Shown: in pieces, positions 1 through 64,000 of the stretch | Layout of the letters: each line of letters begins with the position of its first letter | Position numbering within the stretch: position 1 is the stretch's first letter | From: Gordonia effusa NBRC 100432 | Lineage (GTDB): Bacteria; Actinomycetota; Actinomycetes; Mycobacteriales; Mycobacteriaceae | Assembly (NCBI RefSeq): GCF_000241305.1 | Contig: NZ_BAEH01000039.1 | Location: forward strand, 1-64,000 | DNA length: 64,000 nucleotides | Reading direction: 5' to 3' | Translations under genes and position numbers: made by a program | Notes under the pieces: generated by a model | Told to the model about the DNA's origin: nothing | Databases searched by the model: none | Seen by the model: the letters and a program-made list of their open reading frames with translations, nothing else

Positions 1-898
1 ATTCGCCCGTTTTAAAGTCGACGTGGTAGTTGCCATCTACATTCAACGTCACAACCATCGCTGACCAAGTGACGCCGTCGGCGGCGGCTGTCAAACCCAG
101 GCGAATCACCGCAGTAGTGACATCGTCGGACAAGGTTAGTTGCCCCACCACCGAATCATCCTCAGCGCGACATTCCGCCGATAGGTTGCCATCCACATCA
201 GCACGCAGCACCACCCGTTCCCACCCGGAGATATCCTTGGCTGCCTCGAAAACTGCCTTAGCTACCCCATACTCGGCCATCGCCACGGACTCCGCGAGCT
301 GGACACTCGGCGCCGCCCCAGGTGAAAAACCTGGCCGCCGATCCGAATCCACTAGCTCGCCACCGAAATCTGCCACGCCTACACCCGTTGCCAGCTCAGC
401 GATATCCGCATCTGCCAGAGCGTTCCACTCTCCGAACGTGGGTCGATCCACCCAGAATGACTCCGTCGGCACATTCCGATACTTCGCCACCGTTTCGAGC
501 CCAGGTTTGGTTCGGTTGTCATTGGTAATGACAGTTGCTGTTCCGTCGGATTTTGACAACCCAGTCACCATATACACTGACTCACTCTGGCCCCAGCGCT
601 TCAACGAATCCCCGGGATATGAATAGTCGATCACTTTGGACCGGAAGAATCGGCCATCAATGGCATCAAATCGAACAATTCGGATAATCGACCCATGGCG
701 ATCATAAAACTTGAACTTAAACGCACCCGCCTTGCCGGGATAGAAATGCATCGACCAGGCAGGTACTCCAGAGTCTCCTGGTTCTGGAACTACCTCGAAA
801 AAGTGCGAATCACTTTCATATCGATCTCGCGCTACATCTTCCAGAAGATAGTCCTCGCCACCGATAGGCTGCAACGTCAGATCATTCCAATTATTCAT
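1..898 (-). CDS. partial immunity-type protein, YezG/DUF600-like C-terminus
   Basis: An uninterrupted minus-strand frame starts at the ATG at 898 (MNNWNDLTLQPIGG) and is still open at the left edge, about 299 residues in. It begins 40 bases after the stop of the toxin gene, the usual place for a cognate immunity gene. The visible C-terminal part has the pattern W-x2-V-L-x-A-D-x-DG, then WSAMVVTLNVDGNYHVDF, which resembles YezG/DUF600 immunity proteins (a dG-f/y-v-F strand near the end). The N-terminal ~130 residues are rich in beta-type segments and are not recognised. The protein has no signal peptide and is presumably cytosolic. The immunity role is inferred from position and the weak YezG resemblance; the true C-terminus lies outside the window. 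Confidence 0.75.
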   Translation of the reverse strand, partial: MNNWNDLTLQPIGGEDYLLEDVARDRYESDSHFFEVVPEPGDSGVPAWSMHFYPGKAGAFKFKFYDRHGSIIRIVRFDAIDGRFFRSKVIDYSYPGDSLKRWGQSESVYMVTGLSKSDGTATVITNDNRTKPGLETVAKYRNVPTESFWVDRPTFGEWNALADADIAELATGVGVADFGGELVDSDRRPGFSPGAAPSVQLAESVAMAEYGVAKAVFEAAKDISGWERVVLRADVDGNLSAECRAEDDSVVGQLTLSDDVTTAVIRLGLTAAADGVTWSAMVVTLNVDGNYHVDFKTGE

Positions 899-937
899 AT
901 ACCTATACAAAGACTACTCCTATCGCTGGCATGTAGC

Positions 938-3598
938 TCAATCGTACACATGACCCGTCACATCGCGAATCTTGATTCCGCTGTCTCGCGCGAACTTGAG
1001 GATGGCCGCAGGTATGGCCCCAGTCTGAACCGGAACTTCGAGGAAGTACTCGCCGTCTAGAGCATCGCCAATTAACCCACGAAGCGATGGATTTTCTCGT
1101 GCGCTCGGAACGTCTGCGATCCTAAATAGATCATTGCCCGCAGGATATTTGTCGATTATCTCTCGCAAATACCCGATCGCAGTCTTTTCGGATATTTGGG
1201 CCAGCTGCGTAAATTTTCGAGACACAATCTCTAAGCCTGGGATATATGAATCCAATTTCACATTCTTAACGAACTTGCCAGCACTGTCTATTATTCGTAC
1301 GTAGACTTCATTCGCCGGGAACCGATAGTGATTCTGCAAGTTGAAAAGATCGCCGCGCGCAATATTCCGCAGCCAGTCGGGCAGGTGCTTGTTACTAATT
1401 CGATCATATAGTCGATTCGCCCAATCTAAAAACTTCGCCGGCACGTTCGACAACGCCAGTTCACGGGGTGAGTCCGGCGTTATCGGCGCGGTGGGAGCCT
1501 TCGGCTCCTCCGTGGGCGGTCCGTGCGGTGCTGTTGGCTCAACAGGAGGTTTCGGCGGTTTCGGCGGCTCGGCTGGGATCTTCGGACCGGCCGGTGGCTT
1601 CGGCGTTGGCGGAATCTTGGGACCGGCCGGCGGCTTCGGCGTTGGCGGAATCTTAGGGGCCTCTACCGAACCCGGCGCCGCTATCTTGGGCAACCCGGCC
1701 TCGCCGGGTTTCAGGGCAACCTTGGGGATCTCGGGTCCCTTGACCGCAACATTCTTGCCGAGCGCTAGCTTTCCACCAACTCGCACCGATTCGGCGGCGT
1801 TCTTGGCGAGGTTGCCCGCGCGCGCAGCAACCGACTTAACTGAATTGCCCGCGACTCTGACTCCGCGGCTCGTGATGCCGAGGACCTTCGTCGGGGTAAC
1901 AACCCACGAAAGGACCCCGACAGCGAGCTGCCCACCGGTTCCCCATGGGTCCTCGCCGGCGAAGTCGCGGAAGTCCACTCCCAACAGCAGATTCGTTGTG
2001 TCGGCAAAACGGTCGCCTATCGACTTCGATGCCACATATGGTCCACCTATGCCGCCTTTTGCAGCCTCCGTCCGCACCAGATCGTAGCCATACTGGAAAG
2101 TACTGAAGACCCCATCGAAAACTCCGCCGCCGAGAGCCTTCCAGGTATCAGCAGTACCATAAGGACCGAGCCCAACCAAAGATCTAAATCCGTTTATCGA
2201 GTTCTTTCCCGATTCCCAGGCTCCATCCCACGCTTTTCGAACTCCAAGACGAGTATCGGGCGGCATTTGCACATTCGACACTTCCCCCTTACTGTCCAGC
2301 GTGAGGATAGTGCCATCCTTCATCTCGACCGTTGAGGTGTTGTCGGCATTGAGAGTGACCTTTCGCCACTCGACACTCGGATCATCGCGACTATTGACTT
2401 TTACGACGCTGCCATTCACCCAGGTCGTACGAAACGAGCCTTCGACTATATCGCCCGACTTTACCGAACCGTCAAGATTGTATTCCATATGGCCTATAAA
2501 CGCGCCATTCTTATCGACCACATTGGCTCTGGACTGATTGGTCTTCGGATCCGTGAACTGATATGTCTTCGATCCAGTCGTAGAATCAGTTGTGACATAT
2601 ACCGGGAGATTATTGCCATCGATGAACGTATCGACGCGTTGACCAGATTCTCCGGTAAACCACCCAGTACCTTTCGGGTCGATCTGGCCAGTTACCTTCG
2701 TGTCCTTGCCCCCCGGCCCCGACGACGTCAGCGTCACCGAACCGTCGGCGGTTTGTTGACGATGAGTCCAATTGCCGTCCGGTTTTTGCTCACTGTCGAC
2801 CTGTACCTGGGTTCCGTTAGCGGTAGTCGCTAGGGTCGACGACTTCTTTCCGTCCCAGGTTTGCCCATAGGACGACCGTGGAATCGCTCCTGCCGGATCC
2901 GCTCCGGGGTCCCAGGAAATCCCCTCAACATTTTCGCCGGGTTTCATCTGCAGTTGATAACCCGATCGACCATCGGACTCATTACTCCAGCGCTGATACC
3001 CGCCCTCGCCATTGGAAACCACACGTTGACGAGAGGTAATCTTTCCGTCTTTTCCGACAAACTCTTGATCGACGGTCTGATCACCATTACCTACCGGAAT
3101 GGTGTTGATGATCTTGGTTCCGTCAGGGAGGATCGTTTCCCACCGATCTCCCTCACGACGACCTTTTGCGTCACCCAGAACTATGCCGCCGAGCGCGGTC
3201 TTGTTCTCAACAGGTTTTGCCGGCGGCGGCGTGGGAGTCGTCGGTGTCGGTGTTGCAGGCGTAGGTGTTGCAGGCGTAGGCGTGGGAGTCGCGGGCGTTG
3301 ACGGCGCAGGTGTCGCGGGCGTTGACGGCACGGGCGTCGGAGTCGCAGGCACCGGCGTCGCGGGCGTAGACGTCGCCGGCGCCGACGGCACAGGGGTGGG
3401 CGTCGTAGATATCGACGGCGCAGGCGCTGGAGTGGGTGTCGACGGCGCAGGCGTCGAAGTCGAAGGAGTGGGAGTCGGCGGAGTCGGGGTAGGAGTCGGC
3501 GGCCCCTTGACCGGGATAGGCCCGCCATAAGGCGTATAGCTCGCCGGCGGCACAGGTGGCGGCGTCGGCACTGGCCGATCAGCTACCGGACCTCCCAC
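938..3598 (-). CDS. polymorphic toxin, Pro/Thr-rich N-terminus, REase-fold-like C-terminal toxin domain
   Basis: 886 residues. The GTG start at 3598 has a good ribosome site (AAGGGG, about 7 bases upstream). Residues ~30-135 are T-P/S-P/A-P repeats; ~170-480 hold YD-like beta repeats (G-x-W, D-x-x-G-x-x-T); ~560-625 are helical and moderately hydrophobic; ~650-720 are another proline linker. The last ~110 residues look like a REase-fold toxin tip: LDSYIPG with D783, EIVSRKFTQL with E790 and K795, FLEVPVQ with E854, then IRDVTGHVY. This matches what I recall of Tox-REase domains that close WXG/RHS toxins, so a nuclease is the likely activity. There is no N-terminal WXG domain; two WXG100 genes lie upstream on the same strand and probably supply targeting. 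The immunity candidate follows directly downstream. Confidence 0.85.
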   Translation of the reverse strand: MGGPVADRPVPTPPPVPPASYTPYGGPIPVKGPPTPTPTPPTPTPSTSTPAPSTPTPAPAPSISTTPTPVPSAPATSTPATPVPATPTPVPSTPATPAPSTPATPTPTPATPTPATPTPTTPTPPPAKPVENKTALGGIVLGDAKGRREGDRWETILPDGTKIINTIPVGNGDQTVDQEFVGKDGKITSRQRVVSNGEGGYQRWSNESDGRSGYQLQMKPGENVEGISWDPGADPAGAIPRSSYGQTWDGKKSSTLATTANGTQVQVDSEQKPDGNWTHRQQTADGSVTLTSSGPGGKDTKVTGQIDPKGTGWFTGESGQRVDTFIDGNNLPVYVTTDSTTGSKTYQFTDPKTNQSRANVVDKNGAFIGHMEYNLDGSVKSGDIVEGSFRTTWVNGSVVKVNSRDDPSVEWRKVTLNADNTSTVEMKDGTILTLDSKGEVSNVQMPPDTRLGVRKAWDGAWESGKNSINGFRSLVGLGPYGTADTWKALGGGVFDGVFSTFQYGYDLVRTEAAKGGIGGPYVASKSIGDRFADTTNLLLGVDFRDFAGEDPWGTGGQLAVGVLSWVVTPTKVLGITSRGVRVAGNSVKSVAARAGNLAKNAAESVRVGGKLALGKNVAVKGPEIPKVALKPGEAGLPKIAAPGSVEAPKIPPTPKPPAGPKIPPTPKPPAGPKIPAEPPKPPKPPVEPTAPHGPPTEEPKAPTAPITPDSPRELALSNVPAKFLDWANRLYDRISNKHLPDWLRNIARGDLFNLQNHYRFPANEVYVRIIDSAGKFVKNVKLDSYIPGLEIVSRKFTQLAQISEKTAIGYLREIIDKYPAGNDLFRIADVPSARENPSLRGLIGDALDGEYFLEVPVQTGAIPAAILKFARDSGIKIRDVTGHVYD
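3225..3500. repeat. low-complexity Pro/Thr/Ala-coding repeat in the toxin gene
   Basis: Imperfect short repeats built on GCAGGCGTAGGTGTT-like and GTCGCGGGCGTTGACGGC-like units encode alternating TP, AP and SP dipeptides in the toxin's N-terminal linker. Such tracts vary in length by slippage and probably form a flexible wall-spanning arm. They also explain the long, glycine/valine-rich false reading frames on the opposite strand. Confidence 0.7.
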
Positions 3599-3643
3599 AG
3601 TAATCCCCTTAGGAAGTTGTTCTGACTAGGTGAAATGAATCAT

Positions 3644-3907
3644 TCATCGCGGTCGGGGCACTGGTGTCCGCCCGACGACGACGTGGAGGCCGCGGTCAGA
3701 ACCTATGACGACCTTGATCGGCAGCCATATCCCACCGGCCTGGACTGCACCCGTTTGGTTGGCGCCAACGGAATTGACAAGAGCGCCTTCGCACCAGACC
3801 GCATCGGGAGATCGCCCCGTTTGAGCCGCTAAAACACGCGAGATTTCAGTCTCAAGTTCTGCTCGGCTAATTTCCATATCCGGCGCCCGCGAAGAATCGC
3901 ACGTCAT
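3644..3907 (-). CDS. DUF4333-like small protein without signal peptide
   Basis: 87 residues; ATG at 3907 preceded by GGGAG at good spacing, 45 bases before the toxin start. The body (ISRAELETEISRVLAAQTG, then VWCEGALVNSVGA, then a beta hairpin ending in LHVVVGR) follows the DUF4333 pattern of a helix, V-x-C-p, and VGA-x-x-T. The second cysteine usual in that family is absent, and there is no signal peptide or lipobox, although DUF4333 proteins are normally exported. Its place between the WXG100 pair and the toxin suggests a toxin chaperone or an adaptor secreted with it. The family call is by eye and moderately sure; the role is inference. Confidence 0.65.
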   Translation of the reverse strand: MTCDSSRAPDMEISRAELETEISRVLAAQTGRSPDAVWCEGALVNSVGANQTGAVQAGGIWLPIKVVIGSDRGLHVVVGRTPVPRPR

Positions 3908-3952
3908 ACGGTCGTCTCCCGACTACTCCAACATGTTCAAGTGCGAAGACGA

Positions 3953-3981
3953 GGCGGTCATCTCTGAAAGAGATGACCGCC
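3953..3981 (-). terminator. 13-bp perfect hairpin after the WXG100 pair
   Basis: GGCGGTCATCTCT, a GAA loop (plus-strand sense), and AGAGATGACCGCC form a perfect 13-bp stem 25 bases after the stop of the second WXG100 gene. On the minus strand it is followed by a C/T-rich stretch rather than a clean T run. It may act as a partial terminator or 3' stabiliser, allowing more WXG100 transcript than toxin transcript. Confidence 0.7.
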
Positions 3982-4005
3982 CCCATCGCAAACCAGTTGT
4001 TTAGA

Positions 4006-4296
4006 TCAGTGCCCCAGCTCGGTACGCATATCCGAGCGCATACTGTTGTTCAGATCGCCGGATTCGGAAAGCGAGTTGTATACCTCAGCGACGACGTTAC
4101 GCACCGCGGTCGAACCGGACTGGAAACGAGTAAACAAAGCCTCGTAGATATCGGCCTCGTCACCTTCCCAGTGAGCCTTCAAAGTGTTCTTGGCGGCCTC
4201 GAAGTTTTCCAATTCCGCGTCATAACGCGTTACTTGGCTCTGCAGGTCTTCAAGAGTGGCTGACACCTGCTCATCGTGAAACTTGTATTCTGGCAT
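4006..4296 (-). CDS. WXG100-family secreted protein (module A, second of pair)
   Basis: 96 residues, all helical, with the turn motif W-E-G at ~43-45 (KAHWEGDEADIY) between two helices, as in EsxA/EsxB-type substrates. It has no signal peptide. A C-terminal Y-x3-D/E-type signal could be read at VYNSLSESGD (Y..S..), not a clean match. It is 38 bases downstream of another WXG100 gene, so the two probably form a heterodimer exported through the neighbouring EccC/EccD. A strong hairpin follows it. Confidence 0.9.
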   Translation of the reverse strand: MPEYKFHDEQVSATLEDLQSQVTRYDAELENFEAAKNTLKAHWEGDEADIYEALFTRFQSGSTAVRNVVAEVYNSLSESGDLNNSMRSDMRTELGH

Positions 4297-4334
4297 TTTC
4301 TTCCCCTAAGAAGAGTAGTGATGAACGGTTAGAT

Positions 4335-4676
4335 TCAGACGCTCCGGAAGTTGCCTTCAATATCGGCCCAGTCCGCAGCCCCCTCACGATGAACAACGCT
4401 CTCGTGCTGTTGAGCCTGTCCGCTTCGTGACGCCCGCTGCACGCCTTCAAGCTTTGTTTGGATGCTCTGCAAGGTCGTCGTCATATCCTGCTGAGCGTCG
4501 TGGGCACGCCGGCCGAATCCCCGCCATTGGTCACCGCCGTCGCCTTCCCACGAAGCAACCGTAGCTTCAATCGCACTGGTGAACTGACCAGCGAGAGTGT
4601 GCAACTGGCCAGCGGAATCCATCAACTGAGTGATGTGCTGCTGAAGACCCTCGTCCTGAATTCTGGTTAAAGCCAT
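4335..4676 (-). CDS. WXG100-family secreted protein (module A, first of pair)
   Basis: 113 residues beginning MALTRIQDEGL, with WEG at 43-45 (VASWEGDGGDQW). The C-terminal tail is longer and more hydrophilic than in its partner. The helix-turn-helix layout and length fit the WXG100 superfamily. It lies 123 bases downstream of eccD1 on the same strand and directly ahead of the second WXG100 gene. The partner and the export route are inferred from this arrangement. Confidence 0.9.
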   Translation of the reverse strand: MALTRIQDEGLQQHITQLMDSAGQLHTLAGQFTSAIEATVASWEGDGGDQWRGFGRRAHDAQQDMTTTLQSIQTKLEGVQRASRSGQAQQHESVVHREGAADWADIEGNFRSV

Positions 4677-4799
4677 CGATATGTCCCCTCATCTGCCGGT
4701 CACTGTCGATCCCGGACCACAATGAATTTGTTGAACGCAACCGCACGTCCTGTCCTGCCAAATCTGAGGCTAGCTGCCCCTTAACATCAGGACCACAGA

Positions 4800-6128
4800 T
4801 CAAGACGGCCAGAAGAACTGATAAATGCCCTGCGCGAGGAACACCATCGGCACAATCCCCAAGGTCAGCGGCGCATCGAACACCTCGTAGGCACGTGCGA
4901 CGCGCGCTGCATTTACGTCGTTCAGCCGGATGACAGCTAGCGAGACAATCACGCCGCAAACGCCCGCGACTAACAATGCGGACAACAAAATAGAGACGTC
5001 GGGGGGCAGATTGAACCATTGCGGCGCAGCAATAGCAGAAACCATCAGCGCGACGGCCGCGGTGCCGAGTAGGGGGATCACATGACGGGCATGAGTAAAT
5101 GACCTGGAGCGGATAACGAGCGCGACTCCCACATACAACGCCAGGATTGCTTGCACCCAAACGCCCGACAGAGCGATTTCGACGAGCGCGGGAACGAGTA
5201 GCGCCGAAGTCGTAATGACGACAAGGTCGACACAGAATCGTGTGGTGCCCAGCCTATGTTCGATGTCACTCCGACTGGCCAGCTGTCCCTCGTCAGTCCC
5301 CCGCACAAGCGCGACAACCCCGCTTGTCGACAGGGCCAATGCTGGCGCATAGCCCAGAATTAGCACCAACGGGATCATCGACCACCCCGAAATCGCGATG
5401 GCGTTGGCCCCAATGTGCACAGCAACTGCGACAACGGCGAATACGACCGCACTAACGATTGCGGCCACGCCGACGACCACAGGTTTGATCGTCCGAATCA
5501 GACAATTGATCGCGACACCGAGTGCGACTCCGGTAAGTGCCAACGCCCAGACCGAATCCTTCATTTGGTCCTCGCCTACGACGTATCCAAGCGCGCCGAG
5601 TGCGAACACCGCAGACCAGCCGACAGGTCCCGCGTCTCGGGATCGGCCGATCCACCCGCAAACAACTGCGGTCGTAGAGACCACTATCAAGCCCACCGGT
5701 GCGGCGTACCCAGCGTCGACAAGCGTCAGCCAGACACTGAAGGCCGCGAGGACCGCCGCAATCAGGTAGCCAACCGCACGGTTGCGGACTGCTCCCGTCC
5801 ATACGGCGTACTGGGTGTTGACTCTGGATTCGATCGCGCCGATCACATCGTCGACGAATGGTGTCTCGACGGCATCGGTGATGGTGGTCAGATAGAGCGT
5901 CGAGCCGTCTAAGACACCGAGGCGTTCGAGCGACTCGTCCGGCGAAAGCCTGCCGCGCACCGGATCGGACAGCGCCCACGCGGTGATATCGACATTGTCA
6001 TTCCCTTGAATGACAGCGAGCGATAATAGTGACGCGAGCCAGTCGTTAATCGTCACATCGGTTGGCAGACTGACATCGACTTGGTTATTTGGTCCCACTA
6101 CTGTGAGCCGGACAAAACCAGTACTCAT
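4800..6128 (-). CDS. eccD: EccD-type T7SS inner-membrane channel protein (module A)
   Basis: 442 residues from the ATG at 6128 (MSTGFVRLTVVGPNNQVDVS); the open frame extends further upstream, but the paralogue at 26322 starts at the same point (MGATFVRLTV). Residues 1-~85 are a ubiquitin-like YukD domain; from ~115 on there are about 11 hydrophobic membrane segments, ending YQFFWPS, almost as in the paralogue (YGLFWPS). In ESX systems EccD dimers form the inner-membrane vestibule to which EccC docks. The gene is divergent from eccC1, with 246 bases between. Neither EccB nor EccE is encoded nearby. Confidence 0.93.
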   Translation of the reverse strand: MSTGFVRLTVVGPNNQVDVSLPTDVTINDWLASLLSLAVIQGNDNVDITAWALSDPVRGRLSPDESLERLGVLDGSTLYLTTITDAVETPFVDDVIGAIESRVNTQYAVWTGAVRNRAVGYLIAAVLAAFSVWLTLVDAGYAAPVGLIVVSTTAVVCGWIGRSRDAGPVGWSAVFALGALGYVVGEDQMKDSVWALALTGVALGVAINCLIRTIKPVVVGVAAIVSAVVFAVVAVAVHIGANAIAISGWSMIPLVLILGYAPALALSTSGVVALVRGTDEGQLASRSDIEHRLGTTRFCVDLVVITTSALLVPALVEIALSGVWVQAILALYVGVALVIRSRSFTHARHVIPLLGTAAVALMVSAIAAPQWFNLPPDVSILLSALLVAGVCGVIVSLAVIRLNDVNAARVARAYEVFDAPLTLGIVPMVFLAQGIYQFFWPS

Positions 6129-6247
6129 GGCCCCTATCATGCCTGACGGTGGCGATTCGTAATGCACCGCACGCCGCGGATGTCGACGAAGGTACGCCGA
6201 CATTCCGGGTACGATCATGGCGCTAAGAGCGCTAGGGAGACAGGGAC

Positions 6248-6280
6248 CGGTGCGGAGCGAAAGAACAACCGCTCGCACCG
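6248..6280. promoter_or_regulatory. inverted repeat in the eccD1-eccC1 divergent spacer
   Basis: CGGTGCGGAGCG and CGCTCGCACCG flank a ~10-base loop and pair over 10-11 bp with one bulged G. The element sits midway in the 246-base spacer between two divergent secretion genes, so it could be an operator or an RNA structure. A TATGCT hexamer at 6326-6331 is a plausible -10 box for eccC1, whose ATG follows a GAGGTGA ribosome site. No other gene is visible in this spacer. Confidence 0.45.
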
Positions 6281-6374
6281 TCTGGCACCACTGCAAGTTT
6301 TCACCGCGTCGGGTCGCCGCTCTCGTATGCTCTCGGCTACTGGACTGGGACTGCCACAACGATCGAGGTGACTT

Positions 6375-9300
6375 ATGGCGGCACGCGTAATACATCGACC
6401 GGCTCGAACTAGAGTCGATCCGCTTCCCAAGAAGCCACTCGATGTGTCCGCACCGCCGACCATCGACGATCCTTCGTCGGTTCAAGAAGGAATCGTACTG
6501 CGGTTGGCGATGCCATTAATGGCCGGCGGCGGAATGATGCTAATGATGGCATCGACCGGCAACAAATTGCGTATGGTCGCGGGAATCGGCTTCATTGTGG
6601 TGGCGCTTCTCATGGGTCTTACCATGTATCTACGTTCGAAAACCGGCCATCGTAAACGTGCCGAAATGCAACGCACCACGTATATCAAGTTCCTTACCCG
6701 CTTGAAAAAGGATCTGCAACCGGAAATCCAATTACAACGCGAAGTTCAGCTGCGCTTACACCCCGCACCCAACGAATTACTGTCACTCATCAGCAACCCG
6801 GCCCGGCTCTATGAACGCAGGCGATGGGATCCCGACTTCGGGATGGTCCGCGTTGGCACTGGTGCGGGACCGCTGGCGCGCGACGTGAACTATAGCGAGG
6901 GCGGCGATCCGGCGGCCGAAGTCGATCAGATTTCGGTAGCGCACCTGGAACGGACGAAAGCCATTTTCGACCGCATCGACGGTATTCCGCTTTGCGTGGA
7001 GCTCTCCGGAACAGTCTCCATCATCGGCAGCACCGAGGCATGCGAGTCGCTTATCCGTGCGGCGCTGACCCAATATCTCGCGCTGCACGCTCCAGAGGAC
7101 GCAGCAGTGCACCTGTGCATCGGCAGCGACCCATCGATGCACAACTGGATCAAATTCGCGCCGCATTTGCTGGAAGAAGGCGGTTTCGACGGCCCCGTAC
7201 ACCGACGCAGGGCTACGACGAATCACCCCGATCTCCACGCGTCGTTGAGTCAGCTCATCGCCGAACGGGCCGCCGACGCGGAACGACACGGTCGCATCGG
7301 CCATCCACCTCTTGCCTCGCCGTTCATCGTCATCGTCGTCAACCTCGACGACGCCAACGGCCAACAACCCCTAGCCTTGTTCCCACCCGGAATATCGCCC
7401 GCTACGGTAGGCATTTGCGTCCTCACGCATACGCGTCGCCGAATCACCGAACCGAGCGAGATCACGTGCCGCGTGGAGGTATCCGACGACGGACAAGTCA
7501 CCGTCGAGGACCCCAATTCGATTGATGACAATCCACGGCGCGCATCAATGGCAGCCGAAGCCCGGACCAGGCGGCTCATCATGGGGGCGTCGAAGGGTTC
7601 GGTCGATCGGATGACGCCGAGTCTGGCCAATGCGATCGCACACGAGTTGGCGTCAGTGCGCTTGGCGGCCGAGGAAAGCGCCGAAGCGCCGCTCGAATCC
7701 ACTGTCACCATCGAGAAACTGTTGCGCCTGGACGATATCGGACGATTCGATCCGATCGATATTTGGCGGCATCGCCCCCTCGCCGATTTCTTAAAAGTCC
7801 CATTCGGCATCGACACCAACGGAAACCAGGTCTTCCTGGATCTCAAGGAGTCCGCGCTGGAAGGTCATGGACCTCATGGCCTCTGTATCGGAGCGACCGG
7901 ATCGGGCAAGTCCGAGGTATTGCGAACACTGGTGTTGGCGCAAGCGATTAACCACCCGCCCGAACGTTTGGCGTTTATTCTGGTCGACTACAAGGGTGGT
8001 GCGGCCTTCAACGGTCTCGACATCCTTCCGCATACCGCGGCAATGGTTGACAACCTCGGCGACAGTGATGGGCTCGTCGACCGTCTACACGACGCTATGT
8101 CCGGCGAAATGCAACGCCGGCAGCGTGTTCTGCAAGCCGCCGGTGCGAAGAACATCTACGACTACAACGATCGTCGGGACGCTGGCGCCGAACTCGAACC
8201 GCTTCCCAACTTGCTGGTGATCATCGATGAATTCGGCGAAATACTTGTCCAAAAGCCGGAGTTTCTAGACCTTTTCGTGCAGATCGGTCGTATCGGCCGA
8301 TCGATCGGTATTCACCTGCTGCTCGCGTCGCAGCGTCTGGAAGAAGGGCGGTTGCGCGGACTCGAATCGCACCTGTCCTATCGCATCTGCCTGCGCACGT
8401 TTTCCGCCGTCGAGTCACGTATCGTGATCGGCACCGTCGATGCGCACGAGCTTCCCGCACTTCCTGGATCGGGCTATCTCAAAGTCGATCCCGATGTATA
8501 TGTGCGATTCAAAGCCGCCTATGTGTCGGGTCGGTATGAGCCCCTCGAAGAACGGGTCAGCTTCGACTTGCCGCCGCTGGCGATGCCGTACGGAATCCGG
8601 AACACGACCGGTGAATGGCTCCGAAACCAGCAGGAACTCTATACCGCGGTTATGAAGGCCGAGACCGATCAGCGCGAGGAAAGCCCGTTCGACAAAATCG
8701 CGCTTGAAGTGGCAGCCGAGCGAATGGGCCAAGTTGGGCGCAAGGTCAAGCAAATCTGGCTTCCGCCGCTCCGCGATGACCTTTCCCTCACCGATGTCGT
8801 CGGAAATCTGACAGCGACCGCAGATCGTGGCCTCCAAGTCGCCGACACATCGACCCATTCGAAGCTGCGATTCCCCATCGGAACTGTCGATGACCCAGCC
8901 GAACAATGGCAGGGCACCTTTTACGTCGATACCGCGGCGTCGAACGTTCTTATTCTTGGTGCTCCGCAAACTGGGAAAACTACTACCGCGCGAGCGATGG
9001 TCATGGGATCTGCCGTCACGCACACCCCTCGGCAGGTGGCTTGGTACGTGATCGATGCGGCTTCGACCTTGATGGGCGATCTGGAGGGCCTCCCGCACGT
9101 CGGCGGTGTGGCGACGCGTTTCGATCCGGACAAGATCCGACGCGCCGTCGCCGAGACGACATATGAACTGGCCCGACGCGAAGAACTATTCGTCCAATAC
9201 CGCATCTCTTCGATCGGCCAAATGCGCCGCATGGTGGCGGAGGGCGCGATTCCGGAAATTACCGTCGCCGATCGCTATCTGATGATCGACGGGTGGGCGA

Positions 9301-10490
9301 CGTTCAACACCGAATACGAAACGCTGGTCGCCAGCGTCACCGACATCGCCGTTCGCGGCCTGGGATACGGGCTCCACGTCATCATCGTCGCGAATCGTCT
9401 GGCTGATCTTCGTACTAATCTCAATACGAATCTCAGCACGATGATCGAACATCGCTTGGCCAATGCGGTCGATTCAATGATCTCTCGACCCCTCCAAAAT
9501 CGCATTGGCGCTAAGGAATACGGTCGGGTGATAACTCCGACCGTCAAGCTGGCACAAATTATCAACGCCACCGGAGAACGTGTCGAAAGATCTATCGAAC
9601 AGATCCGATCGGCGTGGCGTGGAGCCAAGGCACCCATAATCCGCATGCTGCCAGAACGGATCACGTACTCAGAGCTCACTTCCGGAGTCCCCGCGAAAAC
9701 CGCCCCGGTCATCCTTGGTATTGATGAAGCGACCCTGTCCCCACTGCATCTCGACATCCTGGGCGACGACCCGCATCTGACAATCTTCGGCGAAGGAGAA
9801 TCGGGCAAAACAAATCTCTTGCGCGCTGTTGTCGGCGATATAGTCGCGCGGCGCGGCGCCGCCGGAACCAACATTGTGGTTATAGACCCGCGACGCAGCC
9901 TTCTCGACGCCGTCCCCCAACCGCCACTGGTCAGCTACGACACGACGCGCGAACAAGCAGCCACAACTTTCGAACGTCTTCACAAATTTCTCTCCAGCCG
10001 CCTGCCCGGCAATGACGTCACACCGGCGCAGCTGCGATCTCGATCTTGGTGGACAGGGCCGGAAGTGTTCGTCATCGTCGATGATTACGATCTGCTCGTT
10101 CCGACCACCATGACTCCCAACCCGCTATCCGCGCTTATTCCACTGATTCCCCATGCGCGGGACATCGGGCTCCACGTCATTATTACGCGCAAAACCAGTG
10201 GACTTTCTCGCGCCCTTTTCGACCCTGTCCTCACCGGGCTGCGCGATAACGGTGGTGCGAGCATCCTGTTATCCGGCGATCGCTCCGAAGGTCAGATCTT
10301 CACCAAGGTCTACCTGCAATCCGAACCGCCTGGACGTGGGCGCCTCATTCGTCGCGGAAACCCCCCGCAGCGCGCGCAATACACCTACTGGCCCGAGGAA
10401 CAAAGGATCACGGCTACGGCCGCCAATGCCCTTCCCAACCTCGACGGCGTCGGTCACGGAACCGACAGTGAGGGTTCCGTGTCGGGGTAG
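6375..10490 (+). CDS. eccC: EccC, three-domain FtsK/SpoIIIE ATPase of T7SS (module A)
   Basis: 1371 residues in one polypeptide (not split into EccCa/EccCb). Two membrane segments lie at ~45-85. Three P-loop domains follow: GATGSGKS at 506-513, GAPQTGKT at 862-869 and GEGESGKT at 1139-1146, each with a Walker B-like strand (LLVIIDEFGE; RYLMIDGW; VFVIVDDYD). All three Walker A motifs are intact. EccC is the motor and substrate receptor of ESX secretion; its last domain binds the C-terminal signals of WXG100 pairs. The start has GAGGTGA 5-6 bases upstream and aligns with the paralogue (HRPAR...DPLPK near the N-terminus). It is divergent from eccD1 and 55 bases ahead of a large substrate-like gene. 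Confidence 0.96.
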   Translation: MAARVIHRPARTRVDPLPKKPLDVSAPPTIDDPSSVQEGIVLRLAMPLMAGGGMMLMMASTGNKLRMVAGIGFIVVALLMGLTMYLRSKTGHRKRAEMQRTTYIKFLTRLKKDLQPEIQLQREVQLRLHPAPNELLSLISNPARLYERRRWDPDFGMVRVGTGAGPLARDVNYSEGGDPAAEVDQISVAHLERTKAIFDRIDGIPLCVELSGTVSIIGSTEACESLIRAALTQYLALHAPEDAAVHLCIGSDPSMHNWIKFAPHLLEEGGFDGPVHRRRATTNHPDLHASLSQLIAERAADAERHGRIGHPPLASPFIVIVVNLDDANGQQPLALFPPGISPATVGICVLTHTRRRITEPSEITCRVEVSDDGQVTVEDPNSIDDNPRRASMAAEARTRRLIMGASKGSVDRMTPSLANAIAHELASVRLAAEESAEAPLESTVTIEKLLRLDDIGRFDPIDIWRHRPLADFLKVPFGIDTNGNQVFLDLKESALEGHGPHGLCIGATGSGKSEVLRTLVLAQAINHPPERLAFILVDYKGGAAFNGLDILPHTAAMVDNLGDSDGLVDRLHDAMSGEMQRRQRVLQAAGAKNIYDYNDRRDAGAELEPLPNLLVIIDEFGEILVQKPEFLDLFVQIGRIGRSIGIHLLLASQRLEEGRLRGLESHLSYRICLRTFSAVESRIVIGTVDAHELPALPGSGYLKVDPDVYVRFKAAYVSGRYEPLEERVSFDLPPLAMPYGIRNTTGEWLRNQQELYTAVMKAETDQREESPFDKIALEVAAERMGQVGRKVKQIWLPPLRDDLSLTDVVGNLTATADRGLQVADTSTHSKLRFPIGTVDDPAEQWQGTFYVDTAASNVLILGAPQTGKTTTARAMVMGSAVTHTPRQVAWYVIDAASTLMGDLEGLPHVGGVATRFDPDKIRRAVAETTYELARREELFVQYRISSIGQMRRMVAEGAIPEITVADRYLMIDGWATFNTEYETLVASVTDIAVRGLGYGLHVIIVANRLADLRTNLNTNLSTMIEHRLANAVDSMISRPLQNRIGAKEYGRVITPTVKLAQIINATGERVERSIEQIRSAWRGAKAPIIRMLPERITYSELTSGVPAKTAPVILGIDEATLSPLHLDILGDDPHLTIFGEGESGKTNLLRAVVGDIVARRGAAGTNIVVIDPRRSLLDAVPQPPLVSYDTTREQAATTFERLHKFLSSRLPGNDVTPAQLRSRSWWTGPEVFVIVDDYDLLVPTTMTPNPLSALIPLIPHARDIGLHVIITRKTSGLSRALFDPVLTGLRDNGGASILLSGDRSEGQIFTKVYLQSEPPGRGRLIRRGNPPQRAQYTYWPEEQRITATAANALPNLDGVGHGTDSEGSVSG

Positions 10491-10545
10491 CGTCAACGAT
10501 ATTCAAACGGAAGCAACCCCGGCTATTTCAGGAGGACATGCGGGA

Positions 10546-12801
10546 ATGGGATCGATATCGGACAAACCGCTGCCCGTGCCGAAGGCTCCCACCGTACCGA
10601 ATAGGGCCACCTATACCGGAAATATCACCCCAAGAAAATCACCGATACCCGACGACGATGGCGCCATTCCAGGCAATACAACGAAAGGTGGGTCGGGAAC
10701 GGCGGCGCCGAGCTCCGGCAACACTACGACTCTGCCCGGCAAATCCACCAGCGATTTCGAGACCATGGCCAATTACAACCTCGTCGCGATGCTGGTGGAG
10801 TTGAAGCGGCAAAAGGACCAGCCATCGGGCGATGCGAGTGCCGGCAACAAAAATTCTCCCGAAGCCATTCGAAAAGCCCAAGAAGAAGCGGAACATGACG
10901 CACACGTCATTCAGAATGGCCGCATCGCAGGGCGGACAGAATTTCCGACGTCACAGCAGAAGGCTGCGGCGAAGGATCGCTTCAAGGAGAACGCGTCTCT
11001 TGTCAAAGAGATCGACGGAAAACCTGACGATTCACTACTAAGAGCACTAGAGAACGGCGAGAATGTTAAGCTCGACGCAGCGACTATCGCATACCTCAAG
11101 CGTTTCAACGAATCCCTTCCTTCGACAGTATCTGGACTAGAGAAATTTCTCAAAGAGAGCCCTGATATCGCTGGCTCAGTGAGCGACAGCCACTTCTTAC
11201 TCTCCAGCAATCAGGTGAAGTATTTAGACGCATTGGGGAGCGAGCAAAGTGGATCAATCAACAACCTCCCTAATAACATCGCGACGGCGTTAACTGAGCC
11301 GGACATAAAATCCGAATCACATTTTTCCATTTTCGGACGCTCCAGATGGTCGTTCGACGGAAAGAACAATGGACCCGGTACCCAACGGGACTTTACCATG
11401 AAAAATGGGGAGACTTTACGGAAACTCACGCAGATCTATCAGAACAGTACTGACTCCACCAATGGATATCGTTACCGCAACGGCTCAGATATCTCACGGA
11501 GTATGATCGCGCGCTCAGGAGAAATAGCATGGGCCGAACGACAAAGGGAACTCGACGCAAACGTTCGCCTGTACAGTGCCCCCACCACCGGCCCGGAACG
11601 CTACCAGGGCTACAAAGAGGTCAACGAAGACTACTATCTCGACACCGCCGCCGATATGTTGAAGATTGTGGGTGACGATCACAACGCTAGCGTCGATGCG
11701 CTCGCCGGTGACAACATGCTCGAGGGATATGACGGGGGAACCATAGACAATCTGTTAAATGCCAGTTGGAACGGGCGCGACGTCAATGGTGAAATCAGCG
11801 GAGAAAAGAAGATGAATCCAGAATTCGGACTCAACAAAGTTTTCGCGCAAATCAACAGTTTCCCCGAACGCGACAACACACAAAAGGCGGCAAACTCGTT
11901 CGGCAAACTACTATCCAGCGGAAAGTACGCGAAGCTGGGTGAGACAAACCCTGGCGTCACTCAGGCGCTAGCCCAAGGATTCCGCGCATACCACGCAAAT
12001 TTCGCGGGATATATCGCGCTAGCCGGAATACAGCCAATGCAGAAATCGGCATATGTCAATCTATTGAAGGCAATGTATTCAGATCCCATTGCCGGAGTTG
12101 AAACCACCGATGCCATCATGACTCAAGAGGCCCTGCTCGCACAGAATTACGGGGCCGGCAGAACCAATGCATCCACTGCCGACATCGCCGGCCAAATGCA
12201 CGTGGCTATGGTCTATGCGGTGTCAAATGTTGCTGCCGACGCGACCGCTCGCGACCGCTATAACAAAATACTCGAATTGGCAAAGAACGGCGCCTTGTGG
12301 GATACGACGGTGGCGGCACTATCGTCCGCAACAGGCATCGCCGGCAAGGTACCGGGTCCGATCGGGACAGTAGGAAAAGTTGGCGACATCGGCCTGAAGA
12401 TCGCGAACCCCCTCGTAAAGATTGCAACGTTAGGTGCTCTCAATCCCGCCGATGTGGAGACACCGGCTGCATTGAGGAATACACTCAACTATGTCGCTAC
12501 CATCGATAACTCGCACACTCTTGATGCCGCAATTGTCCAAGGACTCGCCGAGAAACATCCTGAGATCCTCTCCGATCCAGAGCTCATTAAATACGGCTGG
12601 GTAAAGGACGGGGTGATCCAGGTAGACACAACCAATGTCGGCTTCAGACATAAGATGCTCGAGATAATGGGCAAATACGGAAAAGCTCTAGTACAAAAAG
12701 ACGGAGAAGCGATAGCTGCATATGAACAATCATATGACGTAGGCAAAGACCGTAGCACGTTCGGAATAGTTCCGAAAGAATACGCAGAGAACGTGAATTG
12801 A
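10546..12801 (+). CDS. large hydrophilic putative T7SS substrate
   Basis: 751 residues from the ATG at 10546, chosen for the GGAGG at 10531-10535; the frame itself extends upstream into eccC1. Residues 1-~70 are rich in P, T, S and G; the rest is mostly helical and hydrophilic, with one mildly hydrophobic Gly-rich stretch at ~590-625 (TGIAGKVPGPIGTVGKVG). There is no signal peptide. Segments such as SDSHFLLSSNQVKYLDALGS resemble large actinobacterial proteins annotated as 'TPR repeat region' proteins, but I cannot confirm the family. It directly follows eccC1 in the same direction, so it is probably cargo or an accessory factor. No recognised toxin domain or downstream immunity gene is seen. 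Confidence 0.75.
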   Translation: MGSISDKPLPVPKAPTVPNRATYTGNITPRKSPIPDDDGAIPGNTTKGGSGTAAPSSGNTTTLPGKSTSDFETMANYNLVAMLVELKRQKDQPSGDASAGNKNSPEAIRKAQEEAEHDAHVIQNGRIAGRTEFPTSQQKAAAKDRFKENASLVKEIDGKPDDSLLRALENGENVKLDAATIAYLKRFNESLPSTVSGLEKFLKESPDIAGSVSDSHFLLSSNQVKYLDALGSEQSGSINNLPNNIATALTEPDIKSESHFSIFGRSRWSFDGKNNGPGTQRDFTMKNGETLRKLTQIYQNSTDSTNGYRYRNGSDISRSMIARSGEIAWAERQRELDANVRLYSAPTTGPERYQGYKEVNEDYYLDTAADMLKIVGDDHNASVDALAGDNMLEGYDGGTIDNLLNASWNGRDVNGEISGEKKMNPEFGLNKVFAQINSFPERDNTQKAANSFGKLLSSGKYAKLGETNPGVTQALAQGFRAYHANFAGYIALAGIQPMQKSAYVNLLKAMYSDPIAGVETTDAIMTQEALLAQNYGAGRTNASTADIAGQMHVAMVYAVSNVAADATARDRYNKILELAKNGALWDTTVAALSSATGIAGKVPGPIGTVGKVGDIGLKIANPLVKIATLGALNPADVETPAALRNTLNYVATIDNSHTLDAAIVQGLAEKHPEILSDPELIKYGWVKDGVIQVDTTNVGFRHKMLEIMGKYGKALVQKDGEAIAAYEQSYDVGKDRSTFGIVPKEYAENVN

Positions 12802-12909
12802 CCGACGGTGCTAGATAAGCATTGCCCACGTCCACCTATCCACGGCGAGCTAACGCCACACGTATGGTTAATGCCGGTGTCAGCCAAACGTGGCGAACAA
12901 TCACTTTCT

Positions 12910-14553
12910 TCACTGCTGGGGTGACCACCCGACGGCACCGGTGGGAGGAAAATTCGGTTGGCCGAATTGCTGCGGTGAACCGAATCCAGGAAACTGCTGA
13001 GGCTGCGGCAGAGGTGGTACCGCGAAAGCATCGACCACAGTCGCCGAGAGTTCCAAAAACGCCGCTCGCGTGCGCTCTTCCAATTGTTCCAGGTCGATAT
13101 GCGCCCCGACCGCGAGATGCGGATCATAAGGAATCACTTGGACCGCACGAGTGCGGCCGGCGAAATAGTCAGTCAACATCGAAATGTCGACGGGTGAATT
13201 CCGATCGCGCGCCGACGCGATGACCACAATCGCGTTTCTCGCCAGTTCCTGATATCCATGTGCGTTGAGCCAATCGAGAGTCACCACAGCGCTCTGAGCT
13301 CCATCGATCGCCGGCGACGTAACCAAGACGAGTGAGTTCGCGGCCTTCAGAACACCCGACATCGCCGAATGCACCAGGCCCGTGCCGCAGTCGGTGAGGA
13401 TCAGATTGTAGTGATTTTCAAGAATCGATACGACCCGCAGATATTCTTCTTCTGAAAATGCCTCCGACAGCGCCGGGTCACTCGACGAAGCGAGAACTTC
13501 CAAGCGGCTAGATGCTTGATTGGTATGCCTGCGAATATCGGAGTACCGCGCAACGTTCGGGTCGCCGAGTAGATCCCGCACCGTCGAATACGTCTGGAGC
13601 GGCACCCTACGGGCAAGCGTTCCCAAGTCAGGATTGGCGTCGACCGCGATGACGCGATCCCCGCGCAGTGACGCCAACGCCGAGCCCAGCCCAATCGTCA
13701 CCGTCGTCTTACCAACGCCGCCCTTCAACGAGAGGACGGCGACCTTAAAATCCGAACCAACTGGTTGACGCACTCGCTGGGCCAACTGAACGATATCTTG
13801 GTGACTACTGGTACCACCGAAGGTGATCAGGCCCCCAGCCGCACTTCGCAGGCGCGATCGCCACCCACGATCTTTGCGCCCGGCAGTCATCGGCATTTGC
13901 TGCATCACCGACTGACCGACCTGGGTGTGTATAGGCGGTCGCAACTGCGAATCTGGTTGCGGCAGTACGACATTCGGCTGCGGCATATCTTGCGGCGGCA
14001 TATTCGGCGGCAACACATTCTGCGGCGGCATATCTCGTGACGGCAGGTTCGGCTGCGGCACATTCTGCGGCGGAAAATTCTGCGGCGGCACATTCGGCAC
14101 TTGCTGCTGCCACATGGGCCCCTGTTGCGGACCGACCGGTGTCACCGCCGAGCCGACGGGCTCCTGAGGCATGTGGTGATCCAGCGGCACCTGAGACTGG
14201 GGGAATCCCGATGGAAGCAGATTGGGCAGTGGCGGCACCGGAACCTCCGATCGGACCGGTTGCGGGACGGGATTGAACCCACCACCCGCGCCTTCGGTTT
14301 CGGTCACGATGCCATGTCGGCCCGAGGTCGGCTGCACGGGATTCGACGCCTGAGCCGGTGCTGGATACCCTACGACGCCCGGAACGGCATTGACCGGCGG
14401 ATGGACCGTCGCTGCGGCGCCGTTCGCCGCCGCGGTCACGCCGGCGAAGGGGTTCCCGCCGGCCGCTGGCTCATTCGCAACCGGTCGATTGTCGGTGGTT
14501 GGCTCAGGTCCACCCATCCACGGCGGTGGCTGCGTCGACTCCGGACTCGTCAT
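12910..14553 (-). CDS. EspI-like protein: proline-rich N-terminus plus MinD/ParA ATPase (module A)
   Basis: 547 residues. Residues 1-~245 are rich in P, Q and N with short tandem repeats; from ~260 comes a MinD/ParA-type ATPase with deviant Walker A KGGVGKTT at 277-284, VDANPDLG and a conserved ILTDCGTGL switch region. The proline-rich N-terminus plus ATPase is the architecture of EspI in ESX-1, a cytosolic regulator of secretion. The start has a GAAAGAG ribosome site and is 23 bases behind the upstream gene, so it belongs to a minus-strand operon with the EspC-like and helical proteins. Its paralogue at 27946 shares the ATPase and the proline-rich layout. A regulatory or positioning role in secretion is inferred. 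Confidence 0.88.
   Translation of the reverse strand: MTSPESTQPPPWMGGPEPTTDNRPVANEPAAGGNPFAGVTAAANGAAATVHPPVNAVPGVVGYPAPAQASNPVQPTSGRHGIVTETEGAGGGFNPVPQPVRSEVPVPPLPNLLPSGFPQSQVPLDHHMPQEPVGSAVTPVGPQQGPMWQQQVPNVPPQNFPPQNVPQPNLPSRDMPPQNVLPPNMPPQDMPQPNVVLPQPDSQLRPPIHTQVGQSVMQQMPMTAGRKDRGWRSRLRSAAGGLITFGGTSSHQDIVQLAQRVRQPVGSDFKVAVLSLKGGVGKTTVTIGLGSALASLRGDRVIAVDANPDLGTLARRVPLQTYSTVRDLLGDPNVARYSDIRRHTNQASSRLEVLASSSDPALSEAFSEEEYLRVVSILENHYNLILTDCGTGLVHSAMSGVLKAANSLVLVTSPAIDGAQSAVVTLDWLNAHGYQELARNAIVVIASARDRNSPVDISMLTDYFAGRTRAVQVIPYDPHLAVGAHIDLEQLEERTRAAFLELSATVVDAFAVPPLPQPQQFPGFGSPQQFGQPNFPPTGAVGWSPQQ
13955..14110. repeat. imperfect tandem repeat encoding PPQN/PPQD-type motifs
   Basis: Repeated units resembling GCGGCGGCATATTC and GCGGCGGAAAATTC encode a run of P-P-Q-N/D-x-P motifs in the proline-rich arm of the MinD-type protein. 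The copies have drifted but keep the reading frame. The module B paralogue has its own, different repeat in the same domain. Confidence 0.65.
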
Positions 14554-14576
14554 TCAGTCTCTTTCGATGGTGTGTA

Positions 14577-15668
14577 TCAACCGCGTCCACCGACAACTAG
14601 ATCATTGCCCTCGGTGTCGGATTTCTTTCCATCCTTCTTAACTTTATCGTTGTCTTTATTCTTCTTGCTGCCGGTTTTTCGAGCGCCGCCACTTCGTATG
14701 CCGGGCATACTGAACGCCCCGGCATCGCCGTGATTGGCCGCTCCCCTGGTCGGGCTTGACGGATTCGTGGTCGACAACTGATAGCTGTCGACGGCGACGC
14801 GAGTCGTCTGCGAAGCAGTCGAGAAATCCGAAATTGTCCTGGTAGCGCCGGGAACGACGGAGGTATTGGACACGTTTCGGAACGCACCCGGCTGGCTCGC
14901 ATCGCCACCTTTCACCGAGTCCGCGGAATCTGCGGCTTCATCTCCAGTCGAACGCGCTTTGTTCATCGCGTTCACCGCGTTATGACGTTGGCTGGTGCCT
15001 ACGTTGATCGTCCCAGCCGACAGCATCGCGTTGACACCCAACTGCGACTGGATTCCATCGGCTTCCTCGTTGGTCGCATCCCATTTGCGTCGACTTGCCT
15101 GATGATCCTGATGTGCCGCAACCACTTCCGCGGATGCCCTGGTCAGCTCGACGGACGCTTGCGATACGTGCGCGGATGCGGCAGCGATGGCACCTCCGGC
15201 CATCCCCGCCGTCCCCGACGTCGCCGCAATCGCGGCCGAGAGTTCAGATTCAGCCGCCGTGAGAGCCGCAACCGCGGCAACTTCGACCGCCTCAGCGAGA
15301 TTCACCCGGTGGAAGGCTCTCCACAAATTCGCGTAGTCCGCTTGGGCGGAGATCAGGACCGGGGTCATCTCGGAAATGGCGGTGTCCAACGAGGTACCCC
15401 ATTGCCCCAGTCCCTCGCCCGCGACCTGGATTCCTCGTGCGACATGATTTACGGCATCGATATGCGACTGCGCCTTCTTCCGCCACATGTCTGCCTCTGG
15501 GCCGGTGAACCGCACGTCGGCGATGCTTATCGCGATATTCGACGCCATCTGGTAAAGGTGGCCGGCTGTTCCATTCCATTGCTGCTGGGAAAGATGAACC
15601 GACGCCGGGTCACCTTCGATTTCGTACCGCTTCGGATTGAAGGGCTCGGGAATTGGAACCGGCATCAC
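14577..15668 (-). CDS. helical T7SS-associated secreted-type protein
   Basis: 363 residues. An N-terminal helical domain (~20-125) contains QQWNG and a W at ~62 in DMWRKKAQSHIDAV, typical of T7SS-secreted helical N-domains; ~135-210 are Ala-rich helices; ~225-330 are Ser/Thr-rich and low complexity; the end is Lys/Asp-rich. Its start overlaps the stop of the upstream EspC-like gene (ATGA at 15665-15668), so the two are translationally coupled. There is no signal peptide and no recognisable toxin tip, so it looks like a structural or accessory substrate rather than an effector. Function unknown. Confidence 0.8.
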   Translation of the reverse strand: MMPVPIPEPFNPKRYEIEGDPASVHLSQQQWNGTAGHLYQMASNIAISIADVRFTGPEADMWRKKAQSHIDAVNHVARGIQVAGEGLGQWGTSLDTAISEMTPVLISAQADYANLWRAFHRVNLAEAVEVAAVAALTAAESELSAAIAATSGTAGMAGGAIAAASAHVSQASVELTRASAEVVAAHQDHQASRRKWDATNEEADGIQSQLGVNAMLSAGTINVGTSQRHNAVNAMNKARSTGDEAADSADSVKGGDASQPGAFRNVSNTSVVPGATRTISDFSTASQTTRVAVDSYQLSTTNPSSPTRGAANHGDAGAFSMPGIRSGGARKTGSKKNKDNDKVKKDGKKSDTEGNDLVVGGRG

Positions 15669-16024
15669 GCGCTCCTGGATGCGGCATCGTTGAAGTCTCG
15701 CGCGCCGGCCTGTAGTTCGGTTTCGGACTCCGACTGGGCCTTCCCGATCATTCCGACAAGCCCCGCCTCGTGCGCCTTGACGATCGCGGCGAGTCGCTGT
15801 GTCGTCTCCCCGTGCTCACGTACCTCGTTAAGGGCTCGAACGATGTTGGGTCCGAGCTGAGTCTGAAATTCCGTAACCGAAGCCTGGATCGCCACACCCT
15901 GTCGGCTGCCGTGTGAACCACTGTTCGCCAGGCATTCGATTGCGACGAAGGCTCCCTCAATCATCTGGACTACTGTGCCCGCGAGCTGTTCCATGCCGTC
16001 CGGATCCGCACTAAAGTTCGCCAT
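15665..16024 (-). CDS. EspC-like type VII secretion target protein
   Basis: 119 residues, starting MANFSADPDGMEQLAG with an AAGGGA ribosome site upstream. It is entirely helical, lacks a signal peptide, and matches the length and the N-terminal pattern (V/F-D-x-D-x-L/M-x-x-L/H-A) of the EspC/DUF2580 family of T7SS targets. The overlapping downstream gene encodes a longer helical partner, an arrangement like EspC-EspA. The pairing and co-secretion are inference. Confidence 0.8.
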   Translation of the reverse strand: MANFSADPDGMEQLAGTVVQMIEGAFVAIECLANSGSHGSRQGVAIQASVTEFQTQLGPNIVRALNEVREHGETTQRLAAIVKAHEAGLVGMIGKAQSESETELQAGARDFNDAASRSA

Positions 16025-16120
16025 CCGCCCAGTTCCCTTCCCGTCACGTCACATTTCGAACTTAACAATGCAAGATTCTATATCCGGACGAGTAGAGGGG
16101 GTCACTCAAACAACCGACAC

Positions 16121-16336
16121 CTACTTACGGCGCATGCTCGCGATCAGGTCGGCAATGACGCCGGCCGCCAAAATCCCGGCGAGGATCGCGAACGCCAGAA
16201 CGATCGAAAAGAGCAGCAATTTCACCACTGGCGACTGCGACCGCGGTTCGAGAGCCCCATGGAGCACAGCCAGCATCGTTGCCCGGTAGCGAAGGCTATG
16301 GGCCTGAAGAATAGTTCTGCGATCGTGCGCGGCCAT
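16121..16336 (-). CDS. 71-residue single-TM protein of the T7SS module (A copy)
   Basis: The ATG at 16336 follows AGGGGA at normal spacing; the longer open frame upstream is not supported. The protein is a cytosolic basic N-terminus (MAAHDRRTILQAHSLRYRAT), a short polar stretch, and one membrane helix at ~42-66 ending in RRK. The module B gene at 27652-27864 encodes a clear homologue (D-x-RT-[IV]-LQAH-x-LR near the N-terminus, an ALIHG/VLHGA motif, the same TM placement). It is divergent, by 25 bases, from the P-loop-less MinD-like gene. Family not recognised; conserved pairing suggests a small secretion subunit or membrane anchor. Confidence 0.8.
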   Translation of the reverse strand: MAAHDRRTILQAHSLRYRATMLAVLHGALEPRSQSPVVKLLLFSIVLAFAILAGILAAGVIADLIASMRRK

Positions 16337-16348
16337 GGTCCGGTCCCC

Positions 16349-16361
16349 TAAGCTCTCTGAT
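16349..16361 (+). promoter_or_regulatory. leaderless-type promoter (-10 TAAGCT) before the MinD-like gene
   Basis: TAAGCT at 16349-16354 lies 7 bases before the ATG at 16362, the spacing at which transcription would begin at the start codon. No Shine-Dalgarno sequence is present, and the spacer to the divergent small gene is only 25 bases. The paralogue at 19899 has the same arrangement. Confidence 0.5.
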
Positions 16362-17180
16362 ATGCCCGCACCGAGTATAACCAGTTGGCGCCCTTCTCCC
16401 GATACGGCCGTCAAACGCGCGGCCCGGCTCGAACGAACAATCGACCTGAAACGATGGCGTCCACATCGTATTGCCGTCGTTCCCCTAGAAGCCGCCGCAC
16501 CGACGTCAGTAGTAGCGGCACTTATCGCGATAGCGGGAAATCGAACTCTCGAAGATCGCATGATTGGCATCGACACAAGCGGTGAACGTTCGTTGACCCA
16601 CCTGTTGGGCGCTGGCGCGGGCGGGAATCTCGGAGGGCTGGGACAGTCAGATATCACACGGCGCGAACGCCGGGCGGTAGATAATTATGTCGATTTCGAG
16701 ACCACTACGGGCGTAGGGGTGGTCGCTCCAACTCCTACCCATCCCGATATCGCACCAGAAATACTTAATGATGCACTACTGGGGATCAGACGTCGATTCC
16801 GCGGGTTTGTCATAGACACGCCAAGTTCGGTCGCTGGCTCCCTCATGCGCCCCGCTCTGGGCAATAGCGACCGTGTCGTCGCGGTAACTTCCGGCAGCCG
16901 TATTCCAGACTGGGTCTTCAATACCGCGAACCCACTGCAACGATTTCTACATACCAGTCGACTGACGGTGGTGCTGCCATTCCAACAAGGTCAGCCGGAG
17001 GCGGTAACCCGATACTCTACGTCAATTCGAACCTTTCCACTCGGCATCACGGTCTATCCCGATGGGCGATGGGATCTTCCCCTCACCGGCCGCGGCTTAG
17101 ATCTCAGTCTCGGCGATATCGGGCTATCGGATATCACCGTCAAACTGGCACGGCACATATTCGAGGCGGGCGATCGATAA
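16362..17180 (+). CDS. MinD-like protein lacking the P-loop (pseudo-ATPase, module A)
   Basis: 272 residues from the ATG at 16362 (MPAPSITSWRPSPDTAV); the GTG-like upstream alternative at 16335 lies inside the divergent gene. The fold is MinD/ParA-like: beta strand HRIAVVPLE at the place of the P-loop, MIGIDTSGERSL where the switch strand sits, FVIDTPSSVAGS, and RVVAVTSGS. The KGGxGKT loop is replaced by AAAPTSVVAAL, so ATP hydrolysis is not expected. The paralogue at 19899 is degenerate in the same place. Each module therefore pairs one canonical and one degenerate MinD protein. It is convergent with the DUF4185 gene, with a hairpin between. Confidence 0.8.
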   Translation: MPAPSITSWRPSPDTAVKRAARLERTIDLKRWRPHRIAVVPLEAAAPTSVVAALIAIAGNRTLEDRMIGIDTSGERSLTHLLGAGAGGNLGGLGQSDITRRERRAVDNYVDFETTTGVGVVAPTPTHPDIAPEILNDALLGIRRRFRGFVIDTPSSVAGSLMRPALGNSDRVVAVTSGSRIPDWVFNTANPLQRFLHTSRLTVVLPFQQGQPEAVTRYSTSIRTFPLGITVYPDGRWDLPLTGRGLDLSLGDIGLSDITVKLARHIFEAGDR

Positions 17181-17213
17181 CGCCAAGCGGATACGCTTCG
17201 CGTTAGATGACCC

Positions 17214-17250
17214 GGCCTCGGCCCTCAAGACGCACTTGAGGACCGAGACC
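17214..17250. terminator. bidirectional terminator-like hairpin between convergent genes
   Basis: GGCCTCGGCCCTCAAG and CTTGAGGACCGAGACC pair around a 5-base ACGCA loop, with two mismatches in a 16-bp stem. It sits in the 75-base gap between the MinD-like gene (plus) and the DUF4185 gene (minus), where a shared terminator is expected. No T run is present on either side, as is common in high-GC actinobacteria. Confidence 0.6.
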
Positions 17251-17255
17251 ACGTA

Positions 17256-18911
17256 CTAGCCGCCAGGACCCCTCGGCGAACTTCCTGACGGTGGTCCACC
17301 CATCGACTCGGGCAGCTTCAACTCTGGAAGCTTCGGCATTCCATCGGGCATCGGGCCGAATGGAATTCGTGAGCCGCCGGGCAACGGAATCTCCGGAACC
17401 CATAACGACGGCGCCGGAATACCGCGGCGGGTAATCGTCGCGTGCATGAGATAGACGTTGTAGCTAGACCACTGGGACATCGTGAAGAACAGGTCATTGC
17501 CCTTCGACCACGGGTGGATGCTGGCACCGTAGATCGACGGGTAGTTCTTGGCCGATGCGATCACCTGCGGCGACGTCCACGGTCCCTGTGGCGTGGCCGC
17601 CTGACGTAGGACGATCCCGTTGTTGAACACGTCGGTCGCGATCATCAGCCACCGTCGAAGTGACGGACTGTACTGGACAGATACCTCGCCGATGCCACCG
17701 GAGACTATCGGCTGCGGCTCGCCTACCAGGCCCTTTTGCCAGTGGTTGCCCATCCAATACTGGTAGGCGGACCGATACATGAGCTGATGTGCGGGAACCC
17801 GCGCCACGTAGACGCCGCCGATACGCCCTTGCTCAGTGCCGAACATATAGACCCAGTTTCCGCGCCGGGCGAGGGAAAGCATCTGGAAGTTCCGGGCGGG
17901 CCCCGCATTGGTCCAGAAGGCGTTTCCCGACTTTCGCCACGTAACACCGTTGTCGTTGGAGACGGCGATACCCGAATAGTTAGTCGTCCAGGAACCCGGC
18001 GACGGGCCGAATCGGCGGACCGACGCATACGTCATGTACTGACGGCCACCGATAGAAATACCCGAAGTAGGGAGGGTCGTGATCTCCGAGCCGTTAACGC
18101 GGCGGGCCGAAATCACTTGCCGCGCGTGGCTGGCACGATCGGTGAGGAAACCGCTATAGCTCATCTGGCGAAGATTTTTGGTCGACGAGTACGCCAGTGT
18201 GTTGACTCGCCAGTCAAAACCCGTCGGAGCGCTAGTCCCGGTATCACCGGCAAATCCGGATCCGCGCGTAGCCCCCTGCTTCACACTGATATACGGAAGC
18301 GCTGGGAATGGTACCTCTTTGGGAAGGATCTGCAAGTTGAGACCATCACCGGTCAGGTACTGCGGCTGATTCGAACTCTCACCTTTAGGACGCGGGCGGC
18401 CGAATGTGTCACCGAACATGGTGATTATTTGGCCGCGACCGTTATCCCACATAACGGCATTGCCCGCGCCCGCCACGCCCCACTTAGTGTCGGTATGATC
18501 CGCGGATTTGGCGCCCGTGAGTTTCGTGACGAACGCATTCGTCACACCGCCGCGGGTGATCGGCTGCCCGTCACCACGTTTCTCACCCTTGTCTTCGTTC
18601 TTGGGATACAGATCCGACGGACCCGTAGGGGCATTCTGATTGTTATTATTGTCGTTATTCTTGTTGTCATTGGGATTCGCCGCTGGTGACTCAACCTTGA
18701 GGGCCGGCACGGCGGGCGCGGGAGGGACGATCATCCCAGCGGTTTGCACATTCGGCACGGACAACTGCGGCTGCGCGTTCAGATTCGGCTGATTCCCGTT
18801 CCCACTATTCGAACTGGAATTGGAGCAGCCAGTGATCACGAGCGCCGACGACACAAGCAGTATCATTCCGGGCAACAGCCGGCGACGCATTTCAGAGCGA
18901 TGCCTCTTCAT
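17256..18911 (-). CDS. DUF4185 lipoprotein (GH183-like), module A
   Basis: 551 residues with an export signal and lipobox VITGC at the N-terminus, so a lipid-anchored, outward-facing protein. A ~120-residue linker (N/P-rich, with QPQLSVPNVQ and IVPPAPAVP) is followed by the DUF4185 propeller-like domain: SADHTDTKWGVAGAGN, MFGDTFG, FDWRVNTLAYSS, WTTNYSGIAVSNDNGVTWRK. DUF4185 includes endo-D-arabinofuranases (family GH183) acting on arabinogalactan or lipoarabinomannan; the two Asp-containing motifs are preserved. The start has AAGGA in place. It is downstream of the transglycosylase-like lipoprotein gene, the same pair as in module B. Wall-arabinan cleavage at the secretion site is inferred. 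Confidence 0.9.
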   Translation of the reverse strand: MKRHRSEMRRRLLPGMILLVSSALVITGCSNSSSNSGNGNQPNLNAQPQLSVPNVQTAGMIVPPAPAVPALKVESPAANPNDNKNNDNNNNQNAPTGPSDLYPKNEDKGEKRGDGQPITRGGVTNAFVTKLTGAKSADHTDTKWGVAGAGNAVMWDNGRGQIITMFGDTFGRPRPKGESSNQPQYLTGDGLNLQILPKEVPFPALPYISVKQGATRGSGFAGDTGTSAPTGFDWRVNTLAYSSTKNLRQMSYSGFLTDRASHARQVISARRVNGSEITTLPTSGISIGGRQYMTYASVRRFGPSPGSWTTNYSGIAVSNDNGVTWRKSGNAFWTNAGPARNFQMLSLARRGNWVYMFGTEQGRIGGVYVARVPAHQLMYRSAYQYWMGNHWQKGLVGEPQPIVSGGIGEVSVQYSPSLRRWLMIATDVFNNGIVLRQAATPQGPWTSPQVIASAKNYPSIYGASIHPWSKGNDLFFTMSQWSSYNVYLMHATITRRGIPAPSLWVPEIPLPGGSRIPFGPMPDGMPKLPELKLPESMGGPPSGSSPRGPGG

Positions 18912-18960
18912 ACTTTCCTTCTCCGAATAACTAATGGGTCAAGCATGGCTTTAGACACGA

Positions 18961-19647
18961 TCAACGGCCGTACATCGCGGCGATCGCGTGTACCTTAGCC
19001 GCAAATCCGGGCGTTGCGTTGAACTGATTCATTGCCGCAGTCCAGCCATCCGACTTCGAAAGGTCTCCTCCGGCGGCACAAAGGAAACGGGCGGCAGTCA
19101 GCGAAGCATCATCGATATTATCGGGATCGGCCTTCCCATTATTGTCCGCGTCAGTGGCGAATTGTTCCCACCTACTCGGCAGAATCTGCATCGGCCCCAT
19201 AGTCACGTCAAGCAATTGATTGCCGTCATACTTTCCCGCGTCTGTATCGGCGAGAGGCGGTGTTTTCGGGGGATTTGCTTGGTCGAGGTCACGCTGCGCG
19301 GGCGAGACAGTACCGTCCGGGGCCAATGAAGCCCCTCCGGCGGATCCGTTATCGCTCGATACTTTGCCGATTCCGGCGAGCGTGGACCAACCGATCTTGC
19401 ACGCGGGCATGGCTTTGTCCATCGCGGCCGCGGCATAGGCATACGCCCGCAGCGCCCGCTCGGAAATCTGGTACGGATCAGCATGCAGCTCGGACCATGC
19501 CTTCAGCTGGTACGAGGGAACGTCACGAGTCTTCGTTTCCTCTTCTTTGTCCAAACGCGACGAACAACCCGCCAGCACCAAACATCCAGCGAGCAACGCA
19601 ACGCTCAATGCGACCGTTCGGCGTCGCCAACCCCGGTTGAAGTACAC
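18961..19647 (-). CDS. transglycosylase-like lipoprotein lacking the usual catalytic Glu (module A)
   Basis: 228 residues; GTG start at 19647; signal peptide and lipobox LVLAGC. The rest follows actinobacterial lytic transglycosylases of the MltB/SLT type: ALRAYAYAAAAMDKAMPACK, IGWSTLAGIGKVSSDNGS, DVTMGPMQILPSRWEQF, NGKADPDNIDDASLTAARFLC. In active members the second motif reads GIG-x-[IV]-E-S-x-H; here the Glu position is Ser (KVSSDN). The module B copy has the same change. It may bind peptidoglycan without cutting it, or use another residue. It is upstream of, and probably cotranscribed with, the DUF4185 gene. A TATCCT hexamer 8 bases before the GTG suggests leaderless transcription. Confidence 0.88.
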   Translation of the reverse strand: MYFNRGWRRRTVALSVALLAGCLVLAGCSSRLDKEEETKTRDVPSYQLKAWSELHADPYQISERALRAYAYAAAAMDKAMPACKIGWSTLAGIGKVSSDNGSAGGASLAPDGTVSPAQRDLDQANPPKTPPLADTDAGKYDGNQLLDVTMGPMQILPSRWEQFATDADNNGKADPDNIDDASLTAARFLCAAGGDLSKSDGWTAAMNQFNATPGFAAKVHAIAAMYGR

Positions 19648-19886
19648 GAGGGCTGAGGATACGGGCCGCGAGCAGGCTCAACCCGGTTCGCGACGGTGGA
19701 CTGACCACCACGCAGCGCAGCTACCTGCATGTTCGCCATCAAACCCTGTCATTCACGCAGTAGACGTCATTTCGAGGTGGAAACACGGCCCCGGCAACTA
19801 ATGCTGTCCTATCGCCTACCAATCGAAGTGGGCCGATCATGACCTATCCAAACGCGGCGCCCCACGGCAGGCGCCGATCTGTCCGA

Positions 19887-19898
19887 TAGAATTCCCCC
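19887..19898 (+). promoter_or_regulatory. leaderless-type promoter (-10 TAGAAT) before the module B MinD-like gene
   Basis: TAGAAT at 19887-19892 lies 6 bases before the GTG at 19899 and no Shine-Dalgarno sequence is present, as in the module A paralogue. The 251-base spacer 19648-19898 carries this promoter and that of the divergent lipoprotein gene; no other gene is seen there. Confidence 0.55.
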
Positions 19899-20696
19899 GT
19901 GGTTACCGGACAGAACAGATGGAGCCAACTCAGGTCAGCGGGTCGACTCGCACGATTACAGCGTAGTTTCGCTCCGTCTGATCAACTCCCAGTGGCGGTG
20001 GCCGTGCTGCCACTCGACACGAGAAGCGCGACCAGCCCTATCACCGCAACGCTCGCATCACTGATGCAGTCCACTCTCCCCGACCCTCTGGTCGCGGTCG
20101 ACGCCGATGGGGTTTCGCAGCCGCTACGGCGGCTCCTGTCCTCGTCCGGCGCGGGCGACCTGATCGGACTAGCGGCGTCCCACGATGCCTCCTTGAGCCG
20201 CGCGAGGGTCACCGACTTCGTCGACATGGGTGCGAGTGTCCCGCTAGCTACCTGCTGGCTCGACGGTCCGGGTGCGATACCGCCGGAGTCGCTGCGGTCC
20301 GCTGTATGGAAGCTCCGCCGGCGATTCCCGAGTCTGATCATCGACGTGCCGCACGGGGTGCCCAAATCGACTATCGCAGTTGCCACCGGCCTCGCGTCGC
20401 ACATCGTTCTCGTCGGAGATCCACAAGACCTCGGCCACAGCTGGCTGCACCAAGGGAAGTCGATATTGGCCGACGCCGCTCGACGCAAGGCAGTCACCGT
20501 CGTCGCCGTCGGCGGATCAGAAGAATCCCGGGCCGCGTGTGAACACGACGATGTTGTCCCGATCCCCCAACGTCAAACCGCCGGGTATCGCGCGGGCAGC
20601 GTGTCGGTTCCAACCGGGACCGACGAACTATTCGCCTTCACCACGCTTCTGCAGCGTGTGACAGGCAATGCTCCGGCTCAGTCACCGAGCGCCTGA
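19899..20696 (+). CDS. MinD-like protein lacking the P-loop (pseudo-ATPase, module B)
   Basis: 265 residues from a GTG at 19899. The MinD-like core is visible: VAVAVLPLDTRSATSPIT where a P-loop would be, VAVDADGVSQPL, SLIIDVPHGVPKST and HIVLVGDPQD. No KGGxGKT is present, so ATPase activity is unlikely. It parallels the gene at 16362 in size, in its basic N-terminal arm, in fold and in leaderless promoter. Its 3' end overlaps the 3' end of the convergent WXG100 gene by 19 bases. A partner or regulator of the MinD-type ATPase is the simplest role, by inference. Confidence 0.8.
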   Translation: MVTGQNRWSQLRSAGRLARLQRSFAPSDQLPVAVAVLPLDTRSATSPITATLASLMQSTLPDPLVAVDADGVSQPLRRLLSSSGAGDLIGLAASHDASLSRARVTDFVDMGASVPLATCWLDGPGAIPPESLRSAVWKLRRRFPSLIIDVPHGVPKSTIAVATGLASHIVLVGDPQDLGHSWLHQGKSILADAARRKAVTVVAVGGSEESRAACEHDDVVPIPQRQTAGYRAGSVSVPTGTDELFAFTTLLQRVTGNAPAQSPSA

Positions 20697-20971
20697 TTCA
20701 CCTTCGCCTTGTAGTCGACAACCGCGTCTCCGCCCGCTCCAATGAGTTTGGAAACGGCTTCGAGAATCTGACTGACAGAAGTCGCGGCCTTATCCCAGCT
20801 ATCGAAAACATCGGTGAAGGTGTCGTGTTCGGTACCGACCCAGCCACCACGGCCCTTGATCTTGCCGTCGAGATCTCTGATATCACCCAGAAGGGCAGAC
20901 GAGACGCTCAGCACTCGTGTCTTGGCGCTAGTCGCCGCGGAATCACGCCAAGCGAAAATATCTCCAGCCAT
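20678..20971 (-). CDS. WXG100-family protein (module B)
   Basis: 97 residues from the ATG at 20971 (MAGDIFAWRDSAATSAKTRV), preceded by GAGGA; the open frame extends upstream without support. It is helical, with the turn motif W-V-G at 44-46 (GGWVGTEHDTF). It lies 19 bases behind a second small helical protein, the usual WXG100 pairing, ahead of the EccC2 locus read in the opposite sense. Export with the partner through EccC2/EccD2 is inferred. Confidence 0.85.
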   Translation of the reverse strand: MAGDIFAWRDSAATSAKTRVLSVSSALLGDIRDLDGKIKGRGGWVGTEHDTFTDVFDSWDKAATSVSQILEAVSKLIGAGGDAVVDYKAKVNQALGD

Positions 20972-20990
20972 CGACTCAGTCCTCGATCTA

Positions 20991-21317
20991 TCAGATATGG
21001 AAGTTGAATTGTGAGAGGTTGCCCGCTGCCTGGTTAGCCGCCTTGGCCACCTCGCTGTCGATGGCCTTGGCACCGGAACCAATCGCCTCCGACACCTTGC
21101 CAAGGTCACCTATCGCCTCGGCGAGCATCTTGATACTCGTCTTCCAGGCGCCCTGAAAGGCATCCTCTGACGACTCAACCTTGCCGCCATGACGATGGTC
21201 ATAACCGGTTACCGTTGTGCCCGATGCGTTCTCGGCTTCGAGTTGCACTCGAACGTGCTCCAGGCTCTGCCCGAGCGAAATCATGTGCTCTTTGGGAACG
21301 CGAATGTAGTCGCCCAC
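20991..21317 (-). CDS. WXG100-like helical partner protein (module B)
   Basis: 108 residues, MGDYIRVPKEHMISLGQSL start, two helical halves with W58 in GAWKTS at the turn where WXG would be. It has no signal peptide, and the C-terminal half is Ala-rich and amphipathic. It is immediately upstream of the WXG100 gene. Probably the second member of an exported heterodimer; the exact subfamily (EspC-like or WXG100) is unclear. Confidence 0.78.
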   Translation of the reverse strand: MGDYIRVPKEHMISLGQSLEHVRVQLEAENASGTTVTGYDHRHGGKVESSEDAFQGAWKTSIKMLAEAIGDLGKVSEAIGSGAKAIDSEVAKAANQAAGNLSQFNFHI

Positions 21318-21411
21318 TACGCAACAACCCCTTCACCGTCAACGATGGTCTTGATTGCCGAGGCTAACATCCTCGACCGTTTGCGGCCATTCGACCCCGG
21401 CAGATGCTCGA

Positions 21412-22164
21412 TCATTTCGGCACGCGATAAGACACGAGCGAGATCGGATCCGGCAGTTCAGATGCAGTATCTACCGGGTCACCCGCTTGATTGTCCCGCC
21501 ACGAAACACTGCCCGCCATCCGAATGACGGCATCCCGCAGCGCATCGGACCAGTCAATCCGCGGTGTCGTCGCGCCGATCACCAGCGTCCATGTCGTGGA
21601 AGGCAGCGGATAGAACGCTTGAATCGACACAACGTCACGGAGTGAATCCCCATCTCGCTGCTGCTGCTGGCGTTCAACCAAGACGTACGCATTGCCCGAC
21701 GGTGTTGTCAGCTCGTCGAGTTTGCCGGACTTGCCCTCCAACCCCTTCCGGATCGGCGCCATCGACGCCAGCCTGGGCGAGCTGGAGGTAAACATCAGAT
21801 TGAGCGAAACATTCTCAATACGTCCCTCGGCGTCGACGCCCGGGTGGATCAGCGTGAGAAGTATTCGATTCTTCTGAGTGACCGCAACCGCGTCTTCGAG
21901 CGACTTGAGCAGCGCGCGCCGGACTTTGGCGGCTACGCGCTTGCCCCCGTAGTAGTCGTCGACAATTCGCTCATTCTGCCGACGCCATTGCGCGGGATGG
22001 GTTTTCAATACCGCCCAGTCGGTCGGGAGAGCAACATTCCAATCGAAACCGGGGCGCAACGCGTCCGGATGCCACTCAATGGCCAGCTCGCGCGAGGATG
22101 TCGGCTGTGATGAGTCATCGGGAACGTGGCCAGTCGGCTCATCGGCGTCATCTACCGTTGTCAA
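21412..22164 (-). CDS. T7SS-linked cytosolic protein of unknown function
   Basis: 250 residues, not recognised. Residues 1-28 are acidic and Ser/Thr-rich; the body is mixed alpha/beta and begins AIEWHPDALRPGFDWNVALP, with a later LIHPGVDAEGRIENVSLNLM strand pair and a final W-x4-G-x4 strand region. There is no signal peptide or membrane segment. It lies 38 bases after eccC2 and 94 bases before the WXG100-like gene in one operon. Module A has no counterpart. By position it could be a substrate chaperone, in the manner of EspG, but no sequence similarity to EspG is visible. Confidence 0.75.
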   Translation of the reverse strand: MTTVDDADEPTGHVPDDSSQPTSSRELAIEWHPDALRPGFDWNVALPTDWAVLKTHPAQWRRQNERIVDDYYGGKRVAAKVRRALLKSLEDAVAVTQKNRILLTLIHPGVDAEGRIENVSLNLMFTSSSPRLASMAPIRKGLEGKSGKLDELTTPSGNAYVLVERQQQQRDGDSLRDVVSIQAFYPLPSTTWTLVIGATTPRIDWSDALRDAVIRMAGSVSWRDNQAGDPVDTASELPDPISLVSYRVPK

Positions 22165-22202
22165 CTCTTCTCCTCTTTCGGATGCGTATCAAAGGTGTGA
22201 GG

Positions 22203-25200
22203 TTAGCTGTCGTGCTCTACAGGGACGTACGCCAACTGAACTCGCCTCGGCGGCAGTCCGCGCTGAATCAGATCGCCGCGGCCGGGTGGCAATTGCGACA
22301 TCCAGGCCTTGGGCCACATCTGACCTTCTTGTCGGTCGCCCGACAGCAGTAAACCGGCGGCGCCGCTTTCTTTGAGCGCCTGGATGACCGGCTCGTACAT
22401 CGCGCGCGAGGCGCCACCGCCGCGACGCATGACCACAACGTGAAATCCGAGATCACGTGCTTGCGGCAAGAATGGAACCAGTGGCCGCAGCGGGCTGTTG
22501 GTGCCTTCCATCAGGTCGTAATCGTCGGCGATGACTACTACCTCGGGGCCCGTCCACCACGACCGCTCCCGCAGCTGCTGGGTGGTTACATTGTCGGGCG
22601 GTACCCGCCGCTCTAGTTCCTTCACGATGGAGGCCACAAGTTGCGCAGCAACATTCGCGGTGCCGGCATAGCCACCGATGAATTCCGTCGGCACGACATC
22701 CATCAGCTGACGCTTGAGGTCGAGCACTGCGAAAACCAACTGGCCTTCGGCGAAATGCGGACATAGTTCGTCGACGACGGTGCGAGCGATATTCGTCTTA
22801 CCGCTGCCCGAATCTCCGAAAACCACGAGATGTGGATCCGCGCCAAGGAGATCGAGCCGCACCGGCATCAGGTCAGCCTCGCTTATCCCGACAACCACGT
22901 GGCCGACCGCGGCGTGATCTCGCCTTATCTCCTCGAGCGTGACCACATCCGGCAACATCCGCACGGCCGGCGCCCCAGGGCCACGCCAGGCGTCCGCTAT
23001 CGCCGTCATTGTCGCTTCCGACGTGGCCATCGTGTCGCCACCGACAGCCGGGAGCGCTATCTGACACATCAGTTGTTCCTGATTGACACAGCGTCCGGGA
23101 TTGTCGGCGCGGATGGTCTCGACTAGGCGACGCCCGATCGTCGAATCGAGAGGATCGTTGAGACGCAACTCAATTCGCGTGCCCAGCATGCTCTGCATTT
23201 GAATGCGGAAGTCCGCCCACCGACCTGTCGTGACGATCAAGTGCAGACCGAATCCCAACCCGCGTGCGGCGAACTCCTGCACCTCGCGGGAGAGCTCGTC
23301 GTATTCTTCGCGGAATGTCCACCACCCGTCGATCACCAAAAAGACGTCGGCGCAACGCAATTCAGGTAGGCGGCCGGCCCGGTGTAACTGTCGCATCTGT
23401 TCTGCGGTCTCGATCTGATGGTCGGCGAAGACTCGTTCACGCTCAACGAGCTGGGTCACCATCTCGGCGACCGTCCGCCGTATCTTGTCGGTCTCGAATC
23501 GCGTTGCCACATCACCGACATGCGGCAGCCTGGACATCGGCCGCAATCCACTGCCGGCCATGTCGATCAGGTAGAACGCCGCCTCATTCGGCGTGTGGGT
23601 CAACGCGGCGCCGAGGACGAAGGATCGCAGCGCCGTCGTCTTGCCCGACTGCGGTGACCCGATGAAAACGAGATGACCACCGGAACCGGCGAGGTCAACC
23701 GTCAACGCACCTTGCCACTGACGCAACGGCTTATCCTTGAGCCCGATCGGAAACTGCAACTGACCGCACTCGGCGGTGTTGGCCACCGACAGGCCCCGCT
23801 CTCGGGTCGGCTCGACCCTACCCACGACGTCATCGAAAGTCAGCGACGACGGCAGCGGCGGAAGCCAGATCTGACGCACCTTATCCGCGTGTTTACCCAA
23901 CCGCACCGCGACCATATCGAGTGTCGTCGCACTGAATGGGTCATCATCGACGGCTACCGGCCGGATCGACCGGGTGTACTCGTCTTGCTTCTCAGCCAGC
24001 CACGCCGACGTGGTGTTGTTCAACCCGAAGGGCATGGGGATCGGCGGCAGGGTGGTGTCTTCCGCGTCAGCCGGCGGCACATACTTGCCCGACACATAGG
24101 CAGCTTTGAACCGGGCAAAGATGTCGGGGTCCACCTTGAGAATTCCCGAGCCGGGTATGGGCGGAAGCTCATGCGCGTCGGGCGAACCGATAACGGTCCG
24201 CGACTCTTGAGAAGAGAAGGTACGCAACGCGATTCGATAGGACAGATGCGACTCGAGGCCGCGAAGTTTGCTCTCTTCCAGCCGCTGCGTCGCCAGCAGC
24301 AAGTGAACGCCGATGGACCGGCCGATCCGGCCGATCTGCACGAAGAGATCAATGAAATCCGGTTTGGCCGTAAGGATTTCACCGAACTCATCGATGATGA
24401 CGAGAAGGTCCGGGAGTGGCTCCAAGTCCTGCCCGGCATCACGCCGCCGGTTGTATTCGGTGACATTGGGCAACGAACCGGCGGCTTGCAGCACCTGCTG
24501 GCGGCGCTGCATCTCGCCAAGGAGGGCATCATGCAGCCGGTCGACGAGGCCGGAGTCGTCGGAGAGGTTATCGACCATTGCCGTCGTATGCGGCAGTTGG
24601 TCGAGACCCGCGAAAGCCGCGCCACCCTTGTAGTCCACCAGAACCAGGGCGAGTCTGTCCGGCGAGTGCCAAACAGCTTGGGCCAGAACAAGAGTGCGCA
24701 AAACTTCAGACTTACCCGAGCCGGTAGCGCCCACGCACAGACCGTGCGGCCCCATGCCGTCTTGTGCGGATTCCTTCAGGTTCAGCCGTACCGGGGCTCC
24801 GCTTCCGTCGATGCCGAAGGGCACATTGAGAAAGTCGTCGAGCGGGCGAGGCGCCCACATCGCATCAATGTCATAGGAACCGAAGTCGTCGATACCCAGG
24901 AGACGATCCAGGGTGATGGTTGTTTCGAGCGGGGCGTCAGGAGCCGAATCTTCAACGAGGCGAATCGGAGCGAGCCGACGTCCGACATTTTCTGCCAGCG
25001 GCACGCTGACGGTATCGATCGAGCCACGCGATGCGCCCCGGATCAGTCGCCTCTCCCGCAGAACCTCTTCATTGTCGATCCGCGCGCCGAACGCGTTGGG
25101 CGCCTCGGTAACGACTTCGACCGTCACCGAACGGTCCTCACCAATCGTCACCCTGGTGTCCACGGTGCCGGGTTCTAGTTGCCGATCCTCGTTGAGCACC

Positions 25201-26249
25201 ACCGCGATGATCTTCAACTGCCGAAGGTCGGAGCCAACCATCAAGCGAGACAACACTTCCCGCCCATGGGGGTCGTCGGAATCGGCGACCACAACGAGAT
25301 GATGCCCCTCGACCACATGGTCGCCGTAACGCTTCGACTTGTCGGCCAGTTCCGCACGTCGCCGCCCGATCTCATCGGTGAGCGCGGTGAGATCCTCCGA
25401 ATCAACCGAGGTCTGGCGCCGGCCCAACGGACCGTCGAACTGTTCCGGGTCGAGGATATGGGGCAACCACAGTGCCCACCGATAGGAGTCGGAAATCCCT
25501 CGCGCGGGCAGGGCGAGGTGTACCCGCACGTCCTCGGGCGCGTGGAACGCGGCCAACTGGATGAGCATGGCGCGAACCGTCTCGTATGTCAGCGCGGGCG
25601 GTCCCACCACCGATACCACTCCATTGAGCGGCACTGCGATCGGCAGGTTGTCGATACGTTCAGTCAGCGCGACCACGCGGTCGAGGTGCGCCTGCGCAAC
25701 CGGCTCTGGCCGCTTGAGCGGATCATCGTCGGAAGTTGTGCGCACCGCGCGCGCCAGCGGTCCGACGCCGCTGCCGACGCGAACCGTGAGGAAATCGGCG
25801 TCACTCGCCCGACGCTCCCACAAGCGCGACGGGTCTCGGATCACCTCCAGGAGGTTCGCCGGATTGGGATGACGTCGAAGCGACATCTCTCGCTGATCGC
25901 GGACCTCGCCCTCGATGTCGGCCCGGGTGGTTGCCAAGTACTCGACGTAGATGCCGCGATGTTGCTCCGCCTTCTTTCGACCACCCGTTTTCGCATAGAC
26001 GAACATCGCGATACCGCCGATGACCGCCCCGGTAACCATCGCGCCGCCGGCGATCATCCGAATAGGGTTACCCGACGACATCATCATCGCCATCATTCCC
26101 AAGCCCGCGAACAGCGGGAGTATCGCGCGTAACGCCGACTGGGCGCCGCCCGCGGAATCAATAGACGGTACTCGCGCGATGACCAGCGGATCCTTGGGTA
26201 ACGGATCATTGTGCAGTCGCGCTGGTCGATGAACCAGTCTGGTACCCAC
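22203..26249 (-). CDS. eccC: EccC, three-domain FtsK/SpoIIIE ATPase of T7SS (module B)
   Basis: 1348 residues from the GTG at 26249. This start is preferred to the GTG at 26255 because GAGGGAA is then 8 bases upstream and the N-terminus lines up with EccC1 (x-x-x-R-[LV]-[VI]-HRPAR, then DPLPK). Two membrane segments lie at ~45-80. P-loops are GATGSGKS at 507-514, GSPQSGKT at 864-871 and GDSGSGKT at 1145-1152, with Walker B-type strands LLVIIDEFGE, VFLVIDGW and VVVIADDYD. All three sites look competent. It is closely similar to EccC1 along its whole length, so it arose by module duplication. It is divergent from eccD2 across 72 bases. Confidence 0.96.
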   Translation of the reverse strand: MGTRLVHRPARLHNDPLPKDPLVIARVPSIDSAGGAQSALRAILPLFAGLGMMAMMMSSGNPIRMIAGGAMVTGAVIGGIAMFVYAKTGGRKKAEQHRGIYVEYLATTRADIEGEVRDQREMSLRRHPNPANLLEVIRDPSRLWERRASDADFLTVRVGSGVGPLARAVRTTSDDDPLKRPEPVAQAHLDRVVALTERIDNLPIAVPLNGVVSVVGPPALTYETVRAMLIQLAAFHAPEDVRVHLALPARGISDSYRWALWLPHILDPEQFDGPLGRRQTSVDSEDLTALTDEIGRRRAELADKSKRYGDHVVEGHHLVVVADSDDPHGREVLSRLMVGSDLRQLKIIAVVLNEDRQLEPGTVDTRVTIGEDRSVTVEVVTEAPNAFGARIDNEEVLRERRLIRGASRGSIDTVSVPLAENVGRRLAPIRLVEDSAPDAPLETTITLDRLLGIDDFGSYDIDAMWAPRPLDDFLNVPFGIDGSGAPVRLNLKESAQDGMGPHGLCVGATGSGKSEVLRTLVLAQAVWHSPDRLALVLVDYKGGAAFAGLDQLPHTTAMVDNLSDDSGLVDRLHDALLGEMQRRQQVLQAAGSLPNVTEYNRRRDAGQDLEPLPDLLVIIDEFGEILTAKPDFIDLFVQIGRIGRSIGVHLLLATQRLEESKLRGLESHLSYRIALRTFSSQESRTVIGSPDAHELPPIPGSGILKVDPDIFARFKAAYVSGKYVPPADAEDTTLPPIPMPFGLNNTTSAWLAEKQDEYTRSIRPVAVDDDPFSATTLDMVAVRLGKHADKVRQIWLPPLPSSLTFDDVVGRVEPTRERGLSVANTAECGQLQFPIGLKDKPLRQWQGALTVDLAGSGGHLVFIGSPQSGKTTALRSFVLGAALTHTPNEAAFYLIDMAGSGLRPMSRLPHVGDVATRFETDKIRRTVAEMVTQLVERERVFADHQIETAEQMRQLHRAGRLPELRCADVFLVIDGWWTFREEYDELSREVQEFAARGLGFGLHLIVTTGRWADFRIQMQSMLGTRIELRLNDPLDSTIGRRLVETIRADNPGRCVNQEQLMCQIALPAVGGDTMATSEATMTAIADAWRGPGAPAVRMLPDVVTLEEIRRDHAAVGHVVVGISEADLMPVRLDLLGADPHLVVFGDSGSGKTNIARTVVDELCPHFAEGQLVFAVLDLKRQLMDVVPTEFIGGYAGTANVAAQLVASIVKELERRVPPDNVTTQQLRERSWWTGPEVVVIADDYDLMEGTNSPLRPLVPFLPQARDLGFHVVVMRRGGGASRAMYEPVIQALKESGAAGLLLSGDRQEGQMWPKAWMSQLPPGRGDLIQRGLPPRRVQLAYVPVEHDS

Positions 26250-26321
26250 CGGCACTTCCCTCGCAGTCTCGTCGGTCAGGTGGCAGCGCTTGGACCAATC
26301 ATCATCTGCAATGATTACTCC

Positions 26322-27641
26322 ATGGGCGCAACGTTTGTGCGGCTAACAGTGCTTGCCGATGACAACCAACTCGACATCAGCCTGCCGGCGCATCGCCCGG
26401 TCGTCGAGTATATCGACGATGTCGTCGCGATGTTCGGTCCGTCCGCCGCCGCGCCGACGACGGCGTGGGCTCTCTCTTCACCGACCCACGGCTTGATCGA
26501 ACTCGACGACACACTCGCCGATCATTCCGTCGCCGACGGCGTCACTCTTCACCTGACAAAGGCGCCCGACGCGGCACCACCACCCTTCGTTGACGATGTC
26601 ATCGCCGAGATGCGTCGCACCGTAGACGACCGGTACGAACGCTGGACCGCACAGTCCAGGCGCGTCTGGCTCTCGGCGGTCCTGGCCGGAGTGCTGTTGA
26701 GCGGGGCGGGATTCGTCGCGCTGCAGTCTTCGGATACTGCTGTGGCAGGCGGCCTCGCGGTATTGGCGCTCGTCGCGATTGCGATAGGCACCATCGCGCG
26801 CGGCAAACCGCTCGGCTATGTGACCTGGGCAGCCGCACCGATCGGCGCGCTGGCGGTATGGCGAGCGACGCAAGACGTCGGAGTTGCCGAATCGGTGAGC
26901 TGGGCGTTCGCTACCGGAGCCGTGATCGCGGCCCTCGCGACCTACACCAGCTTGGACTCGCGGTCATTGACATTGGCGGGCGGGCTGGTCGGTGGCTCGC
27001 TATTCGTCGCGGGCGGCGCGTTCGCCCTCGGGGCCAACCCAACCGCGTTGACGGTATGGGCCTCGATCGGGCTGGTGGTGGTCACCATTTTCACCCCACG
27101 GCTGGCGCTGTCCTCCTCGGGTCTACTAGCCCAAATACAGCGCAGCGAGCAATTGGAACTGGCGGAACGTGCCGCGGTCGAAAAGGGATTGCGTCGCGGA
27201 CGTGAAGTTGTCGACGGGTTGGTGTGGGCCGTTTCTGCTCTGCTCATACCCGTAGTCGCCACCATCGCTGTGACCGGAGTGTGGGAGCAAGGGTTTGTCG
27301 CGGTTTTGCTCGTACTGATTTTCACTCTGCGCAGCCGGTCGTTTACCCACTCGCGGCATGTGGCACCGATGCTCGGCGCAGCGGCGGTGTCGGCCGTGGT
27401 CGTAGTGTGCGCCGTGCCGCATTGGATCGAGTTGTCCCAGAACGGGGCCATCATCGCGGGCGTTGTCGGCACGATTGTCGTCGGAACCGCGGTCCTGGTC
27501 GGACAACTCCCCGCGCTCGATGAGGTTCCAGCAGCGCGACTGCGCCGTTTCCTCGATGGTGTGGACCTGCCGCTGGCACTCGCCTATTTCCCGGTCGTGT
27601 TCGTCGGGCAGGGGGTTTACGGCCTGTTCTGGCCGAGCTGA
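26322..27641 (+). CDS. eccD: EccD-type T7SS inner-membrane channel protein (module B)
   Basis: 439 residues from the ATG at 26322 (MGATFVRLTVLADDNQLDIS). A ubiquitin-like domain at 1-~85 is followed by about 11 membrane segments ending YGLFWPS. The frame is open upstream, but the alignment with EccD1 fixes the start. It is divergent from eccC2; the two presumably form the core of the second secretion channel. The stop lies 10 bases from the convergent small TM gene. As in module A, no EccB or EccE gene is near. Confidence 0.93.
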   Translation: MGATFVRLTVLADDNQLDISLPAHRPVVEYIDDVVAMFGPSAAAPTTAWALSSPTHGLIELDDTLADHSVADGVTLHLTKAPDAAPPPFVDDVIAEMRRTVDDRYERWTAQSRRVWLSAVLAGVLLSGAGFVALQSSDTAVAGGLAVLALVAIAIGTIARGKPLGYVTWAAAPIGALAVWRATQDVGVAESVSWAFATGAVIAALATYTSLDSRSLTLAGGLVGGSLFVAGGAFALGANPTALTVWASIGLVVVTIFTPRLALSSSGLLAQIQRSEQLELAERAAVEKGLRRGREVVDGLVWAVSALLIPVVATIAVTGVWEQGFVAVLLVLIFTLRSRSFTHSRHVAPMLGAAAVSAVVVVCAVPHWIELSQNGAIIAGVVGTIVVGTAVLVGQLPALDEVPAARLRRFLDGVDLPLALAYFPVVFVGQGVYGLFWPS

Positions 27642-27651
27642 CGCATCACAG

Positions 27652-27864
27652 TCAGCGGCGCGAGGCGAAATAGTCGATGATGAATCCCGCGGCGACGATG
27701 CCGACGAGGATGACGGCGGCCAACACCAACGAGATCACGATGAGTCGCAGCGTAAGTTGCTTGCCCCGCAGCGATTGACTGCCATGAATTAGAGCCGACG
27801 ACGCCAGCTGCGTACGAAGTTTATGGGCCTGCAGTACGGTGCGCGGGTCACCCCCGGTAGTCAT
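27652..27864 (-). CDS. 70-residue single-TM protein of the T7SS module (B copy)
   Basis: The ATG at 27864 is preceded by AGGAT; the same stretch, TAGGAT 8 bases upstream, could also serve as a -10 box for leaderless transcription. The sequence MTTGGDPRTVLQAHKLRTQL and one C-terminal membrane helix (~39-64, ending DYFASRR) match the module A protein. It lies between eccD2 (convergent) and the MinD-type gene (divergent). The family is unnamed to me; its retention in both modules argues for a real subunit. Confidence 0.8.
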   Translation of the reverse strand: MTTGGDPRTVLQAHKLRTQLASSALIHGSQSLRGKQLTLRLIVISLVLAAVILVGIVAAGFIIDYFASRR

Positions 27865-27945
27865 GGTTAGCCATCCTACTATCCTGAGGAAGGCTGCGGG
27901 CGCAGCGATGCGGGCATCGCCCGGCGTCACACAAACGGAGGAAGA

Positions 27946-29790
27946 ATGGGCAACGATCAGTCAGATATGCCACCACCGTGGTTGAGCGATGACGACGATA
28001 GCGACCAGGATCCCGAAGCGATGGTCGCCGAACCGAATACCAGCCCTCCTGATCACTCGGCACCGATAGCCGCGAACGGCGTCGCGAGTGAACCGCGACC
28101 TGCGACACCCACTTTCGCTGGGGACCGACAGTCTGCGCCGCCCCCACCAGCACCGCGCGGCTGGGTTCCGGCCAGTGACGACGATGATGCCGAGATCGAG
28201 GCACCTGCACCTGCACCTGCACCTGAAAGTGCTCTCGCGTCGGAACCACCTCCACCAGCGCAACACGCCGTTACGCCTCCATCACCTGCTCCACCCGTTT
28301 CCCCGCCGCCGGTTGTCCCTTCACCACCCGTGGCGCCCCCTTCTCCCGCAGCAGCACCACCCGCTCAAGATGTGTTGACCGGCTCCGACCAACCCGCACC
28401 GGTTGCGGCACAACACTTCACCCCGCCATCCTTCTACGGCCAGCACGCGAGTAGAGAGGGCATCGCGGAAGACCCGAGTCCGGGCGAGAATGCGAACGCC
28501 ACGGACTCGTCGTTCCAGCCGCCCCAACATTTTCAACCGCAGAGTGCTCCGGCTCCCAACTCCTCGCCGCCCAATTTCCAGCCACCCAACTTTCAGCCGC
28601 CCAACTTTCAGCCACCGCCGCAATACCAAGTGCCGCAACAACAACCACCGGTTCAGCCCTACCCCCAGCAGTACGATCCGACGTCGGGAGTACCTCATGG
28701 CGCAGCGGTCGCGAACCCGGGTTACGCACCGCAACAGCAGCAGCCGGTCCACCAGCAGCCACCTATTGAGCAAGGCCAGCCGGTGCCGCAGCAGCACTAT
28801 CAGCCGAACCAGCCGCCGGTCGGAAACCTTGCTCCCCCACCGGGTCTCGACCAGATTCGGCTGATTCATAGGTCAAAGAAGGCGCCTCAATCAGGATGGC
28901 GGCGCGCGGTGCATAGTGCCACCGCCGGGGTCGTGAATCTCGGCGACAGTGCCCAACAACAGCACATCGACCAACTGATCGAGCGCGTGCGTCAGCCGAT
29001 ACGTGGCGACTTCCGGCTCGCGGTCCTGTCGTTGAAGGGTGGTGTGGGCAAAACAACGACCACCATCGGCCTGGGGTCGACATTCGCGTCACTTCGTGGT
29101 GATCGCGTTATCGCCGTCGACGCGAATCCCGACCTGGGGACACTCGCGAGTCGAGTCCCGCAGCAAACCGCATCGAATGTACGCGGTTTGCTCAACGATC
29201 CCAATGTCGCGCGCTACTCGGATGTGCGAGCACATACGAGCCAGGCCGAGAGCCGGCTAGAAGTGCTTGCGTCCGAACGTGATCCAGCAATATCGGAAGC
29301 GTTCAGCGAGGACGATTACCGACGAGTCGTAGGAATTCTGCGCAATCACTACAACATTGTGTTGACAGACTGCGGCACCGGCCTCATGCATTCCGCGATG
29401 AAGGGTGTTCTCGGCCTGGCACATGGGATCGTCCTGGTGACCTCTCCGGCGATCGATGGAGCGCAGAGTGCGTCCGCCACCCTCGACTGGCTCAACCACC
29501 ACGGTTACGAGCGGCTCGTCAGCCAGTCTGTCGTGGTGATTTCGTCATCGACGCCGGGCTCCCCGCCCGTCGACATCGATATGATGGCGCAGCACTTCCT
29601 TGGCCGGACCCGAGCGGTTCAGGTGATCCCCTATGACAGCCACCTCGCCGAGGGTGCTCAGGTGGATCTCGAGCTGGTCGGCCGAGATACTCGCACCGCA
29701 CTCATCGAACTGGCTGCGACTATCGCCGACAGCTTCCCGGTTACCGTCGGGATGCCGCCGAACGGTGTGCCCAACCAGTGGCGCGGATAG
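27946..29790 (+). CDS. EspI-like protein: proline-rich N-terminus plus MinD/ParA ATPase (module B)
   Basis: 614 residues, ATG at 27946 with GGAGGAA directly upstream. Residues 1-~320 are acidic at first, then P/Q/A-rich with repeats; from ~345 comes a MinD/ParA ATPase with KGGVGKTT at 364-371, VDANPDLG, and TDCGTGLMHSAM. The ATPase half is nearly the same as in module A, while the linker differs completely, so the linker evolves freely. The EspI-like role (ATP-dependent control of secretion) is inferred. Its 3' end faces the last gene of the immunity array, 25 bases away. Confidence 0.88.
   Translation: MGNDQSDMPPPWLSDDDDSDQDPEAMVAEPNTSPPDHSAPIAANGVASEPRPATPTFAGDRQSAPPPPAPRGWVPASDDDDAEIEAPAPAPAPESALASEPPPPAQHAVTPPSPAPPVSPPPVVPSPPVAPPSPAAAPPAQDVLTGSDQPAPVAAQHFTPPSFYGQHASREGIAEDPSPGENANATDSSFQPPQHFQPQSAPAPNSSPPNFQPPNFQPPNFQPPPQYQVPQQQPPVQPYPQQYDPTSGVPHGAAVANPGYAPQQQQPVHQQPPIEQGQPVPQQHYQPNQPPVGNLAPPPGLDQIRLIHRSKKAPQSGWRRAVHSATAGVVNLGDSAQQQHIDQLIERVRQPIRGDFRLAVLSLKGGVGKTTTTIGLGSTFASLRGDRVIAVDANPDLGTLASRVPQQTASNVRGLLNDPNVARYSDVRAHTSQAESRLEVLASERDPAISEAFSEDDYRRVVGILRNHYNIVLTDCGTGLMHSAMKGVLGLAHGIVLVTSPAIDGAQSASATLDWLNHHGYERLVSQSVVVISSSTPGSPPVDIDMMAQHFLGRTRAVQVIPYDSHLAEGAQVDLELVGRDTRTALIELAATIADSFPVTVGMPPNGVPNQWRG
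28570..28614. repeat. 15-bp tandem repeat, three copies
   Basis: Three units of CCCAA(T/C)TT(T/C)CAGCC(A/G) at 28570-28584, 28585-28599 and 28600-28614 encode PNFQP repeats in the proline-rich arm of the MinD-type protein. They differ at one to three bases, which points to recent slippage expansion. Confidence 0.8.
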
Positions 29791-29815
29791 GCGAGCCGCC
29801 GGTCAGCGAGACTGC

Positions 29816-30225
29816 CTAGTTAGTCGCAGGTGCGGGACCGTGTCCGCGAATGGAGAGAAACACCCGCTCTGGCTCGCTCGTTCCATCTGAAAAGACCTCG
29901 ACGTACGCCGGCGACGTGACTTCGGCCCGGTAGAGAACGTCGGCGGTGACGTTGCTGACGACGATCACCCCGCTTGGCAACTCCAGCTGGCCCGACCAGA
30001 TCTCTGCTAACTCGCGACCGGTTGTGAGCCGATGGCTTACCACCTCACCATTGGTCGAAATCGCTAGCTGAACACGACCCTCGAACTCCTCAATGACGGT
30101 GACCGCGAAGACATCGGAGGTCGCATATATTGCTGCTGAGCCGTCAACGTCGGGACCGGAGCTTGCTTCGGCATCCCCCCCACGAACAGCAGCCCGTTCG
30201 GAGCGTCAACTTCGATCACTTGCAA
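29816..30225 (-). pseudogene. immunity-array gene split by a -1 difference in a G7 tract
   Basis: A TTG at 30225, 6 bases behind GGAGAGG, opens a frame MQVIEVDAPNGLLFVGG that hits a run of seven G (C7 at 30175-30181 on the plus strand). The coding sense then continues in another frame as DAEASSGPDVDGSAAIYATS, through EEFEGRVQLAISTNGE, to the stop at 29816 (end GHGPAPATN). Adding one G joins the two into one ~136-residue protein of beta-rich character. As written it is frameshifted; slippage, phase variation or a sequencing error are all possible. It is the last gene of the array behind the RHS toxin. No family recognised. Confidence 0.7.
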
Positions 30226-30288
30226 AGCGATACCTCTCCTGGTTGCGGGACGGCCCCTTCTCAAGTCAGCGCGAGCTCCCGCGCCTAT

Positions 30289-30849
30289 CTACCCACGGCC
30301 GAACTCAGACACCAACATTGCCGAGAAACGCGGCACGTCATCCATTCGACCGGAGCGAACCTCACCAATCACGACCAGCGCCCGCTCAAAAACCCGTTCA
30401 TCACCGCTAGGGTAAGTCCCATATTTCGTGGTCACGAGTGTATCTAAGAACTCCACGAACTGTTCCGCGACGCGTCCCAGGTCCGGCGGACTGCCGCAGT
30501 CGAGCGCCAGCAGCGATATGCCAAGGTTTTCGATGACAGGCACCCACACTCCCCAGCGCTCGCCAACGGCGTCTTCGTCAGGAATCTGCTGATCTATCCT
30601 TTCGACGAGTTGGGGTCCTACGCAACCAGAACCATGGAATTCCCGGATGCCTGCCTCCAGTACCCTTAGACGCGACTCTTCCCCACCAGGAAGCGTGGCC
30701 CGTGCGAAATCGGCCATTATCGCCAGCACGGCCAAAACAACGGCGTCGCGCTCACGAGTCGTCAAATTCACCAGCGTAGCCCTGAGGTCGTCTATCAACA
30801 TAAAGCTCTCGCTCTCGCCATCTTCGTAACCAGCGTCAGTATCATTCAT
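30289..30849 (-). CDS. immunity-array protein, unrecognised helical
   Basis: 187 residues from the ATG at 30849 (MNDTDAGYEDGESESFMLID). The frame extends to 30963, where it would overlap the upstream gene, and no clear ribosome site decides the start. It is helical and acidic, with segments TTRERDAVVLAVLAIMADFA and GVWVPVIENLGISLLALDC. It is cytosolic and single-domain. The immunity function rests only on its place in the array. Confidence 0.65.
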   Translation of the reverse strand: MNDTDAGYEDGESESFMLIDDLRATLVNLTTRERDAVVLAVLAIMADFARATLPGGEESRLRVLEAGIREFHGSGCVGPQLVERIDQQIPDEDAVGERWGVWVPVIENLGISLLALDCGSPPDLGRVAEQFVEFLDTLVTTKYGTYPSGDERVFERALVVIGEVRSGRMDDVPRFSAMLVSEFGRG

Positions 30850-30935
30850 CGTATTAACTGCCGACACCCACAATATGCGCAGCAGAATTGCCATCTGAGA
30901 CTCTACAGATATCAACTTCGCGCTATTTCTAGCTG

Positions 30936-31361
30936 TTAGAACGGGCCTGGTGGCGCCAAGCAAGCCGCGAGCGAGTGTCTAAAAAAGGCGTCGTTGATCG
31001 ATTCATCTCCATATCTCACAATCCAGGAGCTACTGTCATGCGCATCGATTACTATCCCTCCCATGGATATAACTTCCGGTATCGAAGAATCAGCCATCTG
31101 CGGCGGAAGAGTGTTTGGGACGCCCAGCAGGCGACCGTCTATCAGTTGATCGACGGAATTCGCGAACTGCATGAGGCTCTCCCATGCGACTCGTCTACGA
31201 ACGTCATCCCGCGCATTCCAGAATAGCGCCGGCAGCCGACCGACGAAATCCATCTCCCCCAAATACCACACGAGTCCGCTACCATCTTCAATGAATCCGA
31301 GTACGTCAGACAACTGAACTAAACGCTCGTCGATAGACATCGGAAACTCATATACGTTCAC
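30936..31361 (-). CDS. immunity-array protein, unrecognised
   Basis: 141 residues if the GTG at 31361 is used (MNVYEFPMSIDERLVQLSDV); a TTG at 31376 and an ATG at 31340 are alternatives, none with a strong ribosome site. The protein ends in a beta-type segment (GGIVIDAHDSSSWIVRYGDE) and a short helical tail. It overlaps the longest possible form of the next gene. No family recognised; role inferred from context. Confidence 0.65.
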   Translation of the reverse strand: MNVYEFPMSIDERLVQLSDVLGFIEDGSGLVWYLGEMDFVGRLPALFWNARDDVRRRVAWESLMQFANSVDQLIDGRLLGVPNTLPPQMADSSIPEVISMGGIVIDAHDSSSWIVRYGDESINDAFFRHSLAACLAPPGPF

Positions 31362-31461
31362 TGCGCGTCCAACCAAAGATATCTCAAAGGTCTGCGTTGC
31401 ATCCCAATTCTGATCGCACTAATTATCTGCACAGTCATCCTCACCGTCATCGCAAGTGCAC

Positions 31462-31956
31462 TTATTGCGCCCTGAATTCTCGATCAATCTTCTCAAGCAT
31501 GGCCGCAACGAAAATGGCGGACTCCTGGCCGGTTCGCGGAAACTCGCTTGCGGTTCTCCCGGTCGGCACCGGACCACGCGGGATTTTGGACTGATACACA
31601 TCGTCTGCCAATACAACAACCTCACGGCGCAAAGCATCGTAAAACAGAGGATCAGCTACTTCGTCCGCAATTGGGTTCTCTTCAGTCCCGATAATTCCCC
31701 ATCGCTTGAAATCAGAGTCCATTCCGTAAAACACGGTAACTCGATCCGCATCAGACAAGGAATGCGCCGAGCGGCATTCGTCAACCGTGGCAGCAAACGA
31801 TCGCGCAAAGAAGTAACCGAGGGCAGTGCCGACACGTCTCGCCGGCTTCCACACGCGCGCAACGAAAACCACACCGCGACCATCATCACCGACCGGGACC
31901 TTCAGCCACATACCAGCCTTCAACTGCGCATGTTTCGGAGCAGCCAGGACGGCCAT
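31462..31956 (-). CDS. Imm26-like immunity protein
   Basis: 164 residues, ATG at 31956 behind AAAGGA. The N-terminal region (LKAGMWLKVPVGDDGRG, then VFVARVWKP) fits the Imm26 pattern, in which a G-[DM]-[VW]-[FL]-x-[IV]-P strand precedes a short hairpin. Later parts (RWGIIGTEENP) are also beta-rich. Imm26 proteins accompany nuclease toxins. The match is by eye and only moderately sure. It lies 181 bases after the DUF1963 gene, the widest gap in this part of the array. Confidence 0.65.
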   Translation of the reverse strand: MAVLAAPKHAQLKAGMWLKVPVGDDGRGVVFVARVWKPARRVGTALGYFFARSFAATVDECRSAHSLSDADRVTVFYGMDSDFKRWGIIGTEENPIADEVADPLFYDALRREVVVLADDVYQSKIPRGPVPTGRTASEFPRTGQESAIFVAAMLEKIDREFRAQ

Positions 31957-32117
31957 CAAGACACCATCCTTTCATTAGGCTTGTTAATCACAACTCGACG
32001 CTACCGGATAGAGATTGAACATGTCCACAGAGATGAGATGGGACGAGCGCCGACAAAGTCAATTAGGACGGGCGGGCCTACGCCTCTCGGCAACATCAAG
32101 CGGTCAAGATCTTCGAC

Positions 32118-32136
32118 GCTGCGCTTCTGCCGCAGC
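32118..32136 (-). terminator. short hairpin downstream of the DUF1963 gene
   Basis: GCTGCG and CGCAGC form a perfect 6-bp stem with a 7-base loop, 5 bases after the stop at 32141. It may separate expression of the last four array genes from the rest. No T run follows, so the call is weak. Confidence 0.35.
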
Positions 32137-32140
32137 TAGC

Positions 32141-32962
32141 TCATTCCAAAAATAGTCCGGGCCGAGTTTCGCCGGGGACGCCATGCCAGCAGAGCGAGTG
32201 GAGGTCGAAGTCAAGATTCATCTCGTCGTCCTCGTCAATGGTGAGTATATTGATCGACTCTCGAATAGCCGAATTGTCGCCGAATAGTTTGCGATGATCA
32301 CCGTCGAACGAAAGGGACGCCAAGTTGCCGCCAACGGAGCAACCCAGAATATCGCCCACGATGTTTTCGGCCCGATCGGCGATTCTCGATCGAACCTCGG
32401 TAAATAAGGATCCGGGCGTTGGGGAATCGATATCACCCTCGAGGATATTTCTTCCAAGCCACATAAGATCCAACTCCAGACGGGAATCAAATGACATGGG
32501 AAGAGTGTCAGTCAACCATGCGGTGAGTTCATGGCGCTCTTCTGAGAATGCCGGTCCCTCAACTATCGAGTTATTCGCAGTCTCTGGTATCACTTGAAAC
32601 CAGCCAACTGGACTAGTGATACCGCTGGCGATGCGTTCCTCCAGATATCCTTCGTTGCTGACATCCTCCGGTAGGAATATTGCGATACCAGATGATTCAT
32701 ACCCCGCGACCGCTGCGACATCAGAAGAAAATTGGGCCACAAACCTCAACGATGACCCCGAATCGTCACGAGGCCACTCAAAACCCGGAGGCACTAATGG
32801 CCCTCCACCGAACCAATTGCCGCTGCGCTCATCGTCACCGTTGGCACGTGAGAATCGCACGGCCGAACGGCGATATCGCAACACTGATTCTCTAAGTCCG
32901 GGAGCGTTCAATGGCTCCGCCACTTCGAGGAGCTGAGATTGCGATAAGAGCGCGTCTTTCAT
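32141..32962 (-). CDS. DUF1963/YwqG-like protein (immunity array)
   Basis: 273 residues. The pattern NWFGGGPLVPPGFEWPRDDS followed by SLRFVAQFS is the hallmark of DUF1963 (YwqG: G-G-x-P-x-x-P-x-x-x-W-P, then a-Q-[IL]); IAIFLPEDV and the late DDEMNLDFDLHSL and PGLFLE segments also fit. Members are frequent in polymorphic-toxin immunity loci. Its ATG overlaps the stop of the upstream gene (ATGA), indicating coupled translation. Cytosolic. The immunity role is inferred from family and place. Confidence 0.82.
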   Translation of the reverse strand: MKDALLSQSQLLEVAEPLNAPGLRESVLRYRRSAVRFSRANGDDERSGNWFGGGPLVPPGFEWPRDDSGSSLRFVAQFSSDVAAVAGYESSGIAIFLPEDVSNEGYLEERIASGITSPVGWFQVIPETANNSIVEGPAFSEERHELTAWLTDTLPMSFDSRLELDLMWLGRNILEGDIDSPTPGSLFTEVRSRIADRAENIVGDILGCSVGGNLASLSFDGDHRKLFGDNSAIRESINILTIDEDDEMNLDFDLHSLCWHGVPGETRPGLFLE

Positions 32963-33288
32963 TGTGTGTACTTTTCAGGAACAGGGGCGGTCGCATTCTT
33001 CGCAAGCCAGCCATCACTTGAGAACAGTTCGCCTTTGAGGTCATCCGACATTGATTCGAGATCTCCCGTGAGACTCCCGTCTTCCCCTCGTACAAACAGG
33101 CGCACACCGCCACCCAGATCCGCGTTCTCCTGAAATCGGGCGATAATATTGTGGATAGTAGATATCGCTACTTCCTGAGCGACGCTTACCGAGGTGCCGT
33201 CAGTCGCGATTTGCTCAATCGGCGCCACCACCGAATCATAGACTTCGCAGAAAAATACTCCGAGCGACTCTAGTGTACTACTTCGCAT
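32959..33288 (-). CDS. immunity-array protein, small unrecognised
   Basis: 109 residues, ATG at 33288 with AAGGGGTGAG in place. N-terminal helices (LGVFFCEVYDSVVAPIEQIA) are followed by a beta hairpin (GGVRLFVRGEDGSLTGDL) and a polar tail. It is translationally coupled to the DUF1963 gene downstream. No family recognised; it may act together with that protein. Confidence 0.7.
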   Translation of the reverse strand: MRSSTLESLGVFFCEVYDSVVAPIEQIATDGTSVSVAQEVAISTIHNIIARFQENADLGGGVRLFVRGEDGSLTGDLESMSDDLKGELFSSDGWLAKNATAPVPEKYTQ

Positions 33289-33333
33289 TTCTCACCCCTT
33301 ATGGGACACTGCGTATGTTAGAAGTTGTCATCG

Positions 33334-34377
33334 TTACCAGGTCTTCGTACTGTCGATGAGATTAAGCGCCACATCTTCCGCGAAATCAATCGACGACGCG
33401 TTCAGAATATCAAGTAGTTCGTCGACCAGATCATCGCGCTCCGTTGATTCGATGAAATCGAACTGACCATCAAGAGAGTTCAACTCATGTACCGCTAGTT
33501 TAAGACCATTACGGTAGTCGCCATCAGTCTCCAATGTCTTTGCGAATAACCGCAATATATCGACAGCTGCGATTCGCACGGCATCCGGCACCACATCGCT
33601 CCCTATCCAAGATAATAGATAGACATTCTGATCTGATGAACGATTTACACTCGCAGACTTAGCCACTCGAAGATCACAATACACACCGCGTCGATTCGAC
33701 CACTCCGCACTAAGTACGCTCCACGCTTCCTTTGTAAGGCCACTCAGCGATAACTCTTCCAATGGCACCGAGCCGCGCGCCAGAGCTGCAAGATCCGAAT
33801 CCGGCGTAACAGTCGCCCACAACGACCTCAGGCCGAGATACTCGGCCCAATCCGTGTTCTGCAGCTGAACAGAACTTCCGGCCGACCGCACGTCTTTCGC
33901 ATTCGGAAAGACGTTGGCGAGGTCCCTGAAGTCAAGGCGACTTCCTACGAAATGAACCGTACGCACCTTGTCGGCAACTTCGACTGAAGTCGTGCCATCC
34001 CATTCCGAAAAGAACGCATCGATCCTCCCGGCTTCGAACTCGCGCCGGGCTAATTGTTGGCCGACCCGCCAAGTCGTGGTGGTGATTTTCGAATCTCTGT
34101 TGAGAAGCGGCAGCCGCCGCTTGCCAACAAAGACGTAACCCGGCGGAGGAGCGTTCATCCCTGTTACCCGCACATGTGTATGAAGATCACGCACTTTGAG
34201 GAGCGGTGCGTGCGCGAGTTCATCCAGCGTCGGGCACCTAACACCGGACCAGTCCAGGTCGTGGATACTCACATGACTTCTTGTCACGTGAGTGACAAGA
34301 GATGCACTCCATTTGCCCAACTCAATCGACGACGCTGCCCACACCTGCCCGGCCGCCAATCCCGGATCACTGGACAT
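33334..34377 (-). CDS. immunity-array protein, LRR-like
   Basis: 347 residues, ATG at 34377 preceded by GAGAGG. The middle third shows irregular leucine-spaced strands (VRTVHFVGSRLDFRDLANVF, GLRSLWATVT, LEELSLSGLTKEAW) as in degenerate leucine-rich-repeat immunity proteins; the C-terminus is a helical region with EST-ERDDLVDELLDILN. The N-terminus (QVWAASSIELGKWSASLVTH) has a beta-barrel-like character. No closer family recognised. It is among the larger array members. Confidence 0.7.
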   Translation of the reverse strand: MSSDPGLAAGQVWAASSIELGKWSASLVTHVTRSHVSIHDLDWSGVRCPTLDELAHAPLLKVRDLHTHVRVTGMNAPPPGYVFVGKRRLPLLNRDSKITTTTWRVGQQLARREFEAGRIDAFFSEWDGTTSVEVADKVRTVHFVGSRLDFRDLANVFPNAKDVRSAGSSVQLQNTDWAEYLGLRSLWATVTPDSDLAALARGSVPLEELSLSGLTKEAWSVLSAEWSNRRGVYCDLRVAKSASVNRSSDQNVYLLSWIGSDVVPDAVRIAAVDILRLFAKTLETDGDYRNGLKLAVHELNSLDGQFDFIESTERDDLVDELLDILNASSIDFAEDVALNLIDSTKTW

Positions 34378-34489
34378 TCGATGCCTCTCGCGTGGTTATT
34401 TCAGAATGTACGACCAAATCGAATACCCCTCGGACCAGGGGCGGCGCTCCAGAGTCGCAACTACCAACGCAACTCAACCGGTCGCGGCG

Positions 34490-34897
34490 TCACACCCGAC
34501 GCAGTGCGTCGAACACCGGCCTCAGCTGTTCCAAAGCGGCATCTCTTCCATCCACTTCGGCCCATAATTCAGACCATTCGGTCTCCGGCGCCGTAACAAT
34601 ACTCAGCGCTTCTCTCGCGGCATCACGTAATACGTCGCTGACTACGAAATCAGCGTCTTCTAGTGACTGCGGACCATAGGCTTCGTCAACGCTCGGACCG
34701 CCAGGGACCAGGGCGGCGACCGTGGCGGCCGCAGCGATCACAGCGTACGACTGATCAGCCTTTAGCGGGCTATCCCGTTCGAGCTGAAACGTCTCTTGCA
34801 ATAGCTCAAGTTTGCCCTCAGCGTCGGCTTCATCGAACTCATCTACCCAATCCCCCGCGTCATCGTTATCGAACGGCCCATTACCCCAAGCGCCCAT
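34490..34897 (-). CDS. DUF4259 protein (immunity array)
   Basis: 135 residues. The N-terminal MGAWGNGPFDNDDAGDWVDE is the signature of DUF4259, followed by the usual helical body with a VIAAAATVAALV segment and a C-terminal W-x3-W pattern (ETEWSELWAEVDGRD). DUF4259 proteins are common in bacterial toxin-immunity loci but have no defined biochemical role. The start has AAAGG 11 bases upstream. It is a confident family call. Confidence 0.9.
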   Translation of the reverse strand: MGAWGNGPFDNDDAGDWVDEFDEADAEGKLELLQETFQLERDSPLKADQSYAVIAAAATVAALVPGGPSVDEAYGPQSLEDADFVVSDVLRDAAREALSIVTAPETEWSELWAEVDGRDAALEQLRPVFDALRRV

Positions 34898-34941
34898 CTT
34901 TTACCCAGCCTTTCGTATCGATGTATAGCTTCAGACTATAC

Positions 34942-35460
34942 CTAGAATAGCGTTCTAGGTGCTTCCACCTTCTCGTGTGGCACCTCGACTCTGCCGCACT
35001 GTTTCCCGACCACAAAAGGAAGATTCTGAGCGGCGCAATTCACATGTTTCCACACTCGATCATATTTGCCTGGAGTTATTCTCTCGAAGTCGGGGCTATC
35101 CAATCGAGCTATCGGATATCGAATAACACCTCCCTGGCCATCTTCGAACGCGGGGCTCTCCCATATCTTTGGCCTAAATTCGTTCATCTGCCCGAGGTAC
35201 TCAAAATTTCGGAACCCCGTCTCGATCCCGTGTACTATGACCGCAAACGTAGCCAACTCGGGAACCAAGACAGCGGGAACGACCCATGTTGAGCGTTCTT
35301 GAGTCGCTGGGACGGGCGTGCAGAACATATAGAGCGCCATTCCGGTGACTTGGCGGTACTGCGACACTCGCGACACCACCGCGACGGCTGCACGTTGCTC
35401 ATCCTTCGATACGACACCGAAGAGCGCACCCTGCCTGAACGTGATCGGTATCAACCCCAC
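34942..35460 (-). CDS. immunity-array protein, unrecognised
   Basis: 172 residues from a GTG at 35460 with GAGG upstream (MGLIPITFRQGALFGVVSKD). Mixed alpha/beta; Cys residues in MFCTPVP, NCAAQN and KQCG; segments FAVIVHGIETGFRNFEYLGQ and GGVIRYPIARLDS. The 196 bases between it and the gene upstream hold no gene I can support. No family recognised; immunity role by context. Confidence 0.68.
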   Translation of the reverse strand: MGLIPITFRQGALFGVVSKDEQRAAVAVVSRVSQYRQVTGMALYMFCTPVPATQERSTWVVPAVLVPELATFAVIVHGIETGFRNFEYLGQMNEFRPKIWESPAFEDGQGGVIRYPIARLDSPDFERITPGKYDRVWKHVNCAAQNLPFVVGKQCGRVEVPHEKVEAPRTLF

Positions 35461-35656
35461 CTCGTCGTCGCCTCGCGAAGCGCGCGATCGCTGCCTCGTG
35501 TGCCGTTCATTGACTCAAGAGTACCTGGCTCGACGCGCACGCGAATTGTTATGCGACGGTTCATCTTTGGCCGGACGGCATGTGCAGCAATCTGGCTCAG
35601 GCCGTCTTCAAATCTATGTCAAGCTATTAGGTTCGGATCAACCTGGACCGTCTAGC

Positions 35657-36280
35657 CTACTCGTCGTCGATTCTGATCTGCCCGATCGTGGTGCCCGGCG
35701 GGAGTTCCGTCGCTCGCTTGCTGATCTGAGACATCAACGACCAGTTGACTGCAAAGTCGGTCAGTTCCAGGTTCTCAACCGATAGGTCCCCGCCCAGTAT
35801 CGGCGGAACCTTGTATCCAACACACTCGTTGTAACGCAGCTCGGAGTTGGTGGTCGATTCACGCCACTCATTGAAGAGCGATGCAAGCAAGTCGTCTTCT
35901 TTGTAGTTGGATAGTTCACCATCGTGGAAGTCCGAAAAAGTAGAAGGAACTTCAAACACATCTACGCCCGGCTCAACCATGTAGATCTTGCAGTGCTGTG
36001 GGATGTCCCCGAGGGTGGTCCCCCAAACTCTGCCAAGCCAGTCAAACGCAAACGGCAAGATCTTCCGCGCATAGTTGGGAAAGTCCTCACCTATCCATCC
36101 CGCAATTCGATTTGCCAATTGCGGAGTGCAAAACCGATAAAGGCCGAAGTCATATACCGTCCCGCCCATAATCCGAATAAGCTCGTCAGCATTTACCGCG
36201 GAGCCGGTTAGACGCGCATCTTCCACTTCCTCCCTCTGGCCCGCCGTCGGCGTGTAGGTCCGCTCAAACTTCTCGAACAC
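35657..36280 (-). CDS. GAD-like/DUF1851 (Tdi1-type) immunity protein
   Basis: 207 residues from a GTG at 36280 with AAGGG upstream. The C-terminal part CVGYKVPPILGGDLSVENLE, then FAVNWSLMSQI, is the DUF1851 (Tdi1 C-terminal) pattern of [CG]-x-G-[YF]-K-x-P-x-x-L-G-G; the N-terminal part (YRFCTPQLANRIAGWIGEDF, FDWLGRVWGTT) fits the GAD-like domain that precedes it. Tdi1 protects against a DNase effector in Agrobacterium. A good family match in an array behind a nuclease toxin, so an immunity role is well supported, though which toxin it blocks is unknown. Confidence 0.85.
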   Translation of the reverse strand: MFEKFERTYTPTAGQREEVEDARLTGSAVNADELIRIMGGTVYDFGLYRFCTPQLANRIAGWIGEDFPNYARKILPFAFDWLGRVWGTTLGDIPQHCKIYMVEPGVDVFEVPSTFSDFHDGELSNYKEDDLLASLFNEWRESTTNSELRYNECVGYKVPPILGGDLSVENLELTDFAVNWSLMSQISKRATELPPGTTIGQIRIDDE

Positions 36281-36407
36281 TTCGTTTGCCCTTCATTTGT
36301 GACGAAATACAAATATGGAAAACGCTCGACAGAAGATCGCTAGCATCTTGCATAACCAATCAGTTCGGTCCGCAGCAAATCTACGGACAATATCGGCAAC
36401 CAACTCA

Positions 36408-36902
36408 TCACCTAAGCAGTAGAGCACCCGCAATAAAGGTATCGACTGCGATTACTTCACTCTTCCAAACCAACGTCACAGCTTGCGGCGCTGCTTTCAC
36501 CAGCCCGGCAGTCTCATCGACCTCGCCCAGTAGAATATCGAATCTGCCATTCCGGCCTTGCACTACCAGCTGGTGAACCCCACCATCAACTTCAGAAGCC
36601 GCGACGACATCAACTACCTGTCCTAATACGGGTTCTATGGCGAGCTTCCGGGTTGTGAATAATTCAGGATTAGGATTTCCAATGATAATCTCCAGCCCCC
36701 CATCTACCCCTGATGACTTCCATAATGCGGTAAGCGGCTTCGCCCCCACAATAGAAAGGCACAATCCATGTTCCACTTCCACTGCGCCGTCTATTAGATA
36801 CGGTCCGTTCACCAGCTCACGGTCACGCGGGATGATCTCAAGAAGGCTGCCAAACTCCAACCCTATAACAGATTCGAAATATTTGGACAACAGGTCTTCC
36901 AT
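36408..36902 (-). CDS. immunity-array protein, unrecognised beta-rich
   Basis: 164 residues from the ATG at 36902 (MEDLLSKYFESVIGLEFGSL) with GAGG 6 bases upstream; the open frame continues upstream into the previous gene but without support. A beta-rich protein with regular strands (GLCLSIVGAKPLTALWKSSG, GQVVDVVAASEVDGG, HQLVVQGRNGRFDILLG). No family recognised. It lies 76 bases after the previous array gene. Confidence 0.68.
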   Translation of the reverse strand: MEDLLSKYFESVIGLEFGSLLEIIPRDRELVNGPYLIDGAVEVEHGLCLSIVGAKPLTALWKSSGVDGGLEIIIGNPNPELFTTRKLAIEPVLGQVVDVVAASEVDGGVHQLVVQGRNGRFDILLGEVDETAGLVKAAPQAVTLVWKSEVIAVDTFIAGALLLR

Positions 36903-36978
36903 CGACGCCTCAGCACTTTCCGAAGTAACAAGTCTTCCGATTGGGCTGAAGGTGGCACTCGAACTGTGGTGCGCCGGT

Positions 36979-37368
36979 TCAGCTTTCGAATTGGGCGACT
37001 TGCCGCAGCCCGCCCTGTCCGTCAGGCCACCACAAAGTCGGTACCGGATCGCTGAGCAGAAATAGCCCAACAGCATGCGAAGCTGCCAGCCGTAGGCTTA
37101 CTTCGCGGAAGTCGGCTGCCTCATCCCACCCTGCTGCAACATAAGCCAGTGCGGGATACGCCGACGAATAGTCGGCACCCTCGTCCCCATCCCCAGTCTC
37201 ACTATCGGGATAAGTGTCCATCATCGACGCGGTCCAGCTACCCAGCGCAGACCCCTCCTGAACTCCCGTTGGCTCGGTCTCATCCATCAAATCTTCGAAC
37301 CAGGCAATAAACTCTTCAGGATCTGTCGGAGCAACTGCGGGGTCAAATGCAGCTAAATCGTAGGACAA
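36979..37368 (-). CDS. immunity-array protein of the MSYDL-x-x-FDP type
   Basis: 129 residues from a TTG at 37368, preceded by AAAGG at 9 bases; the TTG at 37377 overlapping the upstream stop is the alternative. The start MSYDLAAFDPAVAPTDPEEF, then AWFEDL and later YPALAYVAAGWDEA and LYRL-like ends, resembles a widespread family of small proteins that begin MSYDLMVF and occur in toxin-immunity loci; I have no name for it. The C-terminal TLWWPDGQGG is also typical. Cytosolic; immunity role inferred. Confidence 0.72.
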   Translation of the reverse strand: MSYDLAAFDPAVAPTDPEEFIAWFEDLMDETEPTGVQEGSALGSWTASMMDTYPDSETGDGDEGADYSSAYPALAYVAAGWDEAADFREVSLRLAASHAVGLFLLSDPVPTLWWPDGQGGLRQVAQFES

Positions 37369-37373
37369 ATTTT

Positions 37374-38204
37374 TCAACCTTTCCCTGGTTTCGGCAGCCT
37401 ATTCTTAACAGTCAGCGGTTTAACCACCCGAGACTTGTCCCGTTCAGCATTCGCGGCCACCCTCGCGCGACGATCAGCCTCCGCCTTCTCAGCTTCCAAT
37501 CGCCGTTGACGAACCCGACCTTCGATCAACGCCACCAGTTCATCGCCCAATTCAGGACGATCAAACGTTGTCAAAATCATCGCGGCCCCATTCGCTGCCG
37601 CAAGCTGACTCTCATCGGATCCAACCAGTTTAGTCTCAAAGTATTTTCGGTATAGCGCGTAGCCTTCGTCAACCCTCCCCACGACGCAAGTAGCGAGCAG
37701 CCCAAACATTCCCGGAAAAGCCCACGGCGGCTCATCGTCCCGAAGCATTGCCTCTACTAATGCATCCAGAGTGGGCACCTCGTCACAAATACGCTGAAAA
37801 GCGGAATCCACGGCCAACGCATAGCGATGTGCGCGTTCCAAATCGGTAATTTGCCCCGATTCCTCATCTATAGCAATTTTCCAGCGATCCGGAGAGACCA
37901 CGAGGGCACCAAGACCGGCGATCCATACCTGACCGCTGCTATAAGCGTCCTCCCGAAACAACTCTCCGGCACGTGCAGAAATCAATGAAAGAATCGTATT
38001 CACTTCCGCAAAGACTGCGTCGGAGCGATCTTCAACGCCCAGGTCAACGTGAAGAGAGATGCGAACCTTGTAGCCTTCAGAGATATCAATTTCTAATCGC
38101 CCGTTCTCTATAGGTCTAAACTTAGAGACCTCGACCAACTGATCAGACAACTGAGCGGCGACTCGATTTTCAAACTCACGGATCAAAGATCGCCCTTTTT
38201 TCAC
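37374..38204 (-). CDS. first immunity-array gene, probable cognate immunity of the RHS toxin
   Basis: 276 residues from a GTG at 38204 with GAAGG upstream, 24 bases after the toxin stop, which makes it the first candidate for the cognate antidote. An N-terminal beta-rich part (GRLEIDISEGYKVRISLHVD) is followed by helices (FAEVNTILSLISARAGELF) and a highly charged tail (RQRRLEAEKAEADRRARVAA) ending in basic residues. No family recognised. The charged tail might mimic or screen nucleic acid, but that is speculation. Confidence 0.75.
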   Translation of the reverse strand: MKKGRSLIREFENRVAAQLSDQLVEVSKFRPIENGRLEIDISEGYKVRISLHVDLGVEDRSDAVFAEVNTILSLISARAGELFREDAYSSGQVWIAGLGALVVSPDRWKIAIDEESGQITDLERAHRYALAVDSAFQRICDEVPTLDALVEAMLRDDEPPWAFPGMFGLLATCVVGRVDEGYALYRKYFETKLVGSDESQLAAANGAAMILTTFDRPELGDELVALIEGRVRQRRLEAEKAEADRRARVAANAERDKSRVVKPLTVKNRLPKPGKG

Positions 38205-38228
38205 TGCCTTTCACCTTCTTTGCAGATC

Positions 38229-41200
38229 TTAGTATTTCATCATTATCGTGGAGAAATCGGAATGAGCTTGGCTCAGTTTGAAATTACTCCCCGGATCTAT
38301 TTTCGCGAGTTTCTCGGCCATAGTCTGCGCATTACCTCCGTGGAAAGTAATTGCTCCACCATTTTCAATATGTGGGAGGACAACTTTCTGATTCCTCGTA
38401 AATCTCGCGAATGGACCATTCTTGACTTCGACGATAGCCTTACTTCCCGTAATTTGGTTACGGACAACTAGGTCAGCCCTCATTCGTTTGCCAGCGCCCT
38501 TGATAGTAACTTCCTTACCAATGACCTCCCAGTTCCGCGAGGCAAGGTCACGAGTGGCTCTCGCTACGCCCTGCTCCCCCTTGAAGATGCTGGCTATCCC
38601 ACACATTTTCAAACCCAGCGGATCGATCCACGTGTACGGGTTGTGCACATATGCGGTAGCCGAAGCGGGGTTGGGAGCCACGCCCAGCGGATCGCTACTC
38701 GTGTAGCTACCCGTCTCGGGGTGGTAGTACCTGTGTCGGTTGTAGTGCAGTCCGGTTTCGGGATCGAACTGTTGTCCGGCGAATCTCAGAACCGTTGAGG
38801 CACCGGTCCATCGAGTCTGTCCCCAGACTGTGGAACTGGCCCGGCCGGCGATCTGCCCGGAGGCGGGGTCGATCAACTCGGTCGGCGCACCATTGAGGTC
38901 GGCGACAATCGCATAGAATTCGGCGTCAATCGACGCCTGCGAACTTGCGACCGATCCGACGGCGGACGGCTGCCCGGCGAGTCCGTCACTTGCACCTACA
39001 CCTGGGCTGTAATGCCGTGCGTGCTGCTCCAGCGGGTCGCCAGTGGCAGGGTGATACGTCCAGACCCACGCCGAAGCACCACCCGCACCGAGTCCGGCGC
39101 GGGGAGTGTGTGCCGTGTTGACCTGGATGGCGAGGTCATCGCCGTCCCAACCGAATACAACTGAATCCAGTAATCGCCCGTCGGCGGACGTATGCCGCTT
39201 GGAAACACGCCGGCCGAAAGCGTCGTACCCGTAGCGCCACCGCGTGCCATCAGGTGACAATACGGTGCGGATCTGGCCATTGGTGGTGTACTCGAAACGT
39301 GTCACCGACGGCTTACGCGACAACCTGGACGTCGTCTGCATGACCATCTGACCAGCAGCGTCGTAGGAGAAGCGTGATCGACCCGCGCGAGTCACATGCG
39401 TGCCGGCCGAACCCACACGATCCGACTGTTCAACGCGAGCGACGCCGGCGACCGGCGAGGAGGCCACCCCTTCTGAACTACTCGCGACGCCGTCGCTCGC
39501 CGCCAGCACGCCAGCCGGCGAGTACGCGTACCGCTCTTCCTGACGAGACTGATCAACTGATGACGATAAGACGCGCCCCGCTGAGTCGAGTCCGAACCGC
39601 TTGGTCCGTCCCGACGCCAGGTCCGTCAACGATTCGACGTAGGTGTCGGACCTATACGACCATCTGCGGCCTCCGACGACCCGCGCATCCGAGCTGCCGG
39701 AGCGAGGATCGCCAGCCGCACCGATCTGCAGAGAAGTCAGCCGGTTCCGAGAGTCGTATCCGAACCCGAGCCGCGACAAGGACCCGATGGCTCGCCCTGC
39801 TTCGCGGCCGATTTGATCATAAGAGAATCGCAAGCCGTCGATACCGGTCGCCCCGCCGACACCAGCATCCGGGCCAGCCGTAACGACCGAGCCGATCCGA
39901 CCGGATGGATCAAACTCGAACAGGGTCGACCACACGCCTCCGGCCGGGCCCAACCGTGATCCGTCCACCGTGCGGGTGACGCTCAATTCGTCGGGCGACC
40001 ACCGCCACGATACCGAGACATCATTCACGGTCTCGCCGACGATCAGACCCGAGCCATCGCGCTGGTATTCCACGCGCGCGTCATTGTTCACCGCCGAGAT
40101 GAGCTCGCCCGCCGCGTTGAATTCAAAATTCTTGACGTCGTCGTCCGCGCTGACACGTACTACCCTGCCAACGGCGTCATACTCGGTGACCGAACGACGA
40201 CCCAACGCATCGACACGAGATATGCCGCGACCTGCCGCGTCGTATTCGTACGACGTAACCGCGTCATTGAAATCGGATTCCGATCGGACGCGGCCGGCCT
40301 CATCCCGGTCGAACCGCCAGATCATTCCATCAGGATTAGTTACTGCGACGGGTTCACCCTGCGTCGAGTAGCTCGTGCGCAATTGCCCGCCGTCTGCCGC
40401 CACAGATACCAGGGGCAAATCCATTGGGCCGAACTCACTGGCCACCCGATGACCGGCCTCGTCGACCGCCGCCACCAGGTTGCCTTCGCCGTCATATTCA
40501 CCGGTTTGAGTCGTCCCGTCCGGATTCGTCTGCAGGGTCAGCAGGTGATCGGGATTCCAGACTTGAGTCGTGGTATTGCCCTCGGGATCAGTCGCTTCGA
40601 CGATATTGCCGAACGCGTCGTAGGCATATGTCCATACGCGCGCACCGGGTTCCACAACTAATGTCGGCCGTCCCGCGTCATCACACGTGACTTCGGTCGT
40701 TAGACCCGATGAATCCACAATTCGGGAGAGAACCGATCCAGAAGTCCTATATTCGAACTCACGAACCGTCCTGCGCCCACTGGGATCGATAATCGCCGTG
40801 ACATTTCCCGCGGCGTCCACCTCAAGCTCGGTCACGCGGCCCATCGCGTCGACCTGTCGAACCGGAACACCCAATCCTGCGAACAGTGTCGACGTACGCG
40901 CGCCATCAGGTTCGGTGGTCGCGGTAACAGCACCGAACTCGTCTCGTTCGATCAGAGTCTCGCCGCCAACTGGGTCGACTACCGACACAACCTCGTGATT
41001 CCGATGACTGTAGGTGGTCACTCCGCCAGCAGGATCAATGTGTTGCCACATATCTCCATCAGCAGTCGAGCGAAATACATGAACCCTCAACCGCCCCAGC
41101 ACTTCATCTACGACGGGGGCTTCCGGTACAACTCGTCCGACACTGATTGAGCCATCGCGAGCGTCAATATGGAATTCGATGCCAGCGGCGGACAGACCGT

Positions 41201-43226
41201 GCTCGCTGATAGCTGACGCCAGCGGCAACGAGGCGAGGCGATCGAGCCGCGTATTGATTCCAACGAGATCGACAGTGGAGTCGAGTTCGGTGACCGATTC
41301 GATCAATGCGAGCACATGACCGGCGGCTGGCGCACCTTCGTAGGTGTCCCGCAGATGCACGAACGCATTCGCATACACGCCACCCGTACCGGCTTGAACC
41401 GCGACGCGGCCCATGTCGTCATATCGGTGGCGATATGAATGCCCGTTCCGATCGGTCCAGCCGGTCAACCGGTGATCACCGTCGTATTCGTAGCGAAGCG
41501 CCTGCCCTGACCAATTGGTCACCGCAACGAGGTCATTTGAAGACGAGTAGTCGAATTGCCGAACGACGTCGGATTTACCGTCACTGCTAACCGTCAACTG
41601 AGTGACCAAACCAGTCACCTCGTCAGTGGCAACTTCGACCGTGGCACCACCGGAATGCCGCAGCTGCGTAATGTGTCCGCTCTGAGCGTCGTATTCGATG
41701 TCGATGCGATGCCCAGAGTGGTGCACTATCGCAGACACACCGATAACCAGTGACATGTCCAGCGCTCCACCAATACTGGACTCGCTGATAGGGCCACTGG
41801 ATTCCAGCGACGACCTTTCACCGAACAGAGCGAATTCATACGTGACGCCCGTTCGAACATCACGCATGCGGTAAGCGCCATCGACGAAAGACAACGGCAT
41901 GGTGCCGACCTCGGGCATCACCTCGTTTTCATCCGAGGGGTGCGCATACCGAAGGACCGCCGCATCAGCAGTGAGGACCGTGACTCCGTCGGCGTCGATC
42001 TCAACTCGAGCGTCGAGTGTCGAGCACCACGACGGGCCGAATAGGCGTCCCGCACGGAATGACGAGATATGTGACCGCTCGAGAATCAGTGGGAAGGCCG
42101 CGTCGATACGCAAATCGATTTCGGTATCGATCAACTCTCCCGACGCCGCGTCGACGGGCTCACCGCAGGAGAATACATTCTTAACGCCCTTGGCGAACTT
42201 GCTTTCGCTCGCCAGCTTCCCGAGCTTACCCACCTGGCCGAGCTTGCCGACCCCGGGAATCACCCCTACCGCGTCAATGGCGAACTGTCCCCACGACTTA
42301 TTTCCAGTGAGTACCAATGCCGCGCTGATCGCCAGACCAATTCCGGCCAGCGCGCCGCCGATGATTGTTCCCAAACCAGGGAACATCGCAAGAATGCCGC
42401 CGGCGAACAACAAGAGTTCCGATATCTTTCCCAGAATATCGGCGTGATCATCAATCCAATCGCCGATGCTCTTAAAGAACCCGCTCACACCCGACGGATT
42501 CTTCTCAAACGGAGTGTCGTGCTCCTTGTCGATGACGCCCTTCGCCGTCTTCGACGCCGTATCCATCGCGGTATGCACACCATCGGCCTGCGAAAGCAGA
42601 CCATTCCACGCGGTCATCATATTGTGGTAATGGGTCCACGCGGCGGCTAACTCAGCGCGTACCCGATTCGCGTGCGCCTCAGCAGCGGCAAATGTCGAAT
42701 CCGCCTGGGTCTCATTAGCCACCGCCGCGGGTAACCCCGGTGTCGCAGCGGCGGCTGTGACCGCAGCCTTGGCCTGCGTCAAATTTGCCGACGCCGACGC
42801 CTCTGCCCCCTCGGCAACCACCAACTCGGCTTCTAGCCGGTTGACGTTGTGCGCGGCGGTCTGAACCGCCTGATGCGATCCCGGCGCTTGGGCGCGAATC
42901 GACGTCATCAGCGTGTGCTCAGTGGTGAACACTCCACCGAACACCTTGATACCGGTGCCAACATTGCGATGCGCCGTCGCCACTTTGGTCAGCCAGTCAG
43001 GCAACCGGTCATCAAGTTTCGACCGGAACTTCTCAGCCTCATCGCCCTGAAAATCAGCAGTGTCTAACGACCGCAACAGCCGCGCTGCATTATCCGCGTG
43101 GTCGGCAAACTTGAGATACTTGTCCGCGCCGGCTACCACCGACGTGGGCGTGCCTCCCAACCACATCCGCGACGTATCCACCGGAGCCGTAAATGTCTCC
43201 AACGGAGGCAACAGCGCAGCAGGCAT
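38229..43226 (-). CDS. RHS/YD-repeat polymorphic toxin with PD-(D/E)xK nuclease tip, T7SS-type N-terminus
   Basis: 1665 residues, ATG at 43226 with AGGAGGG in place. Residues 1-~245 form a helical T7SS-secreted-toxin N-domain (WLGGTPTSVVAGADKYLKFA; long Ala-rich helices); ~265-315 is strongly hydrophobic and Gly-rich; CGEPVDAASGELIDTEID at ~355 opens DUF6531; YD repeats fill ~500-1480; the RHS core ends AGQQFDPETGLHYNRHRYY ... DPLGL at ~1539. The 126-residue tip has D1585 in MRADLVV and E1600-x-K1602 in IVEVKNGPF, then FTRNQK: a PD-(D/E)xK nuclease arrangement. The toxin tip is the swappable part. A WXG100 pair lies upstream and thirteen immunity-type genes downstream. Export by module B is inferred. 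Confidence 0.92.
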   Translation of the reverse strand: MPAALLPPLETFTAPVDTSRMWLGGTPTSVVAGADKYLKFADHADNAARLLRSLDTADFQGDEAEKFRSKLDDRLPDWLTKVATAHRNVGTGIKVFGGVFTTEHTLMTSIRAQAPGSHQAVQTAAHNVNRLEAELVVAEGAEASASANLTQAKAAVTAAAATPGLPAAVANETQADSTFAAAEAHANRVRAELAAAWTHYHNMMTAWNGLLSQADGVHTAMDTASKTAKGVIDKEHDTPFEKNPSGVSGFFKSIGDWIDDHADILGKISELLLFAGGILAMFPGLGTIIGGALAGIGLAISAALVLTGNKSWGQFAIDAVGVIPGVGKLGQVGKLGKLASESKFAKGVKNVFSCGEPVDAASGELIDTEIDLRIDAAFPLILERSHISSFRAGRLFGPSWCSTLDARVEIDADGVTVLTADAAVLRYAHPSDENEVMPEVGTMPLSFVDGAYRMRDVRTGVTYEFALFGERSSLESSGPISESSIGGALDMSLVIGVSAIVHHSGHRIDIEYDAQSGHITQLRHSGGATVEVATDEVTGLVTQLTVSSDGKSDVVRQFDYSSSNDLVAVTNWSGQALRYEYDGDHRLTGWTDRNGHSYRHRYDDMGRVAVQAGTGGVYANAFVHLRDTYEGAPAAGHVLALIESVTELDSTVDLVGINTRLDRLASLPLASAISEHGLSAAGIEFHIDARDGSISVGRVVPEAPVVDEVLGRLRVHVFRSTADGDMWQHIDPAGGVTTYSHRNHEVVSVVDPVGGETLIERDEFGAVTATTEPDGARTSTLFAGLGVPVRQVDAMGRVTELEVDAAGNVTAIIDPSGRRTVREFEYRTSGSVLSRIVDSSGLTTEVTCDDAGRPTLVVEPGARVWTYAYDAFGNIVEATDPEGNTTTQVWNPDHLLTLQTNPDGTTQTGEYDGEGNLVAAVDEAGHRVASEFGPMDLPLVSVAADGGQLRTSYSTQGEPVAVTNPDGMIWRFDRDEAGRVRSESDFNDAVTSYEYDAAGRGISRVDALGRRSVTEYDAVGRVVRVSADDDVKNFEFNAAGELISAVNNDARVEYQRDGSGLIVGETVNDVSVSWRWSPDELSVTRTVDGSRLGPAGGVWSTLFEFDPSGRIGSVVTAGPDAGVGGATGIDGLRFSYDQIGREAGRAIGSLSRLGFGYDSRNRLTSLQIGAAGDPRSGSSDARVVGGRRWSYRSDTYVESLTDLASGRTKRFGLDSAGRVLSSSVDQSRQEERYAYSPAGVLAASDGVASSSEGVASSPVAGVARVEQSDRVGSAGTHVTRAGRSRFSYDAAGQMVMQTTSRLSRKPSVTRFEYTTNGQIRTVLSPDGTRWRYGYDAFGRRVSKRHTSADGRLLDSVVFGWDGDDLAIQVNTAHTPRAGLGAGGASAWVWTYHPATGDPLEQHARHYSPGVGASDGLAGQPSAVGSVASSQASIDAEFYAIVADLNGAPTELIDPASGQIAGRASSTVWGQTRWTGASTVLRFAGQQFDPETGLHYNRHRYYHPETGSYTSSDPLGVAPNPASATAYVHNPYTWIDPLGLKMCGIASIFKGEQGVARATRDLASRNWEVIGKEVTIKGAGKRMRADLVVRNQITGSKAIVEVKNGPFARFTRNQKVVLPHIENGGAITFHGGNAQTMAEKLAKIDPGSNFKLSQAHSDFSTIMMKY

Positions 43227-43282
43227 TAACTTTCACCCTCCTGAAAGAACCAGCAACGAATCAGCCGAGACCATACCCGGAA

Positions 43283-43576
43283 TCAGCCGTGCAAAATGGT
43301 GTTATTAATACCCTTCTGCATTGACAACACCTGCTGTGAATTGTCACCTAGGGTCTGTCGAATCTGCGTCAGCACCTGAGTAATCGAATCGAATCCTCGG
43401 GAAACCTTCCCATGGATACCCGAGTAGGTCTCATGCTCGTCACCCGACCATGCCGAGGCCAACTTCGTTACATGCTCTTCGAGTTCGTCAACAGCCGACT
43501 GCAGGTTGGTGGCCGCTGTCTCCACACGTTCCTCAGCCTGCTGCGCCGCACCATGGTCATATGAGTAATCCGTCAT
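43283..43576 (-). CDS. WXG100-family protein next to the RHS toxin
   Basis: 97 residues from the ATG at 43576 (MTDYSYDHGAAQQAEERVET) with GGAG 8 bases upstream. The turn motif W-S-G appears at ~43-45 (SAWSGDEHETYSG), and the length fits EsxA-type proteins. It directly precedes the RHS toxin and follows another helical WXG100-like gene, so the pair probably forms the carrier complex for the toxin. Confidence 0.9.
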   Translation of the reverse strand: MTDYSYDHGAAQQAEERVETAATNLQSAVDELEEHVTKLASAWSGDEHETYSGIHGKVSRGFDSITQVLTQIRQTLGDNSQQVLSMQKGINNTILHG

Positions 43577-43620
43577 CACACGCTCCAATCAAAGAATAAA
43601 CGGGCCAAAAGAAGTCGGTC

Positions 43621-43959
43621 TTAGATGTTGGTGTTCTCGGCGTCGTGGAAGTTCATATGTGCTCCCGCCGAACGAACCGTATCGTTCTGGTCAGACTCAC
43701 CACGGGTGTAGTCCGACGAGACCTGCTCGGTCCGAGCACCCAGTTGACCCAGGGCCTTATTCACCTGGTCAGCCGCTGACTTCCACTGGTCCTTCAGACC
43801 CGACAACGCTTCCTTTGCGCCACCGTCGATCTTGCCCAGCAGATCCTCCATCGCCGACTCGAATTCAGATGAATTCGAAGTGAACTTTCCTACCGCATCC
43901 TGCAAATTCGAGGCATGCCCCTTGACTGCAGCATGCTCGACCGAAAAGAAACCAGCCAT
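43621..43959 (-). CDS. WXG100-like partner next to the RHS toxin
   Basis: 112 residues, ATG at 43959 behind GGAGGG. Helix-turn-helix with W59 in KDQWKSAADQ at the turn and a longer C-terminal tail (YTRGESDQNDTVRSAGAHMN). A Y-x3-D/E-like signal is visible at YTRGE. No signal peptide. First of the pair; a strong ribosome site suggests high expression. Confidence 0.88.
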   Translation of the reverse strand: MAGFFSVEHAAVKGHASNLQDAVGKFTSNSSEFESAMEDLLGKIDGGAKEALSGLKDQWKSAADQVNKALGQLGARTEQVSSDYTRGESDQNDTVRSAGAHMNFHDAENTNI

Positions 43960-44043
43960 GACAAACCCTCCAGTTACCTGAACTAACTACCTACGACGAA
44001 AGCCAACATTAGCGGTATCGGATCACCGCCGCAATAATTCAAA

Positions 44044-45699
44044 TCACCCACCCGGACCGCGCGGAGCGTTCCGCCCGCTACCGGGCCCCTGCATCGAGTC
44101 AGGCAGCTGCAAAGTCGGGAGTTTCGGTGCGCCAAGATCAGGCGCCGGACCGAATGGAATGCGCGCTCCGCCGGGCAACGGGATCTCCGGAACGGTCGGT
44201 GACGGCGCGGGAATTCCGCGGCGCGTCACGGTCGCGTGCATCAAGTAGACGTTGTAACTCGACCACTGCGACATGGTGAAGTACAGGTCATTACCCTTCG
44301 ACCACGGGTGAATACTCGCACCATAGATCGATGGGTAGTTCGCGGCCGACGCGACCACCTGCGGCGACGTCCACGGCCCTTGCGGATTCGCAGCCTGTCG
44401 CAACACGATGCCGTTGTTGAAGACGTCGGTCGACAGCATCAGCCAACGTCGCAGCGAGGGACTGTATTGCACCGAAACCTCGCCTACGCCGCCGGACACC
44501 ACTGCGCGCGGCTCAGCGGTGAGCCCCTTCTGCCAGTGGGTACCGGTCCAGTACTGGTATGCGGCGCGATACATGATCTGGTTCGCGGGAACTCGCGCCA
44601 CGTAGACACCACCGACGCGGCCTTGTTCGGTGCCGAACATGTAAACCATGCCGCCGCGTTTCGCGAGCGCCGGCATTTGGAAGTTCCGTGCTGGGCCTGC
44701 GTTGGTCCAGAAAGCACTACCCGATTTCCGCCAGGTCGCACCGTTATCGCCGGACACGGCGATACCCGAATAATTCGACGTCCAGGACCCGGGAGCCGGA
44801 CCATAGCGACGGATCGACGCGTAGGACACGTACTGCTTGCCGCCGATCGAGATACCCGACGTCGGCAACGTGGTTATCTCCGAACCGTTAACGCGCCGCG
44901 CCGGAATCACTTCCCGCGCATGGTTGGCACGGTTGCTCAGGAATGAGTTGTAACTCATCTGATTGAGATTGCGGGTGGAACTATAGGCCAAAGTGTTTAC
45001 GCGCCAATCGAATCCGGTCGGCGCGGACGTACCAGTGTCACCGGCGTAGCCCGACCCCTGCTTGCCGCCCTGCTTCAGATTGACATACGGCAGCGCTGGG
45101 AACGGGATCTCCTTGGGCATTATCGGCAGGTTCAGGCCCGCACCACTCACGTAGGGCGGCTGACCACTCGACTCGCCTTTGGGGCGCGGCGTACCGAATG
45201 TGTCGCCGAACATGGTGATGACCTGGCCACTGCCGTTGTCCCACATGACCGCGTTACCCGCGCCCGCTACGCCCCACTTGGTATCGGTGTGGTCGGCGGA
45301 CTGCGACCCGGTCAGTTTCGTGACGAAAGCGTTGGTCACGCCACCCTTGGTGATCGGCTGGCCGTTTCCGCGCTTCTCGCCGACGTTTTCGTTCTTCGGC
45401 GCCGGGTACAAGTCATTACCGGGACCAGTCGGGGCCGGTGAATTCTGATCGGGTACCACCGTCACCGACGGTTTGTCATCGCCGCCCTTCGGCAATTCCG
45501 GAACGGCCGGAGCGGGAGGAACGATCATCGCCGCGTTTTGCACATTCGGCACACTCAATTGCGGCTGAGCGTTGAGATTGGGCGCCTGCGCCTGTTGCGA
45601 ATTACCGGAGTTCGACGAGCAACTCGCAAGCGCCAATGTCGCCGAAAGGCTCAATACGCAGCCAGCGACAACACGCTTCTTCGTGGTTGTGGTCTTCAT
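44044..45699 (-). CDS. DUF4185 lipoprotein (GH183-like), module B
   Basis: 551 residues from the ATG at 45699 (MKTTTTKKRVVAG), with GAGGAA upstream; lipobox LALASC. The domain order and motifs repeat those of the module A copy: SADHTDTKWGVAGAGN, MFGDTFG, FDWRVNTLAYSS, WTSNYSGIAVSGDNGATWRK. The linker behind the lipobox (LNAQPQLSVPNVQ, then MIVPPAPAVP) is also conserved, more than expected for a passive spacer, so it may be a docking site. Outward-facing; probable endo-D-arabinofuranase by family. It starts 25 bases after the transglycosylase-like gene and is surely cotranscribed with it. Confidence 0.9.
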   Translation of the reverse strand: MKTTTTKKRVVAGCVLSLSATLALASCSSNSGNSQQAQAPNLNAQPQLSVPNVQNAAMIVPPAPAVPELPKGGDDKPSVTVVPDQNSPAPTGPGNDLYPAPKNENVGEKRGNGQPITKGGVTNAFVTKLTGSQSADHTDTKWGVAGAGNAVMWDNGSGQVITMFGDTFGTPRPKGESSGQPPYVSGAGLNLPIMPKEIPFPALPYVNLKQGGKQGSGYAGDTGTSAPTGFDWRVNTLAYSSTRNLNQMSYNSFLSNRANHAREVIPARRVNGSEITTLPTSGISIGGKQYVSYASIRRYGPAPGSWTSNYSGIAVSGDNGATWRKSGSAFWTNAGPARNFQMPALAKRGGMVYMFGTEQGRVGGVYVARVPANQIMYRAAYQYWTGTHWQKGLTAEPRAVVSGGVGEVSVQYSPSLRRWLMLSTDVFNNGIVLRQAANPQGPWTSPQVVASAANYPSIYGASIHPWSKGNDLYFTMSQWSSYNVYLMHATVTRRGIPAPSPTVPEIPLPGGARIPFGPAPDLGAPKLPTLQLPDSMQGPGSGRNAPRGPGG

Positions 45700-45723
45700 C
45701 TGAACGTTCCTCATCCCCACGAT

Positions 45724-46386
45724 TCAGCGCCCGTACCGGCCGGCGAACGCGTGTACTTTGTCCAAGAACCCCGGCGTCGAATTGAATTGCGCCACCGCTG
45801 CGGCCCAACCATCGGACTTACGAAGGTCCCCACCTGCCGCACACAAGTACCTGGCGACAGTCAGGGTGGCGTCGTCGAAATTGTCCGGATCGGCTTTGCC
45901 GTCATTATCGGCATCGGTCGCGAACTGCTCCCATTTGCTGGGCATGATCTGCATCGGCCCCATAGTGACGTCGATGCTGTCGTTTCCGTCGTATCGCCCG
46001 GCGTCGGTATCAGCGATGGGCTTCGCGCGCTCCGGATTCGCCTGGGTCAGCCCTCGCAGTTGCGGCGCCACGATGCCGTCGTTTCCGATTGACGAACCGT
46101 CAGCGCTGCCATGTTCGCTGGAAACCGCGCCGATCGCCGCCAGAGTTGACCAGCCGATGCCGCAGCCGGGCACTGCCTTATCCATCGCGGCCGCGGCATA
46201 CGCGTACGACTGCAGGGCGCGTACTGGGATGCCGTAGGGCTCGCTATGCAACTGCGACCATGCCCTCAACTGCACTGATGGCACGTCCTGTTTTGTCGCC
46301 TCGTCGTCTTTGCTCAATCGGGACGAACATCCCGCTACCAGAGCAATCGCCAGTAGAACTCCCATGACACCCATGGCTTTTCGCAT
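45724..46386 (-). CDS. transglycosylase-like lipoprotein lacking the usual catalytic Glu (module B)
   Basis: 220 residues from the ATG at 46386 (MRKAMGVMGVLLAIALVAGC), GAGGG upstream; lipobox ALVAGC. The transglycosylase-like motifs match the module A copy: QSYAYAAAAMDKAVPGC, IGWSTLAAIGAVSSEHGS, DVTMGPMQIMPSKWEQF, NGKADPDNFDDATLTVARYL. The Glu expected in IG-x-[IV]-E-S is again Ser, although an EH pair follows two residues later and might substitute. The gene is first in a two-gene unit with the DUF4185 lipoprotein. The substrate is presumably peptidoglycan; catalysis is uncertain. Confidence 0.88.
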   Translation of the reverse strand: MRKAMGVMGVLLAIALVAGCSSRLSKDDEATKQDVPSVQLRAWSQLHSEPYGIPVRALQSYAYAAAAMDKAVPGCGIGWSTLAAIGAVSSEHGSADGSSIGNDGIVAPQLRGLTQANPERAKPIADTDAGRYDGNDSIDVTMGPMQIMPSKWEQFATDADNDGKADPDNFDDATLTVARYLCAAGGDLRKSDGWAAAVAQFNSTPGFLDKVHAFAGRYGR

Positions 46387-46603
46387 GTAATCGAACCCTC
46401 CGACCCGCTCGCGCAGCATGTTACCGCACTCGTTAGTCGGACAAATGAACTGGTCATCCGGTTACATGCGTAGCGATTACTGCTTTCGGCGCAGAAGTCT
46501 TCTACACAGGCCCGGGCGCTGCAACTTCAACGCCCTACATAGTCACATGCAGTGATATGAATCACATTTCACGCCGTGAAGTCGGCGGCAACCTCGGTGG
46601 CCG

Positions 46604-47092
46604 CTATTTCTTGGCAACAGCGATTAGCGCCCCTCCCGCCAGCGCGACGATCGCGCCAACCAGTGCGAGATACACGCCCGTCCCGAGTTTGAAGTCACCA
46701 TCGACGAGGACCGCACTAGCTACCGCTCCCGCGACACCGATGGCACCCACAATCAAAGTCGGACGTTTCCAAGCGTCGGTGTACTTCCCGATCAACCGGG
46801 TGATCCCGACGATCAACAACACGATTCCCGCCGCGGCTACCGCCCAGTGGAGCTTGCTCGACTTGTAGGTGACCTCAAGGGTGTCGGTGCTATGAGTTGT
46901 GCCGAAGCCCGTGATCGTCGCCGCGTCGTCAATCTTCGCCACGTACCAAACCAGCGGATAAGAGGCCAACGCCAGAATCGATCCGATAATCGTCACGACG
47001 GCGCCGATTGAAAAACCGGAATAGTCCGCTACTGCCGGTACCGGTTGAGCCCCGTGCGGTACAGCACCGTATGGCGATTGCTGTTCTGTCAT
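46604..47092 (-). CDS. small four-TM membrane protein
   Basis: 162 residues from the ATG at 47092 (MTEQQSPYGAVPHGAQPVP), GAGGG 8 bases upstream. A short Pro/Gln-rich cytosolic N-terminus is followed by four hydrophobic segments (~28-52, ~83-103, ~112-130, ~138-158). No known motif is seen. It stands apart from module B by 217 bases; no clear functional link. Confidence 0.75.
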   Translation of the reverse strand: MTEQQSPYGAVPHGAQPVPAVADYSGFSIGAVVTIIGSILALASYPLVWYVAKIDDAATITGFGTTHSTDTLEVTYKSSKLHWAVAAAGIVLLIVGITRLIGKYTDAWKRPTLIVGAIGVAGAVASAVLVDGDFKLGTGVYLALVGAIVALAGGALIAVAKK

Positions 47093-47229
47093 CCTCGATG
47101 TCCCTCGGCCTAGTTGCGCGGGACACCTCGCCCCCGCCTCGATGGAAGGGTACGACACGAAGTCGATCGGCGCGGGCTTAATGTCATTTCCCCGACCCAC
47201 ATTCGACCTATCGTGACCAGGTCGCGCTC

Positions 47230-47973
47230 CTACACCAGTCGCTGACTCACCGCATCAGGCAAATGCCGCAGCGCATACGACAACGGCACCCACGGCCAAT
47301 TCGGTACCGGCGCGAACCGCGGCTCGGCTTCGATCGCTTTCACCAGCGCACGCACACCCTCGTCGGTCTTCGCCATCAGCTTCGTCTTCACGCCGCGGTT
47401 GATATCGGTCTCGATATAGCCCGGCGCGATCACCGAGACAGTGATCGGCGAATTCGCGAACTCAGCCTGCAGTCCCTGCCCCAACGCCGACAGTCCCGCC
47501 TTCGACGCCGAATATGCCGCCTGCGCCTTCGGCAGCCCACGAATCGCGCTCATCGAACTAATGAGAACCAGGTGGCCGGCGTTCTGCTCGCGGAAAATCT
47601 CGAGCGCCGCCTCGATTTGCGCAACCGCCCCAATAAGATTCGTCTGAATCGTCTCGATGTTGGCGTGCATCTTGCCGGTACCCAGCGGCGCACCTTTCCC
47701 CAATCCCGCGTTGACGATCACGCGGTCGAGGCCGCCGAGTTCGTCGGCTAGGTCACGAAACGCGGGACCGACGCTGTCGACGTCGGTGACATCGACCGTC
47801 GCCGTCGCGACCTGCGCGGCGTCGGGTCCAATCTCGGCCGCCAGGGCGTCGAGTTTGTCCGCACGTCGCGCGCAGAGTGCCAGCGCCCGCCCCTTCTTCG
47901 CAAACTCACGGGCCATCCCCTCACCAAGCCCGGAACTCGCACCGCTAATCAAAATCTTCTGCCGTGTGGTCAT
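47230..47973 (-). CDS. short-chain dehydrogenase/reductase
   Basis: 247 residues from the ATG at 47973 (MTTRQKILISGASSGLGEGM), the 'MAA' extension from a TTG being less likely. Classical SDR features: G-x3-G-x-G as GASSGLG, NAG in VIVNAGLGKG, the active-site Ser in LISSMSA and Y-x3-K as YSASK. The ending (VPNWPWVPLSYALRHLPDAV) is typical of a mycobacterial SDR group. Substrate unknown. It is divergent from fdhD. Confidence 0.88.
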   Translation of the reverse strand: MTTRQKILISGASSGLGEGMAREFAKKGRALALCARRADKLDALAAEIGPDAAQVATATVDVTDVDSVGPAFRDLADELGGLDRVIVNAGLGKGAPLGTGKMHANIETIQTNLIGAVAQIEAALEIFREQNAGHLVLISSMSAIRGLPKAQAAYSASKAGLSALGQGLQAEFANSPITVSVIAPGYIETDINRGVKTKLMAKTDEGVRALVKAIEAEPRFAPVPNWPWVPLSYALRHLPDAVSQRLV

Positions 47974-48048
47974 AGCGGCCAACCTACCTGCCGCCTATCG
48001 AGGCACGAACGCTGAACTGCCAGTGAACGCGGTGTACGGTCAGAAGAC

Positions 48049-48912
48049 ATGGGGAGAATTACGACGCGCAGGCCGCTGACGAAGATCACCGTCGGCGGCG
48101 ATGCCCAGCGCCGGGTAGATACCCTCGCCGTCGAAGAACCCCTCGAAATCCGCATCGGCGGTTCCGCACTCGCAGTGACCATGCGCACGCCCGGCCACGA
48201 CGTGGAGTTGGCTGCCGGCTTCCTCATCTCCGAAGGCGTCATCGATAACGCTGAACAGTTCCGGGCGGCGATACATTGCGGCGGACCGGGTTCGGGTGCC
48301 ACGAGCACCGGAAACGACTACAACATTCTCGACGTCGCACTTGCCCCCGATGTCGTGCTGCCGTCAACCGCCGCGCGCAATTTCTACACGACCAGTTCGT
48401 GCGGCCTATGCGGCAAAACCAGCATCGACGCCGTCGCGACCGTGTCCAGATTCGACGTCGCCGCGGACTCGGTCACCCTCGACGCCAGCCTCCTCGCCAC
48501 CTTCCCCGACCTCCTCCGCGAGCATCAGTCCGCCTTCGACAAAACCGGCGGGCTGCACGCGGCGGCCCTCTTCGACGCGACGTCGGGCGAGCTGCTCGTG
48601 CTTCGCGAAGACGTCGGACGGCATAACGCCGTCGACAAGGTCGTCGGCTGGGCGCTACTAAACAATCGACTTCCCTTGCGCGGCAAAGTGTTACAGGTGT
48701 CCGGGCGCGCCAGCTTCGAACTCGTGCAGAAGGCGGTCATGGCTGGTATCCCGATACTCGCCGCGGTGTCGGCGCCATCGTCACTCGCAGCCGAACTCGC
48801 CGACACGTCGGGGACGACTCTCGTCGGTTTCCTTCGCGGCGAAACCATGAACGTCTACACCCGACCCGATCGAATAGTCGCCGACGCACGCCTCTCGGCC
48901 GTCCCGGGATAA
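48049..48912 (+). CDS. fdhD: FdhD, formate dehydrogenase accessory sulfurtransferase
   Basis: 287 residues. The CGLCG motif in [16 protein letters not shown] carries the persulfide-forming cysteines; [35 protein letters not shown] and [13 protein letters not shown] are family signatures. FdhD passes sulfur from IscS to the molybdenum cofactor of formate dehydrogenases before its insertion. It lies 49 bases upstream of a YdeP/FdhF-type molybdoenzyme gene, its probable client. Confidence 0.95.
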
Positions 48913-48961
48913 CCCGCGAATCACCCAGCCCCATAGCCCAGCCCACGAAAGCGACTCCGCG

Positions 48962-51358
48962 ATGACCATCGATCACTCACCAAAACCTAAGGTGCACAAG
49001 CCCGTTCCGACTTCGCCGCCCTCGGCGGAGAACACGGCAACCGACCGCGTGCCGGGGCTGGCGCCCACTGTGCCCCGGCAAGGCGGGTTCGGACCGTTGA
49101 CCGACGGCAAGTGGTCGAGCAAACCGTACCGGCACGCGGCAGCATCGTGGGGCGCGGCGCAATCGGTCGGCATGATCCTCGCCAAACAACGCGAGCTGGG
49201 TCGAGGCACGCACTCGATGTTCGTAATGAACCACTCCGACGGCTACGACTGTCCCGGCTGCGCGTGGCCCGACGACAACAAACTGACCCTCGACTTCTGC
49301 GAGAACGGCGTCAAACACGTCACCTGGGAGATGACCCCCAAACGGGTCGACAGCCGGTTCTTCGCCGAGCACACCGTCACCGAACTCGCCGACTGGACCG
49401 ACTTCGACTTGGAGAACCAGGGGCGGCTCACCGAGCCGATGCGTTACGACCCGGACACCGATCGCTACTTGCCGATCTCGTGGGCAAGCGCCTTCGAAAT
49501 GATCGGCGGCACACTGCGATCGCTCGCATCACCCGACCAGGCGTCGTTCTATACCTCGGGCCGACTCAGCAATGAGGCGACCTTCCTCTACCAATTGCTC
49601 GCACGCGAATACGGCACGAACAATGTGCCCGATTGCTCCAACATGTGCCATGAGGCGTCGGGACGTGCGTTGACCGCGTCGATCGGGACCGGCAAAGGCA
49701 CCGTCGACACCCACGACTGGGAACAGGCCGAACTGCTGTTCGTGATGGGCAACAACGCGGCGTCTAATGCGCCGCGCATGCTGACCGCGCTCGCCGAGGC
49801 AACGCGGCGTGGCGCGAAGATCGTCCATATCAATCCGATGGTCGAGGTTGGCGCGACGAAAACCATTGTGCCGCACGAGATGTTGGAGATGGCGCTGTTT
49901 CGGGCCACCAAGACATCGGACCTGAATCTGCAGGTGCGTCCCGGTGGCGACCTCGCGTTGATCCGCGGTGTCGCCAAGACGGTATTCGAAGCGGCGGCAA
50001 CCGATCCCACCGTCCTCGACAACGAATTCCTCGCCGAATACACCCATCAGCTCGACGAGTACCGGGCCCTGGTCGAATCGACCACCTGGGATGACCTGGT
50101 CACTCAGTCCGGGCTCGCCGAGGAACTGATCCGAGAGGTCGGCCGGTGGTATATCGAATCCGGCAAGACCATTATCAGCTGGTGCCTGGGCATCACCCAA
50201 CATGAGCACGGTGTCGACACCGTCCGCGAAATCATGAATCTCCTTCTGCTGCGCGGAAATATCGGCCGCGAAGGTGCCGGGCCATCGCCGGTGCGCGGAC
50301 ACTCCAACGTGCAAGGTAACCGCACCTGCGGTATCAACCACCGACCGAGCGCGGCATTCCTGGACAAGCTCGACGAAGTATGCGGCATCGTCTCGCCACG
50401 CGAACACGGACTGGACACCGTCGCCACCATCGAGGCCATGAACGCGGGCGAAGTGAGAGTCTTCGTCGGCATGGGTGGCAACTTTGTGATGGCCGCACCC
50501 GACACCGCGTATACCGCTGCGGGACTTCGCAATTGCGATCTGACCGTGCAGATCAGCACCAAGCTCAATCGCAGTCACCTGGTACATGGCCGGGAAGCGT
50601 TGATCCTGCCCTGCCTCGGCCGCACCGAGAAGGACGAACGCGCTGGCGGGGTGCAGGGACAAACGGTCGAGGACGCGATGAGCATGGTGCATATCTCGGT
50701 GGGCAAACGCCGGCCGGCATCACCCCAATTGCTTTCGGAGCCAGCGATTCTCACCGGCATCGCCGAAGCCACGTTGCCCGACAGTGCGACGCCGTGGTCG
50801 TGGTACGCCGACGATTACGACCGCATCCGCGACGTGATGGCGAAGGTGCTGCCCGGATTCGAGGGTTTCAACGACCTCATCAAACAGCCCGGCGGATTCC
50901 GGATTCCGCAGCCCGCGCGAGAACGTGACTTCCGTACACCGTCGGGCAAAGCGGAGTTCTCACTTGCGCCGCTGCCCAACGTGATTCCCGACGATGCCGA
51001 TGTGCTGATTCTGCAGACGATGCGCAGCCACGACCAGTGGAACACCACCATCTACTCGAATAACGACCGGTATCGCGGCATCAAGAACATCCGTGAATTG
51101 ATCTTCCTGAATGAGACCGATATGGCCGAGCGCGGGCTGTCCGAGGGTGACTTCGTCGACATCACGTCGACGTCGAAGGACGGCTCAGTCCGCACGATTC
51201 GCCGCTTCCGCGCCCTGCGTTACGACCTGCCGAAGGGAGCGGCGGCCGGCTACATGCCCGAGTGCAACGCGCTGATCGGCATCGCCGACTACAGCACCCA
51301 GAGCGACCAGCCCTTGATGAAAAACGTGCCGGTGCGGGTGACAGCGTCGGCGGAGTAG
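48962..51358 (+). CDS. FdhF/YdeP-family molybdopterin oxidoreductase
   Basis: 798 residues. The N-terminal part has HSDGYDCPGCAWPDDN, the short cysteine pattern of the YdeP group in place of a full 4Fe-4S ligand set, then molybdopterin domains (YTSGRLSNEATFLYQLLARE, CHEASGRAL, EGAGPSPVRGHSNVQGNRTC) and a C-terminal MopB-type cofactor-binding domain (LILQTMRSHDQWNTTIYS). YdeP-type enzymes are linked to formate oxidation and acid resistance; the reaction here is not certain. No selenocysteine codon is needed. Cotranscribed with fdhD. Confidence 0.92.
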   Translation: MTIDHSPKPKVHKPVPTSPPSAENTATDRVPGLAPTVPRQGGFGPLTDGKWSSKPYRHAAASWGAAQSVGMILAKQRELGRGTHSMFVMNHSDGYDCPGCAWPDDNKLTLDFCENGVKHVTWEMTPKRVDSRFFAEHTVTELADWTDFDLENQGRLTEPMRYDPDTDRYLPISWASAFEMIGGTLRSLASPDQASFYTSGRLSNEATFLYQLLAREYGTNNVPDCSNMCHEASGRALTASIGTGKGTVDTHDWEQAELLFVMGNNAASNAPRMLTALAEATRRGAKIVHINPMVEVGATKTIVPHEMLEMALFRATKTSDLNLQVRPGGDLALIRGVAKTVFEAAATDPTVLDNEFLAEYTHQLDEYRALVESTTWDDLVTQSGLAEELIREVGRWYIESGKTIISWCLGITQHEHGVDTVREIMNLLLLRGNIGREGAGPSPVRGHSNVQGNRTCGINHRPSAAFLDKLDEVCGIVSPREHGLDTVATIEAMNAGEVRVFVGMGGNFVMAAPDTAYTAAGLRNCDLTVQISTKLNRSHLVHGREALILPCLGRTEKDERAGGVQGQTVEDAMSMVHISVGKRRPASPQLLSEPAILTGIAEATLPDSATPWSWYADDYDRIRDVMAKVLPGFEGFNDLIKQPGGFRIPQPARERDFRTPSGKAEFSLAPLPNVIPDDADVLILQTMRSHDQWNTTIYSNNDRYRGIKNIRELIFLNETDMAERGLSEGDFVDITSTSKDGSVRTIRRFRALRYDLPKGAAAGYMPECNALIGIADYSTQSDQPLMKNVPVRVTASAE

Positions 51359-51365
51359 CGCCTCC

Positions 51366-51450
51366 GGTCGTCGAGTGGCCACCCCCTTCGACCGTCGAGT
51401 GCCAAGCCGTCCGATCGTCGAGTGCCACCCCCGCCGATCGTCGAGTGCCA
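51366..51450. repeat. 23-24-bp intergenic tandem repeat, four copies
   Basis: GTCGAGTG(C/G)C(C/A) recurs at 51370, 51394, 51417 and 51440, each with a similar flank (CC-rich, then GATC or GACC before the next copy). The 175-base gap between the molybdoenzyme stop and the convergent glycosylase stop holds nothing else. It may act as a 3' structural element or belong to a dispersed intergenic repeat family. Confidence 0.75.
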
Positions 51451-51533
51451 GCCGACGAGCCTGCGAGACGGCTGGTGTATCGAGACGCGGTGAGACGACC
51501 TCGAAACCCGGCCCGACCAAACCGACCGCCCAA

Positions 51534-52427
51534 CTACTTCAACAACCTCGACATCCGACGATCCGCCAGTACCTTCCCACCCGTCTGACACGTCGGGCAG
51601 TACTGAAATGACCTGTCGGCGAATGACACTTCGCGGATCGTGTCGCCACAGACTGGGCACGGAAGTCCGGTCCGGGCGTGCACACGCAGCCCGGTTCGCT
51701 TCTCCGACTTCATCTTCGCGACCTCCCGCCCCTCCAACCTCGACGTCGCGTCGGCCAGAACGTCGCGGATCGCCTGGTACAGGTCATCCAACTGTTGCCC
51801 CGTCAAGTTTTTCGACGTCGCGAACGGCGACAGTTTCGCGGTGTGCAGGACCTCGTCGGAGTACGCGTTGCCGACGCCGGCGATGACGCGCTGATCGGTG
51901 AGCACATTCTTGATCCGCGCGCCGGTTGTGGCCAGGATGTCGCCGAAGTCATTGCGGGACAAGCCCAGTACGTCAGGGCCGAGTGACGCGATCCGCTCCA
52001 CGTCGTCGGGCTTGCGGACTACCCATACTGCCAGTCGCTTCTGGGTGCCGGCTTCGGTGACGTCGAATCCTTCGCCCGGCATGCCGCAGTGCACCCGTAA
52101 TGCGATGGGCCCCTTGCCTCCCGGCCGGGGCGGCGTCGGCGAAAGGTTCTCACTCCAGCGCAACCATCCCGCGCGTGACAGATGGATGATCAGGTCGATC
52201 ACCGGCTCGGCGTCGGCGGGCGCATCAGCGCCCGGCGTCGTTTCGATGATCAGATACTTGCCGATGCGGTGCACCCGAGAGATGACCCGACCGGCCAGCG
52301 CCGTGTAGGGCGGGTCGGCGGTCTTCAACACGGCCAGGGATGCGACGTCGACGCGGCGGATTGGGAAACCCGTCGCGCGGTCGTCGAGGAAGTTGGCAAT
52401 CGCTGCCACCTCGGGAAGTTCGGGCAT
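51534..52427 (-). CDS. Fpg/Nei-family DNA glycosylase
   Basis: 297 residues from the ATG at 52427 (MPELPEVAAIANFLDDRA); this start is fixed because the family needs Pro2 and Glu3 at the processed N-terminus for base excision and beta/delta lyase action. Further features: VLTDQRVIAGVGNAYSDEVL (the helix-two-turn-helix) and a C-terminal zinc finger CPVCGDTIREV ... YCPTCQ. It removes oxidised bases from DNA. The open frame upstream of 52427 is not coding. Which of the actinobacterial Fpg/Nei subgroups it belongs to cannot be said. Confidence 0.92.
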   Translation of the reverse strand: MPELPEVAAIANFLDDRATGFPIRRVDVASLAVLKTADPPYTALAGRVISRVHRIGKYLIIETTPGADAPADAEPVIDLIIHLSRAGWLRWSENLSPTPPRPGGKGPIALRVHCGMPGEGFDVTEAGTQKRLAVWVVRKPDDVERIASLGPDVLGLSRNDFGDILATTGARIKNVLTDQRVIAGVGNAYSDEVLHTAKLSPFATSKNLTGQQLDDLYQAIRDVLADATSRLEGREVAKMKSEKRTGLRVHARTGLPCPVCGDTIREVSFADRSFQYCPTCQTGGKVLADRRMSRLLK

Positions 52428-52517
52428 GGCATCTAGTGTGCCGCACCCGATGCCTGAACACGCGCTTTCGCGGTCTCCTGTCACCCAGCCCGCCTCGACT
52501 GCGTAGCATCGGAGGGA

Positions 52518-53258
52518 ATGTCTTCTCGATACACCGATGCCGAACTCGCCGCCCACATCGCCCAGGGTGCAGGCGAAATCCTGCTCGGTGTGCGACATCA
52601 GCATCTACTCGATGGTCGCCAACTCGGTGACGTCGGCGATGCGATGGCGCAGGCATGGATTTCGACGGTCCTGAACCGGCATCGCCGACACGACGCCGTG
52701 CTGTCCGAGGAGGCCGACGACGTCGGCGACCGGTCCACCGCGAAGCGCGTCTGGATCATCGATCCGCTCGACGGCACTCGTGAATTCGCTTCGGGCACCA
52801 CGGACTGGGCCGTGCACGTCGCACTCACCGAGGGCGGTCGCCCGACGGCAGCCGCGGTGTCTTTGCCCGCGAAGGGTGAACTTTTCCGCACCGACGAAGT
52901 GCCGACGGTCTCCGGTGAGTTGACCGGCCGTATCGCGACCTCACGTTTCGGCGGTTCGTATGAGAGTGCGCTGGTGGCCAATCTGCTGTCCCTGGACATT
53001 GTGCAGATTGGCTCTGCCGGCGCCAAGGCGATGGCGGTCGTGCGCGGGTCGGTGGATGCCTATGTTCACGGCGGCGGCCAGTACGAGTGGGACAATTGCG
53101 CGCCGGTCGGTGTGGCGTTGGCGGCCGGTTTGCATTGCAGCCGTCTTGATGGCACCGAGATCGTGTACAACACACCGCACGCCTATATGCCTGACTTCGT
53201 CATCTGCCGTAAGGAACTGCGCGACGACATTCTGCGGGTGCTGTCCGAGGAGTGGTAA
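52518..53258 (+). CDS. cysQ: CysQ-like 3'(2'),5'-bisphosphate nucleotidase (inositol monophosphatase family)
   Basis: 246 residues. The metal-binding motif WIIDPLDGTREFA and the C-terminal YEWDNCAPVGVALAAG are those of the inositol monophosphatase superfamily; SEEADD supplies the upstream Glu pair. The sequence resembles CysQ of mycobacteria, which removes 3'-phosphate from PAP/PAPS in sulfate assimilation. GGAGGGA lies just before the ATG. Divergent from the glycosylase gene. Confidence 0.88.
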   Translation: MSSRYTDAELAAHIAQGAGEILLGVRHQHLLDGRQLGDVGDAMAQAWISTVLNRHRRHDAVLSEEADDVGDRSTAKRVWIIDPLDGTREFASGTTDWAVHVALTEGGRPTAAAVSLPAKGELFRTDEVPTVSGELTGRIATSRFGGSYESALVANLLSLDIVQIGSAGAKAMAVVRGSVDAYVHGGGQYEWDNCAPVGVALAAGLHCSRLDGTEIVYNTPHAYMPDFVICRKELRDDILRVLSEEW

Positions 53259-53335
53259 ATCCGGGGACTGCTCGCGTTCTGTGAATTATCGTCCCCCTCA
53301 ACAGGTTCGAAGGGAAATATGCCCTCCGAGCACCC

Positions 53336-54112
53336 TCACGGGGATGAATTTTTCTTCCGTAGCAGGTAAATATCCATGATCCACCCGATCCGCTTCCGCG
53401 CTTCCTCGCGTACTGCCCGGATCTGTTCCCCGACGTCACCTACCCGCCCGCTGATCAGTATCTCATCGTCGGTCCCGACATAAGCGCCCCACCAGATCTC
53501 ATCGTCGGCATCGGCGGTTCGTAGGAAAGCTAAGTCACCGTCGAGCATCACAATCTGGTTTCCCGCAACCTCTTTCGGTGTTTCCGAAAGGCGGCGTCCA
53601 GTGGTCACATGGATCGGTTCACCGATCCGATGCGCGACTATTCCGTGTGCTGCGGTCAACGCCGACGCGCTGGTCACTCCGGGGATCACTTCGACATCCA
53701 GCGTCAAATCATCAAGTGCCGCAAGCTGTTCGACGATACGCAGCGTGCTGTCGTATAGCGCTGGATCGCCCCACACAAGAAATGCTGCCACGCCACCGTC
53801 AGGGATGTCGGAGCGCAGAACCGTCGCGATAGCGTCGACCCGAGCTCGGTGCCACCGCCGGACTTCGGCGTCGTAATCGTCGGGCCGACGGTCCCGAGGG
53901 GGATCAGAAATCTCCACGACGCGGTACCCCGCTGGCGCATAGGCGTCGAGGATCGCGGTCCGCGCGTCGAGCAGCGACTGTTTGGCCGTTCCTTTGTCGA
54001 GCATGAGAAACGCGTCGACACCGGCCAGCGCCTCGATCGCCTGTATCGTCACCTGTTTGACGCCGCCGGGCCCTATTCCGATGACGCGCAGTGCGATTCG
54101 ATGGCTAGGCAC
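53336..54112 (-). CDS. cobF: CobF, precorrin-6A synthase (deacetylating)
   Basis: 258 residues. SAM-dependent corrin methyltransferase motifs: VIGIGPGGVKQVTIQ at the N-terminus, FLVWGDPALYDSTLRI, VEVIPGVTSASALTAAHG. The RPDDYDAEVRRWHRARV segment is specific to CobF, which methylates C-1 of precorrin-5 and releases acetate in aerobic cobalamin synthesis. Its start overlaps the 3' end of the upstream SDR gene by 8 bases. No other cob gene is in the window. Confidence 0.93.
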   Translation of the reverse strand: MPSHRIALRVIGIGPGGVKQVTIQAIEALAGVDAFLMLDKGTAKQSLLDARTAILDAYAPAGYRVVEISDPPRDRRPDDYDAEVRRWHRARVDAIATVLRSDIPDGGVAAFLVWGDPALYDSTLRIVEQLAALDDLTLDVEVIPGVTSASALTAAHGIVAHRIGEPIHVTTGRRLSETPKEVAGNQIVMLDGDLAFLRTADADDEIWWGAYVGTDDEILISGRVGDVGEQIRAVREEARKRIGWIMDIYLLRKKNSSP

Positions 54113-54932
54113 GAATCTTGGGCAGGCCGTGGACCTTGGCTACCAGATCAAGGATGGCTTGACGCGGCAGGAGACGTTGCGCGAAGAACACCACACCGGC
54201 GCGATTTCCCTTGGCATAGAGCGGTTTGGGATCATCGGACAGTGCGGCGTCGACGATGACTTTCGCCATCACGGCGGTGTCGAGGCCCTTGTCCTCATTC
54301 TTTCGAGTTGCCGCCGCGAGGGTTTCGTATTCCGCCTTGTACGGCGAGTCGTCGCCAATAAAGATGCTGCGGCGCGTGCCGATTCCAGTGGCGATCGTGC
54401 CGGGTTCCACCGTGAACATCCGAATGCCGTAGGGCGCCAGCTCACGTCGGCTCGCCATCGCGAATGCCTTGAGCGCCGACTTGGTAGCGGCGTAGTTTGA
54501 CCGGAACGCCACCGGGAAACTCGACAGCATCGAACCGACCATCACGACGGTGCCGCTCCGCCGTTCCCGCATCCCGGGCAGCAATTCCTTGGTCAGCGCG
54601 ACCGGGCCGAAGACGTTGTTGGCGAATAATGCCTCGATCGCCTCGATCGGGGTGTCCTCCAGTGCTCCGGCCTGCGACTCGCCCGCGTTGTTGATGAGGA
54701 TGTCGACGTCGCCCGCAGCTTTGGCACACTCGGCGATCGACGCGGCGTCGGCATTGTCGAGCCGCAGATAGGTGACGCCCGGAACCTTGGTCGCGACGGT
54801 GTCTGGATTGCGGCTGGTGCCGAACACGGTATGCCCGCGCTGCACGAATAGCCTGGCGGCTTCAGCGCCGATGCCATTGGAGGCGCCGGTAACGAGAACG
54901 ATCTTCGGATTTCCTGCGTAGTTGTCGGCCAC
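54105..54932 (-). CDS. short-chain dehydrogenase/reductase next to tRNA-Arg
   Basis: 275 residues from a GTG at 54932 (MADNYAGNPKIVLVTGASNG). SDR motifs: TGASNGIG, NNAGES, the active Ser in GSMLSSF, and Y-x3-K as YAATK. Substrate unknown. The GTG lies one base beyond the 3' end of the tRNA gene on the same strand, so processing of the tRNA would leave a message with almost no leader. The GGGGG of the tRNA acceptor stem is the only possible ribosome-site-like run. Confidence 0.88.
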   Translation of the reverse strand: MADNYAGNPKIVLVTGASNGIGAEAARLFVQRGHTVFGTSRNPDTVATKVPGVTYLRLDNADAASIAECAKAAGDVDILINNAGESQAGALEDTPIEAIEALFANNVFGPVALTKELLPGMRERRSGTVVMVGSMLSSFPVAFRSNYAATKSALKAFAMASRRELAPYGIRMFTVEPGTIATGIGTRRSIFIGDDSPYKAEYETLAAATRKNEDKGLDTAVMAKVIVDAALSDDPKPLYAKGNRAGVVFFAQRLLPRQAILDLVAKVHGLPKIRA

Positions 54933-54933
54933 G

Positions 54934-55006
54934 TGCCCCCGGCAGGATTCGAACCTGCGACACCCGCTTTAGGAGAGCGGTGCTCTATCCCCTGAGCTAC
55001 GAGGGC
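54934..55006 (-). tRNA. tRNA-Arg (anticodon CCT)
   Basis: 73 bases. On the minus strand the acceptor GCCCTCG pairs with CGGGGGC (one G-T), the D arm has AGCTCAGGGGATAGAGC, the anticodon stem CCGCT/AGCGG encloses CTCCTAA (anticodon CCT), and the T arm has GCAGGTTCGAATCCTGC. The discriminator is A and CCA is not encoded. It decodes the rare AGG arginine codon. It abuts the start codon of the SDR gene. Upstream, 55007-55294 holds no gene I can support. Confidence 0.96.
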
Positions 55007-55294
55007 GGGGACTGGAGGAAGATGAGGACCTTCGCATCAGTCGCCTTCTGACCACCCGCGTGGCGAGTGATCAGACGAAGGTGAGTCTACGGCACCGATT
55101 CGGGACGCTGATCTGGCAGCCGATCGAGGTATCGGCCGCGGCGAGATGTACCACCGTCCATTGGGAACCACGGCGGCGCTTCCGCTTGGGGCGGATCGGT
55201 CACAGAACGCCTCGCAAAACGCTATTGTGCGTAACAGAATTCGCCACGACCGTAGGTCGACAAGCGAACGTCAGAGGCACGACGGGAGGGAACA

Positions 55295-55801
55295 ATGGGC
55301 CGGAGAATCTTCAAAGTGTCATCGGGCGCACTCGCGGTCGCTGGCTTGCTGATCGTCAGCGCGGGTTGCTCTTCGACAGAATCAGAACCATCGACCACGC
55401 CGTCGACATTTTCATCCACGACGACAAGCCTGTCAAGCAGCTCGACTACCGGGGCACCCCGCACCAGCGCTAGTACCCCGAACCCGACCGCGAGTTCAGC
55501 CGCACCCTCGAGGCGGATGACTCCGATCGGCATCATGTGTGACCTGGTCCCCAATCCGAACACCGGCTTAAGCACGCCAGTGGTAGTACTCACTGGCAAA
55601 GTCGATTGCAGCGAAGCACTCTCCGTAGCTCGCGACTACCTGGCCGGCATCAAAGCCGGGAAGCCCGCGGGACAGGGACAGTTCATGACTGTACGGGGAT
55701 GGGACTGCAACTGGCCCTACGTCGACGGGCGCAGCCACGCCGACTCGTACCTGAAGTGCGTAGATGCATCCGGCTCGAACTCAATCCGAATTGGCAACTA
55801 G
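55295..55801 (+). CDS. Ser/Thr-rich lipoprotein of unknown function
   Basis: 168 residues, ATG with GGGAGGGAACA upstream. Signal peptide and lipobox IVSAGC, then ~45 residues of S/T/P linker, then a small domain with four Cys (MCDLVP, VDCSEA, GWDCNW, LKCVDA) that probably form two disulfides. Similar small exported proteins are frequent in Mycobacteriales; the function is unknown. Confidence 0.85.
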   Translation: MGRRIFKVSSGALAVAGLLIVSAGCSSTESEPSTTPSTFSSTTTSLSSSSTTGAPRTSASTPNPTASSAAPSRRMTPIGIMCDLVPNPNTGLSTPVVVLTGKVDCSEALSVARDYLAGIKAGKPAGQGQFMTVRGWDCNWPYVDGRSHADSYLKCVDASGSNSIRIGN

Positions 55802-55809
55802 GCACCACC

Positions 55810-56478
55810 TCAACCATGCGCCAAATACATCAAGATCGCCCGCACCCGACGATTCTCCGACTCCGGCGGCAGGTCGAGTTTGACGAAGATGTTGGCGACG
55901 TGTTTGGCCACCGCGGCGTCGGAAACCACCAGCGTGGCAGCGATTTCGGAGTTACTGGCCCCCTTGGCCATCAACTGGAGCACCTCGGATTCACGCGGCG
56001 TCAGTCGATCAATCACACTGGGCGAGAACATCTTTGCGATAACCTCCGGGTCGATGATCACACCGCCCGCGCAGACCGTGTCGACCGCTCGCAGAAAGTC
56101 GTCGACCCGGCCTACCCGTTCCTTCAGCAGATACCCCACCGACCCGCTAGACCCCGACGTCGCGTCAAGCAATCGGCGCGCGTAGGCGGCGGCCACGTAT
56201 TGGGAAAGCACGAGGACCGGCAGACCCGGTCGTCGCTCCCGAAGCTCGACAGCCGCGCGGAGTCCGTCATCACCGTCTCCCGGCGGCATCCGCACGTCGG
56301 TAATCACCAGGTCGACGTCACCAATATCGATGGCGCGCAACGCATGCGCATCGGCGACGGTCGCGATCACGTCGTGGCCCGCTCGCTGGAGTATGCGAAC
56401 CAGCCCCTCGGCCAAAAGCACCGAGTCCTCCGCGACGACTATCCGCGCACCCACTGGTGAGAACTCCCTTCGATCCAT
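55810..56478 (-). CDS. NarL/LuxR-family response regulator
   Basis: 222 residues. Receiver domain with acidic pocket (VAEDSVLL) and phospho-acceptor Asp in LVITDVRMPPGDGD, Lys in YLLKERVG; C-terminal LuxR helix-turn-helix (LTPRESEVLQLMAKGASNSE, VSDAAVAKHVANIFVKLDL). Partner of the sensor kinase 49 bases upstream. Targets unknown. Confidence 0.93.
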   Translation of the reverse strand: MDRREFSPVGARIVVAEDSVLLAEGLVRILQRAGHDVIATVADAHALRAIDIGDVDLVITDVRMPPGDGDDGLRAAVELRERRPGLPVLVLSQYVAAAYARRLLDATSGSSGSVGYLLKERVGRVDDFLRAVDTVCAGGVIIDPEVIAKMFSPSVIDRLTPRESEVLQLMAKGASNSEIAATLVVSDAAVAKHVANIFVKLDLPPESENRRVRAILMYLAHG

Positions 56479-56527
56479 CCGATCATGGCATATCGCAGAC
56501 CTCCGAGCGCCGGATCACCCAGGCGAC

Positions 56528-57814
56528 TCAAAGAGTCTTCGCCCACCGCAAGACCGTCGGACCACCGTCGGGACTCGCCAACGTCAGCGTCGCACCGAGT
56601 GCGTCGGCACGTTCCATCAGACCCGCCAGCCCGGTCCCCCGCTCGACGTCGGCCCCGCCCACACCGTCATCGGTAACGATCATCGTGATCTCTTCCCCAA
56701 GCTCGGACGCGGCGGTGTCGAATTCGATGATCACCGTGGACGCCCGACCGTGTTTGCCGGCATTGGTGACGGCTTCGCTTGCGGTGTAATACATTCCACG
56801 TTCGACGTCGGCGGGTAACCGTCGGCCCGACGGCCATCCTGCCTTCGGGAGGATGCGCACCGCGATGGGACCACCGAGTTCGGCACAGGCCGCTTCAATG
56901 CCAAAGTCATCGAGCACCTGCGGATAGACGCCGCGAACGGTGTCCCGAAGACCAGACAGAGCTCGCTCCACTCTCGTTTGCGCGGCTTCTATGTCGGCAC
57001 GGACCTGCGTGTCGTCAGTCGCCTGTGCCAGCTCGCCCAACTGCATCGACGCTCCGACCAGATCCTGTTGCGGGCCATCGTGCAGGTCACGCTCGATGCG
57101 CCGACGCTCACCCTCGAAGGACGTCACCAACACACCGCGAGACGACTGCAGACTGGATACCAGCGCGGCGAGTTCTTCTTCACGTGGCCCCAGCAACCCG
57201 CTGGCCAACGACGCGAACGCGGCCGACACCGCACCGCATAGGTACAGTCCCACAACCCCAATCGGAATCGCGATCAATACCAGCAACAGCGACTCGGCTA
57301 CCGAGTCGACGACCCACGGTCCCATGTTTATCGGTTCACCACTGCGGGCTATGAACGGCGAAAACAGCAGCGCGCCAAAGAAGGCGCCATAGATAATCAG
57401 CCCCAGACTGGCGATCGGCGCGAACGCCGCCAGTACCACCGAGTACGCGACTTCTCGCCACGTAGCGGCCTCTCCGAGCCGTGCGCCGGCCCGTTCGGTG
57501 ACCGAACCGGTTAGTGGACGATGCGGATCGCCGATCGGAGGCACCCGCAACAACGCCACCCGCTGGCGCTCGATCTTGCCCAGCAGATACGACCAGGCTG
57601 GTGCGAGCGGCAGCAGAATGATCACCACATATGCGAAGAACAACAACCAGCCGGCCACCACGGTCACCGCGACGTACGCGAGGCCGCGCCAGGGATCGGA
57701 AGATGTCAGGAATCGACGCGGGGTCCCGCCGATGATCTGCCACGGCGACGCGCGGCGCGGCGCCGACGCGGACGGGAGTGCTGATGGGACTGCGGTCATC
57801 GTGGAAGTTGCCAT
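56528..57814 (-). CDS. NarL-type sensor histidine kinase
   Basis: 428 residues if the ATG at 57814 is used; other in-frame starts up to 57850 are possible and no ribosome site decides. Four membrane segments lie in a sensor-like N-terminal half; a HisKA_3 dimerisation domain has the phospho-His in IERDLHDGPQQDLVG; the ATPase domain has TASEAVTNAGKHG and DDGVGG, and GTGLAGLMERADALGA. It autophosphorylates and signals to the response regulator downstream. Stimulus unknown, perhaps an envelope condition given the membrane sensor. Confidence 0.9.
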   Translation of the reverse strand: MATSTMTAVPSALPSASAPRRASPWQIIGGTPRRFLTSSDPWRGLAYVAVTVVAGWLLFFAYVVIILLPLAPAWSYLLGKIERQRVALLRVPPIGDPHRPLTGSVTERAGARLGEAATWREVAYSVVLAAFAPIASLGLIIYGAFFGALLFSPFIARSGEPINMGPWVVDSVAESLLLVLIAIPIGVVGLYLCGAVSAAFASLASGLLGPREEELAALVSSLQSSRGVLVTSFEGERRRIERDLHDGPQQDLVGASMQLGELAQATDDTQVRADIEAAQTRVERALSGLRDTVRGVYPQVLDDFGIEAACAELGGPIAVRILPKAGWPSGRRLPADVERGMYYTASEAVTNAGKHGRASTVIIEFDTAASELGEEITMIVTDDGVGGADVERGTGLAGLMERADALGATLTLASPDGGPTVLRWAKTL

Positions 57815-57910
57815 GCCTTCGACGCTATGGGGGCTCGACGCCATATGCACTGGTGCGACGTCGAATCTCGGTGGTAGTGCTGACGCTACCGTCGAGCGGC
57901 CAGCCGACGG

Positions 57911-59554
57911 TCATAAGGCCCGCACTGACAGCGCGACGACGAGCCGGGTCGCCGGGTCGCTCAGGTCGATGCCCGACACCTCACTGATCCGCCGAATCCG
58001 GTAGCGCAGCGTGTTGGGATGGATACCCAAGTCCTGCGCGGCTTTTCGGATATCACCGAAGTGATCGAGATAGGCGCTCAGGCTCGCGATCAGTTGACCG
58101 CCAGTTTGGCCGTCCGACGCCGCGATTGCCCGTACTCGCGAGTCGACAAGTTCCGGATGCGCGGCCAGCTGCCCGACAATCTCGCCAAGCAACATACCGG
58201 TTTGCGATGCTTCGACCGTGGTGACGTCGTGGATCAGATGACCTTCACGAGTAGCCGCGTTGAGAACGCGGTCGGCTTGCGCCCGCAGGTCGGCGACGCC
58301 CGCTAGCCCCGGCGCAGGTCCGGCGATTACTGCTCGAATCCGTCGACCGAACAGCCGCGCCGCTGCGGCAACGGCTCTGCGCGCCCATAGGTGAATATCC
58401 TTGGCCGCCAAACCATCTGCCGGCAGAACTGTGTACACCCGAGAGCCGATCGTCACGGTAACCGACTGCTGGGCAACAGCACTCGCGTGCAAGGTCAGCG
58501 CGGATAATTCCGACGATGTGAAAGTAGTTGCGTCTCCGGCGGATTCGCCGGCGATTCCGCCGAACGCGACCACCACTACTTCCACGGCGACCGGCAGATG
58601 AAATTCGCCCGCGAGGTACTCGACGTCGACATCTGGCCCAAATGCCCCGAGCAATCGGCGAACGAGATCGTCGTGTGCAGACCCCGCAGCTCGGCGTCGG
58701 GCGATCACACGGCCCGCCAGAGCCGCCGCGCCGCGCAGAATCTGTTCGACGTCGGGCGACCAATCCCGCCCGGCCCGCTGTAACCAGATGGTGCCGTAGA
58801 ACTCGCCATCACTACCCGACCGAATCGGCATGGCGAGTCTAGCTCGCAGGCCGAGGTCTGGATGTGCTTGTACCGCAATCACATCGGTCGAGTTGCGTAC
58901 AGCGTCGAGTACACCCCACCGTCGAAGCCAGGCCATCATCTCCGGTGGCCCCTCTCGCCCCAAAATGGAGAGTCGGCGTAGCTCGTCGGCCTGCTCATCG
59001 GCGGCACTGTAGGCAAGCAGGTGCGCGCGTTCGTCCTCGATATTCACCAAACCGCCGGTCTGACGCGCCACCTCGCCCGCGAGAGTGAACAGGTCTTCGA
59101 CACGGCCGGACCGGCCAGCGTCGCCGACGACGGCGTCGTCGAGCACCTGACTAATCACGTTGTAGATCCGCTCCGAGCGTGCGCGCGAATCCATTGCTAT
59201 CACCGCGATGCCCGCGCCCACCAGGTCACCGACCATCCCGGCGGGCGGATTCTTTGTCAGCACCGCCGCAGGAAGGGATCCAGCGTCAGACGCGGCCCGA
59301 AACCACCGGGCAACAGCTTGCTCATCGAGACCGACGAACAGCATGACGTCAGCGCTCCGAGTCGATTGGCCTAGGCCGAAGTGCACATCGTCGGCGTCAA
59401 TGAGCGCAACCGAAGCCACGATGGGATCGAAGTCCGGCAGGACTGAAGGGCCGGTCACCGTGTCGCCGAGTGCGGACAGCAGTTCTCCCAGCCGCACGCC
59501 GCGGCCGGATACAGGGCTGCCAGGTTTGTCCATTTGGACAAATGTTAGCGCCAT
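57911..59554 (-). CDS. PucR/CdaR-family regulator of proline catabolism
   Basis: 547 residues with ATG at 59554; a second ATG at 59533 (MDKPGSPVSGRGVRL) is a real alternative and would put the palindromic operator on the start. The N-terminal PucR-type domain, a GAF-like middle (LVNIEDERAHLLAYS) and the C-terminal PucR helix-turn-helix (DHFGDIRKAAQDLGIHPNTL, RYRIRRISEVSGID) are clear. It is divergent from pruA. In Mycobacterium tuberculosis a PucR-type protein activates the pru operon in response to proline, so the same role is inferred here. Confidence 0.88.
   Translation of the reverse strand: MALTFVQMDKPGSPVSGRGVRLGELLSALGDTVTGPSVLPDFDPIVASVALIDADDVHFGLGQSTRSADVMLFVGLDEQAVARWFRAASDAGSLPAAVLTKNPPAGMVGDLVGAGIAVIAMDSRARSERIYNVISQVLDDAVVGDAGRSGRVEDLFTLAGEVARQTGGLVNIEDERAHLLAYSAADEQADELRRLSILGREGPPEMMAWLRRWGVLDAVRNSTDVIAVQAHPDLGLRARLAMPIRSGSDGEFYGTIWLQRAGRDWSPDVEQILRGAAALAGRVIARRRAAGSAHDDLVRRLLGAFGPDVDVEYLAGEFHLPVAVEVVVVAFGGIAGESAGDATTFTSSELSALTLHASAVAQQSVTVTIGSRVYTVLPADGLAAKDIHLWARRAVAAAARLFGRRIRAVIAGPAPGLAGVADLRAQADRVLNAATREGHLIHDVTTVEASQTGMLLGEIVGQLAAHPELVDSRVRAIAASDGQTGGQLIASLSAYLDHFGDIRKAAQDLGIHPNTLRYRIRRISEVSGIDLSDPATRLVVALSVRAL
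59525..59542. promoter_or_regulatory. perfect 8-2-8 palindrome, probable operator of the PucR regulator
   Basis: TTTGTCCA-TT-TGGACAAA is a perfect inverted repeat upstream of pruA and at the 5' end of the divergent regulator gene. It covers codons 5-10 of the regulator if translation begins at 59554, or straddles the ATG at 59533. Its size and symmetry fit a dimeric helix-turn-helix protein, most simply the regulator itself. Confidence 0.75.
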
Positions 59555-59607
59555 TTCTTAGCTGATCGACCATAGTCTTGATCTTCATCCGGCGATGCAC
59601 TGGAGAT

Positions 59608-61239
59608 ATGGACGCGATCACCTCACCGCCGCGCGCGGTCAACGAGCCCGTACACACCTACGCACCCGGATCACCGGAACGGTCGGCCATTATTTCCCAA
59701 CTCGATGCCGCATCGGACAGCCAACACGAGTTCCCGCACATTATCGGCGGGGCCGAGCGAACCGGTAGCGGCGATATTGTCGACGTCGTGCAGCCGCACG
59801 CATATGGAGACAGGCTCGGCACTATCACCAACGCCACCCATGCTGACGCCCGCGCGGCGGTCGACGCGGCATTGACCGCCGCACCGGATTGGGCCGCAAC
59901 CTCTTTCGACGATCGCGCGGCTGTGCTCTTACGTGCGGCCGACTTGCTCAGCGGTCCATGGCGCGAACGGGTCGCGGCGGCCACGATGCTCGGTCAGTCA
60001 AAGACGGTGCAGCAGGCCGAGATTGACAGTCCATGCGAACTGGTCGATTTCTGGCGCTTCAACGTGGGGTTCGCGCGCGAGATCCTGGCCGAGCAGCCGG
60101 TGTCGTCGCCGGGTGTGTGGAACCGTCTCGATCACCGTCCGCTCGAGGGGTTCGTCTACGCGATCACGCCATTCAACTTCACCGCGATTGCCGGAAATCT
60201 GCCGACTGCTCCGGCGCTGATGGGTAACACCGTGGTGTGGAAACCCTCACCCACACAGGCATATTCGGCCCATCTCACGATGAAGGTCCTGCACGAGGCC
60301 GGGCTCCCACCGGGCGTCATCAATTTGGTCAACGGTGACGGTCGGGACGTATCCGACGTCGTGCTGGCGGACGAGAATCTGGCCGGCATTCACTTCACCG
60401 GATCGACGCCGACCTTCCAGCATCTCTGGCGAGAGGTCGCCCGGAATCTGACGACCTACCGGACCTATCCTCGCCTCGTGGGCGAGACCGGCGGCAAGGA
60501 CTTCATCGTCGCACACACCTCGGCCGACCCCGATGTGCTGCGAACAGCCTTGATACGCGGCGCTTTTGAGTATCAGGGACAGAAATGCTCGGCGGCGTCG
60601 AGGGCATATGTGCCACGATCGCTATGGCAGCGGATGGGCGACGATTTTCTCGCCGAGACCGATGCTCTCCGCTACGGCGATGTGCGAGACCTGTCGAATT
60701 TCGGTGGCGCGCTGATCGACCGGCGCGCCTTCAACAAAGCCGTCGCTGCCATCGACCGGGCGAAGAGTTCACCGTCGGTGACCGTCGCGGTCGGTGGTAG
60801 CTGCGACGATTCGGTCGGCTATTTCGTCCGCCCGACGGTCCTGCTATCGGATGATCCGCACGACGAATCGTTCGCGACCGAGTATTTCGCACCCATCCTC
60901 TCGGTCCACGTCTACGAGGATGACGAGTACGATTCCATTCTGCCGGTGGTGGATTCGACGGCGTCCTACGCGCTGACCGGTGCGGTGATCGCCCGTGAGC
61001 AAGCCGCCATCGATGCCGCGATGTCGGCGCTGCGATACGCGGCCGGCAACTTCTACATCAATGACAAGCCGACCGGAGCGGTGGTCGGACAACAGCCGTT
61101 CGGCGGATCACGTGCGTCGGGTACCAATGACAAGGCGGGCTCTCGTGCCAATCTCGCACGCTGGACGACCACGCGCACCATCAAAGAGACCTTCGTTCCG
61201 CCGACGTCGTCGGCCTACCCGCATATGGCGGCCGACTAA
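59608..61239 (+). CDS. pruA: PruA, L-glutamate gamma-semialdehyde (P5C) dehydrogenase
   Basis: 543 residues from the ATG at 59608 with GGAG 4 bases upstream; the earlier ATG at 59578 has no support. Aldehyde-dehydrogenase features: FVYAITPFNFTAIAGN, FTGSTPTFQ, the catalytic Glu in VGETGGKD and the catalytic Cys327 in YQGQKCSAAS; the ending INDKPTGAVVGQQPFGGSRA is typical of P5C dehydrogenases. It converts P5C/glutamate semialdehyde to glutamate with NAD+. Its stop overlaps the start of the proline dehydrogenase gene by one base. Confidence 0.96.
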   Translation: MDAITSPPRAVNEPVHTYAPGSPERSAIISQLDAASDSQHEFPHIIGGAERTGSGDIVDVVQPHAYGDRLGTITNATHADARAAVDAALTAAPDWAATSFDDRAAVLLRAADLLSGPWRERVAAATMLGQSKTVQQAEIDSPCELVDFWRFNVGFAREILAEQPVSSPGVWNRLDHRPLEGFVYAITPFNFTAIAGNLPTAPALMGNTVVWKPSPTQAYSAHLTMKVLHEAGLPPGVINLVNGDGRDVSDVVLADENLAGIHFTGSTPTFQHLWREVARNLTTYRTYPRLVGETGGKDFIVAHTSADPDVLRTALIRGAFEYQGQKCSAASRAYVPRSLWQRMGDDFLAETDALRYGDVRDLSNFGGALIDRRAFNKAVAAIDRAKSSPSVTVAVGGSCDDSVGYFVRPTVLLSDDPHDESFATEYFAPILSVHVYEDDEYDSILPVVDSTASYALTGAVIAREQAAIDAAMSALRYAAGNFYINDKPTGAVVGQQPFGGSRASGTNDKAGSRANLARWTTTRTIKETFVPPTSSAYPHMAAD

Positions 61240-62186
61240 TGAGTGTGGTCTTCGATTCACTGCTGCGTCCGGCGATCAACGCGGCGGCCGATAGTCACGC
61301 GATAAAGTCCTTCTCCCAACACAATTCGCTTACCTCGAAAGTCGTGGACCGGTTCGTCGCCGGGTCGGATCGCGCGACCCTGCTGCCGGTTCTGACGCGG
61401 GAACTCGCAGGCGGACTGTCGGTGACCGTCGACTACCTGGGCGAAGATACCGTTGACGAGCAGGCAGCCGCCGACACCGTGCGGGAGTACCTGGCGCTCA
61501 TCACCGCGATGTCTGAGGTTGGTGCCACAGGCATCGGCCGATTGGAAGTCTCGCTCAAGCTCACCGCTGTCGGATTGGCGCTGCCCGAGCACGGCCGCAA
61601 GATCGCCACCGAACATGCCCGAACGATTTGTGCCGCAGCGCATCACGCGGGCGTGTTGGTGACACTCGATGCGGAAGGATCTGGCACCGTCGACGATCGG
61701 TTGGACATTCTGCGAGAGCTTCAGTCGGACTATCCCGACGTCGGAACCGTACTGCAAGCGTATCTGCGTCGAACCGAGGAAGACTGCCGCACGCTGATTG
61801 ATGCACGAGTCCGGTTGTGCAAGGGCGCGTACGCCGAACCCGTGTCAGTGGCGTTCTCCAAATCCGCGTCGGTCGACAACTCCTACCAGCGATGTTTGCG
61901 AATTCTCATGCGGGGCAATGGGTATCCGATGATCGCCACGCATGATCCGATGATGATCGCGGCGGCGCGCGCACTCGCGAAGGAGGCTGGTCGTTCATCG
62001 GCGTCGTGGGAATACCAGATGCTCTACGGCATCCGAGCCGACGAACAGCGACGTCTGGTCGAATCTGGTTCGCGGGTAAGGGTTTACCTGCCGTACGGCC
62101 AGGAGTGGTACGGGTACTTCCTCCGACGCCTGTCCGAGCGGCCGGCGAATTTGACCTTCTTCGCGCGGTCGTTGGTTAGGCGCTGA
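61239..62186 (+). CDS. pruB: proline dehydrogenase (monofunctional, PruB type)
   Basis: 315 residues, ATG at 61239 in a TAATG overlap with pruA. The flavin-binding barrel motifs are VSLKLTAVGL, VLQAYLRRTEEDC, RLCKGAYAEP, and the proline-binding R-x2-R region near the end as YLPYGQEWYGYFLRRLSERP. It oxidises L-proline to P5C with FAD, passing electrons to the respiratory chain. With pruA it forms the complete proline-to-glutamate route under the divergent PucR-type regulator. Confidence 0.95.
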   Translation: MSVVFDSLLRPAINAAADSHAIKSFSQHNSLTSKVVDRFVAGSDRATLLPVLTRELAGGLSVTVDYLGEDTVDEQAAADTVREYLALITAMSEVGATGIGRLEVSLKLTAVGLALPEHGRKIATEHARTICAAAHHAGVLVTLDAEGSGTVDDRLDILRELQSDYPDVGTVLQAYLRRTEEDCRTLIDARVRLCKGAYAEPVSVAFSKSASVDNSYQRCLRILMRGNGYPMIATHDPMMIAAARALAKEAGRSSASWEYQMLYGIRADEQRRLVESGSRVRVYLPYGQEWYGYFLRRLSERPANLTFFARSLVRR

Positions 62187-62197
62187 GCGTCTCGCGC

Positions 62198-62851
62198 CTA
62201 CGCCAGCCCGGCGTCGTGCATCAGGATGGCCACTTGCACGCGGTTCGACACATCGAGCTTCGTGAAAATCCGGGATATATGGGCTTTTACCGTCGCGACG
62301 CTCATATATAACTCGGCGCCGATCTCGGCATTCGACGCCCCTTTCGCCAAACACACCGCGACGTCGCGTTCACGGGTGGTCAACGATTCCACCGCCCCCT
62401 GCGCGAGGGCGGACCGGTCATCGCCGTGGCCGTCTATTACCTGTTTGATCAGCGCGGCGGTGACCGTGGGGCTCAGCGCCGGCTGCCCGGCGAGCACGTT
62501 CTTGATCGCTGCGACGATGTCAGCGGGCGGAGTGTCCTTGAGCAAGAAGCCATCTGCACCCACGGCGAGCGCGCGCACCACATAATCGTCGGCGTCAAAG
62601 GTGGTTAGCACGATTACCGCGGGCGGCGACGGCAATTCTTTTAGCATCGCAGTCGCTTCGATGCCGTCCATCACCGGCATGCGCAGGTCCATCAGCAATA
62701 GGTCGACGGGGTCGGATGCATGGCTGTCCAAGGCCTCACGTCCGCTACCCGCCTCCGCGACGACGTCCAGCTCAGCATCGCCGCCAAGCAGCAATTTCAA
62801 GCCCGAACGCACCAGCGGGTCGTCGTCGACAATCATCAAACGCGCGATCAT
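62198..62851 (-). CDS. NarL/LuxR-family response regulator
   Basis: 217 residues from the ATG at 62851 (MIARLMIVDDDPLVRSGLKL), which overlaps the stop of the kinase gene as ATGA. Receiver domain with Asp in LLLMDLRMPVMDG, Lys in GFLLKDTPP; LuxR helix-turn-helix SLTTRERDVAVCLAKGASNA, MSVATVKAHISRIFTKLDVS. The coupled kinase is its partner. Targets unknown. Confidence 0.93.
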   Translation of the reverse strand: MIARLMIVDDDPLVRSGLKLLLGGDAELDVVAEAGSGREALDSHASDPVDLLLMDLRMPVMDGIEATAMLKELPSPPAVIVLTTFDADDYVVRALAVGADGFLLKDTPPADIVAAIKNVLAGQPALSPTVTAALIKQVIDGHGDDRSALAQGAVESLTTRERDVAVCLAKGASNAEIGAELYMSVATVKAHISRIFTKLDVSNRVQVAILMHDAGLA

Positions 62852-64000
62852 GTCTGCCACGGTAACCACACTCGCAGTACGAAGCGATTATCCGCGGTCT
62901 TGCGATGTGACTCGCGACCACCGCTCAGTTCCACCCGCTCAGCCAATCCGACCAGACCGAATCCGGATTTGAGCGCGGCGGGCACGGTAGCCGCGAGCGG
63001 AAGCGCGTTGACTACCTCCAGGTCGATACCGGAATCCTGATCACCGGTGATGCGCACATGCGCCGTGGCGGCGGGCGCATGCTTACGAACATTCGTCAGA
63101 GCTTCCTGAACACAGCGGTACAACGTGCGACCGACGCTCGACGGCATCGTCGAAAAATCAACTGTCGCAGCATATTCGATGCGCATTCCGGTATTTCGAT
63201 TGTCATCGATCAGCGCGTCGATATCCGTGGCCGCGGCCTGTGGGCTCTCCGGAACGGCGTCTCCGGGTCCTTCACGCAGCACGCCGAGAACCTCCCGCAG
63301 TTCAGCCAGGGCCAGGTGCGATGTCTCGGCGATCACGGTCGCCGTCTCCCTAACCTGTTCCGGCGGAAGATCATCGCGAAACGCGAGCGCTCCCGCATAC
63401 ATATTCACCGTCGAAATCCGGTGGGCGAGAACGTCGTGCATTTCCCGTGCAATCCGAGCACGTTCTGCCGCGCGGGCCGACGCCACCTTCGCACTCTGCT
63501 CATCCTCGGCCAGTTGCGCGCGAGATCGCCAGCTAGCCAACAGTTCCCGACGGGAACCGATATACATTCCCCAGGCCACCATCATGCCGACGACCACAGC
63601 CAGGACGCCGATATCGACGTAGGTATTCGTCTCTGTCTCCGGGTCGGCGAAATATCGAGACGATACCGTGCCGCATACGAACGCGAGGACCGCCTGCGGC
63701 ACAATCTCGCGCCAACGTCGTCGAGTTGACAGCGACACCAAAGCCAGCGTCGACGGCCCGGCTGACGTCGCGGAAACAAGTCCGACGATATTGGTGAAGG
63801 TGGCGACCGCCACCGGATGCGATCGACGCCACCAGACGGCGACAAAGGAGATGGCGCCGAGAATCAGATCGGCGATCAGCCACCACATCGCGTGCTCGAG
63901 TTGATAGTCGAGCCGCGGCACGAGCACGAATACCGAAAGCATCACCATCAGGCCATATCGCCAGAGCGTGCTCCACCGGCTCAACGGTGGTTGATAGTCC
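62848..64000 (-). CDS. NarL-type sensor histidine kinase, 5' end beyond the window
   Basis: The frame is open to the right edge (DYQPPLSRWSTLW...), so the start probably lies outside; a TTG at 63984 is an in-window alternative. About six short membrane segments precede a HisKA_3 domain with phospho-His in RIAREMHDVLAHRISTV and an ATPase domain (RCVQEALTNVRKHAP, GFGLVGLAERVELSGG). It overlaps the response regulator gene by 4 bases. Signal unknown. Confidence 0.9.
   Translation of the reverse strand, partial: DYQPPLSRWSTLWRYGLMVMLSVFVLVPRLDYQLEHAMWWLIADLILGAISFVAVWWRRSHPVAVATFTNIVGLVSATSAGPSTLALVSLSTRRRWREIVPQAVLAFVCGTVSSRYFADPETETNTYVDIGVLAVVVGMMVAWGMYIGSRRELLASWRSRAQLAEDEQSAKVASARAAERARIAREMHDVLAHRISTVNMYAGALAFRDDLPPEQVRETATVIAETSHLALAELREVLGVLREGPGDAVPESPQAAATDIDALIDDNRNTGMRIEYAATVDFSTMPSSVGRTLYRCVQEALTNVRKHAPAATAHVRITGDQDSGIDLEVVNALPLAATVPAALKSGFGLVGLAERVELSGGRESHRKTADNRFVLRVWLPWQT

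Follow-up and report, generated by a model that had tools for sequence, protein, structure and literature searches.

Two gene modules lie on a 64,000-nucleotide stretch of Gordonia effusa NBRC 100432 (contig NZ_BAEH01000039.1, positions 1 to 64,000), here called the window. Taken as a whole, they are best explained as two members of a separate actinobacterial type VII secretion system (T7SS) lineage, sister to or preceding ESX, a reading to which a probability of about two in three was assigned. EccC and EccD of the window type are encoded near a protein with one transmembrane (TM) segment and often near a MinD-fold protein, without local EccB, EccE or MycP. Judged from gene content, export of Rhs and WXG100 toxins is the likely role of the modules.

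Module proteins were assigned to families with Pfam and NCBIfam profiles. Features are given with coordinates, strand and, where applicable, the basis of the assignment.

4006..4676, minus: WXG100 pair of module 1, W1a (4006-4296) and W1b (4335-4676); PF06013 just under cut-off for W1a and over it for W1b, motifs
4800..6128, minus: EccD1, 442 aa long with the start chosen here, YukD and EccD transmembrane domains; PF19053, PF08817, TIGR03920 below cut-off
6375..10490, plus: EccC1, single-chain FtsK/SpoIIIE ATPase, 1371 aa; TIGR03924, TIGR03925, tree
10498..12801, plus: EspA-like protein of the TPR_23 family, a candidate substrate found only in module 1, start uncertain; PF23275, E 2e-24
12910..14553, minus: MinD1, proline-rich N-terminus, intact KGGVGKT P-loop; Pfam/NCBIfam
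14577..16024, minus: p14577 (one WXG motif) and p15665, candidate substrate and partner; motifs
16121..16336, minus: TM1, 71-aa one-TM protein, "mini-EccB" candidate; 46% to TM2, similarity of the family to the EccB N-terminus
16335..17180, plus: noP1, MinD fold, P-loop lost
17256..18911, minus: DUF4185_1, GH183-like lipoprotein that lacks one catalytic Asp
18961..19647, minus: SLT1 lipoprotein, transglycosylase family, Ser at the catalytic Glu position
19899..20696, plus: noP2, MinD fold, P-loop lost, module 2
20678..20971, minus: W2a, WXG100 protein; PF06013 just under cut-off
20991..21317, minus: W2b, WXG100-sized partner, family conserved with window-type EccC; in 13 of 30 EccC-bearing regions at >100 bits
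21412..22164, minus: p21412, Mog1/PsbP-fold protein without TM segment, candidate effector chaperone; 14 of 30 regions, model pLDDT 80, fold matches
22203..26255, minus: EccC2, single-chain FtsK/SpoIIIE ATPase, 1350 aa; TIGR03924, TIGR03925, tree
26322..27641, plus: EccD2, 439 aa long with the start chosen here; PF19053, PF08817, TIGR03920 just under cut-off
27652..27864, minus: TM2, 70-aa one-TM protein, "mini-EccB" candidate; homology to TM1, EccB N-terminal similarity
27946..29790, plus: MinD2, proline-rich, intact P-loop
38229..43226, minus: Rhs protein, 1665 aa, candidate toxin cargo; PF05593, PF20148, TIGR03696
43283..43959, minus: W3a and W3b, a WXG100 pair next to the Rhs gene; PF06013 over cut-off
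44044..45720, minus: DUF4185_2, GH183-like lipoprotein that lacks one catalytic Asp
45724..46419, minus: SLT2 lipoprotein, Ser at the catalytic Glu position

Both EccCs exceeded the TIGR03924 and TIGR03925 cut-offs, and both EccDs those of PF19053 and PF08817 (YukD domain), with TIGR03920 at 79.3 and 89.9 bits, just under its cut-off of 94.95. WXG100 proteins occurred in pairs in the window; W1a and W2a fell just under the PF06013 cut-off and W2b had no Pfam hit. TM1 sits inside a longer called ORF and was clear by homology. In the Pfam scan, p14577 gave no family at E 1 and p15665 one match below cut-off (E 0.012).

Two adjacent loci sharing seven families in different orders had been proposed from the sequence, and both points were borne out. 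Each family was present twice, as true paralogues (tblastn within the window): EccC with 48% identity (E 0), EccD with 36% (E 4e-64), MinD1 and MinD2 with 65% over their C-terminal part (E 7e-118), the P-loop-less MinD proteins with 32% (E 1e-13), the one-TM proteins with 46% (E 1e-12), the DUF4185 lipoproteins with 75% (E 0) and the SLT lipoproteins with 67% (E 4e-93). Module 1 runs W1a, W1b, EccD1, EccC1, EspA-like, MinD1, p14577, p15665, TM1, noP1, DUF4185_1, SLT1; module 2 runs noP2, W2a, W2b, p21412, EccC2, EccD2, TM2, MinD2, Rhs island, W3a, W3b, DUF4185_2, SLT2.

The absence of EccB, EccE and MycP beside the modules was confirmed, with none in the window. The Gordonia genome as a whole has one EccB and one EccE on contig C2 (at about 79-82 kb) and one MycP on contig C7, adjoining the canonical ESX-4 EccC/EccD next to rplM/rpsI. 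None of the three proteins was found by single-sequence search in the regions of the 27 rows that make up the window's EccC clade. An iterated-profile search agreed; its set of 31 regions was chosen for earlier absence of EccB, so its zero EccB count is a recheck and not an independent survey. Genome-wide, the EccB profile matched in 0/6 genomes of one related genus (group f4/g14) versus 9/10 others, and MycP was over cut-off in none of these six. The six are 95-100% complete and all carry window-type EccC, which in two of them (G131 and G143) is the only EccC. The absence of EccB is genome-wide for this group and the 63%-complete G232, and local elsewhere. Window-type EccC was present in 3 of 59 same-genus genomes, and every one of the three also has one EccB and one EccC of canonical type.

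For phylogeny, a quick LG+G4 tree of 62 EccC rows was used, in which the root is uncertain, EccC1 of the window has an odd letter make-up, and the ESX side consists of ESX-4-like and plasmid EccCs (chromosomal ESX-1, -3 and -5 not knowingly sampled). All 23 EccCs with a local EccB fell in one 29-row branch with support 100. The window copies fell outside this EccB-bearing (ESX) branch, and forcing them inside was rejected (AU p 2.35e-66); their own clade held 27 rows, none with local EccB. With a purely local label, lack of EccB required 5 changes on the tree. Setting apart five ESX-4-like rows, in which EccB is located elsewhere or beyond the fetched piece, reduced this to 2 changes (shuffled mean 20.6).

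EccC1 and EccC2 were not sisters (AU p 8.9e-42), and MinD1, DUF4185_1 and SLT1 grouped among Gordonia sequences; module 1 is therefore a mosaic. By these sequence comparisons, the modules do not come from one recent duplication, and some accessory genes are younger. The preliminary description is thus partly upheld. A separate kind of T7SS that lacks EccB, EccE and MycP is supported by the EccC placement and by the local and genome-wide EccB counts, and the absence of EccB is qualified by the EccB-like TM protein described below. A single co-duplicated functional unit of seven families is not supported, the EccCs not being sisters and DUF4185 and SLT having been seen only in the host's family.

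The one-TM protein resembles, at the level of sequence profiles, the N-terminal helix and TM segment of EccB, a similarity newly found here, and is termed "mini-EccB". The TM family aligned to the EccB N-terminus (hhalign) with probability 94.3, E 1.1e-7 and score 38.4, against 14.3 for the best of 39 natural TM controls and at most 13.7 for 60 column shuffles. In reciprocal searches, TM proteins filled ranks 1-7 and 13 of the first 15 places in a set of 10,212 ORFs; in the other direction, EccBs took 7 of the top 10 among 6,371, with some TM and EccB rows as low as rank 958 and 325. Single-sequence E-values were weak (best 0.002). Much of the score came from the TM segment, which by itself gave 23.4, against 14.4 for the helix by itself; when the cytosolic half was shuffled and the TM kept, the median was 30.2, and 1/60 shuffles reached 39.0. 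TM1 and TM2 stop within few residues of the hydrophobic stretch and are without the EccB periplasmic domain. The report on the ESX-3 structure describes the EccB linker helix and TM as contacting EccC and EccD, and suggests that the periplasmic domain is essential for oligomerisation (PMC6986878).

Neighbourhoods were surveyed in 30 EccC-bearing regions of 12-64 kb, a length at which more distant genes would escape. EccD was present in 29, the TM protein in 25, the MinD-fold protein in 18 and p21412 in 14. No TM protein was found in five of the 30 and no MinD-fold protein in 12, one of these 12, G061, showing a 25-bit trace. The EccC of G1026 is partial, with no EccD found within its 20 kb. 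The wider core, as read from these counts, is EccC, EccD, the TM protein and, less regularly, the MinD-fold protein. Co-occurrence of the accessory families with this EccC type, proposed earlier, held for the TM protein and less regularly for the MinD fold; among the regions surveyed, those with DUF4185 and SLT genes all came from the host's own family. Rhs genes occurred in 8 of the 14 regions that were clustered. One named example of a window-type system is in Tsukamurella tyrosinosolvens NZ_LR134454.1. MinD1 and MinD2 are EspI-like by features (proline-rich N-terminus and intact P-loop), a comparison that excludes the EspI sequence itself. MinD2-like proteins also occur near T7SSa/ESX loci, two plasmid ESX MinD proteins matching MinD2 at 195 and 209 bits.

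From their residue patterns, the two kinds of lipoprotein have the appearance of conserved pseudo-hydrolases. DUF4185_1 and DUF4185_2 matched PF13810 at 322.9 and 321.2 bits (about 1e-96) and aligned to the GH183 family over about 280 residues (E 3e-80). The GH183 endo-D-arabinanases (PMC10115798, PDB 8hhv) belong to the same family; in the linked proteins the GDTF Asp was kept in 11/11, whereas the TDLG Asp was present in 0/11, with Gly or Ala instead. One DUF4185 in G1030 has this Asp kept. SLT1 and SLT2 matched PF13406 (SLT_2) at 25.4 and 33.5 bits (cut-off 24.3), the family of MltB-type lytic transglycosylases. At the position that we take to be the catalytic Glu of these enzymes, Glu was found in 0/13 linked proteins (Ser, Thr or Leu instead) versus 4/4 SLT comparators. 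The GPMQ motif is kept in Gordonia and g6 SLT proteins. That the lipoproteins could instead be active hydrolases with a relocated catalytic residue, opening the wall for secretion as the dedicated hydrolase EssH does for the S. aureus T7SSb, was considered rather unlikely. Retention of both families and of the GDTF Asp, an Asp or Glu two residues after the lost SLT Glu in 11/13 (Asn in G1026, Ser in ABSL49), and the published precedent of a T7SSb-dedicated hydrolase (PMC13059805) speak for it; the residues now at the lost positions speak against it, as does the Dysgonomonas gadei GH183 enzyme, in which mutation of either of two Asp is described to remove activity (PMC10115798).

The EccB of the Gordonia genome could act on the modules in trans. 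If so, the modules might be ESX-4-type systems that lost their local EccB, EccE and MycP and share the chromosomal single copies, all of which lie outside the window. The Gordonia ESX-4 has its EccB on another contig, so split loci do occur here. This explanation is nevertheless unlikely given the placement of the EccCs outside the EccB-bearing clade, the six f4/g14 genomes with window-type EccC and no EccB match, and a TM protein that already resembles the EccB region touching EccC and EccD. Still less probable is decay, by which the modules would be ESX remnants that no longer secrete and are kept as toxin-gene neighbours. Partial EccC in G1026, lost P-loops, lost wall-enzyme residues and the mosaic ages of the parts would fit it. 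However, the EccCa domain was over the family cut-off without internal stop in 16/16 genomes searched (G246 only with neighbouring pieces added, G1026 outside the set), the residue losses are common to several genera with the rest of each protein conserved, and two copies are retained in one genome. An apparatus moving DNA instead of protein, an FtsK-like pump with MinD/ParA-like partners, is suggested by the FtsK/SpoIIIE and MinD folds and by ESX-like clusters on plasmids, and was judged very improbable; the EccCa/EccCb models were over their cut-offs, WXG100 pairs and an Rhs gene adjoin, and the Pfam scan of module proteins showed no relaxase.

With T7SSa/ESX-4, the modules share an EccC over TIGR03924/03925, an EccD with YukD domain and WXG100 pairs. 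They differ in having no local EccB, EccE or MycP, an EccC outside the EccB-bearing clade, a separate 70-aa EccB-like anchor, DUF4185 and SLT lipoproteins, and p21412. T7SSb and T7SSc-T7SSj, as presented by Garrett et al. 2024 (PMC11217815), share the EccC/EssC ATPase, WXG100 proteins, Rhs-type cargo and partner sets that are stripped or alternative; the sections consulted list no EccD among their parts, whereas the modules have EccD. T7SSd, the one new type placed there in Actinomycetota, is marked by an ATPase bearing FHA domains, by a kinase and by a large Ig-like protein (PMC11217815). None of these marks, and no EssA/EssB/EsaA or Tsx partner family, was among the Pfam hits of the scanned module proteins; those of EccC1 and EccC2 held no FHA domain, which the ATPase carries in T7SSb, d, e, f, i and j. 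Newton-Foot et al. 2016 (PMC4791881) derive ESX-4 from a WXG-FtsK cluster by addition of eccB, eccD, mycP and rv3446c. The window type departs from this model in having EccD without full EccB or MycP, a combination not found in the available portions of the literature on T7SS types and evolution. A literature search found no description of such a system.

For the proposed separate lineage, EccC motors and EccD would form a membrane channel. The one-TM protein would replace the EccB linker helix and TM segment, the parts that bind EccC and EccD in ESX-3, and the periplasmic EccB/MycP cap would be absent. MinD-fold proteins, one with a live P-loop and one a dead partner, may serve as assembly or placement factors. 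Cargo would be Rhs and WXG100 toxins, probably used between bacteria. Gordonia and Tsukamurella have a mycolyl-arabinogalactan wall. In these bacteria, the two apparently dead lipoproteins may serve as anchors of the machine at the wall, binding arabinogalactan and peptidoglycan without cutting them. On a more speculative reading, held to be less likely than not, the lineage preserves an intermediate of T7SSa assembly or the result of a parallel route. Its translocase would consist of EccC, EccD, an EccB anchor as a protein of its own and a partner with MinD fold, and would predate or do without mycosin and the periplasmic domain of EccB; EccB would later have joined anchor and periplasmic domain, and mycolate bacteria would have added dead wall hydrolases as wall receptors.

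If the reading is true, a translocase with an EccB-like anchor alone separates the role of the anchor from that of the cap, offers a natural minimal T7SS for study, and could show how machines of this kind are built with fewer parts. The stepwise origin of ESX as proposed in PMC4791881 would gain a living test case. Conserved dead arabinanase and transglycosylase folds are also suggested as a means of seating a secretion machine in a mycobacterial-type wall.

p21412 (21412-22164) and W2b are parts of module 2 that were overlooked in the preliminary description. Both accompany window-type EccC in more groups than DUF4185 or SLT. p21412 may act as a cytosolic chaperone for WXG100/Rhs cargo; its Mog1/PsbP fold is a common one, and LpqN, MTC28 and PsbP match it better than the Eag chaperones of T6SS effectors (EagT6, SciW).

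The two window modules are a real and, within the literature searched, apparently undescribed variant of T7SSa; any mechanism ascribed to them is putative throughout. No description of an EccB-less EccC-EccD system was found in literature searches covering few subscription papers. As far as the accessible text of one report extends, an ESX region of T. paurometabola with eccB deleted and eccC disrupted was interpreted as an ESX-1-like cluster that had suffered damage (PMC4791881).

All seven families named in the preliminary description were recovered twice in the window, with significant paralogy for every pair and Pfam/NCBIfam assignments, and EccB, EccE and MycP were absent from it, as described there. 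The small one-TM protein of module 1 was located as follows:

16121-16336, one-TM protein of module 1 (TM1), nested in a longer called ORF

At Pfam E 1, no family was obtained for the two MinD-fold proteins without P-loop (noP1, noP2), the window proteins p21412 and p14577, and the WXG100-sized protein W2b. Sub-cut-off Pfam matches of window protein p15665 to Toxin_10 (E 0.012) and of the module 2 TM protein (TM2) to ETRAMP (E 0.0084) were taken as chance.

A search of the host genome (4.70 Mb, with the window as its contig C95) yielded one copy each of EccB, EccE and MycP, all outside the window. On contig C7, the single MycP adjoins a canonical ESX-4 EccC/EccD, with rplM and rpsI next to them. 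The single EccB lies together with EccE on contig C2, well within that 106 kb contig. Three EccCs, two of the window and one canonical, hence share the genome with one EccB. The ESX-4 EccC/EccD/MycP set and the EccB/EccE pair occupy separate places in the host Gordonia genome (L012, L013).

Searches for window-type EccC (the lineage containing EccC1 and EccC2, without local EccB) were performed order-wide in 397 and family-wide in 301 genomes, with two candidates scored per genome, so that copy counts are lower bounds. Further such genes were found in several genera; within the host's genus, window-type EccC occurred in 3/59 genomes (two copies in the host, one in Gordonia asplenii TBRC 11910 (G007) and one in G044), each with one EccB and one canonical EccC by genome searches. 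The closest named loci were those of Gordonia asplenii and Gordonia sp. ABSL49_1, the latter with no EccC on its piece and outside the counts of 30 given below. A DUF4185-based survey of the contigs of named genomes gave 2 loci only. Plasmids contained no match to EccC1 in a DNA-level search and none to p21412. Across the phylum, p21412 was found in 1/396 genomes, the host itself, with 6 candidates scored per genome and 13 other known carrier genomes unsampled or missed.

Neighbourhoods were read for the window and 62 EccC-bearing regions, which cover part of the order- and family-wide matches. A quick LG+G4 tree of 62 EccC rows was rooted at the midpoint and fits both a loss of EccB and a state that precedes its gain. 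G108, at a contig end, was excluded, and M. alvei, with EccC split in two, fell below the length filter; the EccC of G1026 is partial, and the near-identical rows G368/G438, G942/Tsukamurella and six of genus g5 were each counted singly. All 23 EccCs with a local EccB fell into one 29-row branch (support 100), which spans Tsukamurella, Nocardia, mycobacterial and Streptomyces plasmid systems. Five ESX-4-like rows of this branch without EccB in the piece read were hand-labelled 'EccB elsewhere' (the host's own ESX-4, G007e, G044e, TsukESX4 and G371a); an EccB elsewhere in the genome was shown for the host, G007 and G044 and assumed for TsukESX4 and G371a. The branch also holds G098, with no EccB within its 20 kb. 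The window EccCs were placed outside it, in a 13-row group that belongs to the host's family in the tool's own grouping (support 99), inside 22 rows (98) and these inside 27 rows (99), and EccB, EccE and MycP had no match in the regions of any row of the 27-row clade. The no-EccB label required 5 changes on the tree if taken as purely local and 2 with the five hand-labelled rows set apart. A topology with the window EccCs inside the EccB-bearing branch was rejected (p 2.35e-66); a single clade of 31 EccB-less rows was not (p 0.33). The comparison with EccB-bearing ESX-type systems thus upholds the distinct T7SS type postulated beforehand, as a variant of T7SSa.

For the core set, iterated profiles were run on 31 regions (30 with EccC) that had been chosen for an earlier lack of EccB; the regions measured 12-64 kb, and misses are hence local. 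Rechecking these preselected regions again revealed no EccB, EccE or MycP. Among the 30 EccC-bearing regions, EccD was present in 29 and p21412 in 14. Of the accessory families expected to co-occur with window-type EccC, the TM protein was present in 25/30 and a MinD-fold protein in 18/30; DUF4185 was found in 10 and the transglycosylase-like lipoprotein SLT in 11, both only in the host's family. The P-loop of the MinD-fold partner is often decayed, being lost in noP1, noP2 and taxon group f14 and degenerate in f4; it is intact in the proline-rich MinD proteins and in G244 and G294. The noP and MinD profiles matched with probability 93 (E 3e-7).

Genome-wide absence of EccB was found in six f4/g14 genomes (95-100% complete, all with window-type EccC), in which PF05108 detected none; as control, the same profile detected EccB in 9 of the 10 remaining genomes searched, the exception (G232) being 63% complete. 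No second EccC was present in G131 and G143 at E 1e-60. The other four carried one or two more very divergent EccC-like genes with 220-331 bits to TIGR03924, below its cut-off (L087, L088), perhaps of another T7SS type. Mycosin exceeded its cut-off in 0/6 of these genomes, and lower-scoring subtilases were present. In Tsukamurella tyrosinosolvens, the locus on NZ_LR134454.1 (L062) comprises two WXG100 genes, DUF4185, a 97-aa protein, EccD, SLT and EccC, with no EccB in 32 kb. Its TM gene is missing from the annotated features, the plasmid gene table being incomplete by its own note:

12858-13283 of L062, opposite strand, TM (candidate mini-EccB) gene between EccD and SLT

Both L062 and L063 (NZ_LR134467.1), deposited as T. 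tyrosinosolvens NCTC13231 plasmids, contain rplM, rpsI, glmM and gltB and look like mislabelled pieces of the chromosome. Two Streptomyces plasmid loci (L065, L095) contain EccC-EccD-WXG100 and a beta-helix protein, with no EccB in 12 kb flanks; Streptomyces plasmid EccB-less EccCs form a separate, second EccB-less branch of the EccC tree.

By profile comparison, the small TM protein is a putative mini-EccB. Its family alignment matched the EccB N-terminus, comprising a cytosolic helix and the TM segment, over 56 columns (hhalign probability 94.3, E 1.1e-7, score 38.4). Controls scored at most 14.3 (39 natural TM segments of other T7SS proteins) and 13.7 (60 column-shuffled EccB alignments); with the TM kept and the cytosolic half shuffled, the median was 30.2 and 1/60 exceeded 38.4. 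With the register unchanged, the TM by itself scored 23.4 and the helix by itself 14.4. These and the shuffle scores attribute much of the signal to the TM stretch, with a further contribution from the helix. Searched against 10,212 ORFs of EccB-less regions, the EccB N-terminal profile placed TM proteins at ranks 1-7 and in 13 of the top 15 (26 TM ORFs present, worst at rank 958). Reciprocally, EccB accounted for 7 of the top 10 hits of the TM profile among 6,371 ORFs of EccB-bearing regions (25 EccB ORFs, worst at rank 325). Single-protein E-values were weak (0.002 at best). According to the accessible text on ESX-3, the EccB linker helix contacts EccC and EccD-bent, and the EccB TM contacts EccD-extended and, via lipid, EccC (PMC6986878).

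Duplication and shuffling of a whole seven-family module, as originally suggested, was not supported. Tandem duplication was rejected for the core, as EccC1 and EccC2 are not sisters (p 8.9e-42), and the accessory genes are younger and mixed. In the trees, EccC2, EccD2 and noP2 paired with G. asplenii, followed by G044, and EccC1, EccD1 and noP1 formed long branches of their own. MinD1 clustered with a protein from G044; both DUF4185_1 and SLT1 fell among Gordonia copies. Given the non-sister EccCs and these accessory groupings, module 1 reads as a mosaic in which an old translocase is combined with younger accessory genes, and not as module 2 copied and shuffled. In G044, SLT, DUF4185, the W3 pair and Rhs follow one another within a single compact system, which supports placing the distant 43-46 kb block in module 2.

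A lipobox was present in all four window lipoproteins (DUF4185_1, DUF4185_2, SLT1, SLT2). As far as the source text was available, DUF4185 proteins are GH183 endo-D-arabinanases, and in one studied enzyme each of two Asp is required (PMC10115798). Compared with the solved structure 8hhv, the linked DUF4185 proteins retain the second Asp (GDTF) and have Gly or Ala in place of the first (TDLG; Asp in 0/11). The TDLG Asp is present in a Rhodococcus phage homologue and in the DUF4185 protein of G1030, which lies ~5.7 kb from its EccC and was treated as a separate arabinanase outside the 11, a choice made against a possible exception. In SLT proteins, the Glu that we take to be catalytic in the MltB family was absent in 13/13 and present in 4/4 comparators. 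Wall cutting, an idea derived from GH183, was no longer favoured after this residue check. Because residue loss is conserved within a conserved family, binding rather than cutting is suggested for both lipoproteins.

Positions 29816-38204, between MinD2 and the Rhs gene, form a low-GC island (GC 0.565 for 29791-43226 vs 0.631 in the flank) that encodes small orphan proteins, one with DUF4259, and resembles a reservoir of immunity genes. An 87-aa protein outside the seven families (3644-3907), where the range given in the preliminary description begins, has a sub-cut-off DUF4333 match (25.6 bits vs 27). The 886-aa proline-rich protein at 938-3598, without Pfam family, may perhaps be another cargo because of its weak similarity (33 bits) to a GH-E nuclease toxin encoded next to the Tsukamurella locus.
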